Below the pieces are notes generated by a model. That model did no database searches, was not told the DNA's origin, and worked only from the letters and a program-made list of their open reading frames with translations. Of a DNA stretch of 64,000 nucleotides, positions 1 to 64,000 are shown piece after piece. The stretch is from the NCBI RefSeq assembly GCF_024648885.1, contig NZ_JANBBF010000013.1, positions 186,001 to 250,000 of the forward strand, given 5' to 3'. Position 1 is the first letter of the stretch, and the number at the start of each line of letters is the position of its first letter. The translations under genes were made by a program, and so were the position numbers. Origin of the DNA: Prauserella salsuginis (GTDB lineage: Bacteria; Actinomycetota; Actinomycetes; Mycobacteriales; Pseudonocardiaceae).

Positions 1-77
1 CGTCCGCCTCCCGTGCGAAGAAGTACGTCGTCGGTGCCACCTGCCGCCTCCGCGGGAGCAAGTACGTCGTCGGTCAT
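1..77 (-). CDS. Metal ABC transporter ATP-binding protein, N-terminal fragment
   Basis: Only the first 25 codons lie in the window; the gene continues past the left edge. The start ATG shares four bases (ATGA) with the stop of the upstream substrate-binding protein gene, so the two are translationally coupled. The visible residues are a hydrophilic leader containing TDDVL twice, too little to show ABC motifs. The call rests on position: binding-protein genes of the ZnuA/MntA type are normally followed by the ATPase and then the permease. An accessory metal protein is the alternative. Confidence 0.5.
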   Translation of the reverse strand, partial: MTDDVLAPAEAAGGTDDVLLRTGGG

Positions 78-1105
78 GTCAGTCCCTCCGCGAGGGTCGC
101 CGCGTTGGCACGCAGCATGCCGAGGTAGCTGCCGTCGGGGCCGGTGGAGTCGGAGTACAGCTCACCGCCGACACGCACGTCGCCGCCGCGGTGCCGGGCG
201 GCCGCGATCATCGAGTCGACGGTCTGCCGCGACACGCTCGTCTCGAGGAACACGGCGGGCAGGTTCTCGTCGGCGAGCAGTTCGGCCACGCGCGCGACGT
301 CGGCGGTCGTCGCCTCCTGCTGAGTGGAGATGCCCTGGATGGCGACGACGTCCATGCCGAACGCGTCACCGAAGTAGCGGAACGCATCGTGCGAGGTGAC
401 GAGCGTGCGGCGGTCGGCGGGGATGCGGTCGATCGTGCGCTGGACCGCGTCGGCCGCGGCGCGGATCTCGTCGTTGTAGGCCGCGCCGCGGCGGCGGTAG
501 TCGGCGGCGTGATCAGGGTCGAGTTCGGCGAGACGTTCGGCCACGGCGTCGACGACGTGCGTCCACAGCGCGGGGTCGTGCCAGATGTGCGGGTCGTGTT
601 CCTCCTCGGGCGCCGCATCCGCGGGTGGGCTCAACAACTCGTCGGCCGGCACCGCCTCGCCCGCCAGCAGCACCGGCTTCGTGCGGCCGACCTCGTCGAG
701 GGTCTGCTGCAGGGAGCCCTCCAGGTAGAGCCCGACGGCGATCACCGCGTCGGCACGGCGCATCTCGCGCAGGTCCCCGGCCTTGGCTTGGTACAGATGC
801 GGGTCGACGCCGGGGCCCATCAACCGCACGGTCTCGACGTCCTCGCCGCCGATGTGCCGCACCGTGTCGTCGAGGAACGTCGTGGTGGTGACGAGGCGGA
901 GCGGGTCGTCACCACCGACCGGCCCGACGGCGCCGACCGGCTGGAGTGCGTAGCCGACGGCGCCGGAGATCGCCAGGACGAACACCACACCGAGGGTCAC
1001 GAGCGTGCGCCGGTCGCGCTTGCGGGCGCGACTGCGCCGCTGTGCCCGCCGGTGGCGTTCGTCGGCGGTTGCAGTGGCGATATGCCCGTCACCAGTGTCG
1101 TCCAT
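74..1105 (-). CDS. Zinc/manganese ABC transporter substrate-binding protein (family 9)
   Basis: Captures Zn2+ or Mn2+ outside the membrane and delivers it to an ABC permease. The 343-residue product has a basic cytoplasmic head, one hydrophobic anchor at about residues 33-50 (no lipobox Cys), then the cluster A-1 fold. Candidate metal ligands are His in VDPHLYQ, the His-rich HDPHIWHDP stretch, Glu in FLETSVS, and Asp in YSDSTGPDG. I start at ATG 1105, preceded by GGGTGGAG; an upstream in-frame start at 1183 has no such site and would delete the promoter. The gene overlaps the next one by ATGA. A DtxR-family-like palindrome lies 16 bp upstream of the start, which favours Mn or Fe-type control over Zur. 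Which metal is carried cannot be settled from sequence alone. Confidence 0.85.
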   Translation of the reverse strand: MDDTGDGHIATATADERHRRAQRRSRARKRDRRTLVTLGVVFVLAISGAVGYALQPVGAVGPVGGDDPLRLVTTTTFLDDTVRHIGGEDVETVRLMGPGVDPHLYQAKAGDLREMRRADAVIAVGLYLEGSLQQTLDEVGRTKPVLLAGEAVPADELLSPPADAAPEEEHDPHIWHDPALWTHVVDAVAERLAELDPDHAADYRRRGAAYNDEIRAAADAVQRTIDRIPADRRTLVTSHDAFRYFGDAFGMDVVAIQGISTQQEATTADVARVAELLADENLPAVFLETSVSRQTVDSMIAAARHRGGDVRVGGELYSDSTGPDGSYLGMLRANAATLAEGLT

Positions 1106-1120
1106 GCTCCACCCTCGAAT

Positions 1121-1134
1121 TTCGGTGCGCCGAA
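1121..1134. promoter_or_regulatory. DtxR/MntR-like operator palindrome
   Basis: TTCGG-TGCG-CCGAA is a perfect 5-4-5 dyad 16 bp upstream of the metal-binding protein start. DtxR, IdeR and MntR boxes have the same architecture (TTAGG-N4-CCTAA); here the central A/T of each half is C/G. Binding at this position would block transcription of the uptake operon when metal is plentiful. The match is by geometry, not identity to a characterised site. Confidence 0.45.
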
Positions 1135-1330
1135 CTCTACTGTACGACAAGGCGAACACGGCCGTCGGTGTGGCGTGATACACGGCTCGTTATCTCGTCC
1201 GAAGTAGACTCACACCGCGCTGACGTGGAACTTCGCCGGGTCTTCGGACGTTGAACCGTACGCCGGCCACATGTGGTGGCGGCATTCGCGGGGATGGTTC
1301 CCGCTCGCGGACCGGGAGGAGGGTGAGCCG

Positions 1331-2191
1331 GTGCACAGGCACCACAACGGCCTCAAGACGGCACTGCTGCTGGGGTTGATGAGCGCGCTGATCATCGGCA
1401 TCAGCGGCCTGTTCGGCAGGGGTGCGCTCATCATCGGACTGCTGCTCGCGCTGGCGATGAACGGCTACGCCTACTTCAACTCCGACAAGCTCGCGCTGAA
1501 GGCCATGCGCGCGCAGCCGGTGTCACAGGCGCAGCAGCCCGCGATGTACCGCATCGTGCGTGAACTGGCGACGTCCGCGCGCCAGCCGATGCCGCGGCTG
1601 TACGTGAGCCCGACCCGCGCGCCCAACGCGTTCGCCACCGGGCGCAATCCCCGCAACGCCGCTGTGTGCTGCACCACGGGCATCCTGGAGATCCTCGACG
1701 AACGCGAGCTGCGCGCCGTGCTGGGCCACGAGCTCGCCCACGTCTACAACCGCGACATCCTCATCTCGTCGGTCGCCGGCGCGCTGGCCAGTGTGGTGAG
1801 CTTCCTGGCGAACATGGCGATGTTCGCCGGCATGTTCGGCGGCAACCGCGAGGGCGGCAACCCGATCGGCATGCTGCTGTTGGCGCTGCTCGGGCCGGTG
1901 GCCGCGGGGATCATCAAGATGAGCGTGAGCCGTTCGCGCGAGTACCAGGCGGACACCTCGGGTGCCGAGTTGACGGGTGATCCGCTGGCGCTGGCGTCGG
2001 CGTTGCGGAAGCTCGAGCGGGGGACGAGCGCCGCCCCGTTGGCGCCGGAGCCGAAGCTCGTGTCGCAGTCGCACCTGATGATCGCGAACCCGTTCCGCCC
2101 CGGTGAGCGCATGTCGCGGCTGTTCTCCAGTCACCCGCCCATCGAGGACCGCATCCGCCGTCTCGAGGACCTGGCCCGCCGACAGCTCTGA
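1331..2191 (+). CDS. htpX: Membrane zinc metalloprotease HtpX
   Basis: M48-family membrane endopeptidase that degrades misfolded membrane proteins. The 286-residue protein has two hydrophobic N-terminal segments (about residues 12-45), the zinc motif HELAH at about 133-137, two more membrane segments, and a downstream SREYQAD motif carrying the third zinc ligand. The start is GTG 1331, with GGGAGGAGG just upstream; the frame stays open back to 1271 but lacks a site there. It is a single gene, divergent from the metal transporter and convergent with rfbA. Length and motif order are normal for actinobacterial HtpX. Confidence 0.93.
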
Positions 2192-2412
2192 CCCCGCCCC
2201 CGCGTGTTGCGCTTTCCGGGGCGCGTGTTCTGCATCCGGGACGCCGTGTCCTGCGTTCGGCACCGCGTGTTCCGCGCTCGGGCATGATGTGCTGCCCGTC
2301 GGCGTGGGCGCAACACGACCCCGGAGACGCGGTCACGCAGTAACGCGGCCATGAGGGGCGGTCGGGCGGGCGCAACACGGCCCCCGGAACCCGCAACACG
2401 GCCCCCGGAAGG
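2192..2412. repeat. Intergenic 21-bp-period repeat array (locus 1)
   Basis: The gap between convergent htpX and rfbA holds GTGTTSYGC-type units starting at 2204, 2225, 2246 and 2267, an exact 21-bp period, with a weaker fifth near 2289. Two units in the opposite orientation (GCAACACGGCCCCCGG) begin at 2372 and 2393, again 21 bp apart. Equivalent arrays occur at four other gaps in this window. No gene or clear terminator is visible. Confidence 0.85.
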
Positions 2413-3294
2413 TCAGCCGGTGGCGCCCGCGGCCTTCGCGATGTCCATGACGTAGTCGCCGTAGCCGCTCTTGGCGAGTTTCGCGCCGAGCTGGTGGCAT
2501 TCGTCGGCGTCGATGTAGCCCATCCGCAGCGCGACCTCTTCGAGACAGGCGATGCGCACGCCGGTGCGGTGTTCCAGCACCTGCACGAACTGGCCCGCTT
2601 CGAGCAGCGAGTCGTGCGTGCCGGTGTCCAGCCACGCGAACCCGCGGGAGAACTCGACCAGCCGTGCGCGGCCCTGGCGCAGGTACGTCAGGTTGACGTC
2701 GGTGATCTCCAGTTCGCCGCGCGCCGACGGTTTCAGCCCGCGCGCGATGTCGACCACCTGGTTGTCGTAGAGGTACAGCCCCGTGATCGCCTTGTTGGAC
2801 CGCGGCACCGCCGGCTTCTCCTCGATGGACAGCAGCGTGCCGTCCGGTGCGATCTCGCCGACGCCGTAGCGCTGCGGGTCCTTCACCGGGTAGCCGAACA
2901 GCACGCAGCCGTCGAGCCCCGTGGCCTCGGCCTGCAGCGTCCGCGAGAAGCCCTGGCCGTAGAAGATGTTGTCGCCGAGGATCAGTGCCACGTCGTCGTC
3001 GGCGATGAAGTCGGCGCCGATGACGAAGGCTTCGGCGAGGCCGTTCGGTGCGGCCTGCTCGGCGTAGGAGAGTTCGATGCCGAACTGGCTGCCGTCGCCG
3101 AGGAGACGCTGGAAGTTCGGCAGGTCCGAGGGCGTCGAGATGATCAGGATCTCGCGGATGCCGGCGAGCATCAGCACGGAGATCGGGTAGTAGATCATCG
3201 GCTTGTCGTAGACGGGCAGCAGCTGCTTCGACACGGCCTGTGTGATCGGGTGCAGCCGCGTTCCGCTGCCACCCGCCAGCACGATGCCCTTCAT
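2413..3294 (-). CDS. rfbA: Glucose-1-phosphate thymidylyltransferase
   Basis: Condenses dTTP with glucose-1-phosphate to dTDP-glucose, the first step toward dTDP-rhamnose for the cell-wall linker and for glycosylated products. The N-terminus carries the nucleotidyltransferase signature GGSGTRLHP (residues 8-16), followed by [15 protein letters not shown], the ALILGDNIF metal-binding stretch, EEKP and [10 protein letters not shown]. At 293 residues it is a full-length short-form enzyme. rfbB, rfbC and rfbD are not adjacent, which is common in actinobacteria. The nearest gene upstream on the same strand is an unrelated sialidase-like protein. Confidence 0.95.
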
Positions 3295-3355
3295 CGCCCG
3301 CCCTTCATGCCGTATCCGCCGAGAGGCTCAGCCTTCCGGGGGATCAGGGTACCGG

Positions 3356-4672
3356 CTAGCGGGACGGTCCGGTGCCGAAGAAGACCCGACAGCCGTCGTC
3401 GGCGCGGTCCGCGGTGGCCTGCAGCACGGCGTCCCCGCCGTCGACCGGCAGCAGGGACGGGCTGTAGTTCGGGCACGGGTCGTCCACCGGGTCGGCGACC
3501 TCGACCGGTGCGGGCACCTCGTACCACTCACCGGAGCCGGGGTCGTCGTTGGCGAGGATCGTCTTGCCGTTGCCAGCGTTGGGGGTGCCGTCGGCGTCGG
3601 CGTAGATCTGGCCGATGAGCAGGACCCGCGTGCCGTTCGGGCCGCCGGGGAAAAGCGAGATCGTCGGCGAGTGCCGGAAGTGGCGGCCCTGCGGGGTGGC
3701 GACCTGCGTGCCCGGGTCGGTCGGAAGACCGAAGTCCTCGCCGTCCTCGGAGATCTTGAAGTACGGATCGCAGAACCGCTCGCCGAAGTTGCAGATCTCG
3801 TAGCTGAAGTAGTGCCGCCCGTCGGGGAGTGCGCGCACGATCGGCATGCCGGGACGCACCTCCCACGGCGAGATCGTCAGTGTGCGGGTCGGCCTGCTCC
3901 AGTCGACGAGGTCGTCGGTGGAGCGGCGGGTGAGGAACTGGTCGAACTCGCGCTCGCCGCGTTCGTCGGCGTAGTGCATCTGCAGCGTGCCGGAGTCGTC
4001 CACGTCGAATTCCGGCTCCCACACGCCGGGCGGGCCGTAGGACGTCACCGGTTCGCCCGCGAAGTCCCACGAGCGCCCGGTGTCGGTGCTCGCCCAGATT
4101 CGGATGCCGATCCTGCGGGTGTCGCGCGGGGCCTTCTGCCGGTAGCTGGCCGCCCACAGCAGCGTGCCCTTCGGATACCGGCCGATGGTTCGCGGCAGTT
4201 CGTACAGCGTGCCGCAGCACATGCCGCTGCCGTAGCGGCCCTCGGGGTCACGGACCTCGCCGACCTGGCGGAAGTTGCGGCCCTCGTCGGTGCTCTCGTA
4301 GACCGGCGCGTAGTAGCCGGCCTCGTCGCTGCTGGTGACCGTGGCGAGGATGCGGCCGTTGTGATCGGCGTGGCCGTGCTGGGTGCGGATGAGCCGCGGG
4401 TAGGAGCCGTAGCCGTCGTGCAGCAACTGCCGGTCGGTGCCCTGTGCCACCGCGGGTGTCAGCGTCAGGCACAGCAGCGCGGCGGCGGCGACGGCGAATG
4501 CGCGGTGCAGGTGCGAGCGGATCCGCGCAGCGCGGCGCCAGGCGCGCGGGCCGCCGGCCGATGTCGTGCCGCCGGGCCCGCCGGACGGAGTGCCCGGCTC
4601 GGTGCTCGACGGACCGTCCGGTCCGGTGGTCGGGCTACTGGCAGGACGGTTGGTCGGCGGATGGATGTGCAC
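3356..4672 (-). CDS. Secreted sialidase-like (BNR/Asp-box) glycosidase
   Basis: Probable secreted six-bladed beta-propeller hydrolase. A Pro/Gly/Thr-rich basic leader precedes a signal peptide (hydrophobic FAVAAAALLCLTL, Ala-x-Ala before QGT). Two clear Asp boxes are visible, STDEGRNF and STDTGRSW, with a third degenerate copy (SEDGEDF). Paired Cys residues (CCGT; CNFGERFC; CPNY/CRVF) fit an exported protein. The substrate is not deducible, and the family also includes non-sialidase neuraminidase-fold proteins. The start is uncertain: GTG 4672 sits directly on the U-tract of a terminator hairpin and has no Shine-Dalgarno sequence; TTG 4711 is the only longer option. Confidence 0.7.
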   Translation of the reverse strand: MHIHPPTNRPASSPTTGPDGPSSTEPGTPSGGPGGTTSAGGPRAWRRAARIRSHLHRAFAVAAAALLCLTLTPAVAQGTDRQLLHDGYGSYPRLIRTQHGHADHNGRILATVTSSDEAGYYAPVYESTDEGRNFRQVGEVRDPEGRYGSGMCCGTLYELPRTIGRYPKGTLLWAASYRQKAPRDTRRIGIRIWASTDTGRSWDFAGEPVTSYGPPGVWEPEFDVDDSGTLQMHYADERGEREFDQFLTRRSTDDLVDWSRPTRTLTISPWEVRPGMPIVRALPDGRHYFSYEICNFGERFCDPYFKISEDGEDFGLPTDPGTQVATPQGRHFRHSPTISLFPGGPNGTRVLLIGQIYADADGTPNAGNGKTILANDDPGSGEWYEVPAPVEVADPVDDPCPNYSPSLLPVDGGDAVLQATADRADDGCRVFFGTGPSR

Positions 4673-4673
4673 G

Positions 4674-4705
4674 AAAAACCCCCGGTCTCCGACAGCGACC
4701 GGGGG
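4674..4705 (-). terminator. Rho-independent terminator (leftward)
   Basis: Stem CCCCCGGTC (4679-4687) pairs with GACCGGGGG (4697-4705) around a 9-nt loop, followed on the minus strand by five U. It lies downstream of yajQ and immediately before the sialidase-like start, so it separates the two transcripts or attenuates the second. Confidence 0.75.
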
Positions 4706-4891
4706 ATTCAAACACGATCAGGTGAAGAATGGTCAATGGTTCACGATCTTTTCACCGGGGCGGCAGAGCGATGTCCTTCGTCAGGGGTCCCGCATCGGGG
4801 TGGCTCTGCCGTGCCCGGCGGCGGGTTGTCCGCGGACGGCCGGCGACGTCGCGATCGCCGACCCAGGGCACCGCTCGTGCCCTGCCCGGCC

Positions 4892-5383
4892 TCACCGGTA
4901 GTTCATGAACTGCAGCGCGATGCCGAAGTCCTTCTCCTTCAACAGCGCGATCACGTCCTGCAGGTGGTCCTTCTTCTTGCCCGACACGCGCAGCTGATCC
5001 CCCTGGATCTGCGCCTGGACACCCTTCGGGCCCTCGTCCCGGATGTACTTGGAGATCTGCTTCGCCTTGTCCTGGTCGATGCCCTCGACGATCGAACCGG
5101 ACACCTTGTACGTCTTGCCCGACACCGCAGGTTCACCCGCGTCGAACGCCTTCATCGACACGCCACGCTTGACCAGCTTCTCCTTGAAGACCTCGACCGC
5201 GGCCTTCACCCGCTCCTCGGTCTCGGCCTCCACCACGACGGCGTTGTCACCCGACCACGCCACCGACGCGCCCGTGCCCCGGAAGTCGAACCGCGTCGAC
5301 AGCTCCTTGGCCGCCTGGTTCACCGCGTTGTCCACCTCCTGCCGGTCGACCTTGCTCACCACGTCGAACGATGGATCCGCCAC
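4892..5383 (-). CDS. YajQ family nucleotide-binding protein
   Basis: 163 residues, the standard YajQ length. It begins [13 protein letters not shown] and contains the conserved [55 protein letters not shown] and FGIALQF(M/T)NYR segments. YajQ has two ferredoxin-like domains; a Xanthomonas member binds cyclic di-GMP and acts as a transcriptional co-regulator. The start is GTG 5383 with GAGG upstream; the open frame continues to 5932 without coding character. A perfect 8-bp dyad lies 40 bp upstream and a terminator about 190 bp downstream. Confidence 0.92.
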
Positions 5384-5756
5384 GACTGAAGCACCTCGCT
5401 GTCTGGTTCCGGGGGTATTCGGGATGTGACCGCCGACGCAGTCACATCGGGTAAGCGTAGTTGTGCGGTCCGGGGATGTTGGTGACGCGGTCGGGGTGTG
5501 GGGCCGGTGGGCGTTGCATCGGCCGGATCGGTCGGTGAGGTGTGCTCGGCGTTCGGTTTCGGAGTGTTCGGGCTGATGGTGGACCCTTTCGTCCGGCAAC
5601 GCCGTCGTCGGCGGGAAGTGGCGCGTCCTCCGAGACGACCCCGGGACCCGAGGGCCGGATGTGACGTCCCAGCAAGCTCTGCGGCATGGCGACAGTGAGG
5701 CATGGTGACGGCGAAGGGCCTTCGGCCGCGCGGCCGAAGGCCCGACACCAGATACT
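5384..5756. other. 373-bp non-coding gap upstream of yajQ
   Basis: No convincing gene. It contains a perfect dyad, GATGTGAC (5423-5430) and GTCACATC (5441-5448), separated by 10 bp, suitably placed to be a yajQ operator or 5' leader hairpin. The far end holds the strong terminator of the MFS gene. Confidence 0.6.
5716..5743. terminator. Perfect 28-bp palindrome, likely terminator of the MFS/oxidoreductase operon
   Basis: GGGCCTTCGGCCGC is followed directly by its exact reverse complement. It sits 14 bp after the stop of the leftward MFS gene and marks the end of that operon. No U-tract is present on either side, as is usual in high-GC actinobacteria. Confidence 0.75.
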
Positions 5757-6995
5757 TCACGCCGCACTTGGGCGAGCAGCGGATGCTTCGGCCTCGGTGC
5801 GCGGCCGGTCATCTCGCACCCGCAGCATGACCGCTGCGCCGATGAGCGGCCCGACAGCCAGCGTGACGAACGCGGCGTAGAACGAATCCGTGAGTTGGAA
5901 GATGGGACCGACCACGGCAGGAACAGCGACACTGCCCAGCTGCCAGAAGGCGTTGACCGCGCCGGCCGCCGAGCCGGTGAGATGTTGTCCCACCAGAGTC
6001 GGTGTCATGGCGGCGGTCAGCGGACTGTATGCGTACGCCGTGAGTCCGAGTACGGGCGCCACCCAGAGGAACGCGGTGTAGCTGTCCAACGTGCCGAACA
6101 CCAGGAGCGTGACTCCGAACGCGGCCAGGATGATCGCGATCGGGATCCGCCTGCCGGATCCGAGTCGGTCCGTGACGACCCCGACCAACGGCTTCGCCGC
6201 GATCGCCACGCCGGCGAAGATCACCACCACCACTCCCGCGTCCACGGGGTCGATGCCGTTGCCCCTCACCATCAGGGTGTTGGACCACGTGATGAAACCG
6301 TAGGTGCCCCACAGGCCGCCGAACCCGGCGAGCCCGAGAAACAACAGGTCGCGGTTACGCCGCAGCGGACGTACGTCGGGTACCGCCCGCCGTGCCGGGG
6401 CGTCGCTCGTGCCGTCGTACTGTCCATTGCGGATGAATGCGAGGCAGAGGATCGCGATGACGATCGTCACCGCTCCGAACAGGTGGTACGAGGTCTCCCA
6501 GCCCGAGTTCACGATGAGACCGGGAACCACGGCGTTGGCGACGACCGTGCCGAGCGACGTCGCCGTCATGAACACGCCCGCAGCGAAACCCCGCGCTTCA
6601 GGCCGGAACCAGGCGGCGACGAGCTTGAGTCCGGCGGAGAAGTCGGCTCCCGCGAACAGGCCGAGTGCAGCCTGGATCGCCAGTCCCACGCCGATCGAGG
6701 TCGTCGAACCGAACAACATCATCAGTCCACCGGCGACCAGCGACGTCACTCCCAGTGTCAGTCGACCGCCGAGCCAGTCACTGCAGAACCCGCCGGCGGC
6801 GTTGGCCACGACGTAGCCGATGTAGTAACACGTCGCGAAGATGCCCAATGCGGCGAGCGGGACGTTCAGCGAGTCGCTCACCGCGGCCGAAGCGGGACCC
6901 CACGTCGACCGGTCCACAGAGGTCATGGTGAATGCCGCCCAGCACAGCAGCAGAACGACCCAGCGGTACGGGGAGTCGTGATTCGAGCGCATCAT
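5757..6995 (-). CDS. MFS transporter, anion:cation symporter-like
   Basis: A 412-residue twelve-helix major facilitator. The N-terminal motif VDRSTWGPA and the loop 2-3 motif SDWLGGR resemble the anion:cation symporter branch, which carries organic acids. The start is ATG 6995 (first of a tandem ATGATG, preceded by GGAGAATCG); an in-frame ATG at 7019 has no site. It lies 76 bp downstream of the FAD-oxidoreductase on the same strand and both are divergent from a LysR gene, an arrangement typical of an organic-acid uptake and oxidation unit. The substrate is unknown. Confidence 0.82.
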
Positions 6996-7071
6996 CGATT
7001 CTCCAGACTTCCTTGTCATGGGATGGAAACCAGCTCAGTGCGAACGCCTTAGGACTCCGCGCGGAGATTGA

Positions 7072-8322
7072 TCAGACGAGCGCGTCCTGACGACGCAGCT
7101 CGGCGCGAATCCGGGCAATGTCGTGCCGTTCCCCTTGGCTGTACTGTGCGGCGGCGACGCCGGCGGCATGTCCCGTCGCGAACGCTGTACCCATCACCCG
7201 AACCGAAGCGTATGCCTCGTCGTCGGAACTGGTCAGCCTGCCGACCGCCCACAGGTTGTCGGTTTCTCGCGCTCGGATCGCTCCGTAGGGAATGTCGTAC
7301 CAACCGCGACCGTCGATCGGCCGGTAGTTCGTGACGCCCGGCCCCGAGTGATCCTCGATCGGCCAGCCACAACGACCGATCGAATCCTGCGGGCGCTTGA
7401 CCGCCTGCAGCACGTCGGCCTCGCTCAGCTGGCAGCGTCCGTCCAGCCGCCGGCTCTCGCGAATGCCCAGTTGTGGCCCGGTCTCCACGAGATACGCCTG
7501 CGCCCACCCGGACAGGTGCTTGCGCAACGCGTCCAGATACAACCATGCCTGTCGCCGTGCGCTGGCCTCGTCCCTGCTGATCGCCGCTGCATCAAGCGCG
7601 TCGACCTGCTCGTCGACGAGCAGTGCGATGACGTCCTTGCTGACCGGCAGGTGTACGGCGATGCCGTAGTCACGCGCCAATGACACCCCGGTCTCGTGGC
7701 TATAGGCCGCGACCGCGGAACGCAGGCCTTCCCTGGACAGGTCGGCATCCTGGGCCACTCCACCGAAGCGGCACACCAGAGTGCTCGTCTGCCTGTCTTC
7801 GACAGGGACGACGCGGGTCGGGACGCCCGCGCACGACAGCAGCGCACCGTCTCCACTGGCGTCCACGAAAGCTGCCGCGGTGATGCGTTCGCGGCCACCG
7901 CGATGATGGACCTCGACCTCGGCGATGCCGTCCTCGTGACGGGTCGCGTCGATCAGCCGGCTGTGCAGCCGAACATCCACGCCTTCGTCCGCGAGCAACT
8001 CGTCGCAGACGATCTTCGTGGACTCGAGATCGAGCAGCACGATGCGGTTGCCCGTCCACCCCATCGTCTTCTCCTCGTAGACGCCCCGCGCGCGGAGGCG
8101 TTCGAGCACGTCCTGGCCGATGCCGGCAACGACCTGCGTGCCGCGTTGATCGTAGAAGCCACAGAACGTGAGCACCGAGCTGATCGTCGCCGCACCGCCC
8201 AGGTAGGGATACTGCTCGACCAGCCGCACGCGCGCCCCTGCCCGCGCCGCACCGGCGGCCGCAGCGACGCCACCCGCACCACCGCCGATAACAACGACGT
8301 CAAAATGCTCGACCTCTGCCAC
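7072..8322 (-). CDS. FAD-dependent oxidoreductase (FAD_oxidored type)
   Basis: A 416-residue flavoprotein. The N-terminal Rossmann motif is VVIGGGAGGVAAAAGAAR, followed by LVEQYPYLGGAAT, a hallmark of the FAD_oxidored family. A second FAD-contact region, AAAFVDASGDGALLSCAG, lies near residues 140-160, and a C-terminal GTAFATGHAAGVAAA closes the fold. The start is GTG 8322 behind GGAGGAG. Members of this family are dehydrogenases of poorly defined carboxylate substrates. The LysR-FAD-MFS trio is reminiscent of the tricarballylate tcuR-A-C layout, but no tcuB-like electron-transfer gene is present, so that assignment is only an analogy. Confidence 0.75.
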   Translation of the reverse strand: MAEVEHFDVVVIGGGAGGVAAAAGAARAGARVRLVEQYPYLGGAATISSVLTFCGFYDQRGTQVVAGIGQDVLERLRARGVYEEKTMGWTGNRIVLLDLESTKIVCDELLADEGVDVRLHSRLIDATRHEDGIAEVEVHHRGGRERITAAAFVDASGDGALLSCAGVPTRVVPVEDRQTSTLVCRFGGVAQDADLSREGLRSAVAAYSHETGVSLARDYGIAVHLPVSKDVIALLVDEQVDALDAAAISRDEASARRQAWLYLDALRKHLSGWAQAYLVETGPQLGIRESRRLDGRCQLSEADVLQAVKRPQDSIGRCGWPIEDHSGPGVTNYRPIDGRGWYDIPYGAIRARETDNLWAVGRLTSSDDEAYASVRVMGTAFATGHAAGVAAAQYSQGERHDIARIRAELRRQDALV

Positions 8323-8484
8323 TGTGCTCCTCCCGTCCGCTGGGGCCGCCGGTAGCCTCCGACCTGCTGTCTCGACACATTTGACGCCGTGCCGGCGGTG
8401 ATATCCAATACCGCTTGAACAGGGCGGGCATAACCAGAAGTTATAGATGGTCAGAAGTCATTGGCTTCGCCTCAGCGGCACTCC

Positions 8485-8564
8485 GGCACTGGGAAGCACG
8501 GGCACTGGGAGGCACGGGCACTGGGAAGCACGGGCACTGGGAGGCACGGGCACTGGGAGGCACG
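8485..8564 (+). repeat. Five 16-bp tandem repeats abutting the LysR start codon
   Basis: Five contiguous copies of GGCACTGGGARGCACG occupy 8485-8564, and the GTG start of the LysR gene is the very next base (8565). The last unit supplies the Shine-Dalgarno GGGAGG. The copies differ only at the R position (A,G,A,G,G). The upstream frame is open through the array from a TTG at 8415, so copy-number change could shift frames because 16 is not a multiple of 3. Confidence 0.9.
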
Positions 8565-9455
8565 GTGGAACTCAGGCAACTGCGTTACTTCACGGCGGTG
8601 TTCACCGAACGCTCGCTCTCCCGGGCAGCAGAGCGGCTGCTCATCTCGCAGCCCGCACTGACGAGGCAACTGCGGCAGCTCGAGCAGGAACTCGGCGCCA
8701 CGTTGTTCGAACGCATCCACACCGGGGTGCGCCCTACCGCGGCCGGCAGTGCACTCCACGAACACGCGCTGCAGATCCTGAGCATGGCAGATGCCTGCCG
8801 CCGGGTCGCACAATCCGCGGGCCCCGCACGGGAAATGGTTCGTGTCGGTCTGCCGCCGGGGCTCCCGCCCGGCTGGGTGCAGCGAGTGCTGGCCGAAACC
8901 CGGCGCCGCGTGCCGATGGCGGAACTCGCGTTCACCGACGCCAGTAGTACCGCTCAGCTCCGCATGGTCCGCGAAGGGCACCTGGACGTCGGATTGGTCC
9001 ACCAGACCCCACCGTCGAGTCTGCAGCACAGGGAACTCTTCGCGGATCCGTTCGGGCTGGCCATCCGGCCAGGCCACGCGCTGCGCGGGCGGACCGGCTG
9101 CCGCCTCGCAGATCTCGACGGGATGCGCGTACTCGCGCATGCCCGTGATCAGGTACCTACCGAACACGACCGGCTGGTCGCCGCCGCCCACGACCTCGGC
9201 ATCGCTCCGGAGTGGCACTTCGCCCACTTCAGTGAGAACGCGTTGGCATGCGCGCTGGCCGCCGACGCCCACGCAGTACTGCTCACCGAGGCGAGCGCCG
9301 CTCGATTGCTCCCTGATTGGTCATGGCTTCAGCTGACAGACCCACCCTTCTTGATGCGCACCTGGCTCGTGCGTCATCAGACGACCAGGTCGATCGTGAT
9401 GGACATCAGCGAAGTCATGATCGACACCGAGCGTTATGGGCCGGACGTCGCCTGA
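8565..9455 (+). CDS. LysR-family transcriptional regulator
   Basis: 296 residues. The N-terminal winged helix-turn-helix (LRQLRYFTAVFTERSLSRAAERL.ISQPALTRQLRQLE, residues 2-42) is followed by a two-lobed substrate-binding domain. It is divergent from the FAD-oxidoreductase/MFS operon, which it probably controls in response to the transported acid. I start at GTG 8565 because GGGAGG lies at the right spacing inside the last 16-bp repeat; extension to TTG 8415 would add 50 residues of translated repeat. The 242-bp divergent region contains the repeat array and probably both promoters. Confidence 0.88.
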   Translation: MELRQLRYFTAVFTERSLSRAAERLLISQPALTRQLRQLEQELGATLFERIHTGVRPTAAGSALHEHALQILSMADACRRVAQSAGPAREMVRVGLPPGLPPGWVQRVLAETRRRVPMAELAFTDASSTAQLRMVREGHLDVGLVHQTPPSSLQHRELFADPFGLAIRPGHALRGRTGCRLADLDGMRVLAHARDQVPTEHDRLVAAAHDLGIAPEWHFAHFSENALACALAADAHAVLLTEASAARLLPDWSWLQLTDPPFLMRTWLVRHQTTRSIVMDISEVMIDTERYGPDVA

Positions 9456-9663
9456 TCCGTCATGCGGGACTCGACGGACCTGTGCGCTGTTCGCCGACCC
9501 AACTCCGGCAGCTCCCAGCGAAGCCGACGATGCGTGAGTGGGGTGATCGGACGCGGCCGTGAACGTGGCCGCATCGGGTAGGTGCAGCCATCGGGTACCC
9601 GGGTGCGGACGCGCCCGGCGCAGGCGGTACGCTGTCATCTTGCCGGACACGGAGCCGGCACCC

Positions 9664-9745
9664 GGCGGGTTGCCCGAGCGGCCAAAGGGAGCTGACTGTA
9701 AATCAGCCGGCACTGCCTTCGGGGGTTCGAATCCCTCACCCGCCA
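9664..9745 (+). tRNA. tRNA-Tyr (GUA)
   Basis: An 82-nt class II tRNA with a long variable arm. Acceptor GGCGGGT pairs with ACCCGCC, discriminator A at 9745, CCA not encoded. The anticodon loop CTGTAAA reads GTA at 9698-9700. Its 3' part, from the anticodon stem onward, is the integration site of the element to the right, which restores the gene intact. Confidence 0.97.
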
Positions 9746-9746
9746 C
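9693..9746 (+). repeat. attL: 54-bp direct repeat in the tRNA-Tyr 3' end
   Basis: These 54 bases are identical to 32210-32263. The match runs from the anticodon stem to one base past the tRNA. The first mismatch at each side (9692 C versus 32209 G; 9747 A versus 32264 T) sets the limits. Confidence 0.95.
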
Positions 9747-9752
9747 ACATCG

Positions 9753-9798
9753 GGAAATGCCCCGGTGACCTGGAAAGACAGGTCGCCGGGGCATTTCC
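9753..9798. terminator. Strong hairpin terminator between tRNA-Tyr and int
   Basis: A 19-bp stem, GGAAATGCCCCGGTGACCT (9753-9771) with 9780-9798, has one G-U style mismatch and an 8-nt loop. It lies just inside attL, so the element supplies it, and it can end both tRNA-Tyr and the convergent integrase transcript. Confidence 0.85.
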
Positions 9799-9866
9799 AT
9801 GTTGTCCGGCTGTCTCCGGCTCGATCCGGTCCGATCCGGCTGGCTGTCCCCAATGCGTCCCCACGG

Positions 9867-11236
9867 CTACCAGCCGCGTAGCCCGCGTTCGACGCGCTCC
9901 CGGGCGGCCTGTTCTCCGCCGTCGATGCACTTGGCGTACACGCGGAGCAGGACCGACAGGCTGTGGCCGGCCCACCGGGCGACTCGCGGCGGCTCCACGC
10001 CGCTGCTGAGCCACTGAGAGACACAAGCGTGCCGAAGGTCGTAGGGACGCTTCGCGAGCGGGCCTGCGGCAACCTCAGGGGTGAGGACCGCTGCGCGAGC
10101 CGCGGCCCACGTGCGGGCGTAGACGGAGCTGCTGAGCATCGTGTCCTGCCGCCAGCTACCGCGGAACAACCGGCCGTCCCTCGCGGTGCTGTACGCGAAC
10201 AAGTGGTTGTGCAGCATCTCCGTGAGTTCGGGGGTAACCGGAACGGTTCTGCTTTCGCCGGCCTCGCGGTGTTTCAGCGCGCCTTCCTCGCTCACCTCGC
10301 CGGAATCAGTCCAGCCTCGGCCGACCTCTGGGCGGGAATCCTCAATACGTAGCTCGCCCCATCCGGACGCGGGCATCGAGAGGTTCTGCTTCTTCAGGTT
10401 CACAGCTTCTTCCGGTCGCAACCCTGCGTAATAGAGCAGGGCAAAGAACGCCATGAGCTTCTTGCCGGTGCTGTTCACTTCGCCGGCCGCGTTGATAAGG
10501 GTCCGGGCTTGGACCGGATTCACCACGGACGTCGGTTCCACGGTCGTCGGGGATGCCTTCCTTCGCTTCGTCCGGATCTCGGCGAACGGGTCGGCGGCGA
10601 GTAGTTTCTTCTCGATCGCGTACTGGACTGCGTTCGACAAAGTCACGCGCCGAAGTCGCGACGTATTGGCCGATACTCGGGTGCCGTCCAGCTTCTGCTC
10701 GATCGCTCGAAGGACCGCGCGAGCAACGTCGGCATTCTCCAGGTCTCGCACCCGCATGCTCGCCCGGTTGAGCCGTTCATATGCCTTGCTCAGGTGCGGA
10801 TTCATCTCCTCGGCTCGGCCGGCCGCACGCAGGATCTCGGTGACCTGCTTCCGAGTCCCTGCGTCGTTGACGATCGGTTTCTGAACGAGCGCCATCGTCA
10901 GTGGGATGAGGGACTGCACGGTGCTGCGCCGGTGGTTGGCGGACGAATCCGCCCACTTCATGTGCACGTAGTCCCGGGCGAAGTCGATCCAGGTCATGTC
11001 CTTGTCTGCGCCGCTCATCGACGCAGGCAACCCACTGCTCTTGCTGAACGCTTCGCCACGTTGCTGTGCGGCCTTCAGGTCCGACCGGAAGCTGTCGGCC
11101 TGCGGGCGTTTGCTGAACGACTCGCCGAATCGCTCGCCGCCGACGACCACCGGACGCGGTGGCTCGTGACTTTGCCGGCCTGGTTCTTCCGGCTCTCGAT
11201 CGAGTGGACGCGGACGTCGTAGGAGGTGGCGCTCAC
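9867..11236 (-). CDS. int: AICE tyrosine integrase with apparent N-terminal frameshift
   Basis: Site-specific recombinase that would integrate and excise the element at tRNA-Tyr. From 11150 down, a 427-residue frame holds the SAM-like core-binding domain and catalytic domain: Arg in YAGLRPEEAV, the RPYDLRHACVSQ box, WAGHSLSVLLRVY with the nucleophile Tyr. The expected N-terminal arm (VSATSYDVRVHSIESRKNQAGKVTSHRVRW) is present upstream but in another frame, starting at GTG 11236 and overlapping xis by GTGA. It joins GGERFGESF only if one base is restored near 11150. GTG 11150 could initiate a shortened protein lacking this arm. A sequencing error, a real mutation or a programmed slip are all possible. 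Confidence 0.85.
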
Positions 11237-11418
11237 GCTGCGACCTCCCGTTCGTCGAGCCAGCGTTCGAGTTCGGTGTGGCGGATACGGATCTCCCCGT
11301 TCGGCAACTTGATGTACTTCGGCGCGCGTCCCTTGGCGCGCCAGTCGTAGAACGTCGACGGTGCGATGCCTAGCTCGTGGCAGAACTCGCGGACCGTGAG
11401 GAAGCGGCGGGTAGCCAT
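11233..11418 (-). CDS. xis: Excisionase / MerR-like helix-turn-helix protein
   Basis: 61 residues, a single winged helix-turn-helix of the HTH_17 type (FLTVREFCHELGIAPSTFYDWRAKGRAPKYIKLPNGEIRIRHTELERWLDE). Such proteins act as recombination directionality factors and bend DNA at att sites. The stop overlaps the presumed integrase start (GTGA), the usual xis-int coupling. The promoter probably lies in the iteron-bearing gap just upstream. Confidence 0.88.
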   Translation of the reverse strand: MATRRFLTVREFCHELGIAPSTFYDWRAKGRAPKYIKLPNGEIRIRHTELERWLDEREVAA

Positions 11419-11506
11419 GTGCGGGTCTCCCTGAGGTGCGTGCGGGCGGGGGAGGCGACGAACACGGTGACTCCTTCCTGTCTGGGTGCACGGAGGAAAC
11501 GAACTT

Positions 11507-11631
11507 ACGAACTAATGCGCTGACCTGGGGTTTTGTTGGGGTGGGGTGGGGACTTAGTTCGTAACGTACGAACTAAGTCGCGGCGGGGTTCGGGTGTTTG
11601 TGCTGGTCAGCGATTTAGTTCGTTAGTTCGT
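11507..11631. promoter_or_regulatory. TTAGTTCGT iteron cluster, candidate origin or Xis/Rep binding region
   Basis: Five copies of TTAGTTCGT: direct at 11554-11562, 11615-11623 and 11623-11631, inverted at 11507-11515 and 11568-11576. Two form a 29-bp dyad, GACTTAGTTCGTA-ACG-TACGAACTAAGTC (11551-11579). The stretch is much more AT-rich than its surroundings and lies between the replication gene and xis. Iterons are typical of replication origins, but control of xis-int is equally compatible, and the dyad could also terminate rep transcripts. Confidence 0.7.
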
Positions 11632-12936
11632 ATGGTTCGTGGGGTCGTGGTCGGCGGTGGCGATGTAGACCTCGGTGGGGCGGCCTTTGCCGCCGGCGGG
11701 TTTGCGGAGTTCGCGGCGGATGCGGTCGGCGTCGATGAGCTGGTCCAGTAGCGCGGTGATGTGCTCGGCGGGTTTGTTGCCGCCGAAGTAGTCCTTGGTG
11801 ATGTCCTTGCGGGTGCGCCCGTCGGGGCCGGCCTCGGTGATCCAGGCCAGCAACTTGGCCGGGGTGGCGGTGTCGAGGAACAGGGCGCGGGCGGAGTCGA
11901 TGGAGTAGCGCACGAGCGCGGCGGCGGCGTCGAGGTGGGCGAGGCCGATCTCGTGGGTGCCGTCGAGGGCGGCGTGGATGCCGGCGATGCGCTTGCAGTA
12001 CGGCAGGGCGCGCGAGACGAAGCTGGCGACGGGTTCTTGGTGGGCGTCGGTGTTGAACTCGAGGTAGAGCTCGCGCCACAGGCCGCGGGCGTCGTCGGCG
12101 AAGTCGAGCAGGCCAAGCCGGCCGCCGGCGTCGAGGCGGTCGGCGAGGCCGGCGGCCAGGGACAGGGTCATGCCGGGGTCGGCGCCCTGGCTGTCGGGCA
12201 GGGCCTGAGACCAGGCCACGGCCAGGGGCAGGAAGCGGTTGTAGGTGCCGCCGGCCATGTCAGCCTCGGAGAGCTTGGTGCGGAACTCCTTGGGCGTGAT
12301 GTGGGCCAGTACGCCGACGTGCGACTTGGGCGCCACCCGCGCGTTGACGGTGAGGGTGGACAGGTCGCCGCCTTCCCACGCGGCGCGCAGGATCTGGGAC
12401 AGGCTGTTGCCCTCACGCTTCATCTTGGCCATCACTCCTCCCCATTCGTTCTCGAACGCCAGCAACCGCAGATCGGGCGGGGCGGCGTCCGGGTCCGATT
12501 CGTCGCCGAGGGCGAACCGCTGGGCCAGACCTTCACCGGAGGTGAGGCCGGACTTGACGTTGTTGACCGCGAAGTCGCCGTCGGCCTCGGCGATCAGCCG
12601 TTTGGCTGCCGACCACGACGAGCCCTTCTTGCCGGTGTTGGTGTGGCCGATGACCATCGGCCACACGAGCAGCGGGTGGACGTCGTCGCCGGCGCGGACG
12701 TAGGCACCATCGCCGAGGTGCACCCCGGCCGCGCAGATCAGCGAGCCGAGGATCGCCACCGGGTCGGCCTCGCTGGTCGGCGCGATCTTGTGGACCACGT
12801 GGCCGAGGTAGCAGTCGAACGCGCGGTCATCGATGCTCGGCAGCCACGACCGCGCGCGAGCCACGGCGGCAGCCGCGCGAGTGTCGAACTCGTCGGCATC
12901 CGGGACCGCGCGCAGCGGGCGAGCGGGCATGGACAT
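11623..12936 (-). CDS. DUF3987-like replication protein (putative helicase/initiator)
   Basis: 437 residues. The central region has a P-loop-like VIGHTNTGKKGSSW (about residues 96-110) and a Walker-B-like LLAFENEWGG; the consensus Thr/Ser after GK is Lys. Further conserved blocks are EGNSLSQILRAAWEG, HITPKEFRTKL and GGTYNRFLPL. The C-terminal part looks like a winged helix (DITKDYFGGNKPAEHITALLDQL). In AICEs this family is paired with a Prim-Pol protein as the replication module, and the start here overlaps the Prim-Pol stop (TGATG). Its stop codon lies inside the iteron cluster. Confidence 0.75.
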   Translation of the reverse strand: MSMPARPLRAVPDADEFDTRAAAAVARARSWLPSIDDRAFDCYLGHVVHKIAPTSEADPVAILGSLICAAGVHLGDGAYVRAGDDVHPLLVWPMVIGHTNTGKKGSSWSAAKRLIAEADGDFAVNNVKSGLTSGEGLAQRFALGDESDPDAAPPDLRLLAFENEWGGVMAKMKREGNSLSQILRAAWEGGDLSTLTVNARVAPKSHVGVLAHITPKEFRTKLSEADMAGGTYNRFLPLAVAWSQALPDSQGADPGMTLSLAAGLADRLDAGGRLGLLDFADDARGLWRELYLEFNTDAHQEPVASFVSRALPYCKRIAGIHAALDGTHEIGLAHLDAAAALVRYSIDSARALFLDTATPAKLLAWITEAGPDGRTRKDITKDYFGGNKPAEHITALLDQLIDADRIRRELRKPAGGKGRPTEVYIATADHDPTNHTN

Positions 12937-13814
12937 CAGGCAGCCTCTCGGTTCGGGACGTGGCGCGGGTGCTGGGCGCCTTTGGTCAGGGCGGCGTCAA
13001 CGACGCGGGCGATCTCGCCGGGCGTGCACCCGCAGTCGGCGCCGATCAGGGTTTGCGCCGCGTGCAGCAACTCGCCGCGGGCGTGGTCGGGCTCGCACAG
13101 CCCGGCGCCGACGAGCTGGCCGACCCGCCAGGCCGCGCGAGACAGCACGGCGTTGTGCTGGCCTGCCGGTGCGGCGGCGACGGCCTCGCACTCGCCGCGC
13201 AGGGCGGCCGCGGCGTATCTGCCGGGCTCGGTGACCGCCCGCACCGACCGCACCGGCCCCTCGAACGCGGGCCGTTGGCACAGCACCTGCAACAGCCACG
13301 GCGGCAACGGCGCCGGATCACGGTCGTCAACGAGCTCGTAGCCGCCGGCGGGCAGGGTCGAGCCGGGGCCGACGACGTAGCCGCCTCCGGCGCGGGTGTC
13401 GACGTGCGGGGCAAGCTGCCCGGCAGTGTTGCGCAGCTCCACACCCTCAGGGAGGGCGAAGTACAGGTGACGGCCGCCCGAGGGCGTGGCGACGGTGTAG
13501 GTCTCGGGCAGCGGCACCCCACGTTCCTCGGCCACCCGCGCGATGCCCACCGTCCCGTCGGGGTCGGTGTCGCCGGGGTCGGCGGTGTCGAGGTCGAGCA
13601 CCAACAGGCGGGACGGGCCGGTCGCGATGCCGATGTTGAACGCCCCGGCCTGCCAGCACCGGGTGATCCGCTCGACCTCGGTCGTCGCGCGTCCCTCCCA
13701 CGCTTTGATCGCGGGGCGCTTGTCCCGCGGGGCGAGCGGGAACACGTGCCAGCCCATCGCCGCGAAGTACAGGGCCCACTCGGTCAGCGCGGGTGAGGCC
13801 GTCGGGTGCATCAC
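12936..13814 (-). CDS. Bifunctional DNA primase/polymerase (Prim-Pol)
   Basis: 292 residues of the archaeo-eukaryotic primase fold. Motif I is LLVLDLDTADP (catalytic Asp pair), motif II SGGRHLYF, and AGGGYVVGPGS follows. The N-terminal WALYFAAMGWHVFPLAPRDKRPAIKAWEG is characteristic of plasmid and phage Prim-Pol domains. It would prime and extend DNA during autonomous replication of the excised element. A near-perfect Shine-Dalgarno (GGAGGTGATC) precedes GTG 13814; ATG 13811 is equally possible. The downstream DUF3987 gene overlaps its stop. Confidence 0.88.
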   Translation of the reverse strand: MMHPTASPALTEWALYFAAMGWHVFPLAPRDKRPAIKAWEGRATTEVERITRCWQAGAFNIGIATGPSRLLVLDLDTADPGDTDPDGTVGIARVAEERGVPLPETYTVATPSGGRHLYFALPEGVELRNTAGQLAPHVDTRAGGGYVVGPGSTLPAGGYELVDDRDPAPLPPWLLQVLCQRPAFEGPVRSVRAVTEPGRYAAAALRGECEAVAAAPAGQHNAVLSRAAWRVGQLVGAGLCEPDHARGELLHAAQTLIGADCGCTPGEIARVVDAALTKGAQHPRHVPNREAA

Positions 13815-14127
13815 TGATCACCTCCGCGGAGGTTGGGAACGGTCGGTGTGGTCGTCGTGGCGCGGGTGCGCGTGGTCATCGCAGTGCCTTCCGTCGTCAC
13901 GTTCGGTAGTCGAAGTGGGCGCCGGCGGTCCGGTGCGAGGTCGCAGGGAGGGAGCCGTGCCGGCGGCGTTGAACTGCCGTTCTGGCCGGGGTTTCGGCCC
14001 GTGTGCTGGGCCGACTCCCTCGCTTCCCTTGTGGTTGTTCGTGCTGATCAACGCAGGGAGCCGGTGCCGGGGAGGCGGTGAGGGAGAACTCCCTCGGATG
14101 TGGTGGCCTCCCCGGCCGGCGAGTTGG
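13815..14127. other. 313-bp non-coding gap between tra and rep modules
   Basis: Contains two similar GGGAGCCG(G)TGCCGG segments, near 13957 and 14056, and a GAGGGAG-AA-CTCCCTC dyad (14080-14095). A 114-codon minus-strand frame across it is Arg/Pro/His-rich and overlaps the translocase, so I do not call it. The gap could hold a promoter for the rep genes, or a transfer site, since the AICE translocase family recognises short repeats; neither is shown. Confidence 0.5.
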
Positions 14128-16323
14128 TCACGTCGGTTCGTCGGACTCGCCGTTGTCGTCACGCTGTGCGATCGCGTCGCGGATCTTGTCGGCGGCGACC
14201 TGCATCAGGCCGCCGGACTTGTAGGGCTCGGCGTCGTAGTCGGCCAGGTACTCGGTGAGCCGGTTGGGCGTCCACTCGCCGTAGGCGGCCCGGTTGTGCT
14301 CGGCGAGGCGCTGCAGCACCTCTTGAGTGCGCATCCGGGGCTTGTCGCCCATCACGGCGGCGATGTCGGCCAGCGGGTCGAGCTGGGTGCCTTCCTCGGG
14401 TTCGGGCTCGGGCAGTTCGGTCTGGTTGCGGAGCTGCATCGCTCGCCGGGTGACGCGGTGGGCGTCGTTCTGGTCGACGTAGAACGAGCGGAGCAGGCCG
14501 GGCTTGGCGGTGAACCCGCGCTGCATACAGGTGCCGATGTCGCCGGGACCCTCGTCGGTCTTGGGCTCCAACCCGACCGCGGAGATGCCGGTCTTGTAGG
14601 AGCCGGTGCCAAGTACGGCGTCGTTGCCGTTCTGGTCACCGATGGCGAAGCACGCCTTGTTCGAGGCCACCGAGATGATCTTCCGCGGCAGGGCGTCCTT
14701 CGACGGCTCGGGCGTGAGGAACATCAGCGTGATGCCGTACTTGCGCGCGGTCGACATCAGCTTCGAGGCGACCTCGATGGCGTCCTTGCCGTGCTTGCCG
14801 AGGAACAGGTTCTGGCACTCATCGATCACCACGACCCGCGGCCGCAGCCGCGCGTCCTTGGCCGCGATCTGGCGAGTGACCGCGCGGGCGTCGTGCTCAC
14901 GCAGCGCCGAACCCCGCACCGACAAGTCCTCGTAGAGACTGGTCAGGATGTCCATGCAGGCGTCGACGGTCTCGTCACCGGCGCCGGTGTGCAGGCTCCG
15001 CAGCCGCGGTTTCATCGGCTCGAAGTCGGCGTTCTCGGCCATGACCACGACGTCGATGTCCACAATCGGGTCGAGCATCGCCCCGAGCACGAGCGTGATC
15101 GCCAGGGTGGACTTGCCCGAGCCCATCATGCCGCCGAAGACGTAGTTGGCCTCGAACAACCGGCCACGCACCACATCGCCCTTGATCGTGATCCCGGCCG
15201 GCACGCCCGCGAAGTAATCCGTCTGGGCCCGGTCGAGGTCCGACAGCAGCGGCCACGGATCGACCGGGCCGGACAGGGCGCCCCGCTTGGCCACCCACAG
15301 ATCGAGCACGGCCGGTTCCGGCTCGGTGGGCCACACCTCGATCGGATACCGGACCAGGTTGTGCGCCAAGGTCGCCTTGCGCTTGACGATCTCCTCGACC
15401 GGGCACGCCGGCGGCAGCGCAACCTGCGCACGCCAGCCCTTGCCGTCGATCGTGGGCGGGGTAATGAACTTGATCCGCCACCCCTCCTTCACGGCCTGGT
15501 TGAACCCGCGAATGTTCAGGTTGTGCAGGGCATTCAGGATCGTGTTCTCGTCCGGCAAACCGTCCATCACATCGCCCTCGGCCGGCGGGGAAAGCCAGGT
15601 CGGCACCTGGGCGTGCTCGCGGCCCTGCTTGTACAGGTAGAACAGACCCAGCGCCGACCCGCCCAGCACACCGAACACCCCGTAGGCCGCGATGAACCAC
15701 ACGGTGAACGCCACCGCGTCCACCACCGCCCGGATCGGGGCGATGACGTCGGCGATGTCGCCGGAGTTGGCGAACAGCAGGAACCCGATCACCAGCAGAA
15801 ACCCAGCCAGGCCAAGAAGTCCGACCACGCCGGCCTTGATCCACTGACCCGGCGCCTTGATCCAGTCCATGACCCGCGCGTGGCGACGGTGCTTCTCGGC
15901 GACGTCAGCTTCCTGCCAGTACCGCAACGCTTCCTGATCGCCCGCCGCCTCGGCGGCCCGCATCTGCCGCTCATACCGGGAGGCGCCGTGGGTGTCGCGC
16001 CACCGTCGCCACGTCACGCCGATGCCGGCGACCGGGTAGGCCAGAGCGTGCCGCATGACCGTCTTCGTGCGCTGATGTGTCGTGACGGTCTTGACCACGC
16101 GGCCGACGACGACCGCGTCGCGGCGGTAGGCGCGGTACCGCTCCAGCGCCTTTTGCTTCTGCAGCTCCCGGTACTGCTCGGCAGTGACGATCTCGCCCTC
16201 GATCACCTCCGACTCGTCCACGCCGGTATCGGCGTGCTGGGTCGACGGCAGGTAGTGCACCGGCGCCAACTCCCGCCGCTCGGTCTCGTTCTCGTTCTGG
16301 TTCTCGTCGTCTCGGGTGCTCAT
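14128..16323 (-). CDS. FtsK/SpoIIIE-type conjugative DNA translocase (TraSA/TraB-like)
   Basis: The sole protein needed for intermycelial transfer of AICEs; it pumps double-stranded DNA through a hexameric pore. The 731-residue product has a charged N-terminus, two membrane segments at about residues 168-190 and 205-235, then the ATPase with Walker A FGGMMGSGKST and Walker B RVVVIDECQNLF. A C-terminal winged-helix-like part (MRTQEVLQRLAEHNRAAYGEW) could recognise the clt repeat. The start overlaps the preceding gene by ATGA. Length and domain order match the family, and nothing suggests damage. Confidence 0.92.
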   Translation of the reverse strand: MSTRDDENQNENETERRELAPVHYLPSTQHADTGVDESEVIEGEIVTAEQYRELQKQKALERYRAYRRDAVVVGRVVKTVTTHQRTKTVMRHALAYPVAGIGVTWRRWRDTHGASRYERQMRAAEAAGDQEALRYWQEADVAEKHRRHARVMDWIKAPGQWIKAGVVGLLGLAGFLLVIGFLLFANSGDIADVIAPIRAVVDAVAFTVWFIAAYGVFGVLGGSALGLFYLYKQGREHAQVPTWLSPPAEGDVMDGLPDENTILNALHNLNIRGFNQAVKEGWRIKFITPPTIDGKGWRAQVALPPACPVEEIVKRKATLAHNLVRYPIEVWPTEPEPAVLDLWVAKRGALSGPVDPWPLLSDLDRAQTDYFAGVPAGITIKGDVVRGRLFEANYVFGGMMGSGKSTLAITLVLGAMLDPIVDIDVVVMAENADFEPMKPRLRSLHTGAGDETVDACMDILTSLYEDLSVRGSALREHDARAVTRQIAAKDARLRPRVVVIDECQNLFLGKHGKDAIEVASKLMSTARKYGITLMFLTPEPSKDALPRKIISVASNKACFAIGDQNGNDAVLGTGSYKTGISAVGLEPKTDEGPGDIGTCMQRGFTAKPGLLRSFYVDQNDAHRVTRRAMQLRNQTELPEPEPEEGTQLDPLADIAAVMGDKPRMRTQEVLQRLAEHNRAAYGEWTPNRLTEYLADYDAEPYKSGGLMQVAADKIRDAIAQRDDNGESDEPT

Positions 16324-17459
16324 CGGGCCTCACCTCGCTGGTGTTCGTCGCGGAGCTGGCGGGCGTATTTCGGCGCGCACCGCAGCGCCTTACGGATCGA
16401 CTCGGCCGACGTCGGGTCCAGCTCGCCCGCCTCGATCGCGGCGGTGAACTCGGCGCGGAGCTGATCGAGGGTGCGGCTCACGCGGCCCCGGATCGGGCCC
16501 CGATCCGCCCTCGATTCCTGCTGGTCACCGGCCACATCGAGGGTCGCCACGCCACCCCCGGAATCCGGGGTCGATTCCTCGTGGTCGGAGTTCTGGCGTT
16601 CGGCGTCGGCGATCAGATCGGCCAGCGCCACATCCCACGCGGGGTCACCGGCCGGCACGCCCGACGTCGAATCCGCCGGGGTCGGGTCGATTGCCGATTC
16701 CAACCGGCGGCCGTGGCCGGTGAGGACGTAGCGGCCCGGGGCGTAGACCACGGTGGCGGTGCCGTGCTCGTCGAGTGCCACGGGTGCTTGCCGGACGGCG
16801 GCCCGGCGCACGCGCAGGCATTTGCGCTCGACCTGGCGGGCGAGTGTGGCCTCACGCCGTTCGGCCGGGGTGCGGCGCGGTCCGGCGACGGTGAGTTGGT
16901 GGGCGATGACACCGGCCACCGACACCAGGCCCATCGCCGCACCCGCGCTCCATCCGCGGTCCAGGCCGTGCAGGACGTTCAGGGTGAAGTTCACCCCGGC
17001 GAAAACCCACACGCCCAGCTGCAGCGCCCACACCGGCGCGCCCGGCGTCCGCTTACGCGACACCTCCACGGCCAGGGCGAAGGCCCACATGCCCAGCTCG
17101 GTCAGGATCGGCAACGCCAACCCGGTCGCCCCGGCGTAGAGGCCCAGCCCGTACTCGGCCATCGCCGGGACGGCCATCACGGCCGAGACCAGCGCCAGCG
17201 GCCAGATCAGCAGCCGCACGACATGCTCGGCGGCCCAGCCACGCAGGGCCCGCCAGCGGTCCGCCCGCCGCGCGGAAGCCTCGGCCTTCGCCTGGCGGCG
17301 CTGCTCGGCGACCTGTTCGGCCTCGCGGCGCTGCTGCTCGGCGCGGGCCTGCTGCTGGCGGATGCGGCGCTCGGCCGCGGCGTCGGCGTCCAGGCGTGCC
17401 TGTTCGGCCTCGGCTTGGCGGTCGGCCCGCTTCTGTTCCCGCAGTTCTGCCCAGCTCAT
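16320..17459 (-). CDS. DUF2637-like membrane protein with N-terminal coiled coil
   Basis: 379 residues: a highly charged Arg/Glu/Gln coiled coil (residues 5-65), then four hydrophobic helices (about 80-200, including WPLALVSAVMAVPAMAEYG and LTELGMWAFALAVEVSR), then a soluble tail ending in a small helical domain (SAESIRKALRCAPKYARQLRDEH). Proteins of this architecture accompany the translocase in AICEs and are thought to help plasmid spread (Spd) in the mycelium. It overlaps the translocase gene by ATGA and follows the previous gene by a 1-nt overlap. Confidence 0.7.
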   Translation of the reverse strand: MSWAELREQKRADRQAEAEQARLDADAAAERRIRQQQARAEQQRREAEQVAEQRRQAKAEASARRADRWRALRGWAAEHVVRLLIWPLALVSAVMAVPAMAEYGLGLYAGATGLALPILTELGMWAFALAVEVSRKRTPGAPVWALQLGVWVFAGVNFTLNVLHGLDRGWSAGAAMGLVSVAGVIAHQLTVAGPRRTPAERREATLARQVERKCLRVRRAAVRQAPVALDEHGTATVVYAPGRYVLTGHGRRLESAIDPTPADSTSGVPAGDPAWDVALADLIADAERQNSDHEESTPDSGGGVATLDVAGDQQESRADRGPIRGRVSRTLDQLRAEFTAAIEAGELDPTSAESIRKALRCAPKYARQLRDEHQRGEAR

Positions 17460-17770
17460 CAGGCGATCCCCTCCCCGTTCACGTCGGACGTGTCACCGCT
17501 GGGCACGGCCTGCAGCGGACGTCCCTCGGTCTTGTCGCCGCGCTGACGGCGGGTGGCTTCGTGGCCGACCCACAGGGCCCCGGCCAGCACCGAAATCCCG
17601 GCCAGCCACCACGCCACCGTCACCGCCAGCAGCAGGGGCAGGCCGATCGCGGCCAGTTCGGCGATGTGCCAGCCCACCCACGCCACGGCCTGGTCGGTGC
17701 GGGTCGGCGCGTGCTCACGTCCGTCGTGGACAGTCAGCTCGCCGCGCCGATACGGCTGCAGCTCGGTCAT
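17459..17770 (-). CDS. Small AICE membrane protein (103 aa)
   Basis: Two hydrophobic segments (AELAAIGLPLLLAVTVAWWLAG and ISVLAGALWVG) between hydrophilic ends. ATG 17770 overlaps the stop of the previous gene by ATGA. It resembles spread-gene products by size and context only; no characterised family is recognised. It belongs to the run of overlapping membrane genes upstream of the translocase. Confidence 0.65.
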   Translation of the reverse strand: MTELQPYRRGELTVHDGREHAPTRTDQAVAWVGWHIAELAAIGLPLLLAVTVAWWLAGISVLAGALWVGHEATRRQRGDKTEGRPLQAVPSGDTSDVNGEGIA

Positions 17771-18066
17771 TTGCGGATCACCGCCCTTCGGGTCGCGTGG
17801 AAAGCCACCGACAGCAGCGTCAGCACGGGTGAGATCGCGGTCCCGGCGATCACGCCGAGCCCGACCAGCGACGGAGTGGTCCAGCCGCCCGCGGTCTCGC
17901 GGGTGACCAGCCACAGCACCATCGCCAGAGCAGCGGCGAACAGCACCGCCTGCACGGCCTCGATGCCGTCCTCACGGTCGATGTCAGCCTCGGTGACCAC
18001 CTCCGCGCCGCACTCGCACGTCTCAGCGTCCTCGGCGGCCGGGTGGGTGTTGTCAGGCGTAGACAC
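17767..18066 (-). CDS. Small AICE membrane protein with Cys pair (99 aa)
   Basis: A hydrophilic acidic start containing CECG, then two membrane helices (AVQAVLFAAALAMVLWLV and SLVGLGVIAGTAISPVLTLLSVAF) and a basic tail. GTG 18066 is preceded by GGGAGGACA; the frame is open to 18102. It overlaps both neighbours by a few bases, consistent with one translationally coupled operon. No family assignment. Confidence 0.65.
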   Translation of the reverse strand: MSTPDNTHPAAEDAETCECGAEVVTEADIDREDGIEAVQAVLFAAALAMVLWLVTRETAGGWTTPSLVGLGVIAGTAISPVLTLLSVAFHATRRAVIRK

Positions 18067-18307
18067 GGGTGTCCTCCCGGGAAGTCGTGGTGTTCTCGGC
18101 AAAGAAGTGGTTGATCGGCCCGTCGGGCGCCTGGCTGGCCTGGCGGGTGGCGAACCCGTCGGCCCGGCGCATGCCCACCTCCAGCACCCGCGCGGCCAGC
18201 ACGAGCGGGATGCGGATCAGGTGCAGGACCAGGAACAGGGCGACCGCGGCGGCGAAGCGCAGCAGCGCACCGGTGCCGTAGCGGGCCAGTACGTCGAAGC
18301 TCGACAT
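18053..18307 (-). CDS. Small AICE membrane protein (84 aa)
   Basis: One strong hydrophobic helix (ALLRFAAAVALFLVLHLIRIPLVLAARVL) and a polar tail ending NHFFAENTTTSREDTRVYA. Its start shares a base with the stop of the upstream gene (TGATG), and its 3' end overlaps the next gene by 14 bp. Function unknown; context suggests a transfer or spread accessory role. Confidence 0.6.
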   Translation of the reverse strand: MSSFDVLARYGTGALLRFAAAVALFLVLHLIRIPLVLAARVLEVGMRRADGFATRQASQAPDGPINHFFAENTTTSREDTRVYA

Positions 18308-18696
18308 CACACGCTCCGTCCCGCATCGAGGTCGGCGCGCTGCAGCTCCATCGCGGCCATGAGTTCGAGAACCTCGGCCTCGCCGGCGTGGAAGACCACC
18401 TGTGGGTCGGCCACATCGCCGGTGGCGTGCTCCCACAACTTGGCCCGTTCCCAGTGCGCCAAGGCCCGCTCACGCAGCCGCTCAGCCACACGAGCGGCCG
18501 ATACCTGCTCGATCAGGGCGTTCAGCGCCTCCGGGGTGTAGACCACCTCGTCGGTCGTCGCGTGCGGCGTGCGGTTGCGTAGCATCGGGGTCCTTCCCTT
18601 CGAAGGTGTTCGTGTCTGGTTGGGAAGCCCCGGCGCGGTGGCGTTCTTGGTCGGATGTGCCGCGCCGGGGTCATCAGCGAGCAGGAGGCGGGTCAT
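18307..18696 (-). CDS. AICE helical protein (129 aa)
   Basis: The C-terminal 90 residues are confidently coding: VYTPEALNALIEQVSAARVAERLRERALAHWERAKLWEHA followed by a helical tail LELMAAMELQRADLDAG. Two starts are possible. ATG 18696 overlaps the upstream stop by ATGA and has a perfect AAGGAGG, so I prefer it; ATG 18585, with GGAAGG, would give 92 residues and drop a low-complexity leader. Function unknown. Confidence 0.6.
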   Translation of the reverse strand: MTRLLLADDPGAAHPTKNATAPGLPNQTRTPSKGRTPMLRNRTPHATTDEVVYTPEALNALIEQVSAARVAERLRERALAHWERAKLWEHATGDVADPQVVFHAGEAEVLELMAAMELQRADLDAGRSV

Positions 18697-18881
18697 CGCT
18701 TGCCCTCCTTGTGGATGCGGTCGCAGGCCGGGCAGCGCGGACCGGGCAGCTTGAACAGCCGCCACGTTTCGGTCTCGTACTCACCGGCTTCGGCGGTGGC
18801 CCCGCACAGTGCGGTGATGCGGCCTGACCACCACGACTTGTGCTTCTTCAGGTGCACCAACGGTTGGTTCTTCTTGCCCAT
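18693..18881 (-). CDS. Small Cys-containing AICE protein (62 aa)
   Basis: A basic 62-residue protein with ALCGAT near the middle and a GPRCPACDRIH motif near the end, which could form a small zinc-binding knuckle. Its stop overlaps the following start by ATGA. No signal peptide or membrane segment. Function unknown, though zinc-ribbon peptides of this size recur in AICE accessory regions. Confidence 0.6.
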   Translation of the reverse strand: MGKKNQPLVHLKKHKSWWSGRITALCGATAEAGEYETETWRLFKLPGPRCPACDRIHKEGKR

Positions 18882-18894
18882 GGCGGTGTCTCCC

Positions 18895-19155
18895 TCAGAG
18901 GTTGTGCAGGTAGGTGGCGGTGGCGTCCTGGGCGGCCGACACGAGCGGCTGCAGCTGCGAGAGCTGTTCCAGACCGGTGCCGTAGAGCCCGCCTGCCTCG
19001 GCAATGGCCGGGTGGTTGCTGCCCTGGGCGGCCTGGGCGATCTGGCCGCGGATCGTGTCCAGTTCCTGGGTGGCCTGGGCCAGTAGCCCGAGTACGGCGG
19101 TGGCCTGTTCGTTGGTGGCGGCCAGGTGTGCGCGGATCTCGTCGATGCTCGACAT
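18895..19155 (-). CDS. WXG100-like helical protein, paralog 1 (86 aa)
   Basis: An all-helical 86-residue protein (MSSIDEIRAHLAATNEQ...YLHNL). It is clearly homologous along its length to the module encoded at 19198-19458 (MTGIDEVRAVLAAAAEG...YTNTL): both share the S/TGIDEVRAxLAA start, a central E-A-G region and a Y-x-N-L end. The pair arose by tandem duplication. Two-helix hairpins of this size are seen in DUF6244-type AICE proteins; function unknown. Confidence 0.7.
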   Translation of the reverse strand: MSSIDEIRAHLAATNEQATAVLGLLAQATQELDTIRGQIAQAAQGSNHPAIAEAGGLYGTGLEQLSQLQPLVSAAQDATATYLHNL

Positions 19156-19197
19156 GGGGTGTGTGTTCTCCCTTGTGTGTGGCGAAAAAGCGGGTGG

Positions 19198-19458
19198 TCA
19201 GAGGGTGTTGGTGTAGTCGTGCAGAGCGGCGGCGATGGCCTCGGAACGGGCCACGAGTTCGCGGATCTGCTCGGCCAGTGCGCGGTATCCGGTGATGGCC
19301 TCGGCCACGGCCGGGGCCGAGCTGCCCGCGGCGGCGCCCTCGACGTGGGCGGCGGCCAGTTCGTAGGACAGGGCGGCCCGGTTGAGCAGGTGTTCGTGCT
19401 GGCTGTTGCCCTCGGCAGCCGCGGCGAGCACGGCGCGGACCTCGTCAATGCCGGTCAT
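19198..19458 (-). CDS. Internal start: WXG100-like helical protein, paralog 2 (86 aa)
   Basis: ATG 19458 is preceded by TCTGGAGG at ideal spacing and would yield an 86-residue protein matching the adjacent paralog end to end. The same codons also form the C-terminus of the DUF4097-like fusion. Whether one or both products are made cannot be read from sequence; loss of a stop codon between formerly separate genes is the simplest history. Confidence 0.6.
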   Translation of the reverse strand: MTGIDEVRAVLAAAAEGNSQHEHLLNRAALSYELAAAHVEGAAAGSSAPAVAEAITGYRALAEQIRELVARSEAIAAALHDYTNTL

Positions 19459-20397
19459 GGCAGAACCTCCAGAAGAAGCAGACGGACGGGAACTCGCGTC
19501 GGCGCCTCGTGTCGGCGCGGGTGCGGGGGTGGGGTCCGGTGCCGGGGCGGGCCGCGGGACGGTGCGGCGGCGGACCTGGCCGGAGACGGTCTTGACCGAC
19601 TCGTCGACGTGCACGCCCTCCAGGGCCGAGACGGTCACGTCACCGGAGGTGGAGCGGGCATTGAGTGTCGAGTCGTCGGTGGCATGCACCGCCACGTCAC
19701 CGGAAGTGCTGCGCACGTGGGCCGTTCCGGCCAGTGAGCGCACCGCGACATCGCCGGACACGCTGTGGGCGCGCAGATCGCCGGTGTGGGCGACCGACAC
19801 CCGCCCCGAGGTGGTGCGCACCTCCGCACTGCGGGCCCGGTCAACCTCCACCCCGCCGGAGACGGTGGCGGCCTCGACACTGGCCAACTCGCCCGTGGTG
19901 TGCAGGCTCGCCGACCCGCCGGAAAGCTTCACGGCCGAGTCCTCGGGCAGATGGGCCACCACCCGCACCCCGGACGAACCACCCGAGATGACCTGGCCAT
20001 TCGAGATGACCGTCGAGCCGCCGGAGATGACCGCGCCGTTGACGACGGTGCCGCCGCCGGTGTTGACCACCGAACCGTTGCCCTGAATCACCGTGTTGAC
20101 CACGTTCGACGAGCCGACCGCGACGTAGGAACCGCCGCCGATCGAGGTCGGGCCCGTCGGGCCGACGGTCTGCACGCTGCCGCCGTCGTCGTCGGGCAGG
20201 CGCACCGACAGCCGGTCGCCCTCCGAGTCGATGCGGGCCCGCTCGATCAGCCGCTCCGCAGCAGCATCGCCCGGGGTCAGCGGTTCGAGCGTGACGCGGG
20301 CGGTGTCGGTCTGCCCGGCCCGCACCTGCACCTCACCCGCCGCGGCGTCCACCGCGAACCGAGCCGCACCCTGCTGGGCGTGTTCCTGCTCGCGCAT
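19198..20397 (-). CDS. DUF4097-like beta-strand repeat protein fused to a WXG100-like domain
   Basis: The frame from ATG 20397 encodes a beta-helical repeat protein: Gly/Ser/Val strands such as VNTGGGTVVNGAVISGGSTVISNG, then (T/V)SG(D/R)V repeats (RTTSGRVSVAHTG, SVSGDVAVRSL, RSTSGDVAVHA). A Pro/Ala linker follows and, without any stop, the 86-residue helical module paralogous to the neighbouring gene. A GGAGG and ATG at 19458 inside the frame would let the helical module also be made alone. No signal peptide is evident. The start overlaps the upstream stop (TGATG). Confidence 0.72.
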   Translation of the reverse strand: MREQEHAQQGAARFAVDAAAGEVQVRAGQTDTARVTLEPLTPGDAAAERLIERARIDSEGDRLSVRLPDDDGGSVQTVGPTGPTSIGGGSYVAVGSSNVVNTVIQGNGSVVNTGGGTVVNGAVISGGSTVISNGQVISGGSSGVRVVAHLPEDSAVKLSGGSASLHTTGELASVEAATVSGGVEVDRARSAEVRTTSGRVSVAHTGDLRAHSVSGDVAVRSLAGTAHVRSTSGDVAVHATDDSTLNARSTSGDVTVSALEGVHVDESVKTVSGQVRRRTVPRPAPAPDPTPAPAPTRGADASSRPSASSGGSAMTGIDEVRAVLAAAAEGNSQHEHLLNRAALSYELAAAHVEGAAAGSSAPAVAEAITGYRALAEQIRELVARSEAIAAALHDYTNTL

Positions 20398-20825
20398 CAG
20401 GACCACCGCCCCGAACGCTCGCCGCAGCGCAGCGCCACCGCCGTGGTCACCAGCGACGCGGCGACCGAGATCAGCCGGTGCGCGGCCTGGTCCATCTCCA
20501 TCAACGCCGTGCCCGGGCCGCCCTCGTCAACGACGCCCTCCCGGCGCTGCACGGTGGCGTGCGCCAGGTAGCCGCCCTTGTTGGCGAGCTTGCTGCGCAG
20601 GAACTTCTTGAACGGCTCGCGCCGGTCGATGACGTAGTGCGTGGCGGCGTTGATCGCGTGGCCGGTCAGCCACGCCCGCACCGGCACCCGATGCCCCAGT
20701 ACCCGCGTCACGGCCCACCCGGCCGCGGCCTGACCCGCGGTGTAGGTCGCCACATGACGAGCGCAGTGCCTGGCACCCTCGCGGCCCGGCTCGCCCTTAC
20801 CCGCGGCATCCGCCGAGGACTGCAC
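20397..20825 (-). pseudogene. DUF3307-like membrane protein, 5'-truncated by the nested transposon
   Basis: The surviving part reads VQSSADAAGKGEPGREGARHC... then membrane helices and the conserved NAATHYVIDRREPFKKFL and MEMDQAAHRL blocks. It is homologous to the intact DUF3307-like gene at 26867-27343, which has THALLDRRWPVRWLL and YAADQALHGL at matching places. About 35 N-terminal residues (the first membrane helix and the ADH motif) are missing; upstream sequence is the end of the recombinase-trio element. GTG 20825 is formally a start but has no Shine-Dalgarno sequence. The 3' end still overlaps the next gene by TGATG. Confidence 0.7.
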
Positions 20826-20933
20826 GATCTTTGGCGCTGCTTCTTGGTCGTGTAGCGGATGTGTCGGTTGGCTGCTCGCGACACGGTTGTTAGCTGCTGA
20901 CAGTGAGGGTGTCTCGTTCGTAGGTTGCGCTGC

Positions 20934-22394
20934 GTGTTGTTGCACTTCTACGAGTCGACGGGCTGGCAGCCCTGGGGTGTGGGCGAGCGCCCGGTGATCC
21001 CGGAGGGGATGCCGGTGCTGATCGACGAGGACTTCCAGTTCGAGGACGCGGCGGGTCCGCGGCCGAGTCGTGCGGTGAACGCGTGGCTGCGGTCGCTGCC
21101 GTCCAGCGGAGCGCCGGCGGCGAACACCTGGCGGGTGTACGCGCAGGCATTGCGGGATTGGTTGGTACATCTGGGTTTGCATGGGCTTTCCCCTTTCTCG
21201 TGTCGGGTGGATTTGGTGGCGGCGCTGGGGACGTACGCGGATCGCCGGCTGTGCGGGCCGGTGTCCGAGCGGCTGGCGGGGTCGTCGTGGGGCGTGCAGA
21301 TGACGGCAGTGGCCGCCTTCTACGAGTGGGCCGAGGCCGAGGGCTACGCCGAGGCCGCGCCGTTCACGACGGCGGTGGTGCAGCGGGTGACCGATGAGCG
21401 GGTGCGGGCGGTTCGTCGGAATTACGCGAAGCTGCGGCGGGCGAAGCCGCACGTGGGGATCAAGTACGTGCAGGCCGATTTCGCTGAGCTGTTCTGCCGG
21501 TCGCTGGCCGGGTTGGCCCCGGACGGCATGGAGAACCCGGCGTTCCGGGGCTGGTATCCGGGCCGCAACTCCGCAGTGGCGCGGCTGGTGCTGTCCACCG
21601 GGCTGCGCCGGCGGGAGTTCACTCACCTGCTGGTGCACGAAGTGCCGCCGCTGCCGTCCGAGCCGACCGAGGTGCCGATCCTGTTCCCGGTGCCCGAGCT
21701 GGCCGCGAAAGGGCGAAGGCCCCGCCTGACCTGGATCGACTACGACGCCCTGGTCGCGGTGCACACCTACATGCGGCTGGAGCGGGCCGTGTCCGCCGCG
21801 TCGGCGTCCTGGCGGCCGGAGGACCCGCTGGTGGTGACCGAGCCGGACTTGTTCGGCGCTCGGGTCAACGGCCGGCGCACGGCCTGGTCGGCGTTGACCC
21901 CGGCGGAACGGCGCCGTCTGGTCGAGCCTGGTGGCGGGTCGAGTTTGCTGGCGATCAGTCGGGGCGGTCGGCCGTTCCTGGACTGGGCGACGGTGTTCCG
22001 CCGCGCCTCGCGGCGCATCCGGGCGAGCGTGGAGCCGCGGTTCCCGGACGTGCACCCGCACCGGCTGCGGCATTCGTTCGCGATGGCCACGCTGGAACGG
22101 CTGGTCACCGGCCACTACCAGCGGGCCGCCGAGCTGGTGGCCGCGGCGGGCGGGGACGCCGCGCTCGCCTTCTACCTGACCAAGGCCGACCCGCTGGAGA
22201 TCCTGCGGGACCTGCTCGGCCACTCGTCGGTGACCACAACGGAGATCTACCTCAAGCGCTTGGACGTGCACCGCATCTACCGGGCCGCATACGAACGCGC
22301 TGGGCAACGCGCAGGGCAGGTGGACCCGGCTGTGGACGCCGAGGTGGATGCGGAGTTCGCCGACGAGTTCGGCGAGTCCGGGGAGGAGGTCTGA
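20934..22394 (+). CDS. Tyrosine recombinase 1 of trio (TnpA-like)
   Basis: About 486 residues with a complete catalytic set: Arg in STGLRRREFTHL (near 225), HPHRLRHSFAM (near 375), LLGHSSVTTTEIYLKR with the nucleophile Tyr (near 437). An N-terminal core-binding domain precedes. Its C-terminus is acidic. The start is uncertain: GTG 20934 is used, TTG 20925 and ATG 21009 are alternatives with imperfect sites. The stop overlaps the next start (TGATG) with GAGGAGG in front, so the trio is co-translated. Confidence 0.85.
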   Translation: MLLHFYESTGWQPWGVGERPVIPEGMPVLIDEDFQFEDAAGPRPSRAVNAWLRSLPSSGAPAANTWRVYAQALRDWLVHLGLHGLSPFSCRVDLVAALGTYADRRLCGPVSERLAGSSWGVQMTAVAAFYEWAEAEGYAEAAPFTTAVVQRVTDERVRAVRRNYAKLRRAKPHVGIKYVQADFAELFCRSLAGLAPDGMENPAFRGWYPGRNSAVARLVLSTGLRRREFTHLLVHEVPPLPSEPTEVPILFPVPELAAKGRRPRLTWIDYDALVAVHTYMRLERAVSAASASWRPEDPLVVTEPDLFGARVNGRRTAWSALTPAERRRLVEPGGGSSLLAISRGGRPFLDWATVFRRASRRIRASVEPRFPDVHPHRLRHSFAMATLERLVTGHYQRAAELVAAAGGDAALAFYLTKADPLEILRDLLGHSSVTTTEIYLKRLDVHRIYRAAYERAGQRAGQVDPAVDAEVDAEFADEFGESGEEV

Positions 22395-24115
22395 TGCCGG
22401 CCTGGGTGCTGGACGATCCGCTCGCGGTGACCTTCCGGCTGCCGCGCGACGAGCCGCTGACGATGGGACTGGACGACCTGCCGAACCCGGCGCTGGCGCG
22501 GGATCTGGCGGTGGGCGTGACGCGGCTGGCGCATCCGCACGGCCCGATCGCCCGCGCGGGCACGGCGACCCAGTACGTCCGGACGGCACGGCGGATGGTG
22601 CGCGAGCTGCACGCCGAGGGGTTCATCGGCGGGGCCGCGCAGCTGCGCCGCACAGTGCTGGTCGCCTACTGGCTGCGCGGGCATTACGGCGTCGAGCACC
22701 GCACCCGGCGGATGCTGCGGGCGCTGGAGGAAGCCGCCCCGGTGCTGCCGCCGGAGACCCGCGATCTGGTGCTGGGGCGCAACTTCAAGAAGCCGCCGCC
22801 GAACACGCCGCTGCCGCCCTACACCCCCGGCGAGTGGTCCCGGCTGCTGGACACCTGCCGGGTGCTGATCCGCCAGTCCTGGCGAGCCCACCAGCGGATC
22901 GTCCCGATCGCCGAGGCCGGCGCCGACCCGGCGGTGGCCGGGTGGTCGGAGCCGAACATCGCGTGGTTGCTGCGTCGCTGGGGGCCGGTCGGCCGCCCGG
23001 CGGTGGCTGAGCATCTGGGCACCACGATCCGGCGGATCAGCATACTGGGCGGGTTGCCCGAGGTCCGGGACGCCCTGTTCCCCGCGATGGACGTGGTGAT
23101 CGCCTACCGGCTGCTGCTGGGCGCCTACACCGGCATCGTCCCGGACGGCCTGGACGGGCTCGACCTCGGCGACATCGACTGGGCAGGGGACGACACCGTG
23201 CTGCTGAGCTACCTCAAGGGCCGCACTGGCGACGAGAGCCTGACGTTGTCTCCGCGGGCGAGTCGGCTGCTGCGGCAGTGGCTGCGGCACAGCGAGCTGC
23301 TGCGCGGCCACGCCGCGCCGGAGGTCCGGGATCGGTTCTGGCTGGCCGCGACCTACCAGCGCACGGCCGCGCCGCCGGGATTCAGCGACTGCATGCTGCG
23401 CAAGTGGATCGCCCACCACGAAGTGCGCGGCGACGACGGGGAGCCGTTGACGCTGCACAAGCATCGCGTCCGCACCACCTACCATGCCGAACGCGCCACC
23501 CAGGGCTGGTCCGGGCACGCCACGATCGACCCGAACCACTCCGCGCAGGCCGAGGGCGACCGTTACCTGGCGGTGGCCACGCCCGCGCAGCAGGCGGCGG
23601 TGAATGCGATCATCACCGACGCGCAGGCCGACCTGCTGCGCCGGGCCGAACGCCCCACGGTGCTCACCGACGACGACACCGTCGAACTGGTCGCGCAGTT
23701 CCCGGAGCAGGCCGCCGGGCTGGTGCTGGACGAGACGGTGCTGCGGGAACTGGTCGGCGGTCAGCGGGACGTGTTCACCGCGGCCTGCGCGGACCAGCTC
23801 GTCGGGCTGCACGGCCCGAAGGGCAAGCCCTGCCCGGCGAGGCCGTGGGTCTGCCTGCTCTGCCCGCTGGCGGTGTTCGCGCCCCGGCATCTGCCGAACC
23901 TGTTGCGGCTCAAGGCGTTCTTCGCCCGCCAGTTCCGGCAGATGCCGCGCGAGCAGTTCGCCGCCGTGTTCGGCCCCTACGCGCACCGGCTGTCGGCCGA
24001 GGTCCTGCCCCGCTTCGCCCCGGCCGCGATCGAGCAGGCCGGGCAGCAGGTCGCCGACGTCGATGCCGAGCTGCCGCTGCGGCCCGAGGAAGCCACCGAG
24101 GAGGCCGCGTGGTGA
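22394..24115 (+). CDS. Tyrosine recombinase 2 of trio, degenerate catalytic Arg-I
   Basis: 573 residues. The C-terminal recombinase fold retains HKHRVRTTY (near 355), WSGHATIDPN and a terminal Tyr (EGDRYLA, near 390), but the position of the first catalytic Arg reads AYTGIVPDGLDGLDL: the TGxRxxE motif is lost. A Cys-containing tail (KPCPARPWVCLLCPLAVF) follows, as seen in Tn554-type TnpB relatives. The loss suggests a structural or accessory role in a mixed recombinase complex, not independent cleavage. It overlaps the third gene by GTGA. Confidence 0.83.
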   Translation: MPAWVLDDPLAVTFRLPRDEPLTMGLDDLPNPALARDLAVGVTRLAHPHGPIARAGTATQYVRTARRMVRELHAEGFIGGAAQLRRTVLVAYWLRGHYGVEHRTRRMLRALEEAAPVLPPETRDLVLGRNFKKPPPNTPLPPYTPGEWSRLLDTCRVLIRQSWRAHQRIVPIAEAGADPAVAGWSEPNIAWLLRRWGPVGRPAVAEHLGTTIRRISILGGLPEVRDALFPAMDVVIAYRLLLGAYTGIVPDGLDGLDLGDIDWAGDDTVLLSYLKGRTGDESLTLSPRASRLLRQWLRHSELLRGHAAPEVRDRFWLAATYQRTAAPPGFSDCMLRKWIAHHEVRGDDGEPLTLHKHRVRTTYHAERATQGWSGHATIDPNHSAQAEGDRYLAVATPAQQAAVNAIITDAQADLLRRAERPTVLTDDDTVELVAQFPEQAAGLVLDETVLRELVGGQRDVFTAACADQLVGLHGPKGKPCPARPWVCLLCPLAVFAPRHLPNLLRLKAFFARQFRQMPREQFAAVFGPYAHRLSAEVLPRFAPAAIEQAGQQVADVDAELPLRPEEATEEAAW

Positions 24116-26328
24116 CCCCGTTGTCCCCTCCCGAGGGAGCGGTGGCCGGTGGTTCGCTGTTCGCCGGGGTCGACGTCGCCGAGTTCGCCGGGCTGCGCTG
24201 GACACCCGGCGCCGCCCGCCCCCGATTCGAGCAGGACACCTGGTCGTTTCAAGGCTGGGCCGACGCCTCAATGCAGATGCGCGCAGCGGAGAAACGCTGG
24301 CAGTTCGGGCTGATCCGCAACCCGCGCTGGCGCACCGTCGCCAAGGAACTGGCGCTGGCCTGGCTGCATCCGGCCGACGAACGGGTCGTGATCTTGCCTG
24401 CTGCGCGCCGCACCGCGTGTCATCCCCGCACCTGCCACTCCCGGCTGTTCCACCTGACGTTCTGGTTCAACTGGCTGACCGACCGCGGCATCAGCAGCCT
24501 GGCCGAGGTCGGCCAGCACGAGGTCGAGGTGTTCCTGCGGGACTACAGCGAGATCAAGGACGCGGACGGGAATGTGCTGCGCGCCAAGAAGAACCGCACC
24601 CTGGTCACGATCGTCAAGGTGATCCAGTCGATCGCGGACTACGCGCCGCTGCTGTCGGCCGACCGCTACCGCGACGACTTCCGACCCTGGGGCGCGCGCA
24701 CGCCGGGACGGGTTCTGGGGACTCCCTGCCGCCCGCCGAACAGCACGCCGCCGTTGCCGGACGAGGTGCTGCACCCGGTGCTGTCCGCTGCGCTCTACAT
24801 CGTCGACACCCTCGGCCCGCACCTGCTGGACCTGCTGAACACGGTGGCCGAGCAGCGGAACCGGGTCGCCGGGCTGCGCCGGAACCTGCCGCCGGGCATG
24901 GACCAGGTCCTGCCCGGCGTGATGGCCCGGCTGCTGGTGCGCGAGTACGTCGAGCCCAACCGTCCGTTGCCCGAGCTGGACACCGGCAGCATCCGCCGAC
25001 GCCTGCGGGAACGCGGGTGGTCCCCGGAGGATCCGCTGCTGCGGGTCAACTTCGCGCCGTTGGCCAACCAGCTCGGAGCCCAGCGGCTGACCGGGCCCGA
25101 GATCGAGCTGGTCCGCCCATCGATTCGGGCCGCGCTGGATCAGGTGGGCCTGGCCCCGCCGTGGTGTCGCGACGCGCCCACGGTTGCCCGCGCACACGAC
25201 GGCACCCTGGTGCCCTGGAGCGAGCCCAGGCAGGGCGGCCCCGAGCTGGACGGGCTGCGCTGGCTGTGTTTCAACGCGGCGCTGATCGCCGTTGCCGCGC
25301 TGACCGGGATGCGCAACAGCGAGCTGATGGAGCTGACCATCGGCGGACGACACACCGAGCAGGTCGCCGACGACCTGGCCCGTCACTACCTGCACAGCAA
25401 GGTCGTCAAGGGCCGCCGCTGGGGCGGCGAGCCCGATGAATGGGTCGTGGTCGAGCAGGCATACCGCGCCGCGGAGTTCGCCGAACGTCTCGCCGCGCAC
25501 TGCGGGCGCCCTGCCGAGCCCGGCGCCGCGCTGTTCGGCCGGTTCAGCTCGTTCCGGCACGGCCTCTACGCCCACTTCCGGGACTGGGTGAACGATCCGG
25601 CCGGCGGCGGCCGGCTCGGGCTGGCCCCCATCCCGGACCATCCGGTCACGCTGCGAGCGTTGCGCCGGACGCTCGCGCTCGAGCTGGCCGCACGCCCCGG
25701 CGGGGTCATCGCGGCGAAGGTGGCGCTCAAACACATCTCGATCAGCACCACCGAGGGCTACTCGCACCGGCCGGACGGGGCGCAGGCGGTGTTCCACGCC
25801 GAGTGGAAAGCCGCCGCGGCCAAGGAAAACCTGCGGTCGGCCGTCGAGGCGTTCCGCGAATTCCAGGCCGGGCAGATGCCCGCCGGGCCCGGCGCCGCGC
25901 GGCTGGTCGAGACGTTCACCGCCGTCGACGCCGCCCTGGCCGAGCAGGCCCGCGCGAATCCGTCCGTGGTCGACAGCGACCGGCAGGTCGAGCTGCTGCT
26001 CAAGGCCAAGGCCGCCACCCTGCATCCGGGCGCGGCGAACTACTGCTGGTTCGATGACCCCAGCCAGGCGCTCTGCCTCAAGCTCGCTGGTGTCACCGAA
26101 GCAAGCACGCCGCTGGCCGGAATGTGTGACAGCGCCCGCTGCCCGCAGGCCACGCACCACGCACAGCACCGGCCGGTCTGGGTCACCATCGCCGACAACA
26201 CCAGCGAGCTGCTGGACAGCCGCCGCATCCCCGCCGGCGAGAAGCACCGGCTCAAGGCCGAACATCAACGCGCACGAGCAGTGATCGACCAGATCGACCG
26301 CGCCGCCGGCGACGACGGGAGCAGGTGA
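24112..26328 (+). CDS. Tyrosine recombinase 3 of trio (TnpB-like, 738 aa)
   Basis: A large recombinase. The N-terminal 390 residues include an unusual DNA-binding region with a conserved HPRTCHSRLFHLTFWFNWL stretch; the catalytic part has LTGMRNSELMEL (Arg-I and Glu), TLRALRRTLALEL and LKHISISTTEGYSHR with the Tyr. The usual His of the HxxR box is replaced (VTLRALRR). The tail carries Cys residues (NYCWFDDPSQALCLK...MCDSARCPQATHH) that could bind zinc. The GTG start lies in a GTGA overlap, so translation depends on the preceding gene. Confidence 0.83.
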   Translation: MTPLSPPEGAVAGGSLFAGVDVAEFAGLRWTPGAARPRFEQDTWSFQGWADASMQMRAAEKRWQFGLIRNPRWRTVAKELALAWLHPADERVVILPAARRTACHPRTCHSRLFHLTFWFNWLTDRGISSLAEVGQHEVEVFLRDYSEIKDADGNVLRAKKNRTLVTIVKVIQSIADYAPLLSADRYRDDFRPWGARTPGRVLGTPCRPPNSTPPLPDEVLHPVLSAALYIVDTLGPHLLDLLNTVAEQRNRVAGLRRNLPPGMDQVLPGVMARLLVREYVEPNRPLPELDTGSIRRRLRERGWSPEDPLLRVNFAPLANQLGAQRLTGPEIELVRPSIRAALDQVGLAPPWCRDAPTVARAHDGTLVPWSEPRQGGPELDGLRWLCFNAALIAVAALTGMRNSELMELTIGGRHTEQVADDLARHYLHSKVVKGRRWGGEPDEWVVVEQAYRAAEFAERLAAHCGRPAEPGAALFGRFSSFRHGLYAHFRDWVNDPAGGGRLGLAPIPDHPVTLRALRRTLALELAARPGGVIAAKVALKHISISTTEGYSHRPDGAQAVFHAEWKAAAAKENLRSAVEAFREFQAGQMPAGPGAARLVETFTAVDAALAEQARANPSVVDSDRQVELLLKAKAATLHPGAANYCWFDDPSQALCLKLAGVTEASTPLAGMCDSARCPQATHHAQHRPVWVTIADNTSELLDSRRIPAGEKHRLKAEHQRARAVIDQIDRAAGDDGSR

Positions 26329-26915
26329 GCATGCCGCTGTCACCCGCGCAGCGGGACCGGATCGAACGGCAGATCCGGGCCGCGATCGACCGGCTGCTGG
26401 CCGGACAGTTCCCGCCCGGCGGCGGCTGCGACGTCAAGACCCTCGCCCGCGAGGCGGGCATCTCCCGCGCAGCGCTCTACCGCACCTACGGCCACCTCAA
26501 GGAGGAATTCGAGCGCCGTCGGCAAGCCCAGCTCGATGCCGGTGACCAGCCCGACCCGCGCGAACAACGGATCGCGGCGCTGCGCGAGCGCACCAGCCGA
26601 CTCACGACCAAGCTCGCCGCCACCCACGCCGAACTGCGAACGCTGCGGGCCACGCATCGGCAGGCCCTGTCCGCGCTCGCCGCGGCCGACGACACCATCC
26701 AACGGCAACGTCGGCAGTTGGCCGACGCGCACAACTTGCTTGCGCAGCAGGGGAACCAGAACCATCGCCTGGTTCCCCTGCCACCTGCTGGCGGTCCGCA
26801 GACCGCCACTAGCGCCGCCGCTCCGGAATTGGCAAAGATCAGAAACCCTGGTGAGCGGGCCGACGGTTACAGCACCGCCAGCAACACCGCCGAAACCCCC
26901 AGCGCCAGGCCATGA
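26325..26915 (+). CDS. TnpC-like / DUF6262 small DNA-binding protein
   Basis: Starts with a TetR-like helix-turn-helix (DVKTLAREAGISRAALYRTYGHLKEEFERR, about residues 34-65), then a long coiled coil (EQRIAALRERTSRLTTKLAATHAELRTLRATHRQALSALAAADDTIQRQRRQL). This is the arrangement of TnpC-type orientation or accessory factors of Tn554 relatives. GTG 26325 sits in a GTGA overlap; ATG 26331 is possible. The last 25 codons extend past the inferred transposon end, so the native C-terminus may have been replaced at insertion, and they overlap the DUF3307-like gene tail to tail. Confidence 0.7.
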   Translation: MSMPLSPAQRDRIERQIRAAIDRLLAGQFPPGGGCDVKTLAREAGISRAALYRTYGHLKEEFERRRQAQLDAGDQPDPREQRIAALRERTSRLTTKLAATHAELRTLRATHRQALSALAAADDTIQRQRRQLADAHNLLAQQGNQNHRLVPLPPAGGPQTATSAAAPELAKIRNPGERADGYSTASNTAETPSARP

Positions 26916-27343
26916 AGCGCCTGATCAGCCGCATACATGCCGTTCAGGCCGCCCGCGTTGAGCCGGGCGAAGTCCGGCGAGCCCGTGCGTTCCAACAGCC
27001 ACCGCACCGGCCAACGGCGGTCCAGCAGCGCATGGGTTCCGGCCGACCACGCCAGCGCGCTCACCACGCCGGGAGCGGACCAGTGCAACGGCAACACCAG
27101 CCACGCCAGGAACCCCAGTACGAGCAAGGAAAGGTGGTACTGGCCGACATGCGCCAGGTTCGCCAGCCACCCGCGATGCGGGCTCGCGCCGGCCGCAACC
27201 TCCTCCGGCTTCGGAGCGCCCTTGTTCGCGGCCTGCCAATCGCATTGGCCGGTCACGTGATCGGCCAAGTTGTGGCCTACCAACAGAACGACGCCGCTCG
27301 CGGCGAACGTCGCCAACGTCATCAGCTCGTCGACGGTGGCCAT
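26867..27343 (-). CDS. DUF3307-like membrane protein, intact paralog
   Basis: 158 residues with four hydrophobic helices. Conserved features are VGHNLADHVTGQCDWQAANKG, the Trp/His-rich GWLANLAHVGQYHLSLL, THALLDRRWPVRWLL and MYAADQALHGL. ATG 27343 shares a base with the stop of the upstream gene (TGATG). The role in AICEs is unknown. Together with the truncated copy at 20397-20825 it shows the element once held two adjacent paralogs. Confidence 0.75.
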   Translation of the reverse strand: MATVDELMTLATFAASGVVLLVGHNLADHVTGQCDWQAANKGAPKPEEVAAGASPHRGWLANLAHVGQYHLSLLVLGFLAWLVLPLHWSAPGVVSALAWSAGTHALLDRRWPVRWLLERTGSPDFARLNAGGLNGMYAADQALHGLALGVSAVLLAVL

Positions 27344-27588
27344 CACATCGTCACCGCTGTCCCCGACCGGGTGATCTCCGACACGGAGATCGGCAGCGAC
27401 AATCGAGACACGGCAGCTGCGAAACGCCTGGTCGCTGCACACGACTTCGGCACCGCAACCTCGACACGGTTCTTCCTGGACACGGTGATCGCCGCGCTAA
27501 CGAGATGATCGCAGTACGGATGCACATCCGAAAACGTCGCCTGCAGCGCCGCGAACAGCGCCAACCCGCGCACCTCGATGCCTCGCAT
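27343..27588 (-). CDS. Small AICE protein, unknown (81 aa)
   Basis: MRGIEVRGLALFAALQATFSD...; a short amphipathic start, a VSAAITVSRKNRVEVAVPKS strand-rich middle and a Ser-rich end. Both ends overlap neighbours by TGATG. Coding status rests mainly on these couplings; no family recognised. Confidence 0.5.
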   Translation of the reverse strand: MRGIEVRGLALFAALQATFSDVHPYCDHLVSAAITVSRKNRVEVAVPKSCAATRRFAAAVSRLSLPISVSEITRSGTAVTM

Positions 27589-27953
27589 CAGGCCGCCACC
27601 TCCCCGTCGGAGACGTGCTGTGCAACGAGCGCCCGCAGAGCTTCCGGGCTCGACTTGCCCTGACCAGGCACTCCGGCGATCACCTGCTGCTGTTCCAGCA
27701 ATGCCAGGTGCTCCCGCTCGGCCCGGCGACGCGCCCGGTGAATCCGCGCCGCGTCGTTGAACCGGCGCCGCGCCCGCCACTCGGCCATCTCCTCTTCCTC
27801 AGCGAGCTCGCGATCGACCTCCTCGATCAGCCGGTCAACCTCCTCGCGCTCATCCATCGCTCGTTCCTCCTCCTGAGCTGCGTAGATGTACTCATCAACC
27901 GCGACCTCAACCGCCTCACGAGCGGTCCGGTCCGTGATCCGTGCCGTGTGCAT
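27588..27953 (-). CDS. First gene of the leftward AICE operon: charged coiled-coil protein (121 aa)
   Basis: Strongly Glu/Arg-rich helical protein (EVDRLIEEVDRELAEEEEMAEWRARRRFNDAARIHRARRRAEREHLALLEQ). ATG 27953 is preceded by GGAAGGAAG; the frame extends to 27998 into the operator region, so I reject the longer start. It opens the long leftward operon and is divergent from the GntR repressor, whose operators lie directly upstream. Function unknown. Confidence 0.68.
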   Translation of the reverse strand: MHTARITDRTAREAVEVAVDEYIYAAQEEERAMDEREEVDRLIEEVDRELAEEEEMAEWRARRRFNDAARIHRARRRAEREHLALLEQQQVIAGVPGQGKSSPEALRALVAQHVSDGEVAA

Positions 27954-27971
27954 TCGCTTCCTTCCGTTGGG

Positions 27972-28051
27972 TTGACCAAGGTTGACATTAGTCAGCATTG
28001 GTCAATCTGTCGTTAGGCCAACCGAGTGAGTCTTTGGTCAGGGTTGGTCAA
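27972..28051. promoter_or_regulatory. TTGGTCAA operator array in the divergent GntR/AICE promoter
   Basis: TTGACCAA at 27972-27979 and TTGGTCA(A) at 27998-28005, 28034-28040 and 28044-28051, with further half-sites (TTGACA, GTCA) between. For the repressor, TTGGTC (28034-28039), a 17-bp spacer and TAAGCT (28057-28062) form a promoter whose -35 and spacer are covered by the repeats, and whose transcript would be nearly leaderless. This fits autorepression plus control of the leftward operon, as KorSA does for pSAM2. Confidence 0.75.
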
Positions 28052-28068
28052 ATCAGTAAGCTGGGCGC

Positions 28069-28419
28069 ATGGAGAGCGCACTTCCGGGCCTTGCCCCGTT
28101 CGAGCGGGTCGCCGCCGCAATTCGGGACGCGATAGTTACCGGCAACGAGTGGTCACCCGGCGACCAGCTCCCGAGTAACCGGGCCCTTGCCGACCGATAC
28201 GAGGTTTCGTTGCCCACGCTGCAGCGCGCCGTCGGTGTCCTCCGAGAGGAAGGCTGGCTCGTGTCTCGTGGTTCGGTCGGCGTTTTCGTCGCTGATCCGC
28301 TTCCCGAGCAGAAGCGCTCCGAGACGCTCGCCGAGCTCCGGGAGACCGTATCGACCCTGCGGAGTGACCTCGCGGCGTTGGAGCAGCGAGTCAGCGCGAT
28401 CGAGCGGTCCGATCACTAA
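28069..28419 (+). CDS. GntR-family repressor of the AICE (KorSA-like)
   Basis: 116 residues: winged helix-turn-helix (FERVAAAIRDAIVTGNEWSPGDQLPSNRALADRYEVSLPTLQRAVGVLREEGWL) then a short coiled coil (ETLAELRETVSTLRSDLAALEQRVSAIE), with no large effector domain. Short GntR proteins of this type repress replication and transfer genes in AICEs. It is divergent from the leftward operon with TTGGTCAA operators in between. The ATG is six bases after a TAAGCT -10, implying a leaderless mRNA. Confidence 0.85.
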   Translation: MESALPGLAPFERVAAAIRDAIVTGNEWSPGDQLPSNRALADRYEVSLPTLQRAVGVLREEGWLVSRGSVGVFVADPLPEQKRSETLAELRETVSTLRSDLAALEQRVSAIERSDH

Positions 28420-28625
28420 GCCGCCGCCTGCCGGATGAAGCTGACGATGCCGTCGATTGCGCCTTCGCCGATGTCCCAGAGGTCGCCGACCCAGTCGGCC
28501 GCCTCACCGGGGAACTTCACGATGATCACGAACAGCGCGATCATGATCGCGATCCCGACGACCTTCTTCAGCCCGCCGCCGCTTCCGCCGCCAGTCAGTG
28601 CCTGCAGGGGGTCCTTCTTGCCCAT
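28416..28625 (-). CDS. Small single-pass membrane protein (69 aa)
   Basis: MGKKDPLQALTGGGSGGGLKKVVGIAIMIALFVIIVKFPGEAADW...: a polar Gly-rich head, one membrane helix and an amphipathic tail. ATG 28625 has a strong AAGGAG; the frame to 28676 lacks one. It overlaps the GntR gene tail to tail by four bases. Similar small proteins are common AICE passengers; function unknown. Confidence 0.65.
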   Translation of the reverse strand: MGKKDPLQALTGGGSGGGLKKVVGIAIMIALFVIIVKFPGEAADWVGDLWDIGEGAIDGIVSFIRQAAA

Positions 28626-28711
28626 CGTTCTCTCCTTGCTTCGTTCGTCTCTCGGCGTTGTCGCCGTCGAGAACAAGACTCCGCGAGAACGATCGAGCCA
28701 GGTAGATGATC

Positions 28712-28751
28712 AGGGGGTGACTCGTTGGGGAGCCGTACCGAGTCACCCCCT
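28712..28751. promoter_or_regulatory. 13-bp inverted repeat upstream of the HTH-TPR gene
   Basis: AGGGGGTGACTCG (28712-28724) and CGAGTCACCCCCT (28739-28751) are perfect complements around 14 bp. It lies 35 bp before the TTG start of the HTH-TPR regulator. It may be an operator, a leader hairpin or a terminator; no U-tract follows on either strand. Confidence 0.6.
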
Positions 28752-28786
28752 CTTGACCAGCAGAAAGTCAACGTAGGGGGCTGAAA

Positions 28787-30004
28787 TTGGGGGATGAACC
28801 GTCCAAGCTTGAGCGGGCACGACTCGCCAAAGAGTGGTCCTTGGGGGAGGTGTGTCGTCGCCTCTCCAGGGCCCGGGCCGAGATGAAACCCGGGTATCCA
28901 CCGAAGCCCGACAGCATCAAGCGAATGTTCCAGGACTGGAAGAGTGGTAAGAAGCGGCCGACCGACTGGATAGACGAGCTGTGCGCCGTCTTCGAGATGT
29001 CACCCGCAGCGCTCGGTATCGCGGAGGAAGAACCCGCTCAGGCGCCCCTGGCCATTCCCCGGACGTTGCCGAGCGTTGCCGAGTACGGCGACGACGCCTT
29101 CCTCGAATCCGCCCGCGGCTATCTCAGCCACCTCGTCGCACTCGACAACCGGTTCGGCGCGGCCGACATCGTGCCGATGGCCGTGCGGTACTTCAAATCA
29201 CTCAAAGACCTGCTGGGCACCGGTGCATACGACCCGAGCATCGAGCGTGACTTGCAGGCGGTTACAGGCGAGATCGCGGAGTTGGGCGGCTGGCTCGCGT
29301 ACGACGCCGAACGGCACGACCTGGTACGCAAGCTGAACCAAGAGGCGTTGTACTACACGCAGCTCGCCGGCGACCGAAGTATCGAGCTTCTGACGCTGCA
29401 GAACGCAAGCATGCACGCTGGCGCGATGGGTCGTCCGAACGAAGCGCTGCAGCTCGCGAATCGTGTACTGAACGGGTTCGATCTCTCGCCCCGGCTGCGT
29501 GCCCTGTTCCTCACCCGAAAGGCCCGTGCACTGGCGCAGGCGGGAGATCCGGGCGCGCTGCCCTTGTTTGGGGAAATAACGTCGCTCTACCTCGAAGGTG
29601 TCCGCGACGATGATCCGATGTGGGCATGGTGGATCGACGAACGGGAACTTGCGTGGCACAAGGCGATGGCGACCGATGCACTGCACCCCAGTGGCGCGGC
29701 GCTGCCGGAATTCGAGCATTCTGTTGAAGCAACTGACCCGAACGAGATGCGGAGCCAGTACCTCCACCGCGCCTACCTGTTACAGGCCCAGATAAGCGCG
29801 TCTTCCTGGAGCGAAGCAGAACAGACAATCAACACGTTGCTGCCCCTCATTCCACAGGTTGAGTCGACGCGCACCAAGGTGCTCCTCAGGGAATCGATCG
29901 CCAAGATTGCCGGTGGGGCACAAAAGGTCCCGGGCGGAATACAGGCCGGAATCGCGAAGCTGGGCATAGCGTTGGACGACGCGGATGCATTGGAGGTCCT
30001 GTGA
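28787..30004 (+). CDS. HTH regulator with TPR-like C-terminal domain
   Basis: 405 residues. The first 80 form a Cro/CI-type helix-turn-helix (LERARLAKEWSLGEVCRRLSRAR...SIKRMFQDWKSGKKRPTDWIDELCAVFEM). The rest is all-helical and TPR-like (paired helices such as NEALQLANRVLNGFDLSPRLRALFLTRKARALAQAGD). Such proteins are peptide- or cell-state-sensing regulators and are frequent in AICEs and actinomycete accessory loci. TTG 28787 is the only early start in this frame. It is coupled to the methyltransferase by GTGA. Confidence 0.75.
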   Translation: MGDEPSKLERARLAKEWSLGEVCRRLSRARAEMKPGYPPKPDSIKRMFQDWKSGKKRPTDWIDELCAVFEMSPAALGIAEEEPAQAPLAIPRTLPSVAEYGDDAFLESARGYLSHLVALDNRFGAADIVPMAVRYFKSLKDLLGTGAYDPSIERDLQAVTGEIAELGGWLAYDAERHDLVRKLNQEALYYTQLAGDRSIELLTLQNASMHAGAMGRPNEALQLANRVLNGFDLSPRLRALFLTRKARALAQAGDPGALPLFGEITSLYLEGVRDDDPMWAWWIDERELAWHKAMATDALHPSGAALPEFEHSVEATDPNEMRSQYLHRAYLLQAQISASSWSEAEQTINTLLPLIPQVESTRTKVLLRESIAKIAGGAQKVPGGIQAGIAKLGIALDDADALEVL

Positions 30005-30522
30005 ACAGGGACGAGCTACGAGCCTTGGCCGACCCGGCTTTCGAGCAATACTTCCTTGTCTCACCGAGCAAGTTGAACCTGCTCTTCACCGCAGCCGACA
30101 TCCGACCGAGCGACGTGGTTCTCGAAGTCGGAGCGGGAGCGGGCACGGTCGCGCGCAACATGCCGCCATGCGCGAGCCTGACCGTCGTGGAGCTCGACAC
30201 GCGGCTGATCGACGCACTTCGACGGGAAGTGCCACACGCAGACGTGCGACAGGGCGATGCGCTGCAGATCGCCCAGGAACTCCACTACGACGTGCTGATC
30301 GGCAACCTGCCCAACGTCGTGACCGAGTCCCTGATCGACCTGCTACCGCAGCTCTCGTTCCGCACGGCCGTGCTCGCCACCGGCCAGAACTCAGATTTCA
30401 GCCGGCTTCCACCGGAGTTCACGGTCAGCGACGTCACGACGATTACGGGCGACGACTTCAGCCCGCCGCAGCCGAGCGTCTCCCGGATCGTGCGGGTCGC
30501 GCGTGACGTGCCCCGCGGGTAG
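30001..30522 (+). CDS. KsgA/Erm-like SAM-dependent methyltransferase, short form
   Basis: 173 residues. FEQYFLVSPSKLNLLFTAADIRPSDVVLEVGAGAGTVA matches the N-terminus of rRNA adenine dimethyltransferases (motif I EVGAGAG), followed by VVELD, the QGDAL acidic motif and GNLPN in place of the catalytic N-(L/I)-P-(Y/F). It lacks the C-terminal helical domain of KsgA and Erm (usually 250 or more residues) and the final aromatic residue of motif IV is Asn. It is coupled to the HTH-TPR regulator by a GTGA overlap. The target could be nucleic acid or a small molecule. Confidence 0.72.
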   Translation: MNRDELRALADPAFEQYFLVSPSKLNLLFTAADIRPSDVVLEVGAGAGTVARNMPPCASLTVVELDTRLIDALRREVPHADVRQGDALQIAQELHYDVLIGNLPNVVTESLIDLLPQLSFRTAVLATGQNSDFSRLPPEFTVSDVTTITGDDFSPPQPSVSRIVRVARDVPRG

Positions 30523-30558
30523 TTGAGTGTCGTGCCGCCGGGCCCGTGGTCCTAATGT

Positions 30559-30760
30559 GACGGCGTCTACGACCTGTGCGGCAACACCTGGGAGTGGCGC
30601 TCGACCGATTCCAAGCCCGGCCGGCGCGAGCTCAAGGGCGGCTTGGTGGACGACACCGTTCGAGCGCTGCACACCCTCGACGTTCAACGACGCGGCCGAG
30701 GCGATGTGTGACGACGACACGGGCTTCCGCTGCGTGGCGCCCGTCGAGGACTTCGAGTAG
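30559..30760 (+). pseudogene. Formylglycine-generating enzyme (SUMF1/EgtB-type) C-terminal remnant
   Basis: The first frame gives DGVYDLCGNTWEWRSTDSKPGRRELKGG, the typical late motif of the FGE-sulfatase fold. After about 30646 the similarity continues one frame over: WTTPFERCTPSTFNDAAEAMCDDDTGFRCV to a stop at 30760, matching the family's terminal FNDA...DTGFRC. The N-terminal two thirds are absent. This is therefore an N-truncated, frameshifted fragment just downstream of the methyltransferase in the element's cargo zone. Confidence 0.8.
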
Positions 30761-30809
30761 CAGACCGTTGCCCGCTAGCAGTTGGGAACATCGGCTGGCC
30801 TGAACACTG

Positions 30810-32009
30810 TTAACGTAGCCCAACCGCCGTGCCTTCATGGTCACGGACCAGCTTCCGGTTATCCATCTTCCAGCCGAGCGGCGGTTGCATTTCCTCCAGT
30901 GCAGCGTCCTTTTCGGCGTGGGCGTTATGAAACCGGAATAGGCCTGGTTCTTGGTCTAGGGTAAACGGACTTCCTTTGTAGTGTACCGTATTCAAATTGA
31001 GCCCTTTGAATGTCGTATTATAGAACTCAACTGTAGATTCCCTGTAGTCTGATTGGAGGAAGTTGACGTAGCCAAAGGATGTATTTGCAAACCTCGGGGG
31101 CCAGTCAAACCTGCAGCTGGAAAAGTCATTTACGAGTCCGAGTGCGCACGAAGAGAAGTCGACAGGTCCGAAGAATCTCGCAGAGGTGCAAATCGTCCAG
31201 CGTCTGGCTTGAACCCCATAGAAGCTTGTTATTCCGAGAAATTTTGCGTACGAGAACTCTAGGTGTGCTACCGTACAATCGCGCAGCATGAAATTCACGA
31301 GGGTGGCCCCTGCAAGGTTGACAAAAATCTTCGCCTCGGCAGTGGGGGTGTCGGAGTGGTTGGCAGCAACTATATCCCGAATGGCCTCCTGGGCGGCAAT
31401 CCTGACCTGCAGCTCATCAGAATCCACGTCCTCGTTGTCTGTGGGCGAGTAAGCAATCTCTGGCTTCCAAAGAGTCCCGGCGTCCAGGCTCACTTCGAAT
31501 GACATCCGAAGGTATGCGCATAGCACGTTGATAATTGTTTGCTCATGTTCTTCATTTTGGAGAGCCAGGCGTTCGAGGGCGTAAATTCCTCCAAGGCGGA
31601 CTGGTGCCTTTTCTGAGCCGAGTTGCTCGACAGCTATTGAGTAAAGCTCGGTAATGCGGCGCTCGCGAGCGTCTTCTTCGTTTGCTGCAGCTGCTGCCGT
31701 TTCCCGTCGGCCCCTTTCGCCTTCGATACGCCGGGTCTCGTGTAGCTGCAGCTCGGACGAGCGTTGTCGTCGAACGGCCAACCACAGCGCTATAGCGCCG
31801 CCGCCGCCGACCGTGATTGTGAGGGCCGTGCGAAGTGCTGATAGTTCTGCTGTCACCTGCTGGGGCGCGCCGCCGCTGCGAGCGAAAGATACAAGCCCCA
31901 AGACCGCCGCGACCGTGGCGATGACTGTTAGAACCGCCGCCAGCCAGACCCAGCCCCATCGAAGTTCTGGGAGTTTCGGGGTGTCATGCGCTTGCTGTTG
32001 CTCCTCCAC
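30810..32009 (-). CDS. Pentapeptide-repeat-like membrane protein, AT-richer cargo
   Basis: 399 residues. Two membrane helices near the N-terminus (WVWLAAVLTVIATVAAVLGLV and LTITVGGGGAIALWLAV), then a charged helix (ELYSIAVEQLGSEKAPVRLGGIYALERLA), then a C-terminal stretch of irregular pentapeptide-like strands (VNLAGATLVNFMLRDCTVAHLEFSYAKFLGITSF). This architecture is widespread in actinomycete accessory DNA, sometimes near restriction or phage-defence genes; its job is not established. GTG 32009 is chosen; a frame to 32132 exists. Base composition over about 30.95-31.7 kb is visibly lower in GC than the surroundings, indicating separate acquisition. It is the last gene before attR. Confidence 0.72.
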   Translation of the reverse strand: MEEQQQAHDTPKLPELRWGWVWLAAVLTVIATVAAVLGLVSFARSGGAPQQVTAELSALRTALTITVGGGGAIALWLAVRRQRSSELQLHETRRIEGERGRRETAAAAANEEDARERRITELYSIAVEQLGSEKAPVRLGGIYALERLALQNEEHEQTIINVLCAYLRMSFEVSLDAGTLWKPEIAYSPTDNEDVDSDELQVRIAAQEAIRDIVAANHSDTPTAEAKIFVNLAGATLVNFMLRDCTVAHLEFSYAKFLGITSFYGVQARRWTICTSARFFGPVDFSSCALGLVNDFSSCRFDWPPRFANTSFGYVNFLQSDYRESTVEFYNTTFKGLNLNTVHYKGSPFTLDQEPGLFRFHNAHAEKDAALEEMQPPLGWKMDNRKLVRDHEGTAVGLR

Positions 32010-32209
32010 AACGCAAAGTGTCCCAAGAACTGAGGGCTGTAGGCGAGCTTCAGGTGGTGTGCTCCCGTCGGAACGGGTGCCACGATCAGGAAGGCACGAT
32101 GCAGCGACAGGTGGGCTCCACATCCGATGCAAGCCCGCGATGGCCCCAGTGCTACCCCAAGCAGGCCGTGTTTGAGGAGAAAATGCAGTTCAGAGCGGGT
32201 ATCGCCTGG

Positions 32210-32263
32210 TGACTGTAAATCAGCCGGCACTGCCTTCGGGGGTTCGAATCCCTCACCCGCCAC
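32210..32263 (+). repeat. attR: 54-bp copy of the tRNA-Tyr 3' end
   Basis: Identical to 9693-9746. It lacks the 5' half of the tRNA and so is not a functional gene. The native downstream terminator of the original tRNA-Tyr follows six bases later. Confidence 0.95.
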
Positions 32264-32268
32264 TCGAT

Positions 32269-32305
32269 CGAAGGCGCCCCCTGCTTGTCGCTGGGGGCGC
32301 CTTCG
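32269..32305. terminator. Native tRNA-Tyr terminator, separated from its gene by the AICE
   Basis: CGAAGGCGCCCCC (32269-32281) pairs perfectly with GGGGGCGCCTTCG (32293-32305) around 11 nt. Before integration it would have stood a few bases after tRNA-Tyr. Confidence 0.85.
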
Positions 32306-32330
32306 CTGTTTCCGATCATCGTCGTGTCTT

Positions 32331-32377
32331 CTGGGGCGCAGCCCCAGACCCCGCCCGGGGCGACCCCCGGACCCCCA
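32331..32377. repeat. Two-hairpin GC-rich intergenic repeat, copy 1
   Basis: TGGGGC-GCA-GCCCCA followed by CCGGGG-CGA-CCCCCGGACCCCC. A second copy of the same design lies at 54398-54448. Both are found just downstream of a tRNA gene (in this case the original tRNA-Tyr locus). Confidence 0.75.
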
Positions 32378-32592
32378 TTGCCGAGCCGCGTGCGGGCAGC
32401 GTCGCGGTATGCCGCCGTGCCAGGTAGGTGCGTAGCCCAGGCGCTGCCGGGCTGTCGTCGGCTCCCGGTTACCTGTGCCTCTCACCGGGAGGATGGAGCT
32501 CGGGTCGGAAGATGCGGCCCTGCTGTCTCGCCGAACACCTCACCGTGCCCGGCGATCGCAAGGTGCTGACGCGCCGGTGGGAGTCTGTAGGC

Positions 32593-33372
32593 ATGGAACT
32601 GAACGGCGTCCCCGCAACGATTGAGCAGGTCAAAGCCCTCGCGCTCACCAACTACGGACACTTCACGTCGATGCTCGTCGACGACGGCAGTGTGCGCGGG
32701 CTCTCGCTGCACCTGCAACGGTTGACGCGGGACTGCCGGACGCTCTTCGGCGCCGAACTCGACACCGAGCGGGTGCGCGAGTACGTCCGGCACGCGCTGC
32801 AGGGCCTCGACCAGCCGGTGACCGTTCGCGTCACGATCTACGACCCCGAGATGGGTTTGGGAACGATCGGGGAGGACGCGCAGCCGCAGGTGCTCGTGAC
32901 CACGCGTGGGGCGTCGTCGGCCGAGCCGGCGCCGTGGCGCCTGCGAGCAGCGTCCTACCGGCGCGAGTTGCCCGCGGTGAAGCACGTCGGCCTGTTCGGC
33001 GCGATGCACCAGCGGCGCCAAGCGCAGCGCGAGGGCTACGACGACGTTCTGTTCCTGAACCCGGACGGCACGATCTCGGAGATGGCGACCTCGAACGTCG
33101 GGTTCATCCGTGACGGCCGGATCATCTGGCCGCGCTCCGAGTGGTTGCCGGGTACGACGATGACGCTGATCAACCAGGTACTCGATGAGCCCATCTCGAC
33201 CGAGCCGCTGACGCTCGCCGACCTGCCGTCGATGGACGCGGCCTTCGCGACCAACGCCGCGACCGGCATCCGGCCCGTGGCCGCCATCGACGCGACGGAG
33301 TGGCCGACCGAGCACAAGATGCTGCAGCAGCTCCGCGACGTCTACCTGGAGATTCCCGCCGAAACCGTGTGA
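32593..33372 (+). CDS. Aminotransferase class IV family protein
   Basis: 259 residues of the PLP fold-type IV family, which includes branched-chain aminotransferase and 4-amino-4-deoxychorismate lyase. LPAVKHVGLFGAMHQRRQAQREGYDDVLFLNPDGTISEMATSNVGFI contains the cofactor Lys region and the E-(M/A)-(T/S)-x-S-N signature; PGTTMTLINQVL binds the phosphate. It is shorter than IlvE. Whether it is a lyase in folate synthesis or a transaminase cannot be decided. ATG 32593 is used; the frame is open upstream but the leader has no coding features. Confidence 0.8.
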   Translation: MELNGVPATIEQVKALALTNYGHFTSMLVDDGSVRGLSLHLQRLTRDCRTLFGAELDTERVREYVRHALQGLDQPVTVRVTIYDPEMGLGTIGEDAQPQVLVTTRGASSAEPAPWRLRAASYRRELPAVKHVGLFGAMHQRRQAQREGYDDVLFLNPDGTISEMATSNVGFIRDGRIIWPRSEWLPGTTMTLINQVLDEPISTEPLTLADLPSMDAAFATNAATGIRPVAAIDATEWPTEHKMLQQLRDVYLEIPAETV

Positions 33373-33475
33373 TCGACCGGTTACGGAGCGATAGGGTCCT
33401 CCCCGGTTTCGGACCTCTCCCGGTGGTCACTTCGGACTCCGGGCGCCACCGGGCCACCGGGTGCCACGGCCGACG

Positions 33476-34108
33476 TCACTCGCAGCGGGCCAGAACTCCT
33501 CGGATCGCTTCGGCTTCGGCCCTGTCGACCGTGAGTTCGTAGCGCTGCTTGATCTGCACCCATTTGGTCACATAGCCGCAGCGGTCCTCGTCCGGCAACC
33601 ACGTCGCCGGGTCCTGGTCGCCCTTCGACCGGTTCGACGAGGCGGTCACGGGCACCAGGACGTCGGGGTCGTTCGCGTACTCCTCACGTTGCTGCTCGGA
33701 CCAGTCACGGGCACCGGAACGGGCCACCTCGGCGAGCGGCACCCAGTGGTCGATGTCCAGTTCGGACGGATCGGTGACGGTTTCGCCGTCGTAGATACTG
33801 GTCCATTCCCCGGAAATGTCGCAGTCGTCGCCGACGTCGATGCTGCGGCCCTGGTTGCGCAGGGCGGCGTCTCGAGCGTCACAACCGTCGCCGACCGAGC
33901 TCCAATGAGGCCAGTCGTCGCGGTCGTAGTGGGCACCCGTGTCTTCCGGCGTGACCGTCAGTTCGGACAGGTCCGCCGTCCCCGTCGCGGCGGCGTCGCC
34001 AACGTCGTCGCCGTTGAGGTCGAGGTCGCCGGACAGGTAGTAGCCGCCCGCGGCCAACACCGCGACGACGGCGGTCACGAGGGCTTTGGTGCGGGTGCGC
34101 GTGCTCAT
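33476..34108 (-). CDS. Exported HNH nuclease (DUF1524/GmrSD-type)
   Basis: 210 residues with an N-terminal signal or anchor (ALVTAVVAVLAAGGYYL), an acidic spacer, then the nuclease core LDIDHWVPLAEVARSGA (the DHxVPL motif), ASSNRSKGDQDPATWLPD and the final CGYVTKWVQIKQRYELTVDRAE. Paired Cys residues fit export. Actinobacteria encode several of these extracellular HNH proteins, likely for DNA scavenging or competition. ATG 34108 is preceded by GAAAGG. Confidence 0.88.
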   Translation of the reverse strand: MSTRTRTKALVTAVVAVLAAGGYYLSGDLDLNGDDVGDAAATGTADLSELTVTPEDTGAHYDRDDWPHWSSVGDGCDARDAALRNQGRSIDVGDDCDISGEWTSIYDGETVTDPSELDIDHWVPLAEVARSGARDWSEQQREEYANDPDVLVPVTASSNRSKGDQDPATWLPDEDRCGYVTKWVQIKQRYELTVDRAEAEAIRGVLARCE

Positions 34109-34364
34109 CGGAACCTTTCGGCGGGACGTGGAACGTTCGGAGAAACCCGGCGATGATCATCCGGCATGCGTGCCCCCTCGCGGCACAGGGGGAGCGAGCA
34201 AGGTCAGCATGATCACGATGTCGGGCCCGGCGCGCCCGCTCGAAGCTGTCGTCGGCTGCTCCGGAGCGCGCGGTGTCGACGAGTGACGGGTTCACCCCGC
34301 GGTGTGCGTGACGACGGGCGGGACAGCGCCGCACCGCGACAGCGACGGCGCCGCCGCCGTCTTC

Positions 34365-34715
34365 TCAGTCGTGTGCGGCGGAGATGACGTCGTCCAGGAG
34401 TTCGCGAGAGGCCATGAGGGTCTCGATCTGACGGTCGATGCGAGCGCGTTCGCCTCTGAGGTCCTCGGCCATCTCGGTGCACAGCACGAGGCGTTCGCCT
34501 TCGTCGCGCACACACGGCAGGAGCCAGGCGATCGTGTGCGTCGGCAGCCCGGCGGCTAGCAGCGTGCGTATCTGGCGCACCGCACCGACGTCGCTGTCGC
34601 GGAAGTTCCGGTAGCCGTTCGCCCCTCGCTCGGGTGAGAGCAGTCCCTGCTCCTCGTAGTAGCGCAGCAGCCGGATGCTGACGCCGGTCCGCCGGGAGAG
34701 TTCACCGATCCGCAT
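34365..34715 (-). CDS. MerR-family regulator
   Basis: 116 residues: winged helix (MRIGELSRRTGVSIRLLRYYEEQGLLSPERGANGYRNF) and a dimerisation coiled coil (GERARIDRQIETLMASRELLDDVISA). A single Cys pair (CVRDEGERLVLC) might bind metal or a drug. Divergent from an SDR gene whose promoter has the long spacer and central palindrome typical of MerR control. The start at 34715 is chosen because GTG 34757 overlaps that promoter's -35; the intervening codons are a 12-bp repeat (ACGAAGGCAGCG). Confidence 0.87.
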   Translation of the reverse strand: MRIGELSRRTGVSIRLLRYYEEQGLLSPERGANGYRNFRDSDVGAVRQIRTLLAAGLPTHTIAWLLPCVRDEGERLVLCTEMAEDLRGERARIDRQIETLMASRELLDDVISAAHD

Positions 34716-34757
34716 CGTCACTGCCTTCGTCGCTGCCTTCGTCGCTGCTTTCGTCAC

Positions 34758-34788
34758 TTGACCCTCACACTGATGTGAGACTTTAGCG
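34758..34788 (+). promoter_or_regulatory. MerR-type promoter with palindromic operator
   Basis: -35 TTGACC (34758-34763), operator CTCACA-CTGA-TGTGAG (34764-34779) and -10 TTAGCG (34783-34788), spacing 19 bp. An operator inside an overlong spacer is the hallmark of MerR-activated promoters. It reads toward the SDR gene at 34829. Confidence 0.8.
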
Positions 34789-34828
34789 TGATGCCCGCCC
34801 AACGGAGCAAGACGGAGTGGAGGCAGGC

Positions 34829-35611
34829 ATGAACGACACCCGGGTGGCCATCGTGACCGGCGCGGCCGGAGGCATTGGACGAGCCGTCGCGCGGCGGCTG
34901 GCCGACGACGGCTTCCGCGTCGCGGTCAGCGACCTCGCGTCGACGCAACCGCAACTCGACGAACTTGCCGGTGAACTCGCCGCCCGCGGTGTGCTCTCGC
35001 ATGCGCTCGCTGCGGATGTGACCGACGAGGCCGACATGGCACGTCTGGTGGAGACGACCGTCGACGCTCTCGGCGACCTGGACGTGATGGTGGCCAACGC
35101 CGGAATCGTCAGCGCGGTGCCGCTGCTGGAGCTGTCGACGGCGGAATGGGACCGCGTGATGTCGGTCAACGCGCGCGGCGCGCTCGTGTCCTACCAGGCA
35201 GCGGCCCGCCAGCTGATCCGGCAGGGACACGGCGGCAAGATCATCGGAGCGGCCTCGGTGGCCGCGCACCAGAGTTCGGCGCTGGTCGGCCACTACTCGG
35301 CATCCAAGTTCGCCGTACGCGCGCTGACGCAGGCCGCCGCGCTCGAATGGGCCGAGCACGGAATCGTCGTCAACGCCTACTCGCCCGGCCTGGTGCACAC
35401 GAGCATGTGGGACGACCTCGACCGCGAGATGGTCGCGTTGCAGGGCGGCGAGCCGGGCGACGTCATCGCCGGCGCAGTCCCCGAGATCCCGCTCGGACGC
35501 GTTCAACGCCCGGAGGACGTGGCCGGTGTCGTGTCCTACCTCGCTTCCGCCGACGCGGACTACATGACCGGGCAGTCGGTCGTCGTCGACGGCGGGATGC
35601 TTCTCGGCTGA
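34829..35611 (+). CDS. Short-chain dehydrogenase, acetoin/diacetyl reductase-like
   Basis: 260 residues. Cofactor motif TGAAGGIGRA, NAG (VANAGIV), catalytic Ser in GAASVAAHQSS and YSASK with Tyr and Lys. The segment YSASKFAVRALTQAAALEWAEHGIVVNAYSPGLVHTSMWD closely resembles acetoin reductases (BudC-type), which reduce diacetyl and acetoin with NAD(P)H. Starts at ATG 34829 behind GGAGG. Controlled by the divergent MerR protein, suggesting induction by a toxic carbonyl or related compound. Confidence 0.82.
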   Translation: MNDTRVAIVTGAAGGIGRAVARRLADDGFRVAVSDLASTQPQLDELAGELAARGVLSHALAADVTDEADMARLVETTVDALGDLDVMVANAGIVSAVPLLELSTAEWDRVMSVNARGALVSYQAAARQLIRQGHGGKIIGAASVAAHQSSALVGHYSASKFAVRALTQAAALEWAEHGIVVNAYSPGLVHTSMWDDLDREMVALQGGEPGDVIAGAVPEIPLGRVQRPEDVAGVVSYLASADADYMTGQSVVVDGGMLLG

Positions 35612-35754
35612 CACCACCGACCGGGTCGAGGCGGGCGTTTCGGAGCGGAACGGTCGATGCCGCATGACCCTGAATGCCGCTGTCACGGGGCGATTCGCAT
35701 CACGACCGTCCGCGACGCGGGCCTTGTCGTGGACCCGCGTTGTTACCGTGCCTC

Positions 35755-36597
35755 ATGACCAGCGCATCTCCTGCCGGCCGCCGGGAACAGCTCCGCGACT
35801 TCCTCCGTACCTGCCGGGCACGGCTCACGCCCGGTGACGTCGGCATCGCGACGGCGGGCAGGCGCCGGACACCCGGGTTGCGGCGCGAGGAGGTCGCTTC
35901 GCTCGCCGGGGTCGGGGTGTCCTGGTACACGTGGCTCGAACAGGGCCGTGACATCAACGTCTCTGCCGATGTGCTCGACGCGGTCAGCCGGGCGCTGCGC
36001 CTGACCGAACCCGAACGCGCACACCTCTACCTGCTGGCCGGGCTCAACCCACCTGCCGACACCGCCAGGGCGCGCGATTCCGGGGTCACCACGGAACTGC
36101 GGAACCTGCTCGACACGTGGTCGCCGCGGCCGGCCATCCTGCGGGACCGCGCCTGGAACCTGCTCGCCATCAACGATGCGACGCGGACCGTGTTCGGCTA
36201 CGACGACACCGACCACAACTGCCTCGTCTCGTTCTTCAGCAACGCGCGGTACCGCAGCATGCACGCGCACTGGGAATCCGTGGCTCCGGCTGTGGTCGCC
36301 GCGTTCCGCGCCGACGCGGCGCATTTCCCCGACGACCCGGGCTTCGGACGGGTGGTCGACGAACTCGGCGCCACCAGCCCAGAATTCGCCGAGTTGTGGG
36401 CCCGGCACGAAGTGGGCGTGCCGGTGCAGGCGGTGAAGGCGGTGCACCACCCCGAGGTCGGTGACCTGATCTTCGACACGACGACGCTCGTGGTCGCCGA
36501 CCAGCCGGCTTGGTACCTGGAGTTGTACAACCCGCGGCCCGGCACCGGAACCGACGAGCCGCTGGCGCGGCTGACGCGATCACCCGCGCCGGCCTGA
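35755..36597 (+). CDS. XRE-family regulator with MmyB-like ligand domain
   Basis: 280 residues. Helix-turn-helix (LRTCRARLTPGDVGIATAGRRRTPGLRREEVASLAGVGVSWYTWLEQGRDINVSADVLDAVSRAL) followed by a PAS-like MmyB domain (RDRAWNLLAINDATRTVFGY...NCLVSFFSNARYR). Such proteins, very common in actinomycetes, bind a fatty-acid-like ligand and usually control an adjacent SDR; one follows 78 bp downstream. ATG 35755 lies five bases after TACCGT, a good -10, so the mRNA may be leaderless. Confidence 0.88.
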   Translation: MTSASPAGRREQLRDFLRTCRARLTPGDVGIATAGRRRTPGLRREEVASLAGVGVSWYTWLEQGRDINVSADVLDAVSRALRLTEPERAHLYLLAGLNPPADTARARDSGVTTELRNLLDTWSPRPAILRDRAWNLLAINDATRTVFGYDDTDHNCLVSFFSNARYRSMHAHWESVAPAVVAAFRADAAHFPDDPGFGRVVDELGATSPEFAELWARHEVGVPVQAVKAVHHPEVGDLIFDTTTLVVADQPAWYLELYNPRPGTGTDEPLARLTRSPAPA

Positions 36598-36675
36598 TCC
36601 GCCGAGGGTGGTGTTGCCGGTCCCACGTTGAATGCGCACTGGTTGCCCCGTGTCCCTGCGCGAAAACTCGAAGCC

Positions 36676-37488
36676 ATGACACACAGCACCGCGACACACA
36701 GCACCCCGGCACACCACAGCACCGCGACACACAGCACCGAACGATTCGACGGCACGGTCGCACTCGTCACCGGCGGCACGAGCGGCATGGGCCTCGCCAC
36801 GGCGCGGCAACTACTCGGGGAGGGGGCCCGGGTGATCATCACCGGACGAGACCGGACCCGGTTGGACGCCGCGGTCACCGAGCTCGGCGGAGGCGACCGC
36901 GTGCTCGGCGTGCGCGGTGACGTGTCCGACCTCGCCGACCTCGACGAGCTGATCGCCGAGATCCGGAACCGGTACGGCCGACTGGACGTGCTCTTCGCCA
37001 ACGCAGGCGTGGCCTCGTTCCAGCCGAATCAGGACATCACCGAGGCCGACTTCGACCGCACGGTGGACATCAACTTCAAAGGCATGTTCTTCACCATCCA
37101 GAAGGCACTGCCACTGCTGTCCGAACATGCCTCGGTCGTGATCAACGCGTCCTGGACGCTGCACCGCGGTATGGCCGGTGGGTCGCTCTACGCGGCCACC
37201 AAGGCAGCCGTGCACAACCTGGCGCACACGCTCGCGGCCGAACTGGGTCCGAAGGGCATCCGGGTCAACTCGGTGAGCCCCGGCTACATCGAAACGCCGA
37301 TGTTCCACGAGAACGTCGACGTCGACGCGCACGCGGCCGTGGTCGGTTCGATCGCCGCCGGTCGCCTCGGCACCGCCGACGACGTCGCCGCCGCGGTCAC
37401 CTTCCTCGCCTCCCCGGCGGCGTCCTACATCAACGGGCAGGACCTGGTCATCGACGGCGGCCTGGTCGCCGCCGCTGCCGGCGGCTGA
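36676..37488 (+). CDS. Short-chain dehydrogenase with N-terminal His-Ser-Thr repeat
   Basis: 270 residues: TGGTSGMGLATARQL cofactor motif, FANAGVA, catalytic NASWTLHRGMAGGSLYAATKAA and PGYIETPM. It is preceded by a low-complexity leader, THSTATHSTPAHHSTATHS, encoded by near-perfect CACAGCACCGCGACA repeats. ATG 36676 lacks a Shine-Dalgarno sequence; later codons cannot easily serve. It probably belongs to the regulon of the XRE protein just upstream. Substrate unknown. Confidence 0.83.
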   Translation: MTHSTATHSTPAHHSTATHSTERFDGTVALVTGGTSGMGLATARQLLGEGARVIITGRDRTRLDAAVTELGGGDRVLGVRGDVSDLADLDELIAEIRNRYGRLDVLFANAGVASFQPNQDITEADFDRTVDINFKGMFFTIQKALPLLSEHASVVINASWTLHRGMAGGSLYAATKAAVHNLAHTLAAELGPKGIRVNSVSPGYIETPMFHENVDVDAHAAVVGSIAAGRLGTADDVAAAVTFLASPAASYINGQDLVIDGGLVAAAAGG

Positions 37489-37573
37489 ACGGGCGCTCCG
37501 GCGACGTCGCCACGAGCGGCGCGGGCCGTGACCACCCGCGGCCCGCGACTCCGGGGCCGTGGGTGGCGTTCGG

Positions 37574-37606
37574 CTGTAGCCCCCGTAACGGCTGAGGGGG
37601 CTACAG
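37574..37606. promoter_or_regulatory. 11-bp palindrome overlapping the promoter of the DUF1801 gene
   Basis: CTGTAGCCCCC (37574-37584) and GGGGGCTACAG (37596-37606) are exact complements. TACAGT (37602-37607) is a good -10 six bases before the ATG, so the palindrome covers the core promoter of a leaderless gene. A repressor site or start-adjacent hairpin is likely. Confidence 0.6.
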
Positions 37607-37613
37607 TCGGTCC

Positions 37614-37985
37614 ATGGCACGCGCGCAGAGCGTCGACGAGTACCTCGACAGGTTCGACCCGGTGGTGCGGCAACGCCTCGAGACGGTGCGGGAGCTTGCT
37701 CGGGAGGCGGCCCCCGGCACGACCGAAGCCGTCAAGTGGGGCGAACCCGCGTGGATTCACGCCTCCGGCACGATCCTGTTCATGCTCGGCGGCTACGCCA
37801 AGCACATCAGTGTCGTCTTCACCCCCAGCACGCGCGAGGCGTTCGACGCCGAACTCGGCGACTTCAACCCCGGCAAGGGTTCCGTCAAGATCGGCCACAC
37901 GCAGGACATCCCCGAGGACCTGCTGCGCCGCATGATCGTCCACCGCATCAGCGAATACGAACGCGACGGCGTCAACTGGATGTGA
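37614..37985 (+). CDS. DUF1801 (YdhG-like) protein
   Basis: 123 residues. Begins MARAQSVDEYLDRFDPVVRQRLETVRELAREAAPGTTEAVKWGEPAW, the family signature, with the FMLGGYAKHISVVFTPSTREAF core and KIGHTQDIPEDLLRRMI. Members are small cytosolic proteins of the iron-chaperone-like fold; their role is unclear. The gene stands alone behind a palindrome that overlaps a leaderless promoter. Confidence 0.88.
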   Translation: MARAQSVDEYLDRFDPVVRQRLETVRELAREAAPGTTEAVKWGEPAWIHASGTILFMLGGYAKHISVVFTPSTREAFDAELGDFNPGKGSVKIGHTQDIPEDLLRRMIVHRISEYERDGVNWM

Positions 37986-38053
37986 CGGCCACCGTTCCGG
38001 TCGAACCTGCGACCGGAACGGGGGCACGGACCTTGCGGACAACCCCGCGCAGG

Positions 38054-38713
38054 TCAGCTCACGGGCGCCTGCCAGACCCCGACGATCGCGTCGACGAGCC
38101 CCGTTGCGGCGTCGGACCAGGTATCGCGCGGTGTCGGTGTTCCCTGCGCCAGGGCGCGTTCCCGGTCGGCGACCATGTGCATCATCAGGTGCTTCGTGAT
38201 GTCGGAACGCTCGGCACATACCTCCGGAGGCAGGTGCGCCACGCACCGGTGCAGCCCCTGCACCGCCGTCGCCATGGCCGGATCCGCACGGAACCGCCGG
38301 TCCAGGATCGGATGCAGCATCGGATCGGTCACCAGCTGGGCGTTGAACCGCGCGAACCACGTCGGCCTGCCCAGCTCTGCGAGGTGGTCGGTCACCGGCA
38401 GTACGACGCACGCCACCCAGTCCCGCAGCTTCGGGTCGTCGCCGACCTGCGCGACGTGGTAAGCGCGGCGGCGGGCGAGCGCATCCTGGTGCCGTTCGAC
38501 CAGCGCAGTGATCAGGTCGTGCTTCGTGCCGAAGTGGTAGTGGACGGCCGCGTTGTTTCCCTGGCCCGCGGCTTCACTGATCTGCCGGTTCGACACGTTG
38601 TAGACGCCCTGCTCGGCGAACAGCCGCTCCGCCGTGGCGAGAATGATCTCGCGAGTCGATCCCGTGGCGGGCGGCTGCACCGTTTTCCCGGCGGCGTTGT
38701 CCGACGTCGTCAC
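38054..38713 (-). CDS. TetR-family regulator
   Basis: 219 residues. The N-terminal helix-turn-helix (TREIILATAERLFAEQGVYNVSNRQISEAAGQGNNAAVHYHFGTKHDLITALVERH) is textbook TetR; the remaining helices form the ligand domain. GTG 38713 is used. The nearest rightward neighbour starts more than 500 bp away, so the target is not obvious. A TTCGT-T-ACGAA dyad at 38826-38836 is a possible operator. Confidence 0.87.
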   Translation of the reverse strand: MTTSDNAAGKTVQPPATGSTREIILATAERLFAEQGVYNVSNRQISEAAGQGNNAAVHYHFGTKHDLITALVERHQDALARRRAYHVAQVGDDPKLRDWVACVVLPVTDHLAELGRPTWFARFNAQLVTDPMLHPILDRRFRADPAMATAVQGLHRCVAHLPPEVCAERSDITKHLMMHMVADRERALAQGTPTPRDTWSDAATGLVDAIVGVWQAPVS

Positions 38714-39242
38714 CCGTGACCCCCTCACCGAGGTTCCCGCGTTTCTCCCTTTCGGGCGCGCACCGCGCCGACGTCCGTGCCCGGCACGAACGCCATCTCC
38801 GACACGTTACGCCAGGTCAGCGGGGTTCGTTACGAATCGTGACGTGACTGCCGTAGACGTGCCCCCTGTGGGTGAGTATCCGGTGTCCGAATTCCGCCGG
38901 TCGACTGTGTGTAGCGCGACGTGCTCGCGTGTCACGCGCCCGTGTCGGATCGGTGTCGGTTCGGTGAGAGTTCGCCGTCGGCCCAGGTGGCGGCGGGATC
39001 AGCAGAGGAAAGCTCACATCGCCACCCCGGTGTGCGCCGCCTCCGGAGCGTGCGCGTCCCGTGTCAAACAGTTGCTTTAGCTGTCGCAAGGGTGGTAAAT
39101 ACCGGTACTCGCGTCACTCATCCGGTGGAATCGCTGCATGTTGCAAACCCGGGTACGGGTGTCCGGGCCCGTCACCGCCCGGCGTCACCGTGTGTCCGGG
39201 TCGGTGTGCGGCCGGAAGTCGGGACGACCTGTGGAGGAACGT
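38714..39242. other. 529-bp intergenic region between TetR and the carboxypeptidase-regulatory pair
   Basis: No gene is supported. It contains the small dyad at 38826-38836 and a relatively AT-rich stretch near 39070-39105 (GGTAAATACC) that could carry a rightward promoter. Short frames on both strands lack coding bias. Confidence 0.5.
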
Positions 39243-39746
39243 GTGAGGTTGTGGAAGCGGCGCTCCGCCGCGGCCGAGTCACGGCAGGCGGACACTCCGC
39301 CGGATGCGACGCCCGCCGAAGCGAGCCGCGATGTCCCCACGGCGTTCCGGCCCGCCACGGCTCCCGACCTCCACGCCGCCGGCGAGCCCGCCCCCGTCCC
39401 TCAATCGCAGGCGGGCCCCGCACCTGGCCACGCACAGCCGCCGGCCCGCACGGTTCGCGGCCGCGTACTCCACGCCGAGGCCGCCGCACCCCACGCCGGG
39501 CAGCCGCCCCACGGTGGACAGACACTGCCCGCCGTCACCACCGTCACCGCGTACCGCCGCGACGGCGCCGTGACGGGCAGCACCGTGAGTGAGGACGGCT
39601 CATACGTACTCGACGGCCTGCCCGCCGAACCGCTCACTCTCGTCGCCGTGGAGCATCCCGCGGTGCACGAGGAGGTCGTCGTCCGTGCGGGCGATCAGCG
39701 GCACGACATCGCGTTGCCCGCGTTCCCGAGGAGGGCTCCCCGGTGA
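39243..39746 (+). CDS. Carboxypeptidase-regulatory-like domain protein 1
   Basis: 167 residues. An Ala/Pro-rich, probably disordered N-terminal 80 residues lead to one beta-sandwich domain: VRGRVLHA...TTVTAYRRDGAVTGSTVSEDGSYVLDGLPAEPLTLVAVEHPAVHEEVVV. This transthyretin-like fold usually decorates surface or secreted proteins, but no signal peptide is present here. GTG 39243 follows GGAGGAAC. It overlaps the next gene by GTGA, and both carry the same domain, so they probably act together. Confidence 0.7.
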   Translation: MRLWKRRSAAAESRQADTPPDATPAEASRDVPTAFRPATAPDLHAAGEPAPVPQSQAGPAPGHAQPPARTVRGRVLHAEAAAPHAGQPPHGGQTLPAVTTVTAYRRDGAVTGSTVSEDGSYVLDGLPAEPLTLVAVEHPAVHEEVVVRAGDQRHDIALPAFPRRAPR

Positions 39747-40966
39747 GCGCGCGAGGCGAATACCCGCAGTGGCCGCAGGAGGAACCGCCATCGAACGGGT
39801 TCGGTGCGGGCACCGTCGGCATTAACGGGAGCGGCATCAACGGATCGGGTGGCTACGGGGCCGGCAACAACGGGGCGAGCGTGAACGGCACCGGTGTGCA
39901 CGACGAGTCGAGCACCCGTGGCGGCGAATCCGACGACCACGCCGTGGAGTCCGGCACTCTCGCCGACCTCGGACTCTTCGACGAGCGTGGTGACGCCGGT
40001 GAACGCGAAGACCTCGGCGGCAGTGGCCTCTCCGGCGAGTCCGAGCCCGCGGCCGGTGCCGACGGCATGGTCCGAGACTTCGGCAGCATCAGCGGGCTCC
40101 GCGGCATGCGCGCGAGAGCATTGGGCGGACAGCAGCCGACGACGGTGCTGTCCGGCGTCGTGCAGGGTGGGCAGCGTCCGCTGCCCGAGGTCACGGTGAC
40201 CGTCACCGACCGCACCGGCTCGCAGTGCGCGCGGGCCACCACGGACGCGAGCGGCGTGTTCCACGTGTCCGGGCTCGAACCCGGCAGTTACGTACTGGTG
40301 TTCGCGCGTGCCGGTTACCGTCCACAGGCGACGGTCGTGCCGCCGGGGCCGATGCCGTCGCGTCTCGACATCACGCTCGAACCGACGTCCGGTATCGGCG
40401 GCACGGTGCGGGAACGTATCGCCGGCAGGCCGATTCCCGGCGCCACCGTCACCGCCATCGGTGCGGCGGGCGAGGTCATCGCCAGCACCGTGTCCGGAGA
40501 GGACGGTGGCTACTACCTCGCGGGCGTCGATGCCCCGCAGATCACGCTGGTCGCCGCGGCGCCCCTGGCCGATCCCGTCGCGACGGTCGTGGCGCTCAAC
40601 GAAGGCCCGGTCACCGACGCGGACCTGGAACTGGAGCTGCGCGGAGCCCTCACCGGGGTCGTCACGTCCGGTGGCTGGCCGTTGTCCGGCGTACGGCTGC
40701 TGTTGCGCGGTGCCGACGGCGCCGTCGTCAGCTCGACCGTGACCGACGACGGCGGCCGCTACCGGTTCGGCGCCGTCGCTCCCGGCAGCTACACGGTGAC
40801 GACCGCGCCCGCGGCGCCGTGCGTGCAGACGATCGGGCCGAGTGCGACGCTCGCCGACCTGAGGCTGCGTGCGGCGTCGGCCGAAGGGGCCGGTGGTGAT
40901 CCCGACCCCGGCCCGGCCACCGAGGTGTTCGCCGCCGTGCCGCCGCAGTCGCCCCGCGGAGGCTGA
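39743..40966 (+). CDS. Carboxypeptidase-regulatory-like protein 2 (three domains)
   Basis: 407 residues. An N-terminal Gly/Asn-rich segment (INGSGINGSGGYGAGNNGASVNG) and acidic linker are followed by three consecutive transthyretin-like domains, each with a G-x-V...D/ASG-x-(Y/F)...G(L/V) pattern (LSGVVQGGQRPLPEVTVTV; IGGTVRERIAGRPIPGATVTA; LTGVVTSGGWPLSGVRLLL). No signal peptide or enzyme domain. Coupled to the preceding gene. Function unknown; in actinomycetes these repeats are often found with MFS efflux or cell-surface genes. Confidence 0.7.
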   Translation: MSARGEYPQWPQEEPPSNGFGAGTVGINGSGINGSGGYGAGNNGASVNGTGVHDESSTRGGESDDHAVESGTLADLGLFDERGDAGEREDLGGSGLSGESEPAAGADGMVRDFGSISGLRGMRARALGGQQPTTVLSGVVQGGQRPLPEVTVTVTDRTGSQCARATTDASGVFHVSGLEPGSYVLVFARAGYRPQATVVPPGPMPSRLDITLEPTSGIGGTVRERIAGRPIPGATVTAIGAAGEVIASTVSGEDGGYYLAGVDAPQITLVAAAPLADPVATVVALNEGPVTDADLELELRGALTGVVTSGGWPLSGVRLLLRGADGAVVSSTVTDDGGRYRFGAVAPGSYTVTTAPAAPCVQTIGPSATLADLRLRAASAEGAGGDPDPGPATEVFAAVPPQSPRGG

Positions 40967-41149
40967 AGGCCCGCTTGAGGACACGCGCGGCGGTCCTCGC
41001 CGGGAGAACCGCCGGGAGAACCGCAGGTGAGCCGCCGGGTATCCGCGCCGCTTGTGGGCCCACGCGAATCGCGTGTTTCCCCTCGTCGTCGCGGCGCTCC
41101 TAGCGTCGGTGACGTCACAACGGCGAAACCGATACGAGGGAGTCACACC

Positions 41150-41905
41150 ATGGCCGAAACGGACCTGCGCGACAAGGTGGTCGTACTCGGAGGCGGCGCG
41201 AAGAACCTGGGAGGGCTGCTCGCCAGGCGGCTCGGGCAGCTGGGCGCGAAGGTGGTCGTCCACTACCACAGCGACGCGTCCGCATCCGACGCCGAGAAGA
41301 CCGTCGACGAGGTCACGGCGGCGGGCGGCGAAGCCGTGACCGCGCAGGGCGACCTCACGCGCGTCGCCGACGTGCGCGCCGTGTTCGACGCCGCGGTCGA
41401 CCGCTTCGGGCGGGTCGACGTGGCCGTCAACACCACGGGCATGGTCCTGCGCAAGCCGATCCTGGAGACCACCGAGGAGGAGTACGACCGCATGTTCGCC
41501 GTCAACTCCAAGGCGGCGTACTTCTTCATCCAGGAGGCGGGGCGCAGGCTCAGCGACAACGGCAAGATCATCAGCCTCGGGACGTCGCTGCTCGCCGCGT
41601 TCACCGACGGCTACTCCACCTATGCGGGCGGCAAGGCGCCGCTGGAACACTTCACCCGCGCCGCTGCCAAGGAGTTCGCCGACCGCGGTATCTCGGTCAA
41701 CGTCGTAGCGCCCGGTCCGATGGACACGCCGTTCTTCTACCCGCAGGAGACGCCCGAGCGGGTCGAGTTCCACAAGTCGCAGGCGATGGGCAATCAGCTC
41801 ACCCAGATCGAGGACATCGTGCCGATCATCCTGTTCCTGGCCACCGACGGCTGGTGGTTCACTGGTCAGACGATGTTCCCGAACGGTGGCTACACCACCC
41901 GCTGA
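41150..41905 (+). CDS. Short-chain dehydrogenase/reductase
   Basis: 251 residues. The cofactor motif is atypical, VVLGGGAKNLGGLLAR, with NTTGM replacing NAG; catalytic SLGTSLLAAFTDGYSTYAGGKAP has the expected Tyr-x3-Lys. PGPMDTPFF and FTGQTMFPNGGY complete the fold. It precedes a LysR gene by 20 bp on the same strand. The start ATG 41150 has GAGGGAG upstream. Substrate unknown. Confidence 0.82.
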   Translation: MAETDLRDKVVVLGGGAKNLGGLLARRLGQLGAKVVVHYHSDASASDAEKTVDEVTAAGGEAVTAQGDLTRVADVRAVFDAAVDRFGRVDVAVNTTGMVLRKPILETTEEEYDRMFAVNSKAAYFFIQEAGRRLSDNGKIISLGTSLLAAFTDGYSTYAGGKAPLEHFTRAAAKEFADRGISVNVVAPGPMDTPFFYPQETPERVEFHKSQAMGNQLTQIEDIVPIILFLATDGWWFTGQTMFPNGGYTTR

Positions 41906-41925
41906 TCGCTGCGAAAGGCTGACGC

Positions 41926-42783
41926 GTGGGTCTGGACCTGTACAAGCTCGACCACCTCGTCGCCGTGGCCGAGGAGGGCAGCTTCACGCGAGCGGCCGCA
42001 CGGCTGCACATGTCGCAGCAGGCACTGTCCACTTCGGTCCGTGCGCTGGAGCGCCAAGTGGGCGTCGACCTGTTGGCACGCGGTTCCGCCGGCGTGACGC
42101 TGTTGCCCGCGGGGGAAGCGCTGCTGGCCGACGCGCGCGTGCTGCACGGCGTCGCGCGGTCGGCCGTGCAGCGGGCACGCCGCATCGGCCGCGGCGAGCG
42201 CGAGACGCTGCGCATCGGGCACACGCCCGCCGTCACCGGTGACGAGGTGACCGCGCTGTTGCCGGCCGCGGGCAGCGACACGCGCGTCAACCAGCGGTAC
42301 CCGGACGAGCTGACCCGCGAGTTGCTCTCCGGGGAGCTGGACCTCGGGTTGTGCCGCGCGATGCCACCCGCGCGCGGCCTGGCCCGCACGCTCGTGGTGC
42401 GGCAGCGGCTCCACGTTGCCGTGGCCGAAGGGCACCCGCTGGCCTGCCGCACCCAGGTTCAGCTCTCCGAGCTCGCCGACCAGGAGATCATCGTCTGGGG
42501 CGAACCGGGACGTTCCGGATACACGGACCTGCTCATCGGCCTGTGCCGTGGCGCGGGATTCGAGCCGCACACGCGCCGGAACCCGGTGCAGGGCACACCG
42601 CCCGTCACCGCCGTGACCGGTACCGGCGGTGTCGCGTTCGTCACCGCGGCACCGGGACCCGCCGCGGGCGGTGGCGTGCGGGTGCTGGAACTGGCGCCCC
42701 CTGCCCACGTCCCGCTGCACGCGCTGTGGCCGCAGCACACGGCCTCCGACGCGAGGGACGCGTTCCTCGAATCGGTCAGCTGA
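41926..42783 (+). CDS. LysR-family regulator
   Basis: 285 residues with N-terminal helix-turn-helix (LYKLDHLVAVAEEGSFTRAAARLHMSQQALSTSVRALERQVG) and a substrate-binding domain. It follows the SDR by 20 bp and is followed by a perfect terminator, so the two form a bicistronic unit. Regulation of its own operon is probable. Confidence 0.88.
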   Translation: MGLDLYKLDHLVAVAEEGSFTRAAARLHMSQQALSTSVRALERQVGVDLLARGSAGVTLLPAGEALLADARVLHGVARSAVQRARRIGRGERETLRIGHTPAVTGDEVTALLPAAGSDTRVNQRYPDELTRELLSGELDLGLCRAMPPARGLARTLVVRQRLHVAVAEGHPLACRTQVQLSELADQEIIVWGEPGRSGYTDLLIGLCRGAGFEPHTRRNPVQGTPPVTAVTGTGGVAFVTAAPGPAAGGGVRVLELAPPAHVPLHALWPQHTASDARDAFLESVS

Positions 42784-42789
42784 CCCGTC

Positions 42790-42828
42790 GGCGGCGCCCT
42801 CCCCACCGCAGCCGGGGAGGGCGCCGCC
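42790..42828 (+). terminator. Terminator of the SDR-LysR operon
   Basis: GGCGGCGCCCTCCCC (42790-42804) pairs perfectly with GGGGAGGGCGCCGCC (42814-42828), 9-nt loop, starting seven bases after the LysR stop codon. Confidence 0.88.
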
Positions 42829-43027
42829 GCATACTGAGGCCGCCAGGGGTCGACACGATCATGAGCAGGGGGCCTCGATGACACGGGGAATCGATCGGGC
42901 CGGTGACGCCGAGCGGGTGGCCGACGCAGGCCGGGCAGGCACCGACCGGACGGCGGCGTCCAGGACGGTCCCGTCGCACCGCGGCGAGCCCGGGGCCGTG
43001 GTGTGCCGGGTGGCGGTGTCCGTGTCA

Positions 43028-43132
43028 GCGGTGTCCCGCGCGGCGGCGTCCCGGGGTGCGGCGTCCCGAGGTGCGGTGTCCCGGGGTGTGACGTCCAGGG
43101 CGACGGCCTCCCGGCGTGCGACGTCAGGGAAC
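43028..43132 (+). repeat. 15-bp tandem repeat array before the MFS gene
   Basis: Seven units of a GCGGYGTCCCGGGGT-type 15-mer, the central four nearly identical and the outer ones degenerate. A 92-codon frame starting at ATG 42878 runs through it and ends in a GTGA overlap with the MFS start, but its product is only repeat-encoded Ser-Arg-Ala/Gly runs. Confidence 0.75.
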
Positions 43133-43152
43133 GCGGTGCCCGAGACGGCAGC

Positions 43153-44355
43153 GTGACCGCCGCGGTGCCGGGGGAGTCGGGTCGCACCGCGCGCTGGTAT
43201 CCGCACCTGTGGGCGGGCACGCTGCTGACGCAGGCCGCCTACAACGCCGCGCGCATGCTGGTGTCCTACCGCGTGCTCGAGCTCGGCGGCGACGGCACGG
43301 CGCTCGGGGTGATCACGGCCCTGTTCGCGCTGCTGCCGCTCGTCGTCGCGGTGCCGGTCGGCAGGGCGGTCGACAACGGCCATCCCGCCGGCGTGCTGCG
43401 GGCCGGGGTGGCCGCGACCGTCGCGGCGTTGCTCGTGCTGGCCCTCAGCACCGACCTCGTCGTGCTCGCGGCCGGCAACATCCTCCTCGGGTTCGCACAG
43501 ATCCTCGTCACGGTCGCGGGGCAGGGATTCATCCCGCTGCTGTCGGACGCCCGCGACATCGACCGCCGCTTCGCGGGCTGGGCGCTCGCCACGTCGATCG
43601 GCCAGACGGCCGGACTGCCCGTCGCGGGCCTCGTGACCTCGGCGAGCAGCGATTCCGGCGGAGTGTCGACCACGGCGGGGCTGCTGGCCCTCGCGGTGCT
43701 GGCCGCGCTCGCGGTGCCGTCGGCGCTGCTGATGCCCGTCGTGGGAGCACAGCGGGCACGCGCCGAACAGCACGGCGCCGCCCAGTCGGTGCCCACCATG
43801 CTCGCCACACCGGGTATGCGCCCCGCGATGTTCAGCAGCCTCGTCGTACTGACGTCGATGGACGTGCTCGCCGCGTTCCTGCCCGTGCTCGGCCACCAGT
43901 ACGGCTTCGGTGTGCTGACCGTGACCGTGCTGCTGATGCTGCGTACCGGCTCCGCGATCGTCGCGCGCACCTTCCTGCCCGCACTGCTGCGCGTGGTGCC
44001 GCGGCGGTGGATGCTGTTGGCCGCGACGCTGTGTTCGGCCGCTCCTATGGCGCTGATCCCTGTGATCCCGAACCCGGTCGTGATCGGTGTGTTCCTGGTG
44101 GTCGTCGGGTTCCTCTGGGGCGTGGGGCAGCCACTCACGATGAGCTGGGTGGTGAGCCTGGTGACCGAGCGCAGCCGCGCCTCGGCGCTGTCGCTGCGGC
44201 TCACCGGGAACCGCCTCGGGCAGGTGCTCGTGCCGCTCGGCGCGGGTGGCATCGCAGGAGTGGCGGGCGCCGGGTCGGTGTTCCTCGTGACCGCGGCGCT
44301 GCTCGGCCTCTCGGGAGGATTCACCTGGCGCGCGGTGCGCGGCACGAACCTGTGA
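43153..44355 (+). CDS. MFS transporter
   Basis: 400 residues, twelve predicted membrane helices, beginning ARWYPHLWAGTLLTQAAYNAARMLVSYRVLELGGDGTALG. The loop 2-3 motif is VGRAVDNGHP. It resembles DHA1-type drug or metabolite exporters. GTG 43153 is the best start although its ribosome-binding site is poor; upstream lies the 15-bp repeat array. No regulator is adjacent. Confidence 0.78.
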   Translation: MTAAVPGESGRTARWYPHLWAGTLLTQAAYNAARMLVSYRVLELGGDGTALGVITALFALLPLVVAVPVGRAVDNGHPAGVLRAGVAATVAALLVLALSTDLVVLAAGNILLGFAQILVTVAGQGFIPLLSDARDIDRRFAGWALATSIGQTAGLPVAGLVTSASSDSGGVSTTAGLLALAVLAALAVPSALLMPVVGAQRARAEQHGAAQSVPTMLATPGMRPAMFSSLVVLTSMDVLAAFLPVLGHQYGFGVLTVTVLLMLRTGSAIVARTFLPALLRVVPRRWMLLAATLCSAAPMALIPVIPNPVVIGVFLVVVGFLWGVGQPLTMSWVVSLVTERSRASALSLRLTGNRLGQVLVPLGAGGIAGVAGAGSVFLVTAALLGLSGGFTWRAVRGTNL

Positions 44356-44459
44356 CCTCGTGGCCCGCGGGTCCTGCAGTCGTGCGCGCGTCTCCTGCGC
44401 CCGCCCGTCGCCCGGCCACCGCCCCTCACTGAAGCGCTGGCGCGCGACTGTGCCCTCGC

Positions 44460-44502
44460 GCGTGTTCTGCGTTCGGACCCGCGTGTCCTGCGTTCGTGCA
44501 GG
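44460..44502. repeat. 21-bp-period repeat (locus 2), two units
   Basis: GTGTTCTGCGTTCGGACC at 44462 and GTGTCCTGCGTTCGTGC at 44483, exactly 21 bp apart, in the gap between the MFS and formaldehyde dehydrogenase genes. They match the htpX/rfbA array in sequence and period. Confidence 0.7.
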
Positions 44503-44643
44503 CCGGTCCGCCCGTGCGGCGGCGTGGCCGGCGTGGCGATCGCCGAGTGGTTGTTCGCCGAATGGTGTTCACCGTGCCGCGCTACTACGTTGACGTATGC
44601 GTGGATACGCATCCAACCGGCCAGCAGACAAAGGGGTTCGCAA

Positions 44644-45861
44644 ATGCCGGACAATCGCGTTGTCGTTTACAAGTCGCCCGGTGAAGTCGCGGTGGAATCG
44701 ATCGATTACCCGAAACTGGAATTGCCCGGCGACGTTGTCGAAGGACTCGGAATCAAGAAGAAAGCGCCGCACGCGGCTATTTTGAAGATCGTCACGACGA
44801 ACATCTGTGGCAGCGATCAGCACATGGTGCGAGGGCGCACGACCGCGCCCGTCGGCCAGAGTCTCGGCCACGAAATCACCGGCGAGGTCGTGGAAGCCGG
44901 CGAGGACGTCCTGTTCGTCAACCAGGGTGACATTTGCTCGGTGCCGTTCAACATCGCGTGCGGCCGGTGCCGGATGTGCAACGAGGGAAAGACCGGGATC
45001 TGCCTCAACGTCAATCCCGCACGCCCCGGCGCGGCCTACGGATACGTCGACATGGGCGGCTGGATCGGCGGTCAGGCCGAATATGTCATGGTGCCGTTCG
45101 CCGATTTCAACCTGCTCAAATTCCCGGATCGGGACCAGGCGTTGGAGAAAATCCGCGACCTGACGATGCTGTCCGACATTTTCCCCACCGGATACCACGG
45201 TGCGTACACGGCTGGGGTCAGCACCGGCTCGACCGTCTACGTGGCTGGTGCGGGACCCGTCGGACTGGCGGCCGCACACGCCGCACAACTGCTCGGGGCG
45301 TCGGCGGTGATCGTCGGCGACATGATCCCGGAGCGGCTCGGACAGGCGCGGAGTTTCGGATGTGAAACGGTCGACCTGCGCAACGACGCGCCGTTGGCGG
45401 ACATGATCGAGCAGATCGTCGGTGAACCCGAGGTGGACGCGGCCGTCGACGCCGTCGGCTTCGAAGCGCGCGGACACGGCAAGGACGCCGGTGAACAGCC
45501 CGCGACCGTGCTCAACGACGTGATGGGTATCGCGAGGGCGGGCGCATCGCTCGGTATCCCCGGCCTGTACGTCACCGGCGACCCCGGCGCTCCCGACGAG
45601 AACGCCAAGGTCGGCCAGCTCGGCGTGCGGATCGGGCTGGGATGGGCCAAGTCCCACTCGATGACCACCGGCCAGTGCCCGGTCAAGCAGTACAACCGGA
45701 AGCTGATGAACATGATCCTCAGTGGCAAGGCCGACATCGCCAAGGCCGTCAACGCCACCACGATCTCGCTCGACGAGGCGCCGCAGGGGTACCAGGAGTT
45801 CGACAGCGGCGTGGCCCGCAAGTTCGTCATCGACCCGCACGGGATGGCCCCGGCGGCCTGA
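44644..45861 (+). CDS. fdhA: Glutathione-independent formaldehyde dehydrogenase
   Basis: Zinc-dependent medium-chain dehydrogenase oxidising formaldehyde to formate with tightly bound NAD. 405 residues. Signature TTNICGSDQHMVRGRTTA carries catalytic Cys, GHEITGEVVEAG the His-Glu pair, and CGRCRMCNEGKTGIC the four structural-zinc Cys. The Rossmann motif is VAGAGPVGLAAAHAAQLLGA; PVKQYNRKLM is family-specific. ATG 44644 follows AAAGGGG. It stands alone with a terminator 60 bp downstream. The role is formaldehyde detoxification. Confidence 0.94.
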   Translation: MPDNRVVVYKSPGEVAVESIDYPKLELPGDVVEGLGIKKKAPHAAILKIVTTNICGSDQHMVRGRTTAPVGQSLGHEITGEVVEAGEDVLFVNQGDICSVPFNIACGRCRMCNEGKTGICLNVNPARPGAAYGYVDMGGWIGGQAEYVMVPFADFNLLKFPDRDQALEKIRDLTMLSDIFPTGYHGAYTAGVSTGSTVYVAGAGPVGLAAAHAAQLLGASAVIVGDMIPERLGQARSFGCETVDLRNDAPLADMIEQIVGEPEVDAAVDAVGFEARGHGKDAGEQPATVLNDVMGIARAGASLGIPGLYVTGDPGAPDENAKVGQLGVRIGLGWAKSHSMTTGQCPVKQYNRKLMNMILSGKADIAKAVNATTISLDEAPQGYQEFDSGVARKFVIDPHGMAPAA

Positions 45862-45922
45862 CACCCCCGACCCGTGGCGGCCGGTCAGGCCGCGGCGGCT
45901 GGGCAGATTGGGAGGCTCGGCA

Positions 45923-45963
45923 GGCTGGGGTGCGGATGCGACCGCCGCGACCGCACCCCAGCC
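45923..45963 (+). terminator. Terminator of fdhA
   Basis: GGCTGGGGTGCGG (45923-45935) pairs with CCGCACCCCAGCC (45951-45963) around 15 nt, 60 bp after the stop codon. No U-tract. Confidence 0.75.
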
Positions 45964-45977
45964 GTGAGTGTGAAGCC

Positions 45978-46047
45978 GTGTTGCGTTTTACGGGGGCCGT
46001 GTTGCGCCCTCCGGGGGCCGTGTTGCGGGTTCGGGGGCCGCGTTGCG
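45978..46047. repeat. 21-bp-period repeat array (locus 3)
   Basis: Units of GTGTTGCGNNNTNCGGGGGCC-like sequence start at 45978, 45999 and 46020, plus a partial one at 46040, in the gap between fdhA and the phosphatase gene. The GTGTTGCG core is followed by a GGGGGCC block, the reverse complement of the GCAACACGGCCCCCGG units at loci 1 and 4. Confidence 0.85.
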
Positions 46048-46149
46048 TCGCCTGTCGCCCGCTCGGCGCTCCGGTGAGCTTGGCGCGTGGTTCGCGTACT
46101 GGGCACTCCCGCCGCGCAACGAGGGCCGGACGCGACGCGTCCACTCCGC

Positions 46150-46854
46150 ATGGAACGACATGTGGGATGGGAAGGCAGTTACAACGCACGTGACCTCGGC
46201 GGCCTGCCGACGGCTGACGGCGGCATGATCACGTGGGGTGCGGTCGTCCGGTCGGAGGAACCGCGGCTGTTGACCGAGGCCGGGTGGCAGGCGGTGCGGG
46301 AACACGGGGTGCGGACCGTCGTCGACCTGCGCAACGACGACGAACGCGCCGACGTCGTCGTGCCGAGCGGGATCGATGTGGTGCACGCACCGCTCGACCC
46401 GGTCGGCGACGACTTCTGGGCCTACTACGCCGAAACCGGGCTGCACGCCACGCCCCTGTGCTACCGCGAGCTGGTCGACCGGCGTCCGGACCTCGTCGTC
46501 ACCGCGGTGCGCGCCGTGGCGGCCGCCCGGCCGGGCGGCGTCCTGGTGCATTGCGCGAGCGGACGCGATCGCACCGGCCTGCTGGTACTGATCCTGCTCA
46601 GCCTCGTCGGCGTGCCCGGTGCCGCGATCGCCGACGACTACGAACTCAGCCGCGAACGGCTCCGTCCGCTGTGGGCGCAGCTCGGCAGACCGGGCGACGA
46701 GCCGAAGATCCTCGACCTGCTCGCCCGTCACGGCACCACGCCGCGGGAGGCGTTCCTCGACGTGCATGCCGGCCTCGATGTCGAGGGTGTGCTGCATGCC
46801 GGCGGTGCCGACGACGCCGACCTCATGGCCCTGCGCCGCCGCCTGTTGGCGTGA
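46150..46854 (+). CDS. Tyrosine phosphatase family protein (PTP-like)
   Basis: 234 residues. SYNARDLGGLPTADGG at the start and VHCASGRDRTGLLVLILL (Cys-x5-Arg loop) are characteristic of the actinobacterial MptpB/DUF dual-specificity phosphatases, which act on phosphotyrosine or phosphoinositides. DDYELSRERL follows. ATG 46150 is preferred, GTG 46087 is possible; neither has a good ribosome-binding site. It is flanked by two repeat loci and convergent with DUF309. Confidence 0.85.
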   Translation: MERHVGWEGSYNARDLGGLPTADGGMITWGAVVRSEEPRLLTEAGWQAVREHGVRTVVDLRNDDERADVVVPSGIDVVHAPLDPVGDDFWAYYAETGLHATPLCYRELVDRRPDLVVTAVRAVAAARPGGVLVHCASGRDRTGLLVLILLSLVGVPGAAIADDYELSRERLRPLWAQLGRPGDEPKILDLLARHGTTPREAFLDVHAGLDVEGVLHAGGADDADLMALRRRLLA

Positions 46855-46860
46855 CGCGGC

Positions 46861-46986
46861 GCAACACGGCCCCCGGGATCTGCAACACGGCTCCCGGAAT
46901 CCGCAACACGGCCCCCGGGATCGGCAACACGGGCCCTGGGATCTGCAACACGGGCTCCGGAATCCGCAACGCGCGGCCCGAGGGGC
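46861..46986. repeat. 21-bp-period repeat array (locus 4), six units
   Basis: Six consecutive 21-bp units begin GCAACACGG at 46861, 46882, 46903, 46924, 46945 and, degenerate, GCAACGCGC at 46966. The array fills almost the whole 139-bp gap between the convergent phosphatase and DUF309 genes. This is the longest and cleanest array of the family. Confidence 0.92.
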
Positions 46987-46993
46987 GCAACGG

Positions 46994-47479
46994 TCACGGG
47001 CGCAGGCGCGGGGCGATCGTCGACGCGTCGGGCGGTTCGGTGCGAGCCGGCATGCCGGAGGCGAGGGTCGTCGCCCACTCGCACAGTCCTGCGATGTCGA
47101 TTCCGTGCGGCGCCTCGCTCGTGAACGGTTCGATCGACTCGGCGCCGCGCGTGAGCAGCGAGGCCGCGCCGGTGAAGTTGCCACGCGCCGCGTGGGTCAG
47201 TCCGACCGCCAGCTGCGCCAGTCCGCGCCACAATCCGCGTTCGGCATCCGGCCCCGACTTCCAGGCGTCCTCGAACACCTCGTGCGCGTGGAACGGTTTG
47301 CCGTCGTCGAGCAGCTCCTGTGCTTCGGTGACCGTCGCCTCCGGGGTGCGCTCCACACCCTCCGGCGCTCGCTCGACACCCGCCGCTCCGTACGGCAACG
47401 GCCTGCCGAGGCCGTCGCGCGGGCGCGCGTTCCGCGCCCTGCCTTCCTCGTCCCTGTCACGCTGCAGCCGTCCACTCAC
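46994..47479 (-). CDS. DUF309 domain protein
   Basis: 161 residues. After a charged leader the core reads AQELLDDGKPFHAHEVFEDAWKSGPDAERGLWRGLAQLAVGLTHAARGNFTGAASLL, the DUF309 signature with conserved His-Glu and Trp. The family is a small helical bundle of unknown function, often described as possibly metal-dependent. GTG 47479 is chosen. A 13-bp repeat array lies upstream. Confidence 0.82.
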   Translation of the reverse strand: MSGRLQRDRDEEGRARNARPRDGLGRPLPYGAAGVERAPEGVERTPEATVTEAQELLDDGKPFHAHEVFEDAWKSGPDAERGLWRGLAQLAVGLTHAARGNFTGAASLLTRGAESIEPFTSEAPHGIDIAGLCEWATTLASGMPARTEPPDASTIAPRLRP

Positions 47480-47528
47480 GCCCCGAGTCTGACACGCCCG
47501 TTCGCGCGCGATCGTGGGCGAGTTCGCC

Positions 47529-47619
47529 CCGGCCACTTCCCGCGGCCACTTCCCGCGGCCACTTCCCGCGACCACAGCTCGCGACCACAGCTCGCGACCA
47601 CGGCCCGCGACCACGGTCC
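47529..47619. repeat. 13-bp tandem repeat array, seven units
   Basis: Seven units of 13 bp, GCGGCCACTTCCC (three) grading into GCGACCACAGCTC (two) and GCGACCACGGYCC (two), between DUF309 and ctaD. The stepwise divergence suggests ongoing slippage expansion. No gene is present. Confidence 0.88.
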
Positions 47620-47659
47620 CCGGCCATGCCACAGCCCGCGACGTCGGCAGCCGGCTCGG

Positions 47660-49468
47660 TCAGGGCCGCTCGGTGTCCGGTCCTGCTGAGTCCGGATCCG
47701 CGGACCCAGCCGCGTCCGTGGTCTGCTTCGACGCCGGTTTCGGCGTGGAGTCGTGGGGTTTGACCTTGCCGGTGAACGTGATGTGGCCCTCGCCGTGGAT
47801 GCGTTCCAGCATGTGCGGGTAGTGCAGCTCGAACGCCGGCCGTTCGGAGCGGATGCGTGGCAGCTCGTGGAAGTTGTGCCGCGGCGGCGGACACGTGGTC
47901 GCCCATTCGAGGGAGTTGCCGTGGCCCCACGGGTCGTCGGCTTCGACGGGGTCGCCGAACCGCCAGCTCCGCATCAGATTCCACACGAACGGCAGCATCG
48001 ACGCGCCGAGGATGAACGCGCCGATGGTCGACACGGTGTTGAGCGCGGTGAAGCCGTCGCTGGGCAGGTAGTCGACGTAGCGGCGCGGCATGCCCTCCGA
48101 CCCGAGCCAGTGCTGCACGAGGAACGTCGTGTGGAAGCCGACGAACGTCAGCCAGAAATGCAGCTTGGCCAGCGGTTCGTTCATCATCTTGCCGGTGAAC
48201 TTCGGGAACCAGAAGTAGATGCCGGCGAACGTCGCGAACACGATCGTGCCGAACAGGACGTAGTGGAAGTGGGCGACGACGAAGTAGCTGTCGTGCACGT
48301 GGAAGTCGATCGGCGGCGCGGCGAGCAGCACCCCGGTCAGCCCGCCGAGCAGGAACGTCACCATGAAGCCCAGCGACCACAGCATCGGCGACTCGAACGT
48401 GATGCGGCCCTTCCACAGAGTGCCGATCCAGTTGAAGAACTTCACTCCCGTCGGCACCGCGATCGCGAACGTGAGCAGCGAGAAGAACGGCAGCAGCACC
48501 GCGCCGGTGGCGAACATGTGGTGTGCCCACACGGCGAACGACAGCGCCGTGATGCCGATCGTCGCCAGCACCATCAGCCGGTAGCCGAACAGGGGCTTCC
48601 TGCTGAACACCGGGATGATCTCGGTGACGATGCCGAAGAACGGCAGCGCCACGATGTACACCTCGGGATGGCCGAAGAACCAGAACAGGTGCTGGTACAG
48701 GATCGCGCCACCGTTGGCGGGGTCGAACACGTGCGCGCCGAGCATGCGGTCGGCGTACAGGCCGAGCAGCGCCGCGGTCAGGATCGGGAACGCCGCGAGC
48801 ACCAGGACGCTGGTGAACAGGATGTTCCAGGTGAAGATCGGCATCCGCCACATCGTCATGCCCGGTCCGCGCAGGCAGACGATCGTCGTGATCATGTTGA
48901 CCGCGCCGAGGATCGTGCCGAGGCCGGACACGACCAGTCCCATGATCCACAGATCGCCGCCGACGCCGACGGAGAACTGGGCGCGCGACAACGGCGCGTA
49001 GGCCGTCCAGCCGAAGTCGGCGGACCCCGCGGGCGTGATGAGCGAACTCAGCACGATCAGCCCGCCGAACAGGAACAGCCAGTACGAGAACGCGTTCAGC
49101 CGCGGGAACGCCACGTCGGGCGAACCGATCTGCAGCGGCAGCACCAGGTTCGCGAACGCGAACACCACCGGCGTCGCGTAGAGCAGCAGCATGACCGTGC
49201 CGTGCATCGTGAACAGCTGGTTGTACTGCTCCGGCGACAGGAACTGCTGTCCGGGCCGCGCCAGCTCGCCGCGCATGAGCAGGGCCATCAACCCGCCGGC
49301 CATGAAGAAGGCCAGCGACGTGGCCATGTACATCATGCCGATGACCTTGTGGTCCGTCGTGCGCGCGAGGCTGAGCATGCGCAGCCCGCCCTTGCGCGGT
49401 GGCGGCTCGTCGCGGGAGATCCGCGTCGGGGTCACCTCGGTCGGGGGCGTTACCGAGTGCGTGGTCAC
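47660..49468 (-). CDS. ctaD: Cytochrome c oxidase subunit I
   Basis: Catalytic subunit of the aa3 terminal oxidase. 602 residues, twelve membrane helices. Haem a ligand His in [10 protein letters not shown]; CuB and cross-linked Tyr in [14 protein letters not shown]; the His pair in WAHHMF; haem a3 and a ligands in [15 protein letters not shown] proline-rich N-terminus and a C-terminal 45-residue hydrophilic tail ([18 protein letters not shown]) are typical of actinobacteria. The other oxidase genes are elsewhere, as usual in this group. Confidence 0.97.
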
Positions 49469-49644
49469 GGTGGCACCTCCACCAGTACCTTCACCTGCGG
49501 CGGGGGACGGTCCCTTTTCGACGGTAGGTTCGCGCGGCCGTGATCGCAGCGCTTCGTCGTCGCGCGGGCGTCCCGGCGGGACCGGTGGCGACGACGGCGC
49601 ACCCGTGAGGGGCGGCGGTCAGCAGACTACGGCTCCCGGAACCC

Positions 49645-49747
49645 GCAACACGTCGACGCGAACGCAGGACACGCGCGTCTGAACGCAGAACACGCGGGTC
49701 TGAATGCAGGACACGCGGGTCTGGGTGCAGGACACGCGGGTCTGGGT
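49645..49747. repeat. 21-bp-period repeat array (locus 5)
   Basis: Units start at 49645 (19 bp), 49664, 49685, 49706 and 49727 with exact 21-bp spacing (GCAGGACACGCGGGTCTG type). The last unit ends one base before the GNAT stop codon. One GGCTCCCGGAACCC segment just before links this locus to the GCAACACGG subtype. Confidence 0.88.
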
Positions 49748-49748
49748 G

Positions 49749-50780
49749 TCAGCCGACGGCGGGTCTCCGGTACCAGGACGTCCACAGCGGGCGGTAGCCG
49801 TGGGCGTACCAGAACGGCGTCGAACGCGGGCTCTCCAGCGCGTGGTGCAGTAACGCCGCCTCGATGTCCTCGGAGTCGAACAGCTGGTGGGCGTGCGCGA
49901 CCAGGGCAGAGCCGACGCCGCTGCTGCGCGCTTCCTCCGCGACGTGCAGTGAAGCCAGGTAGGCCACGCGGTCGGCGTGCACGTAGCCGGCGATCCAGTT
50001 CGCCTCGGGAGGCAGTTCGATCTCGAGGAACCCGAGCGGCCTGCCGTACAGCTCGGCGATCCACAGCTGCGGCACCGGCCTGTCGGCCGCGAGCTGGGCG
50101 CGCGCGTCCTCGGTGAGCTGTTCGAGCGCGTCCGAGCGCGCGGTGACGACGCCGAACTGCGCGTCGTAGGCGTGCAGTTCGGCGCGCATCCGTGTCAGGG
50201 CGGGCAGATCCTTCTCCTCGGCCGCGCGGATGCGCACTCCCGGTACGGCGGGCGGGCCGGCCCCCAACCGGTTGGCGGGCCGCACCGCGAGCACGCGGGT
50301 GGCGGCGAATCCGCGGCGTAACAACGCCGTAGTGCCCGTGGTGTCCCTGCTCGGCCGCGTGACGACGGCGGCGCTGTCCCAGCCGTACCCCTCGTCGTAG
50401 GACACGGCCTCCGCGAGCTGGTCCTCCCACCGGCAAAGCAGCCCGTCGACGGCGGCGCCCGGGTCGCTGCCGGCCACCCGCAGGTCCAGCCGGTACTCGA
50501 CCAACGGCCGCCAGAGCGACCCCATCGACCGCGGGGGAACCGCCGACCGGGTGGCGAACGCGATGCCGTCGCGGGTCCGCAGTACGGCCGACGCCGATGC
50601 GGCGGGATTCGTGAACGTGGGCAGCAGCGGGTCCGTGGCCGCCATGCGCTCGGCGTAGCCGTCGAGGACGGCCGTGTCGCGATCGGCGCCGCCGCGGGCT
50701 CCGTTCCTGCCGTGCTGGGCGTTCCTGTCGCGCTCGGCCTCGTGGTCGGATCCGGTGTCGTGGGCCGGCTGTGCCTGCAT
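49749..50780 (-). CDS. GNAT-family acetyltransferase
   Basis: 343 residues. The C-terminal GNAT domain has GFLEIELPP, AYLASLHVAEEARSSGVGSALVAHAHQLF (acetyl-CoA loop; the R/Q-x-x-G-x-G/A is SSGVGSA) and FWYAHGYRPLWTSWYRR. The N-terminal half is a second, degenerate GNAT-like domain, so this is a tandem-domain enzyme. ATG 50780 has GGGAGGTGGGA; the frame is open to 50843. Substrate unknown. Confidence 0.83.
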   Translation of the reverse strand: MQAQPAHDTGSDHEAERDRNAQHGRNGARGGADRDTAVLDGYAERMAATDPLLPTFTNPAASASAVLRTRDGIAFATRSAVPPRSMGSLWRPLVEYRLDLRVAGSDPGAAVDGLLCRWEDQLAEAVSYDEGYGWDSAAVVTRPSRDTTGTTALLRRGFAATRVLAVRPANRLGAGPPAVPGVRIRAAEEKDLPALTRMRAELHAYDAQFGVVTARSDALEQLTEDARAQLAADRPVPQLWIAELYGRPLGFLEIELPPEANWIAGYVHADRVAYLASLHVAEEARSSGVGSALVAHAHQLFDSEDIEAALLHHALESPRSTPFWYAHGYRPLWTSWYRRPAVG

Positions 50781-51096
50781 GTCCCACCTCCCTGTAGGCA
50801 TCGTGGCTCGACCGCCTTCTATGGCGTATCTCACCGAGTGCACATCATGACATCCAATGGGTGATCAGCAGCTGCTACTGGCCGCGATCGACGCCGATGG
50901 GGTATCACTCGCATGCGGTTAACGAAGCCTTACGTTCATGTCGGGCTCACGCCGAGTTGACCTGACGGTGGTCAAATCAGATGCTTTGTCCGTCGTGCGG
51001 GGTACGGTTTATGCCTCGTTCGCGGACAGTTGTCGTCCGTATCGGGACATCCAGCCGACGAGTGAAACGCGGATGGTCAAGGAAGGGGAAGGTGGC
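50781..51096. other. 316-bp divergent promoter region (GNAT / GGDEF-EAL)
   Basis: No gene. A frame upstream of the GGDEF-EAL start is open from 50938 but lacks a ribosome-binding site. Relatively AT-rich segments near 50835-50935 probably carry both promoters. Confidence 0.5.
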
Positions 51097-53910
51097 ATGG
51101 GCCAGGCACGCCGCGCGCCCGCGGGCACGAGCGCGCAGGCAGGCAAGCCCGCCGGATCCGCCGCAGGTGGACCCGGCCGCGCGGACCGATCCGGTTCCGA
51201 CGACCCGGCCCGTTCCGACGACCCGGCCCGTTCCGACGACCCGGCCCGTTCCGACGACCCGTCCCGATCCGCGGAGCGGTCCGGTCCCGAATCCCCGGGG
51301 TCGTCGACCACCCCTGCGACGCGTGGCGACGAGTTCCGGTTCCGTCTCTACACCGCGTTCGTTCTGGCCGTCGGCATCCTCGGCGCCATCTCCGTCGCCG
51401 AGTTGCAGCCGTTCGAGGGCTCGGCGCACCTGTGGTGGATCGGCCCGCTGCTGGCGGTGTCGTTCCTGGCCGCCGAACAGCTCGGCGTCAACGTCGACGT
51501 GCGCAGCGGCATCTCGTGGACGATCTCCTTCACTGAGATACCGCTGGTCATCGGCTTCTTCGTCGCGCCGTTCGAAGTGGTGCTGGCCGCTCACGTCGTC
51601 GCCGGTGTCACGACCCTGCTCGCGCGCCGCGTCACCGGACGGGTGCTGTACAACGCCGGTGCGTTCCTCATCGAGGTCACCAGCGCGTTCGCCATCGCCC
51701 ACGTCGTGGCCTCCGCGCTAGGCCAGCCCGGAGGCATGCCGTGGCCCGCTGCGCTCGCGGGCACCCTCGCGGCACCGCTGGCGAGCACGATCCTCGCGAT
51801 GGCCGCGGTGCGTGTGCTGCGGCGGCGCATGCAGATCGGCACCGTCGTCCGCCTCGCCGCGCGGATCCTCGTGGTCGGCTTCGTCAACGCTTCTGCGGGT
51901 CTGACCGGCTACCTCGTCATCGAAGGCACTCCCGGCGCCTGGCCGATCGTCGTCGCCGTGAGCATCGGCCTCGTCGCGCTGTACTGGGCCTACTCCGACC
52001 TGCTGCGGGAACAGCGCGACATGGAGGCGCTGTTCGACGTCAGCCTCATGGTGGCCCGCTCCGACCACCAGGTCGCCGCTCAGCCCGCGGGCAAACCGGG
52101 CGAACTCGAAACGGGTCTCGATCTCGACGAGTGGCACAGCATCGCCGAGCGCATCAAGGACCAGCTGGCCGCCGGCCGCGTCGTGCTGCGCCTGCGACTC
52201 GAACCGGACGAGCCCATGCACGTCCTCGTCGTCGGCGGTGACCTGCCGGACGAACAGCTCCGGCCCGACGATCCGCTGCTGCGGCTGCCCGGCGCCAACG
52301 TGCGGCACTTCCGGCTCACCGACGGCAACGTCGCCGTCAGGGCCGCGCTCGGCGCCCGCGGCGCCCAGGAGGCCCTCGTCGTACCGCTGCGCAGCGGTAA
52401 CCAGCTCCTCGGCCTGGTCGAAGCGCACGACCGACTGTCCCGTTGGCGTGGCTTCGGCAAGTACGACGTGCAGCTCCTCGGCACCATGGCCAGCCACCTC
52501 GCCACCGCGCTCGACAACCGGAGGCTGCTCGCCACGCTGCGTCACGACGCGTATCACGATCCGCTCACCGGGCTGCTCAACCGGCCCGGCTTCCGCCAGA
52601 TCGCCGCCGAACCGCTCGCCGAGCGCGTCGCCGAGCCGGCTGCTCCCGCGCAGGCCAACGCGCAGGCGCAGGCCATCGTGCTGCGCCTCGACCTCGACGT
52701 CTATTCCACCGTCAGCGACGCCCTCGGCTACGCCTGGGCCGATCGTATGGTCGTCGCCGCGGGCCGTCGTATCCGCGACGTGCTCGGCCCCGAGGTGCCG
52801 CTGGCCCGGCTCGAAGGCGCGTCGTTCGCCGCACTGCTGCTCGACCGGACCGCGGACGAGGCTCACGCCGTCGCCGAACGCCTGCGCGCCGAGGCGTCCG
52901 ATCCGTATCCCGTCGAGAAACTCAGCGTCGAAGCCAACGCCATGGTGGGCTATGCCTGCAGCAACGTGGCGGGCGACGACGGCGACAACCCCGACGTCGA
53001 CGCACTCCTGCAGCGCGCCGACGTCGCCGTGCGCGCGACCCGCGGCGGTGAGGAGGTCCGCGGCTACGTGCCGAGCATGGGCCAGATCTTCCTCCGCCGC
53101 TTCCAGCTGGTCACCCAGTTCCGGCAGGCGCTCGAGGACGGCCAGGTCAGCGTCCACTACCAGCCCAAGGTGTCGCTGCCGGACAAGAACGTCGTCGGCG
53201 TCGAAGCCCTCGTGCGGTGGGTGCACCCCGAGTTCGGCCGGGTCAACCCCGACGAGTTCGTGCCCGCCGTCGAAGCCACCGGACTCGTCGGCGCGCTCAC
53301 CTCGTTCGTGCTCGACCAGGCGCTCGACCGGGTGCGGCGGTGGCTCGACGAGGGCATCGAGATCTCCGTCGCCGTCAACCTGTCCGTGCGCAGCCTCGCC
53401 GACGAGGGTTTCGCCGACGAGGTCGCCGACGCCCTCACCCGGCACGGTGTCCCCGCGCGGCTGTTGACCTTCGAGATCACCGAGTCCGCCGTTATGGCCG
53501 ACCCGCAGCGGGCGCTGCCGATCCTGGGTGAACTGCACGACCTGGGCATCGAACTCGCCGTCGACGACTTCGGCACCGGCTACTCGTCGCTGGCCTACCT
53601 GCGCAGGCTCCCCGTGGACCAGGTGAAGATCGACAAGAGCTTCGTGTTCGGCATGAGCAGCGACCTCGGTGACCTCGCCGTCGTCCGCTCCATCGTCGAG
53701 CTCGGCCACTCGCTCGGACTGTCCGTCGTCGCCGAGGGCGTCGAGGACGACTCGTCCCGCGACCAGCTCGAAGCCATGGGCTGCGACGTCGCGCAGGGGT
53801 ATCTGATCTCGCGGCCGCTGGCCGAGGACCGCCTTGAGGCGTGGCTGGTGGCCCGCACGGCGCGCTCGTCGGGCCATCGCGACGAAACGGTGCTGACCCT
53901 GCTGACGTGA
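51097..53910 (+). CDS. Membrane-bound GGDEF-EAL cyclic di-GMP protein with degenerate GGDEF
   Basis: 937 residues in order: a disordered head with a DDPARS repeat (about 25-50), some eight membrane helices (80-300), a GAF-like domain (320-478), GGDEF (486-654) and EAL (668-921). The GGDEF catalytic loop reads RLEGASFAA where RxGGDEF is expected, so cyclase activity is unlikely. The EAL domain keeps EALVRW, NLSVRSL, FEITES, DDFGTGYSSL, KIDKSF, EGVE and QGY, consistent with an active cyclic di-GMP phosphodiesterase. ATG 51097 follows GGAAGG; ATG 51073 is an alternative. Confidence 0.92.
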   Translation: MGQARRAPAGTSAQAGKPAGSAAGGPGRADRSGSDDPARSDDPARSDDPARSDDPSRSAERSGPESPGSSTTPATRGDEFRFRLYTAFVLAVGILGAISVAELQPFEGSAHLWWIGPLLAVSFLAAEQLGVNVDVRSGISWTISFTEIPLVIGFFVAPFEVVLAAHVVAGVTTLLARRVTGRVLYNAGAFLIEVTSAFAIAHVVASALGQPGGMPWPAALAGTLAAPLASTILAMAAVRVLRRRMQIGTVVRLAARILVVGFVNASAGLTGYLVIEGTPGAWPIVVAVSIGLVALYWAYSDLLREQRDMEALFDVSLMVARSDHQVAAQPAGKPGELETGLDLDEWHSIAERIKDQLAAGRVVLRLRLEPDEPMHVLVVGGDLPDEQLRPDDPLLRLPGANVRHFRLTDGNVAVRAALGARGAQEALVVPLRSGNQLLGLVEAHDRLSRWRGFGKYDVQLLGTMASHLATALDNRRLLATLRHDAYHDPLTGLLNRPGFRQIAAEPLAERVAEPAAPAQANAQAQAIVLRLDLDVYSTVSDALGYAWADRMVVAAGRRIRDVLGPEVPLARLEGASFAALLLDRTADEAHAVAERLRAEASDPYPVEKLSVEANAMVGYACSNVAGDDGDNPDVDALLQRADVAVRATRGGEEVRGYVPSMGQIFLRRFQLVTQFRQALEDGQVSVHYQPKVSLPDKNVVGVEALVRWVHPEFGRVNPDEFVPAVEATGLVGALTSFVLDQALDRVRRWLDEGIEISVAVNLSVRSLADEGFADEVADALTRHGVPARLLTFEITESAVMADPQRALPILGELHDLGIELAVDDFGTGYSSLAYLRRLPVDQVKIDKSFVFGMSSDLGDLAVVRSIVELGHSLGLSVVAEGVEDDSSRDQLEAMGCDVAQGYLISRPLAEDRLEAWLVARTARSSGHRDETVLTLLT

Positions 53911-54267
53911 CGGATGCTGCCGCGCTGGTGCCGCCAGTGCCGCTGTGACGGTGCCGCTGTGACGGTGCTGCCGGAGGAGTGCGCCGACGGGATGACGTCG
54001 CCGCAGCGCGGACGCCGGTCCCGCGACTGTGGCCGGTCATCGCCGCGGCTGTGGCCGTGGGAGACGTCGCTGCGACGGCAGGGCCGACGGTGGGTGTCAC
54101 GGTCCGAGACGCCACCGTGGAGGGGTTCCGCCGATGCGGATGCCGACGAGGGCTCCGCCGGAGGCCGGGCGGCTGACCTGAGGTTTCACCGGCGACGGTA
54201 GGGAACGCCACCCCCGTGTTCGAGCGACCTCGGTCCTCGGGTACTCTATTCGAGGCTCGTTGAGCAC
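53911..54267. other. 357-bp non-coding gap
   Basis: Short imperfect repeats of GTGCCGCTGTGACG follow the GGDEF-EAL stop. Frames of 65-95 codons exist but are Arg/Gly-rich with no start signal, so none is called. The right end should contain the tRNA-Thr promoter. Confidence 0.5.
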
Positions 54268-54339
54268 GCCCCTTTAGCTCAGTGGCAGAGCGTCTCCATG
54301 GTAAGGAGAAGGTCAACGGTTCGAACCCGTTAAGGGGCT
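54268..54339 (+). tRNA. tRNA-Thr (GGU)
   Basis: 72 nt. Acceptor GCCCCTT pairs with AAGGGGC, discriminator T. Anticodon loop ATGGTAA gives GGT at 54300-54302. T-arm GTTCGAA present. CCA not encoded. Confidence 0.96.
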
Positions 54340-54397
54340 CGCGATTGGGAGTGGTCTGCCGACGGACTGCGTCGGCCTGGATCGTTCGCTGATCATT

Positions 54398-54448
54398 GTG
54401 GGGGCGTAGCCCCCACACCCCACCCGGGGGCTTCGCCCCCGGACCCCC
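54398..54448. repeat. Two-hairpin GC-rich intergenic repeat, copy 2
   Basis: GTGGGGGC-GTA-GCCCCCAC (54398-54416) followed by CCGGGGG-CTTCG-CCCCCGG (54424-54442) and ACCCCC. It has the same order, loops and trailing ACCCCC as the copy at 32331-32377. It stands about 60 bp after tRNA-Thr. Confidence 0.8.
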
Positions 54449-54549
54449 GGACCTGAAGTCGGCGGACGGGTTTGCGGTGCGGTTCTTGTGCGGGGCGCGC
54501 CACAGGAACGTCCGTTTCGGCTGGGTTTGGGCTAGGTTGGGGTAGGCAG

Positions 54550-54623
54550 GGCGGGGTAGCTCAGGTGGTTAGAGCACACGGCTCATAATCGTGGTGTCGC
54601 GGGTTCGAGTCCCGCTCCCGCTA
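54550..54623 (+). tRNA. tRNA-Met (CAU)
   Basis: 74 nt. Acceptor GGCGGGG pairs with TCCCGCT including two G-U pairs, discriminator A. Anticodon CAT at 54584-54586. The AGCTCAGGTGGTTAGAGC D-arm and paired first acceptor position mark an elongator, not an initiator. The neighbour order Thr-Met-rpmG is the usual actinobacterial one. Confidence 0.94.
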
Positions 54624-54677
54624 CTCGGACTATACGGCCACGGCGGTGGCCCACTCATCGTTGAAAGAGGAAAAACC

Positions 54678-54845
54678 GTGGCTTCTTCCACCGACGTTCG
54701 CCCGAAGATCACCCTCGCGTGCGAGGAGTGCAAGGACCGCAACTACATCACCAAGAAGAACCGGCGTAACAACCCGGACCGTCTTGAGATGAAGAAGTTC
54801 TGCCCCAAGTGCGGCACGCACCGTGCCCACAAGGAGACCCGCTGA
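54678..54845 (+). CDS. rpmG: Ribosomal protein bL33
   Basis: 55 residues: [45 protein letters not shown]. Both zinc-ribbon Cys pairs (CEEC, CPKC) are present, so this is the Cys-plus (zinc-dependent) form. GTG 54678 follows GAAAGAGG. A strong terminator 30 bp downstream separates it from the protease gene. Confidence 0.96.
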
Positions 54846-54874
54846 CTCCAGCGGCCTCCCGGCCGACAGCCTTC

Positions 54875-54910
54875 GAACCGCCCTCGCCACACCGGCGAGG
54901 GCGGTTCTTT
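54875..54910 (+). terminator. Terminator of rpmG
   Basis: GAACCGCCCTCGCC (54875-54888) pairs with GGCGAGGGCGGTTC (54894-54907), 5-nt loop, followed by TTT. Confidence 0.92.
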
Positions 54911-55094
54911 GTGTCCAGGGCCCCACCGGCTGGTTGTCACGACCACACACATCCCGCGGGACGACTTGTCAGTTTCTGAGCAATCGCAACCCCAGTGAGA
55001 AAGATCCCCTCGAAAGGACCTACCCGGCGATTGATCGCCAACTCACACTCCTCGGTGACACATCCCAACCCTGCGGGAAAGTGAGTTGTCGGTC

Positions 55095-56189
55095 ATGAAC
55101 ACGTCGCGCAAGAGCGCCATCACCGCCGCCGCGGGTGCGCTGGCCCTGGGGTTGTTCGCCCCGGCCGCATCCGCATCCGTCCCGGGTATCGAGGGCTACT
55201 CGGACGTCGTCGCCGATGAAGCGATCACCACACTGACGAGTGAACGTGGCATCAGCGAGACAGCCGCCGCGAACCTGCTCCAGACCCAGCAGGAGAGCGT
55301 CGAAACGCTCGACGAGGTCAGGTCCGCCATCGCAGGCGACCTCGTCGGCGAACACCTCGACGCGACAGGCAAGCCGGTCGTCACCGTCGCCACGCAGGCG
55401 GCCGCAGCCACGGCCGAGGCCGCAGGCGTCACCGCCGAGGTCGCCGAACACACCACCGAGCAGCTGGATGCCGCGCGGGCGAAACTCGAATCACTGCCCA
55501 CCGTGGCGCACACCTCGCTCGGTCTCGACCCGGCCGCGAACCAGCTCGTGCTGACCATCGGCGAGAAGGCCGCCGACGACGGCGCGCGCAAGCTCACCGC
55601 CGCCGCGGCGAAACTGGGTGACACCGTGCGCGTGGAACACGTCGCAGGCGGCATGCAGCAGAGCATCTACAACGGCGAAGCCATCACCGGCGGCGGCAGT
55701 CGCTGCTCTGCGGGCTTCAACGTCAACGACTCCTCCCAGAACTACATCCTCGACGCCGGCCACTGCACCGGCGCCGTCTCGCAGTGGAACGTCGGCCCGT
55801 CGGTCGACGCCAGCTTCCCCGGCAACGACTACGGCCTGATCCGCAACGACACCGGCAGCGCACCCGGCGCTGTCACGCTGTGGAACGGCAGCACGCAGGA
55901 CATCACGTCGGCCGGCAACGCCACGGTCGGCCAGGACATCTGCAAGAGCGGCTCGACGACGCAGCTGACGTGCGGCACCGTCCAGGCTCTCGACGTCACG
56001 GTCAACTACGCCGAGGGTGCCGTCGACGGACTGATCCAGACCTCCGCAGCGGTCGATTCCGGCGACTCGGGCGGCTGCCTGTTCTCCGGCAGCACCGGCG
56101 TGGGCATCACCTCCGGCATGGGCGGCGGCAGCTCCTACTTCCAGCCCGTCACCGAGGCTCTGTCCGCCTACGGCATGTCCCTGAACTGA
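55095..56189 (+). CDS. Secreted streptogrisin/alpha-lytic-type serine protease
   Basis: S1 family preproprotein of 364 residues. Signal peptide ITAAAGALALGLFAPAASASVP, an Ala/Glu-rich propeptide to about residue 195, then the mature protease starting near ITGGGSRCSAGFNV. The triad is His in LDAGHCTG, Asp in GNDYGLI and Ser in VDSGDSGGC; disulphide Cys pairs are present. ATG 55095 is chosen, with TTG 55086 also in frame. It is inserted between rpmG and hadA, which are adjacent in mycobacteria. Confidence 0.92.
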   Translation: MNTSRKSAITAAAGALALGLFAPAASASVPGIEGYSDVVADEAITTLTSERGISETAAANLLQTQQESVETLDEVRSAIAGDLVGEHLDATGKPVVTVATQAAAATAEAAGVTAEVAEHTTEQLDAARAKLESLPTVAHTSLGLDPAANQLVLTIGEKAADDGARKLTAAAAKLGDTVRVEHVAGGMQQSIYNGEAITGGGSRCSAGFNVNDSSQNYILDAGHCTGAVSQWNVGPSVDASFPGNDYGLIRNDTGSAPGAVTLWNGSTQDITSAGNATVGQDICKSGSTTQLTCGTVQALDVTVNYAEGAVDGLIQTSAAVDSGDSGGCLFSGSTGVGITSGMGGGSSYFQPVTEALSAYGMSLN

Positions 56190-56383
56190 CCGATACTTCG
56201 CCAACTCCTCACGCCCCCAAGGGCACCTGTGGCTCCCGCCCGCCGGCCCGGATCCTCAAGGGCACGCTTGCGCGTGGCTGTGTTCGAGGCCGAAGGTGTC
56301 CTTGGGGGCGATTCTGTGCGCAGGACCGGCCGGCCGATTCGGTCCAGTGGGTGAAGGATTCACCGGCCGGTAGAGTCTGCGCC

Positions 56384-56833
56384 GTGCCTTTGGAACCGTC
56401 ATTCATCGGGCGCACGTACCCGCCCGAAACGACCTACGAGGTCGGCCGCGCCAAGATCGCCGAGTTCGCACGCGCCATCGGCGACGACAACCCGCTCTAC
56501 CGCGACGTCGAGGCCGCCAAGGGTGCCGGGTACGCCGATGTGATCGCGCCGCCCACGTTCCTGACGATCATCAACATCCGTGCCATCAACGCGGTCGTCG
56601 AGGACCCTGAACTCGGGCTGGACTACGACCGCATGGTCCACGGCGATCAGCGGTTCGTGCACCACCGGCCGGCGCGGGCGGGCGATCGGCTGCAGGTCAC
56701 GGTGCACATCGACGACATCTTCGTGCGTGCGGGCAACGACTTCCTCAGCGTCCACGCCGACGTCGCCACCGACGAGGGAGAACCCGTCTGCACCACCTAC
56801 GCCCAGCTCGTCGTCAGGGGGGAGCAGTCGTGA
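56384..56833 (+). CDS. hadA: (3R)-hydroxyacyl-ACP dehydratase subunit HadA
   Basis: 149 residues, hotdog fold with an N-terminal MaoC half. SFIGRTYPPETTYEVGRAKIAEFARAIGDDNPLY and the FVHHRPARAGDRL segment match HadA. It forms a heterodimer with HadB to dehydrate beta-hydroxyacyl-ACP in fatty-acid (and, in relatives, mycolate) elongation. Translation is probably leaderless: TAGAGT (56371-56376) is a clear -10 seven bases before GTG 56384, with no Shine-Dalgarno sequence. Overlaps hadB by GTGA. Confidence 0.93.
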   Translation: MPLEPSFIGRTYPPETTYEVGRAKIAEFARAIGDDNPLYRDVEAAKGAGYADVIAPPTFLTIINIRAINAVVEDPELGLDYDRMVHGDQRFVHHRPARAGDRLQVTVHIDDIFVRAGNDFLSVHADVATDEGEPVCTTYAQLVVRGEQS

Positions 56834-57228
56834 ACGTCGGAGACGAACTGCCCGGGCTGACGGTGCAGGTCACCCGCGACCAGCTGGTGCGCTACGCCGG
56901 TGCGTCGCTGGACTTCAACCCGATCCACTGGAACGAACGGTTCGCCACCGAGGTCGGGCTGCCGAACGTCATCGCCCACGGCATGCTCACCATGGCGCTC
57001 GGCGGGCGCGTTGTCACCGACTGGCTCGGCGACCCCGGACGGGTCGTCGAATACGGTGTGCGCTTCACCCGGCCGGTCGTCGTGCCGGACGACGACGAGG
57101 GCGCCGAGGTCGAGTTCACGGCCAAGGTGGCCGAGGTCCGCGACGACGGCACCGCCCGCGTCGACATCACGGCCAAGTTCGACGGGAAGACAGTGCTCGG
57201 CAAGGCTCAGGCGATCGTGCGCGCGTAG
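56830..57228 (+). CDS. hadB: (3R)-hydroxyacyl-ACP dehydratase subunit HadB
   Basis: 132 residues. The catalytic hydratase motif is YAGASLDFNPIHWNERFA (Asp and His) with LPNVIAHGMLTMALGGR, as in MaoC and HadB proteins, so it supplies the active site to HadA. No hadC follows, unlike in mycobacteria, where a second HadA paralog is present. Its stop is only five bases from the stop of the convergent membrane-protein gene. Confidence 0.94.
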   Translation: MNVGDELPGLTVQVTRDQLVRYAGASLDFNPIHWNERFATEVGLPNVIAHGMLTMALGGRVVTDWLGDPGRVVEYGVRFTRPVVVPDDDEGAEVEFTAKVAEVRDDGTARVDITAKFDGKTVLGKAQAIVRA

Positions 57229-57233
57229 CCGCC

Positions 57234-58190
57234 TCAGGGGCGTTCGGCGGCGACCAGGTCGTTGACGAGGCCCGCCGCCCGCTCGGCGTCGTCGACGGTG
57301 GCCTTGACGACGTGGCCCGACGTCAGCGTGACGGCCAGGGCCTCTCCCGCGCGCACCTTGAACGCCGTGTAACCGAATCCCCTGCGGAGTCCGTATCCGC
57401 CGGCGCTCCACACGGACATCTGCTCCACGTGGGCCGATGCGATCTCGTCGAACGTCAGCGTGCGGTGAGGGAACCTGAACAGTCCGAGCGTCAGCGTCAC
57501 GCCGGTCGCGTCGACGCGCGCCCGCACGCGGCAGGTCGCAGCGAGTGCGAGGACGGCGACGATCAGAATCAGGGCGTGCGGCATGACGTCGAGGTCGTCC
57601 AGGCTCAGCTGCAACACCAGGAACAGTCCGATGACCCCGATGCCCGCGAACGCCATCGGGTAGTTCGTTCCCGCGCCGATCCACACGGCGCGCTCGCCCG
57701 GCGCGAGGCCGGCCGAGGGGAGGTCGCGCGGCTCCGGGATGGCTGCTCGCGGAGTCGGTCCCGTCAGCAGTGTCGCGAGTGCACCCGCCGCCACGCTCAG
57801 CCCGATCGCCAGCGTGACCGCGCCCCACGCGCTGCGGGCCTGCTGCCAGGACGCGACGTCGAGCGTCGCCCACATGGACGCGATCAACACCCCGGCGGGC
57901 AGCGTCGCGAGCCAGGCGGCGAACCCGATGGCGGTGCGCGGGACGAAGGCTCCGCGGTGCCGCATCACCAGCGCGGTCACCGTCGCGACGACCGCCGCTG
58001 CGGCGCCCAGTCCGAGCGTCCAGGCGGTCATCGACGTCAGCGCTGTCCCGCGGTCGGGGCCGCCGGTGCCCCAGTGCGACACGATCGTGTCGGGGAGGCG
58101 GCCGGCCCACGCCGTCCGCAACACGTAGGCGACCGCCAGGACGACGAATGGGATACCGGCGGTGGCCAGCGTGAGCCGGGCTGTCCTCAT
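57234..58190 (-). CDS. DUF1648-type membrane protein with PH-like C-terminus
   Basis: 318 residues. An N-terminal DUF1648 region (LPDTIVSHWGTGGPDRG), about six membrane helices, then a soluble bPH2-like part (VRARVDATGVTLTLGLFRFPHRTLTFDEIASAHVEQMS...TSGHVVKATVDDAE). It overlaps the upstream GntR gene (ATGA). GntR/YtrA-type regulators commonly pair with such membrane proteins, which are thought to respond to cell-envelope stress; the exact role is unknown. Confidence 0.78.
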   Translation of the reverse strand: MRTARLTLATAGIPFVVLAVAYVLRTAWAGRLPDTIVSHWGTGGPDRGTALTSMTAWTLGLGAAAAVVATVTALVMRHRGAFVPRTAIGFAAWLATLPAGVLIASMWATLDVASWQQARSAWGAVTLAIGLSVAAGALATLLTGPTPRAAIPEPRDLPSAGLAPGERAVWIGAGTNYPMAFAGIGVIGLFLVLQLSLDDLDVMPHALILIVAVLALAATCRVRARVDATGVTLTLGLFRFPHRTLTFDEIASAHVEQMSVWSAGGYGLRRGFGYTAFKVRAGEALAVTLTSGHVVKATVDDAERAAGLVNDLVAAERP

Positions 58191-58537
58191 GCGAACTTCT
58201 CCTTCACGATCTCGGTGAGCTCGTCGAGGTCGACGCCCACGCGACGTGCCTCGTCGGCCAGCTCTCCGGCCAGGGTGTTGAGTCGCGCGCGGGTGTCGGC
58301 TGCGCCGGTGACGACCGCTCCGCGTCGGCGTCGCAGTTCGATCAGCCCTTCGTCCCGCAGAACGCCGTAGGCGCGCAGCACGGTGTGCACGTTGATGTCC
58401 AGCGACGTCGCCACTTCCCGGGCGGGTGGCAGCTGCTGACCCGGTGCGAGATCGCCCGCCGCCAGCGCGCGCCGGACCGACGCGGCGACCTGCTCGAACA
58501 GGGCGGCCGTCGACGCGGGGTCGATGCGGATCAACAT
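58187..58537 (-). CDS. GntR-family regulator, YtrA subfamily
   Basis: 116 residues. Winged helix (FEQVAASVRRALAAGDLAPGQQLPPAREVATSLDINVHTVLRAYGVLRDEGLIELRRRRGAVV) and a short dimerisation helix, the compact YtrA layout. It is cotranscribed with the membrane protein. A perfect GTTCTA-N7-TAGAAC dyad directly in front of the ATG is an obvious autoregulatory site. Confidence 0.9.
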   Translation of the reverse strand: MLIRIDPASTAALFEQVAASVRRALAAGDLAPGQQLPPAREVATSLDINVHTVLRAYGVLRDEGLIELRRRRGAVVTGAADTRARLNTLAGELADEARRVGVDLDELTEIVKEKFA

Positions 58538-58538
58538 A

Positions 58539-58557
58539 GTTCTAACTGTACTAGAAC
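58539..58557. promoter_or_regulatory. YtrA-type operator
   Basis: GTTCTA (58539-58544) and TAGAAC (58552-58557) flank ACTGTAC. The dyad begins two bases upstream of the GntR start codon and lies in the only AT-rich patch of the region, so it likely overlaps the core promoter. Confidence 0.8.
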
Positions 58558-58707
58558 AAACGCAGACTTGGGATAGCGTCTCCGGGGTGACCGTCCCCAG
58601 GCGTTCACGGGGGCACCTGGGAGGTCGTGGTCTGGCATCGGGTCGTGTTCGACGCAGCGGCCGTGGAAGTTCGCCCGCGCAGTTCGTTCACAGGCAGCGC
58701 GTGAGGA

Positions 58708-59634
58708 TCAACGGCAGGTGTCGTACTCCGCGCGCAGCTGGCGCTGGAGCTCGATCGCCTCGGCCGTGTAATGGTCTCGGGGATTCTCCTCGCCGGCGGA
58801 GTTCGGATAGTTGCAGGCGGCCACGTGTACCGCGCCGGAGAACTCACGCGGCGCGTCTTCGGGCTCCGGTGCGTGCCAGTCGAGCATCAACGGGCGTTCG
58901 GGCGTGGGTTGCGTGGCATCGATGATCGCGTCGAGTTCCTCGCGCGCGGATCTCGGGCTGCGCACTTCCACGGTCAGTGCGGTCAGCGCGCCGTCCTCGA
59001 CGGTCACGGAGCTCACCTCGGAGTGGAAGCCGGAGAGCCGGTCCCGAATGCGTTTCTCGTCGGGTAGGCGGAAGGGGAACGCGACGGTCCACACCGGGCT
59101 GTCGTCGCGGGCGATGACGGTCGCTTGGATCCGTTCGTCGGCGAACTCGCTGCGTACGGCAGCCAACGACGTGGTGGCGGTGGGAGAATCCCTCAGCGCG
59201 AGCTCGGTACGGGACCAGTTGATTTCCGTGCCGGGAACCGCCGCGCGGACGTTCCGGAGCTGTTGCGCGCGTTCGGCTACCTGCGCGGGTTCGGGGGTGG
59301 CGCCGAAGCTCGCGGTGGTCCTCGGCGCCACGAGAAACTCCGTGGTCTGGGTGTAGCCCTCGAAGTGGTCCTGTTTGAGATCGTTGATGCGTCGTGCGAG
59401 ATTCGCCAGCTCGTCCTCGGATGCCGTCTCCACCGTCAGTTCGAGGGTGAGCCGTGCGCCTGCGGTGAAGTCGTTGGAGTAGATCGTCGAGACGTCGTCG
59501 ACGCCGGACATCGAACCGAGCTCGGTCTCCAGGCGTTCCACTTCCTGGTCGCGGTCGGGTAGGCCGGTGCAGCCGGTCAGTGCGGCGCAGATCGTGAGCA
59601 CGGACACCAGCCGTGCGCAGTGGGGCCGGGCCAC
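58708..59634 (-). CDS. Putative lipoprotein, unknown function
   Basis: 308 residues. Signal peptide with lipobox (VSVLTICAALTGC, Cys at about residue 22), so it is anchored outside the membrane. The mature part alternates alpha-helices and beta-strands (VSTIYSNDFTAGARLTLELTVETASEDELANLARRI), reminiscent of repeated small alpha/beta domains. No enzyme motif. GTG 59634 is the start. It stands alone, and no family is recognised beyond similarity in style to other actinomycete lipoproteins. Confidence 0.72.
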   Translation of the reverse strand: MARPHCARLVSVLTICAALTGCTGLPDRDQEVERLETELGSMSGVDDVSTIYSNDFTAGARLTLELTVETASEDELANLARRINDLKQDHFEGYTQTTEFLVAPRTTASFGATPEPAQVAERAQQLRNVRAAVPGTEINWSRTELALRDSPTATTSLAAVRSEFADERIQATVIARDDSPVWTVAFPFRLPDEKRIRDRLSGFHSEVSSVTVEDGALTALTVEVRSPRSAREELDAIIDATQPTPERPLMLDWHAPEPEDAPREFSGAVHVAACNYPNSAGEENPRDHYTAEAIELQRQLRAEYDTCR

Positions 59635-59724
59635 TTCAATCCCCTGTTGTCAGATGTCGAACGGGATCAGTATGGCTCACGGAGGTCGCCCGGTGCCTGT
59701 GTACGGGCGGCGGCCCCGGACAGC

Positions 59725-59761
59725 AACCCGGCCCCGGAGACGGTGGCTCCGGGGCCGGGTT
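59725..59761. terminator. Terminator of aspC
   Basis: AACCCGGCCCCGGAG (59725-59739) pairs with CTCCGGGGCCGGGTT (59747-59761) around 7 nt, 22 bp beyond the aspC stop on the minus strand. Confidence 0.85.
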
Positions 59762-59783
59762 TCGACTTCGCGCTGCTCTGTTC

Positions 59784-61016
59784 CTACTTCGCCTCGGCGA
59801 GGAGGTTCGCCACCCGGTTCACGCCCTCGACCAGTTCGGTCTCGGCGAGCGCGTACGAGAAGCGGAAGTAGCCGGGCGTGCCGAACGCCTCGCCGGGCAC
59901 GACCGCGACCTCGGCCTCGCGCAGGATCAGATCGGCCAGGGCGACCGTGTCCTCGGGCCGCTCACCGCGGATCTCCTTGCCGAGAACCGCCTTCACCGAC
60001 GGGTAGGCGTAGAACGCGCCCTCCGGCGTCGGGCACTCGACACCGGGGATGTCCGACAGCAGCGACACGATCTTCTTGCGCCGCGCGTCGAACGCCTCGC
60101 GCATCGAGTGCACCGCGTCCAGCGACCCGGCGACCGCGGCCTCGGCCGCGCGCTGGGCGACGTTGGAGACGTTGCCGCACAGGTGCGACTGGAAGCTCGA
60201 GGCGGCCTTGATGACGTCCGCGGGTCCGACGATCCAGCCGACGCGCCAGCCGGTCATCGAGTACGTCTTGGCGACGCCGTTGAGGATCAGGGTCTGGTCG
60301 GCGAGCTCCGGCACGACCGCCGGCATCGACGCGGCCGTCACGCCGTCGTAGACGAGGTGTTCGTAGATCTCGTCGGTGACGACCCAGATGCCGTGCTCGA
60401 GCGCCCACTTGCCGATGGCCTCGACCTGCTCGCGCGGGTAGACGGCACCGGTCGGGTTGGACGGCGAGTTGAACAGCAGGACCTTCGTCTTCTCGGTGCG
60501 AGCGGCCTCCAGCTGCTCGACCGTGACGAGGTAGCCGGTCGTCTCGTCGGCCGTCACCTGCACCGGAACACCGCCCGCGAGCGTGATCGACTCGGGATAG
60601 GTCGTCCAGTACGGCGCGGGCAGCAGCACCTCGTCGCCCGGATCGAGCAGTGTCGCGAACGCCGAGTACACGGCCTGCTTGCCGCCGTTGGTCACGAGCA
60701 CCTGGGCCGGATCGCAGCGGAAGTCGGAGTCGCGCAGCGTCTTCTCGGCGATCGCCTCGCGCAGCTCGGGCAGTCCTCCCGCGGCGGTGTAGCCGTGGTT
60801 GACCCGCTCGCGGGTGGCCTTCGCCGCGGCCTCGACGATGTAGTCGGGCGTGGGGAAGTCCGGCTGCCCCGCACCGAATCCGATCACCGGGCGGCCCTCG
60901 GCCTTGAGCGCCTTCGCCTTCGCATCCACCGCGAGCGTCGCGGACGGCGTGATGCCCGCGATCCGCGCGGACACTCGGGAACGGGGACGGGTGGATGTGG
61001 TTCCAGGTGTGGCCAT
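59784..61016 (-). CDS. aspC: Aspartate aminotransferase (PLP fold type I)
   Basis: Interconverts aspartate and oxaloacetate. 410 residues. [62 protein letters not shown], the PLP lysine in [17 protein letters not shown] and the carboxylate-binding Arg in YFRFSYA are all present, the Ib-subgroup pattern. ATG 61016 is used. Its position next to tRNA-Trp and secE is conserved in Pseudonocardiaceae-type genomes (inference). Confidence 0.92.
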
Positions 61017-61233
61017 GGCTACAGTTTTCCACGCGCCCGTCCGTCCCGCGTCACCTGGGGCGACGCGGGTGCGCGGGGAGTGGTCGGCGGTGAAACGGGC
61101 CTCGGTTGCAGAGCGCGATCGGCCTTGCCGTAGACTACTGCACTTGGAACGTTCGACGGTTGTTCCTGCCCTCGTTCTCGCGGTCGGATAAGGGTCGCGA
61201 TGGGATGGAGGCATGAACTGCGTGAACGTTCGA

Positions 61234-61306
61234 AGGGGTGTAGCTCAGTTGGTAGAGCAGCGGTCTCCAAAACCGCAGGTCGCAGGTTCGAGTCCTGTCG
61301 CCCCTG
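61234..61306 (+). tRNA. tRNA-Trp (CCA)
   Basis: 73 nt. Acceptor AGGGGTG pairs with CGCCCCT, discriminator G. Anticodon loop CTCCAAA gives CCA at 61267-61269. It immediately precedes secE, the standard actinobacterial order. Confidence 0.97.
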
Positions 61307-61340
61307 CGTTGATGTGTCAGGTTAGGCAGAGGAGTGGCTC

Positions 61341-61775
61341 GTGAGCGAGGACGGCGAGAAGGACCCGGGGGAGGGGCAGAAGAGCTCCGCCTCCCGTCCG
61401 AACACCGCCGCCGCTCGCCGCGAGCGGCGCCGCGCTGCCTCCGGCACGGGCAGTGACGCCAAGGCGGACAAGTCCGCCCCCAAGGGGAAGGCGGGCTCCG
61501 GTCCCGGCAAGGGCACCACCGCCGGCAAGGACCGGCCCACGCCGAAGCGGAGCGGCACGACAAAAGAGAAGACCGAGAAGCATTCGCTCTTCGCCCGGAT
61601 CGTGCGGTTCCTTCGCGAGGTCTGGGGCGAGCTGCGGAAGGTCATCTGGCCGACCCGCAAGCAGATGATCACTTACACCGGCGTTGTGCTGGTGTTCGTG
61701 GCCTTCATGATCGCCCTGGTCTACCTGCTCGACTTCGTCTTCCTCGAGGGAGTCGACTTCGTATTCGGCAACTAG
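61341..61775 (+). CDS. secE: Preprotein translocase subunit SecE
   Basis: 144 residues: an 80-residue disordered, strongly basic N-terminal tail (ARRERRRAAS; KGKAGSGPGKGTTAGKDRPTPKRS), then the conserved amphipathic helix RFLREVWGELRKVIWPTRKQM and a single membrane helix. SecE clamps the two halves of SecY. The tail is much longer than in E. coli-type minimal SecE domains but normal for actinomycetes. GTG start 61341, first gene after tRNA-Trp. Confidence 0.95.
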   Translation: MSEDGEKDPGEGQKSSASRPNTAAARRERRRAASGTGSDAKADKSAPKGKAGSGPGKGTTAGKDRPTPKRSGTTKEKTEKHSLFARIVRFLREVWGELRKVIWPTRKQMITYTGVVLVFVAFMIALVYLLDFVFLEGVDFVFGN

Positions 61776-61856
61776 CGCCTTGGCCAGGCCTCGCGGGTGG
61801 CGGGAGCGGATCGCCGCGCCCGTGACGACACACGCGATCAACTGAGAGGACGGAAA

Positions 61857-62780
61857 GTGACCTCCGAGAACGGCTCAGACGAGCAGGTGCTCGCGGCCAC
61901 CGACGTGGACCCGGCCGAGGCCGCCGACACGCCTGCGCCGGCCGCCGAGACTGCAGAGGTCGACGAGCACGCGGAGGCCGGCACCGCCGAGACGGCCGGT
62001 GCTGACGAGTCCGCCGGTGAGGCCGACGCCGCGAGCGCCGACGACAACGCAGAGTCCGACGACAACGCCGACGCGGCCGAGGTCGCCGACGGTGCTGCGG
62101 CTTCGGCCGAGAGTGCCGACCAGGCCGGTGCCGACGCGGGCGAAGCCGACGACCCCGTGGCCCAGCTGCGCGCCGAGCTGAAGTCGCTGCCAGGCGAGTG
62201 GTACGTCGTGCACTCGTACGCCGGTTACGAGAACCGCGTGAAGAACAACCTCGAGACCCGGCGGCAGACGCTGGACGTCGAGGACTACATCTTCCAGATC
62301 GAGGTGCCGACCGAAGAGGTCACCGAGATCAAGAACGGCCAGCGCAAGCAGGTGAACCGCAAGGTCCTGCCCGGCTACATCCTGGTCCGCATGGAGCTCA
62401 CGGACGAGTCGTGGGGCGCCGTGCGCAACACGCCCGGTGTGACGGGGTTCGTCGGTGCCACGTCGCGGCCGTCGCCGATCACGCTGGACGAGGTGCTGAA
62501 GTTCCTCGCGCCGCAGGTCGAGAAGGAGGCGCCCGCGAAGGCCGCGAAGGGCGAGTCCGCCGCGCCGGACACGCAGGCCGCGCCGTCGTCGTCCGGCTCC
62601 GCGGTGCAGGTCGACTTCGAGGTCGGCGAATCGGTCACCGTCATGGACGGTCCGTTCGCGACGCTGCCCGCGACGATCAGCGAGGTCGACGCCGGCGGCC
62701 AGAAGTTGAAGGTCCTGGTTTCGATCTTCGGCCGGGAAACGCCGGTCGAGCTGTCGTTCAACCAGGTCTCCAAGATCTGA
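61857..62780 (+). CDS. nusG: Transcription elongation/antitermination factor NusG
   Basis: 307 residues. An extremely acidic Ala/Glu/Asp-rich extension (about residues 1-95) precedes the NGN domain ([23 protein letters not shown]...[32 protein letters not shown]) that binds the RNA polymerase clamp. A second low-complexity linker separates it from the KOW domain ([25 protein letters not shown]...[13 protein letters not shown]), which contacts Rho or S10. GTG 61857 follows GAGAGGACGG. Confidence 0.95.
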
Positions 62781-62868
62781 CGGCCGCTCCCGCAGTCGGG
62801 AGCACGCCGGAAGGCCCCCGCGCCACGGCAGGTGCGTGGGGAGAGCAACGCTGAACTAGGAAACGGAA

Positions 62869-63303
62869 ATGCCACCCAAGAAGAAGAAGCTTGCAGCGAT
62901 CATCAAGCTGCAGATCCAGGCGGGTGCCGCGAACCCGGCGCCCCCGGTCGGCCCCGCGCTCGGTCAGCACGGCGTCAACATCATGGAGTTCTGCAAGGCG
63001 TACAACGCGGCCACGGAGAACCAGCGTGGCAACGTCGTGCCGGTCGAGATCTCCGTGTTCGAGGACCGCTCGTTCGACTTCAAGCTCAAGACGCCGCCGG
63101 CAGCCAAGCTGCTGCTGAAGGCCGCGGGTGTCGACAAGGGCAGCGGCGAGCCGCACAAGAACAAGGTCGGCAAGGTCACGATGGACCAGATCCGCGAGAT
63201 CGCCGAGACCAAGAAGACCGACCTCAACGCCTACGACGAGGACCAGGCGGCCAAGATCATCGCCGGTACCGCCCGGTCGATGGGCCTGACCGTCGTCGAC
63301 TGA
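62869..63303 (+). CDS. rplK: Ribosomal protein uL11
   Basis: 144 residues, complete. [37 protein letters not shown] is the N-terminal thiopeptide-binding domain; the C-terminal [12 protein letters not shown] end is diagnostic. Part of the GTPase-associated centre. Follows nusG by 88 bp and precedes rplA by 90 bp. Confidence 0.98.
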
Positions 63304-63393
63304 GTCTCGACCGCCTCGTCTCGAGGCGCACCGTGGAAGGGCCAGGCGCTGGCCCGCACCACAACTGATCCACTTCGCATGTAAGGACAGAGC

Positions 63394-64000
63394 ATGACCA
63401 AGCGCAGCAAGGCCTACCGTCAGGCCGCCGAGCTCGTGGACCAGACCCGGCTGTACGCCCCGCTCGACGCGGTGAAGCTGGCCAAGGAGACGTCCGGCAA
63501 GAACAAGCTGGACGCCACGGTCGAGGTCGCGATGCGGCTCGGCGTCGACCCCCGCAAGGCAGACCAGATGGTCCGCGGCACCGTGAACCTGCCGCACGGC
63601 ACGGGTAAAACCGTCCGCGTCGCTGTTTTCGCCACCGGTGACAAGGCCGCAGAGGCCGAGGCCGCCGGTGCCGACGTGGTCGGTTCCGACGATCTGATCG
63701 AGCGCATCCAGGGTGGCTGGCTCGAGTTCGATGCCGCGATCGCGACCCCGGACCAGATGGCGAAGGTGGGCCGCGTGGCCCGCGTGCTGGGCCCGCGTGG
63801 CCTGATGCCGAACCCGAAGACGGGCACGGTGACGCCCGACGTCACCAAGGCCGTTTCGGAGATCAAGGGCGGTAAGGTCAGCTTCCGCGTCGATAAGCAG
63901 TCGAACCTGCACCTGGCCATCGGCAAGGCGTCGTTCGACACGGACAAGCTGGTCGAGAACTACGCCGCGGCCCTCGACGAGGTGCTGCGTGCGAAGCCGT
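63394..64000 (+). CDS. rplA: Ribosomal protein uL1, 3'-truncated by window end
   Basis: The first 202 codons are present: [32 protein letters not shown]... [19 protein letters not shown] (family signature) ... [14 protein letters not shown]. About 30 residues lie beyond 64000. L1 binds 23S rRNA at the stalk and in many bacteria represses its own rplK-rplA mRNA. ATG 63394 follows AAGGA. Confidence 0.97.

Follow-up and report, generated by a model that had tools for sequence, protein, structure and literature searches.

The best-known intergenic repeats of bacteria, the REP-like sequences, are palindromic and linked to transposases. Plasmid iterons are direct repeats about two helical turns apart, and the Sal boxes bound by TTF-I are tandem protein sites beyond rRNA genes that stop polymerase, in eukaryotes and in rDNA only. 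REP, BIME, and REPIN elements are described as having hundreds of copies in gaps at gene ends, with proposed roles in termination and supercoiling (PMC2817692, PMC3733652, PMC8266576), and REPs as palindromes that alternate in orientation within BIMEs (PMC2817692). The arrays of 21-bp units found in Prauserella salsuginis are likewise high-copy, extragenic, and near gene ends. However, they consist of non-palindromic, head-to-tail units with little folding. A REP/RAYT system was rejected because there is no palindrome and the RAYT domain (Y1_Tnp, PF01797) is absent from the P. salsuginis genome; the domain was missing from 8 of the 10 genomes searched, with one in G002 and one in G006. Like minisatellites or VNTRs, the arrays have tandem units, a copy number that varies between species, and occasional runs of identical units, but they share a single consensus over many loci, appear to have only slight extra likeness within arrays, and have a constrained core. 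They resemble iterons in being direct repeats at about two-turn spacing and differ in being dispersed over the chromosome at gene ends rather than located at one origin. The Sal-box arrays bound by TTF-I are comparable only as a model of how the arrays might work. No account of 21-bp direct-repeat arrays at actinobacterial gene ends was found in the literature searched, which largely lay outside subscription journals. Across a small group of actinobacteria, the place and spacing of the arrays are largely retained between species as the sequence changes, a pattern suggestive of a boundary signal of a kind not described before, and not of junk.

The window, the whole stretch of DNA analyzed (64,000 nt; G000:C6:186001-250000, G000 being the P. 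salsuginis genome), comes from a genome of 5.64 Mb; the GC content is 69%. A sequence-only reading had proposed that five of its gaps carry tandem units, and units are present in all five at the positions it gave. The shared cores that it described were recovered as two types in this genome, type A (GTGTTGC) and type B (GTGTYCTGC), although further cores occur in other species. The run of C or G that it saw in most units holds for type A (GTGTTGCG) but is restricted to that type. Rfam at the gathering threshold had no match in the arrays and identified four tRNAs in the window.

Two arrays jointly fill the first, convergent gap. The plus-strand array (2204-2287) lies 13 nt beyond the stop of an M48 peptidase gene (1271-2191) and has intact cores at 2204 (type A) and at 2225 and 2246 (type B), with a degenerate unit at 2267. 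The opposed minus-strand array (2310-2412), with three type A cores (2310-2316, 2372-2378, and 2393-2399), is immediately beyond the stop of a nucleotidyltransferase gene (2413-3294, minus strand). Two type B cores on the plus strand (44462-44503) are found beyond an MFS gene (43003-44355), and a further plus-strand array (45978-46047), beyond a dehydrogenase gene (44644-45861), has intact type A cores at 45978, 45999, and 46020, followed by a fourth that is degenerate. The minus-strand array at 46861-46986 has five intact type A cores as well as degenerate ones and is located in the convergent gap between genes 46162-46854 (plus strand) and 46994-47479 (minus strand); the equivalent gap also has arrays in G003, G004, and G005. 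The last array (49645-49747, minus strand), with four type B cores and one type A core, is beyond a GNAT gene (49749-50780, minus strand), and its equivalent gap has arrays in G003, G004, G005, and G006.

Immediately 5' of the array at 44462-44503 is a copy of element X (44396-44459, plus strand; E value of 7.4e-14, this copy being itself one of the search seeds), a dispersed repeat of ~64 bp around CCGGCCACCGCCCCTCACGGACGCGCTGGCGCGCGACTG that is separate from the 21-bp family. Element X frequently adjoins or sits within 21-bp arrays, in the same direction. A weaker copy is present in the window at 56232-56285, and others are at L050 7860-7922, L045 8589-8706, L057 7392-7330 and 13635-13698, and L055 10466-10528. 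Matches were confined to Prauserella stretches, with none at an E value of 0.01 in the stretches of G001, G009, and G195 that were searched. The window also contains unrelated tandem repeats at 8485-8578 (period of 16) and 47533-47614 (period of 13).

In the window, the starts of 14 same-strand pairs of GTGTTGC or GTGTYCTGC cores are offset by exactly 21 bp, whereas order-4 Markov simulations (n = 100) gave 0.01 such pairs on average and at most 1. A search at this spacing across the whole genome, as the sequence-only reading had suggested, located 84 type A pairs (GCAACACG, spacer of 11 to 13) and 182 type B pairs (GCAGRACACG, spacer of 10 to 13); the reversed type A and type B patterns, searched as a control, had no match in the whole genome. 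Over 564 kb, 158 of the 197 same-strand core pairs no more than 130 bp apart had a spacing that deviated from a multiple of 21 by at most 1 bp. Successive cores were 21 bp apart in 62 of 76 cases and 42 bp apart in 4, and the description of the spacing as almost always exactly 21 bp is therefore fair. The same period was recovered when no core was specified. Exact 8-mers in gaps of the window and of 20 evenly placed 20-kb stretches, chosen regardless of arrays, recurred most often at lag 21 (623 per 100,000 positions), followed by lag 42 (422) and lag 15 (202), compared with 52 at lag 21 in coding sequence. The words most frequent at lag 21 in gaps were the type A and type B cores. Neither a different period nor a chance frequency of units was seen in this genome, and the pair counts, together with the placing described below, uphold the proposal of a dispersed family in both orientations, at 3' ends and in convergent gaps, at far above chance frequency.

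Written in array sense, the type A consensus is about CGTGTTGCGGATTCCGGGGGC and that of type B about CGTGTYCTGCACTCRGCCCCG; the final third is variable, and the consensus has no dyad. Constraint was counted for every unit position, in phase, that lies between the first and last intact cores of an array, whether or not the unit itself was intact; an array was left out if the distance between these two cores was not a multiple of 21. Among 149 units lying between outer cores in six genomes, 136 had an intact core. Between type A cores, 94 of 104 units were intact, compared with ~10% predicted for a core with the variability of the spacer. Conservation in these 104 units was 0.96 to 1.00 at positions 1 to 8 and averaged 0.72 at positions 9 to 21, with values outside the core of 0.91 at C14, 0.99 at G17, and 0.88 at G19. 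Intact cores were also counted in small numbers of other units: 21 of 23 type B units (C14 and C20 at 1.00), 9 of 10 type B units in G009, and 13 of 14 units of a type C described below in G001 (G17 at 1.00). The constrained bases of the units recur in helical phase, in line with an array of cooperative protein sites, although a 22-bp period in genus g22 (see below) fits less well.

Placing was evaluated in 564 kb, about a tenth of the genome, with gene calls from a self-built codon-usage caller that were uncurated. The 37 arrays in this sample comprise 17 in convergent gaps, 11 tandem-sense, 5 tandem-antisense, 2 divergent, and 2 in called open reading frames (ORFs). The claim that units lie only between genes thus held for 35 of the 37 arrays and failed for the 2 that overlap called ORFs. 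Convergent gaps make up 13% of gap bases but contain 17 of the 35 arrays (P = 5e-7), whereas only 2 of the 35 lie in divergent gaps, which account for 29% of gap bases (P = 0.001). The nearer stop is the co-oriented one for 13 of the 17 arrays in convergent gaps. In tandem gaps of this genome alone, the 11 sense and 5 antisense arrays do not differ significantly (P = 0.21). The six genomes together have 111 arrays, of which 43 lie in convergent and 6 in divergent gaps, 39 are tandem-sense and 10 tandem-antisense, 12 fall within called ORFs, and 1 is at an edge. These counts share orthologous loci and are not independent, so that pooling related genomes overstates significance. An upstream gene is co-oriented with 82 of 98 arrays, and the distance from its stop to the first core has a median of 22 nt (quartiles of 12 and 56.5).

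The sequence-only reading had warned that arrays may be misannotated, and called ORFs do span 12 of the 111 arrays. Among three array-spanning ORFs that were checked, a Pfam domain starts at or just after the array in two, and the third had no Pfam match. The two ORFs overlapping arrays in P. salsuginis are probably over-extended starts. These two arrays would probably add to the antisense class because each Pfam domain starts where the array lies or shortly downstream of it. Annotators should be aware that ORFs may run through arrays without a stop. Single cores were also considered as a mark inside genes when a first count suggested that type A cores were about twice as frequent as expected in three genomes with type A arrays. 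This idea was abandoned; after gene ends were trimmed and array genes dropped, GTGTTGC ranked at the 88th and GCAACAC at the 90th 7-mer percentile in the P. salsuginis genome, which is unremarkable.

Conservation between species was evaluated only in conserved gaps, those in which the genes on either side have orthologues that are also neighbors in the other genome. In comparison with G006, an array was present in both species in 6 gaps, in P. salsuginis only in 1, in G006 only in 1, and in neither in 59. There were no disagreements with G005 (both 9, neither 46), G003 (both 4, neither 16), or G004 (both 3, neither 10). The majority orientation of the array was the same in 22 of 22 comparisons, and three antisense arrays in tandem gaps retain the antisense orientation in G006 and G005. 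At these conserved array gaps, the number of units and the core type differ between species. Units are slightly more alike at orthologous loci (0.735 for type A and 0.750 for type B) than at other loci (0.683 and 0.696) and about as alike as units within arrays (0.747 and 0.772). The 4-fold-site divergence between the compared species is 0.19 to 0.28. The loci are thus old and kept while their units turn over. In array gaps aligned with G006, the array part aligned worse than the remainder in 4 of 7 cases and better in 3. Wholesale replacement of arrays between species was rejected. At the 49645 locus, the order of type B followed by type A is retained in several species as read by eye, and gain and loss of units therefore suffices. 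In the gap at G000:C6 ~121850-122150, four type A units are present in G000 and G005 and none in G006, which has a hairpin instead (read by eye).

The turnover of units bears on the strongest rival to roadblock or insulator sites, namely, that the arrays are a self-expanding, largely nonfunctional, minisatellite-like family that spread long ago and is tolerated between gene ends and the next promoter. This is possible, and we consider it unlikely rather than remote. Unit number at one place differs between species, most arrays sit in gaps far from promoters, and the second dispersed element, element X, occupies these gaps too. Runs of identical units point to recent expansion, as at G000:C3:5136-5313, where eight consecutive type B pairs (nine units) have an identical spacer, a sign of recent local expansion. 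Likeness is also slightly higher within than between arrays in six of nine comparisons. However, that excess is small (0.01 to 0.05) and absent in the other three, the core is constrained inside arrays, and the period stays constant while the core differs. Presence and orientation are also conserved despite the observed 4-fold-site divergence.

An RNA-level 3' signal, in which the units act once transcribed, by protein binding or by slowing polymerase, and thereby set transcript ends through Rho-dependent termination, pausing, or 3'-end protection, is improbable. It would accommodate the co-oriented upstream gene of 82 of 98 arrays and, in tandem gaps, the predominance of sense (39) over antisense (10) arrays (six genomes, shared loci), and the type A unit may partly fit a polymerase pause consensus. 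On the other hand, folding of the arrays is weak, with a mean z of -0.85 in sense and -0.44 in antisense over 21 arrays and a sense z below -2 in only 4 of them. Antisense arrays are retained in three species, and type A is G-rich, unlike the C-rich rut site. Arrays are also often past a hairpin: hairpins were found at 7 of 22 array ends, and the hairpin precedes the array in 4 of these 7. Antisense retention in G006 and G005 and this order of hairpin and array favor action on DNA over action on RNA.

An intrinsic terminator formed by the array itself was rejected on the basis of the little folding and a weak avoidance of hairpins seen in convergent gaps only. Strong hairpins occur at 7 of 36 convergent ends with an array versus 52 of 139 without (P = 0.049), and at 10 of 37 tandem ends with an array versus 47 of 251 without (P = 0.27); an earlier hairpin count found no difference between ends with and without arrays. 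The arrays are not a general terminator, as an array is present at only 20 of the 159 gene ends that have at least 150 bp downstream and hairpins are only weakly avoided. At L041 ~1551-1624, the 3' arm of a strong hairpin doubles as the first GTGTTCTGC unit of the array (read by eye).

It is quite improbable that the arrays are bound by a protein that shapes the nucleoid or chromosome without taking a direct part in transcription and that they are located at gene ends merely because there is free space. The two-turn period, the in-phase constraint, and the hundreds of copies would suit such a protein, but free space alone does not account for the depletion from divergent gaps, the orientation preference, or the conservation of that preference. 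Repeat-peptide genes or C-terminal extensions, suggested by the equivalence of 21 bp to seven codons and by the ORFs spanning 12 of 111 arrays, are scarcely credible and were rejected, because the constraint map has no codon rhythm, the distances from stop to first core fall in all three phases (38, 22, and 22), and spacings of 20, 22, 41, and similar values exist.

The period, the in-phase constraint on units, the placing, and the interspecies conservation of presence and orientation were established by computation. From them we tentatively favor, without regarding it as probable, the explanation that the arrays are phased DNA sites for a putative protein that would insulate or end transcription units, the protein, its binding, and the block all being inferred. 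The in-phase constraint, the fixed spacing with other cores, the retained antisense arrays, and the arrays past some hairpins suggest recognition at the level of DNA, and the placing suggests a boundary between transcription units; together these two considerations favor sites for a roadblock or insulator protein. The arrays would offer a sequence-specific protein one binding site in every two turns of the helix and would mark where one transcription unit ends, at its 3' side, and whatever follows begins. Once occupied, they would probably halt read-through RNA polymerase by serving as a roadblock or insulator, chiefly between convergent genes. The recognized core may vary by lineage while the 21-bp spacing remains constant. 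The sequence-only reading had proposed that a protein binds cooperatively along one side of the DNA, which is compatible with the in-phase constraint on the core, C14, and G17 and with the 21-bp period under different cores; the 22-bp period in g22 speaks against it. That period, the presence of an array at only 20 of 159 ends, the inconsistent avoidance of hairpins, the nonsignificant sense bias in tandem gaps of this genome, the weaker placing in G001, and two further G001 loci with no array in the species examined count against roadblock or insulator sites.

Other cores at the same spacing were found in G001 and G009. G001, which belongs to the same genus (91% complete), has no type A or type B pairs. 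Its gaps have a period maximum of 21 bp with the core GTGTCAGC/GTGTTGGC (type C). Nine G001 arrays, from 160 kb and one 7-kb region, include 3 convergent, 1 tandem-sense, 1 tandem-antisense, 2 divergent, and 2 at edges; the placing rule is weaker in this genome, on small numbers. The gaps of G009 (genus g4, inferred to be Haloechinothrix) also have a maximum at 21 bp, with the core CGAGTCGC in two arrays, both beyond a co-oriented gene, and G009 has type B arrays as well; gaps in other genera are less certain because the gene caller was trained on the P. salsuginis genome. At one 3' end (L158 9524-10330), where all arrays are in sense, G001 has four type C units, whereas P. salsuginis has two intact type A units with a degenerate one between them, G006 has six type A units, and G004 has four intact ones. 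In G005 and G003, two in-phase degenerate type B units, uncounted by the core search, can be seen by eye at this end; nothing is present in G002, and none were found in G009. At the two other G001 array loci tested, there was no array in any other species examined.

Type A is present in 6 of 7 genomes of the genus and had no match in 53 genomes from elsewhere in the family and order; the reversed type A control had one match in this search, in G044. Type B was found in 23 of 297 genomes of the family, namely, 5 in the genus, 3 in g4 (21 bp), 3 in g22 (22 bp), and 12 with a single, chance-like pair. In genus g22 (G195, G183, and G153, with genomes of 7 to 11 Mb), 10 of 10 pairs of type B cores have the 22-bp period, and four G195 loci that were read comprise two tandem-sense, one convergent, and one tandem-antisense. 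When 27 stretches of 20 kb from 20 genomes were surveyed to cover further genera in the family, there was no lag-21 maximum comparable to that of Prauserella, with weak lag-21 counts in G011 (16) and G064 (6) and a lag of 22 in G183 and G153, for which the stretches had been picked around known arrays. Among named records, the type B repeat was found in 73 stretches, which come from four Prauserella species, Haloechinothrix halophila, two metagenome-assembled genomes (MAGs) labeled Actinophytocola, and, with one stretch each, a Verrucomicrobia MAG and another actinomycete MAG. Carriage by viruses was rejected: at least 120 stretches were in viral contigs, and 78 of 80 among the matches listed were a single pair, taken as background by judgment rather than from a computed expectation.

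One interpretation of the arrays, which we regard as rather doubtful, is a lineage-restricted boundary system in which the specificity of the roadblock protein was replaced several times (GTGTTGC, GTGTYCTGC, GTGTCAGC/GTGTTGGC, and CGAGTCGC) while spacing, place, and orientation were kept. If so, the putative roadblock protein and hundreds of chromosomal sites would have changed together, and a family with fixed spacing and place and differing recognition sequences would be a natural experiment in the co-change of a protein and its sites. Such a family could also bring to light a new mechanism by which GC-rich actinobacteria terminate or insulate their transcription units.
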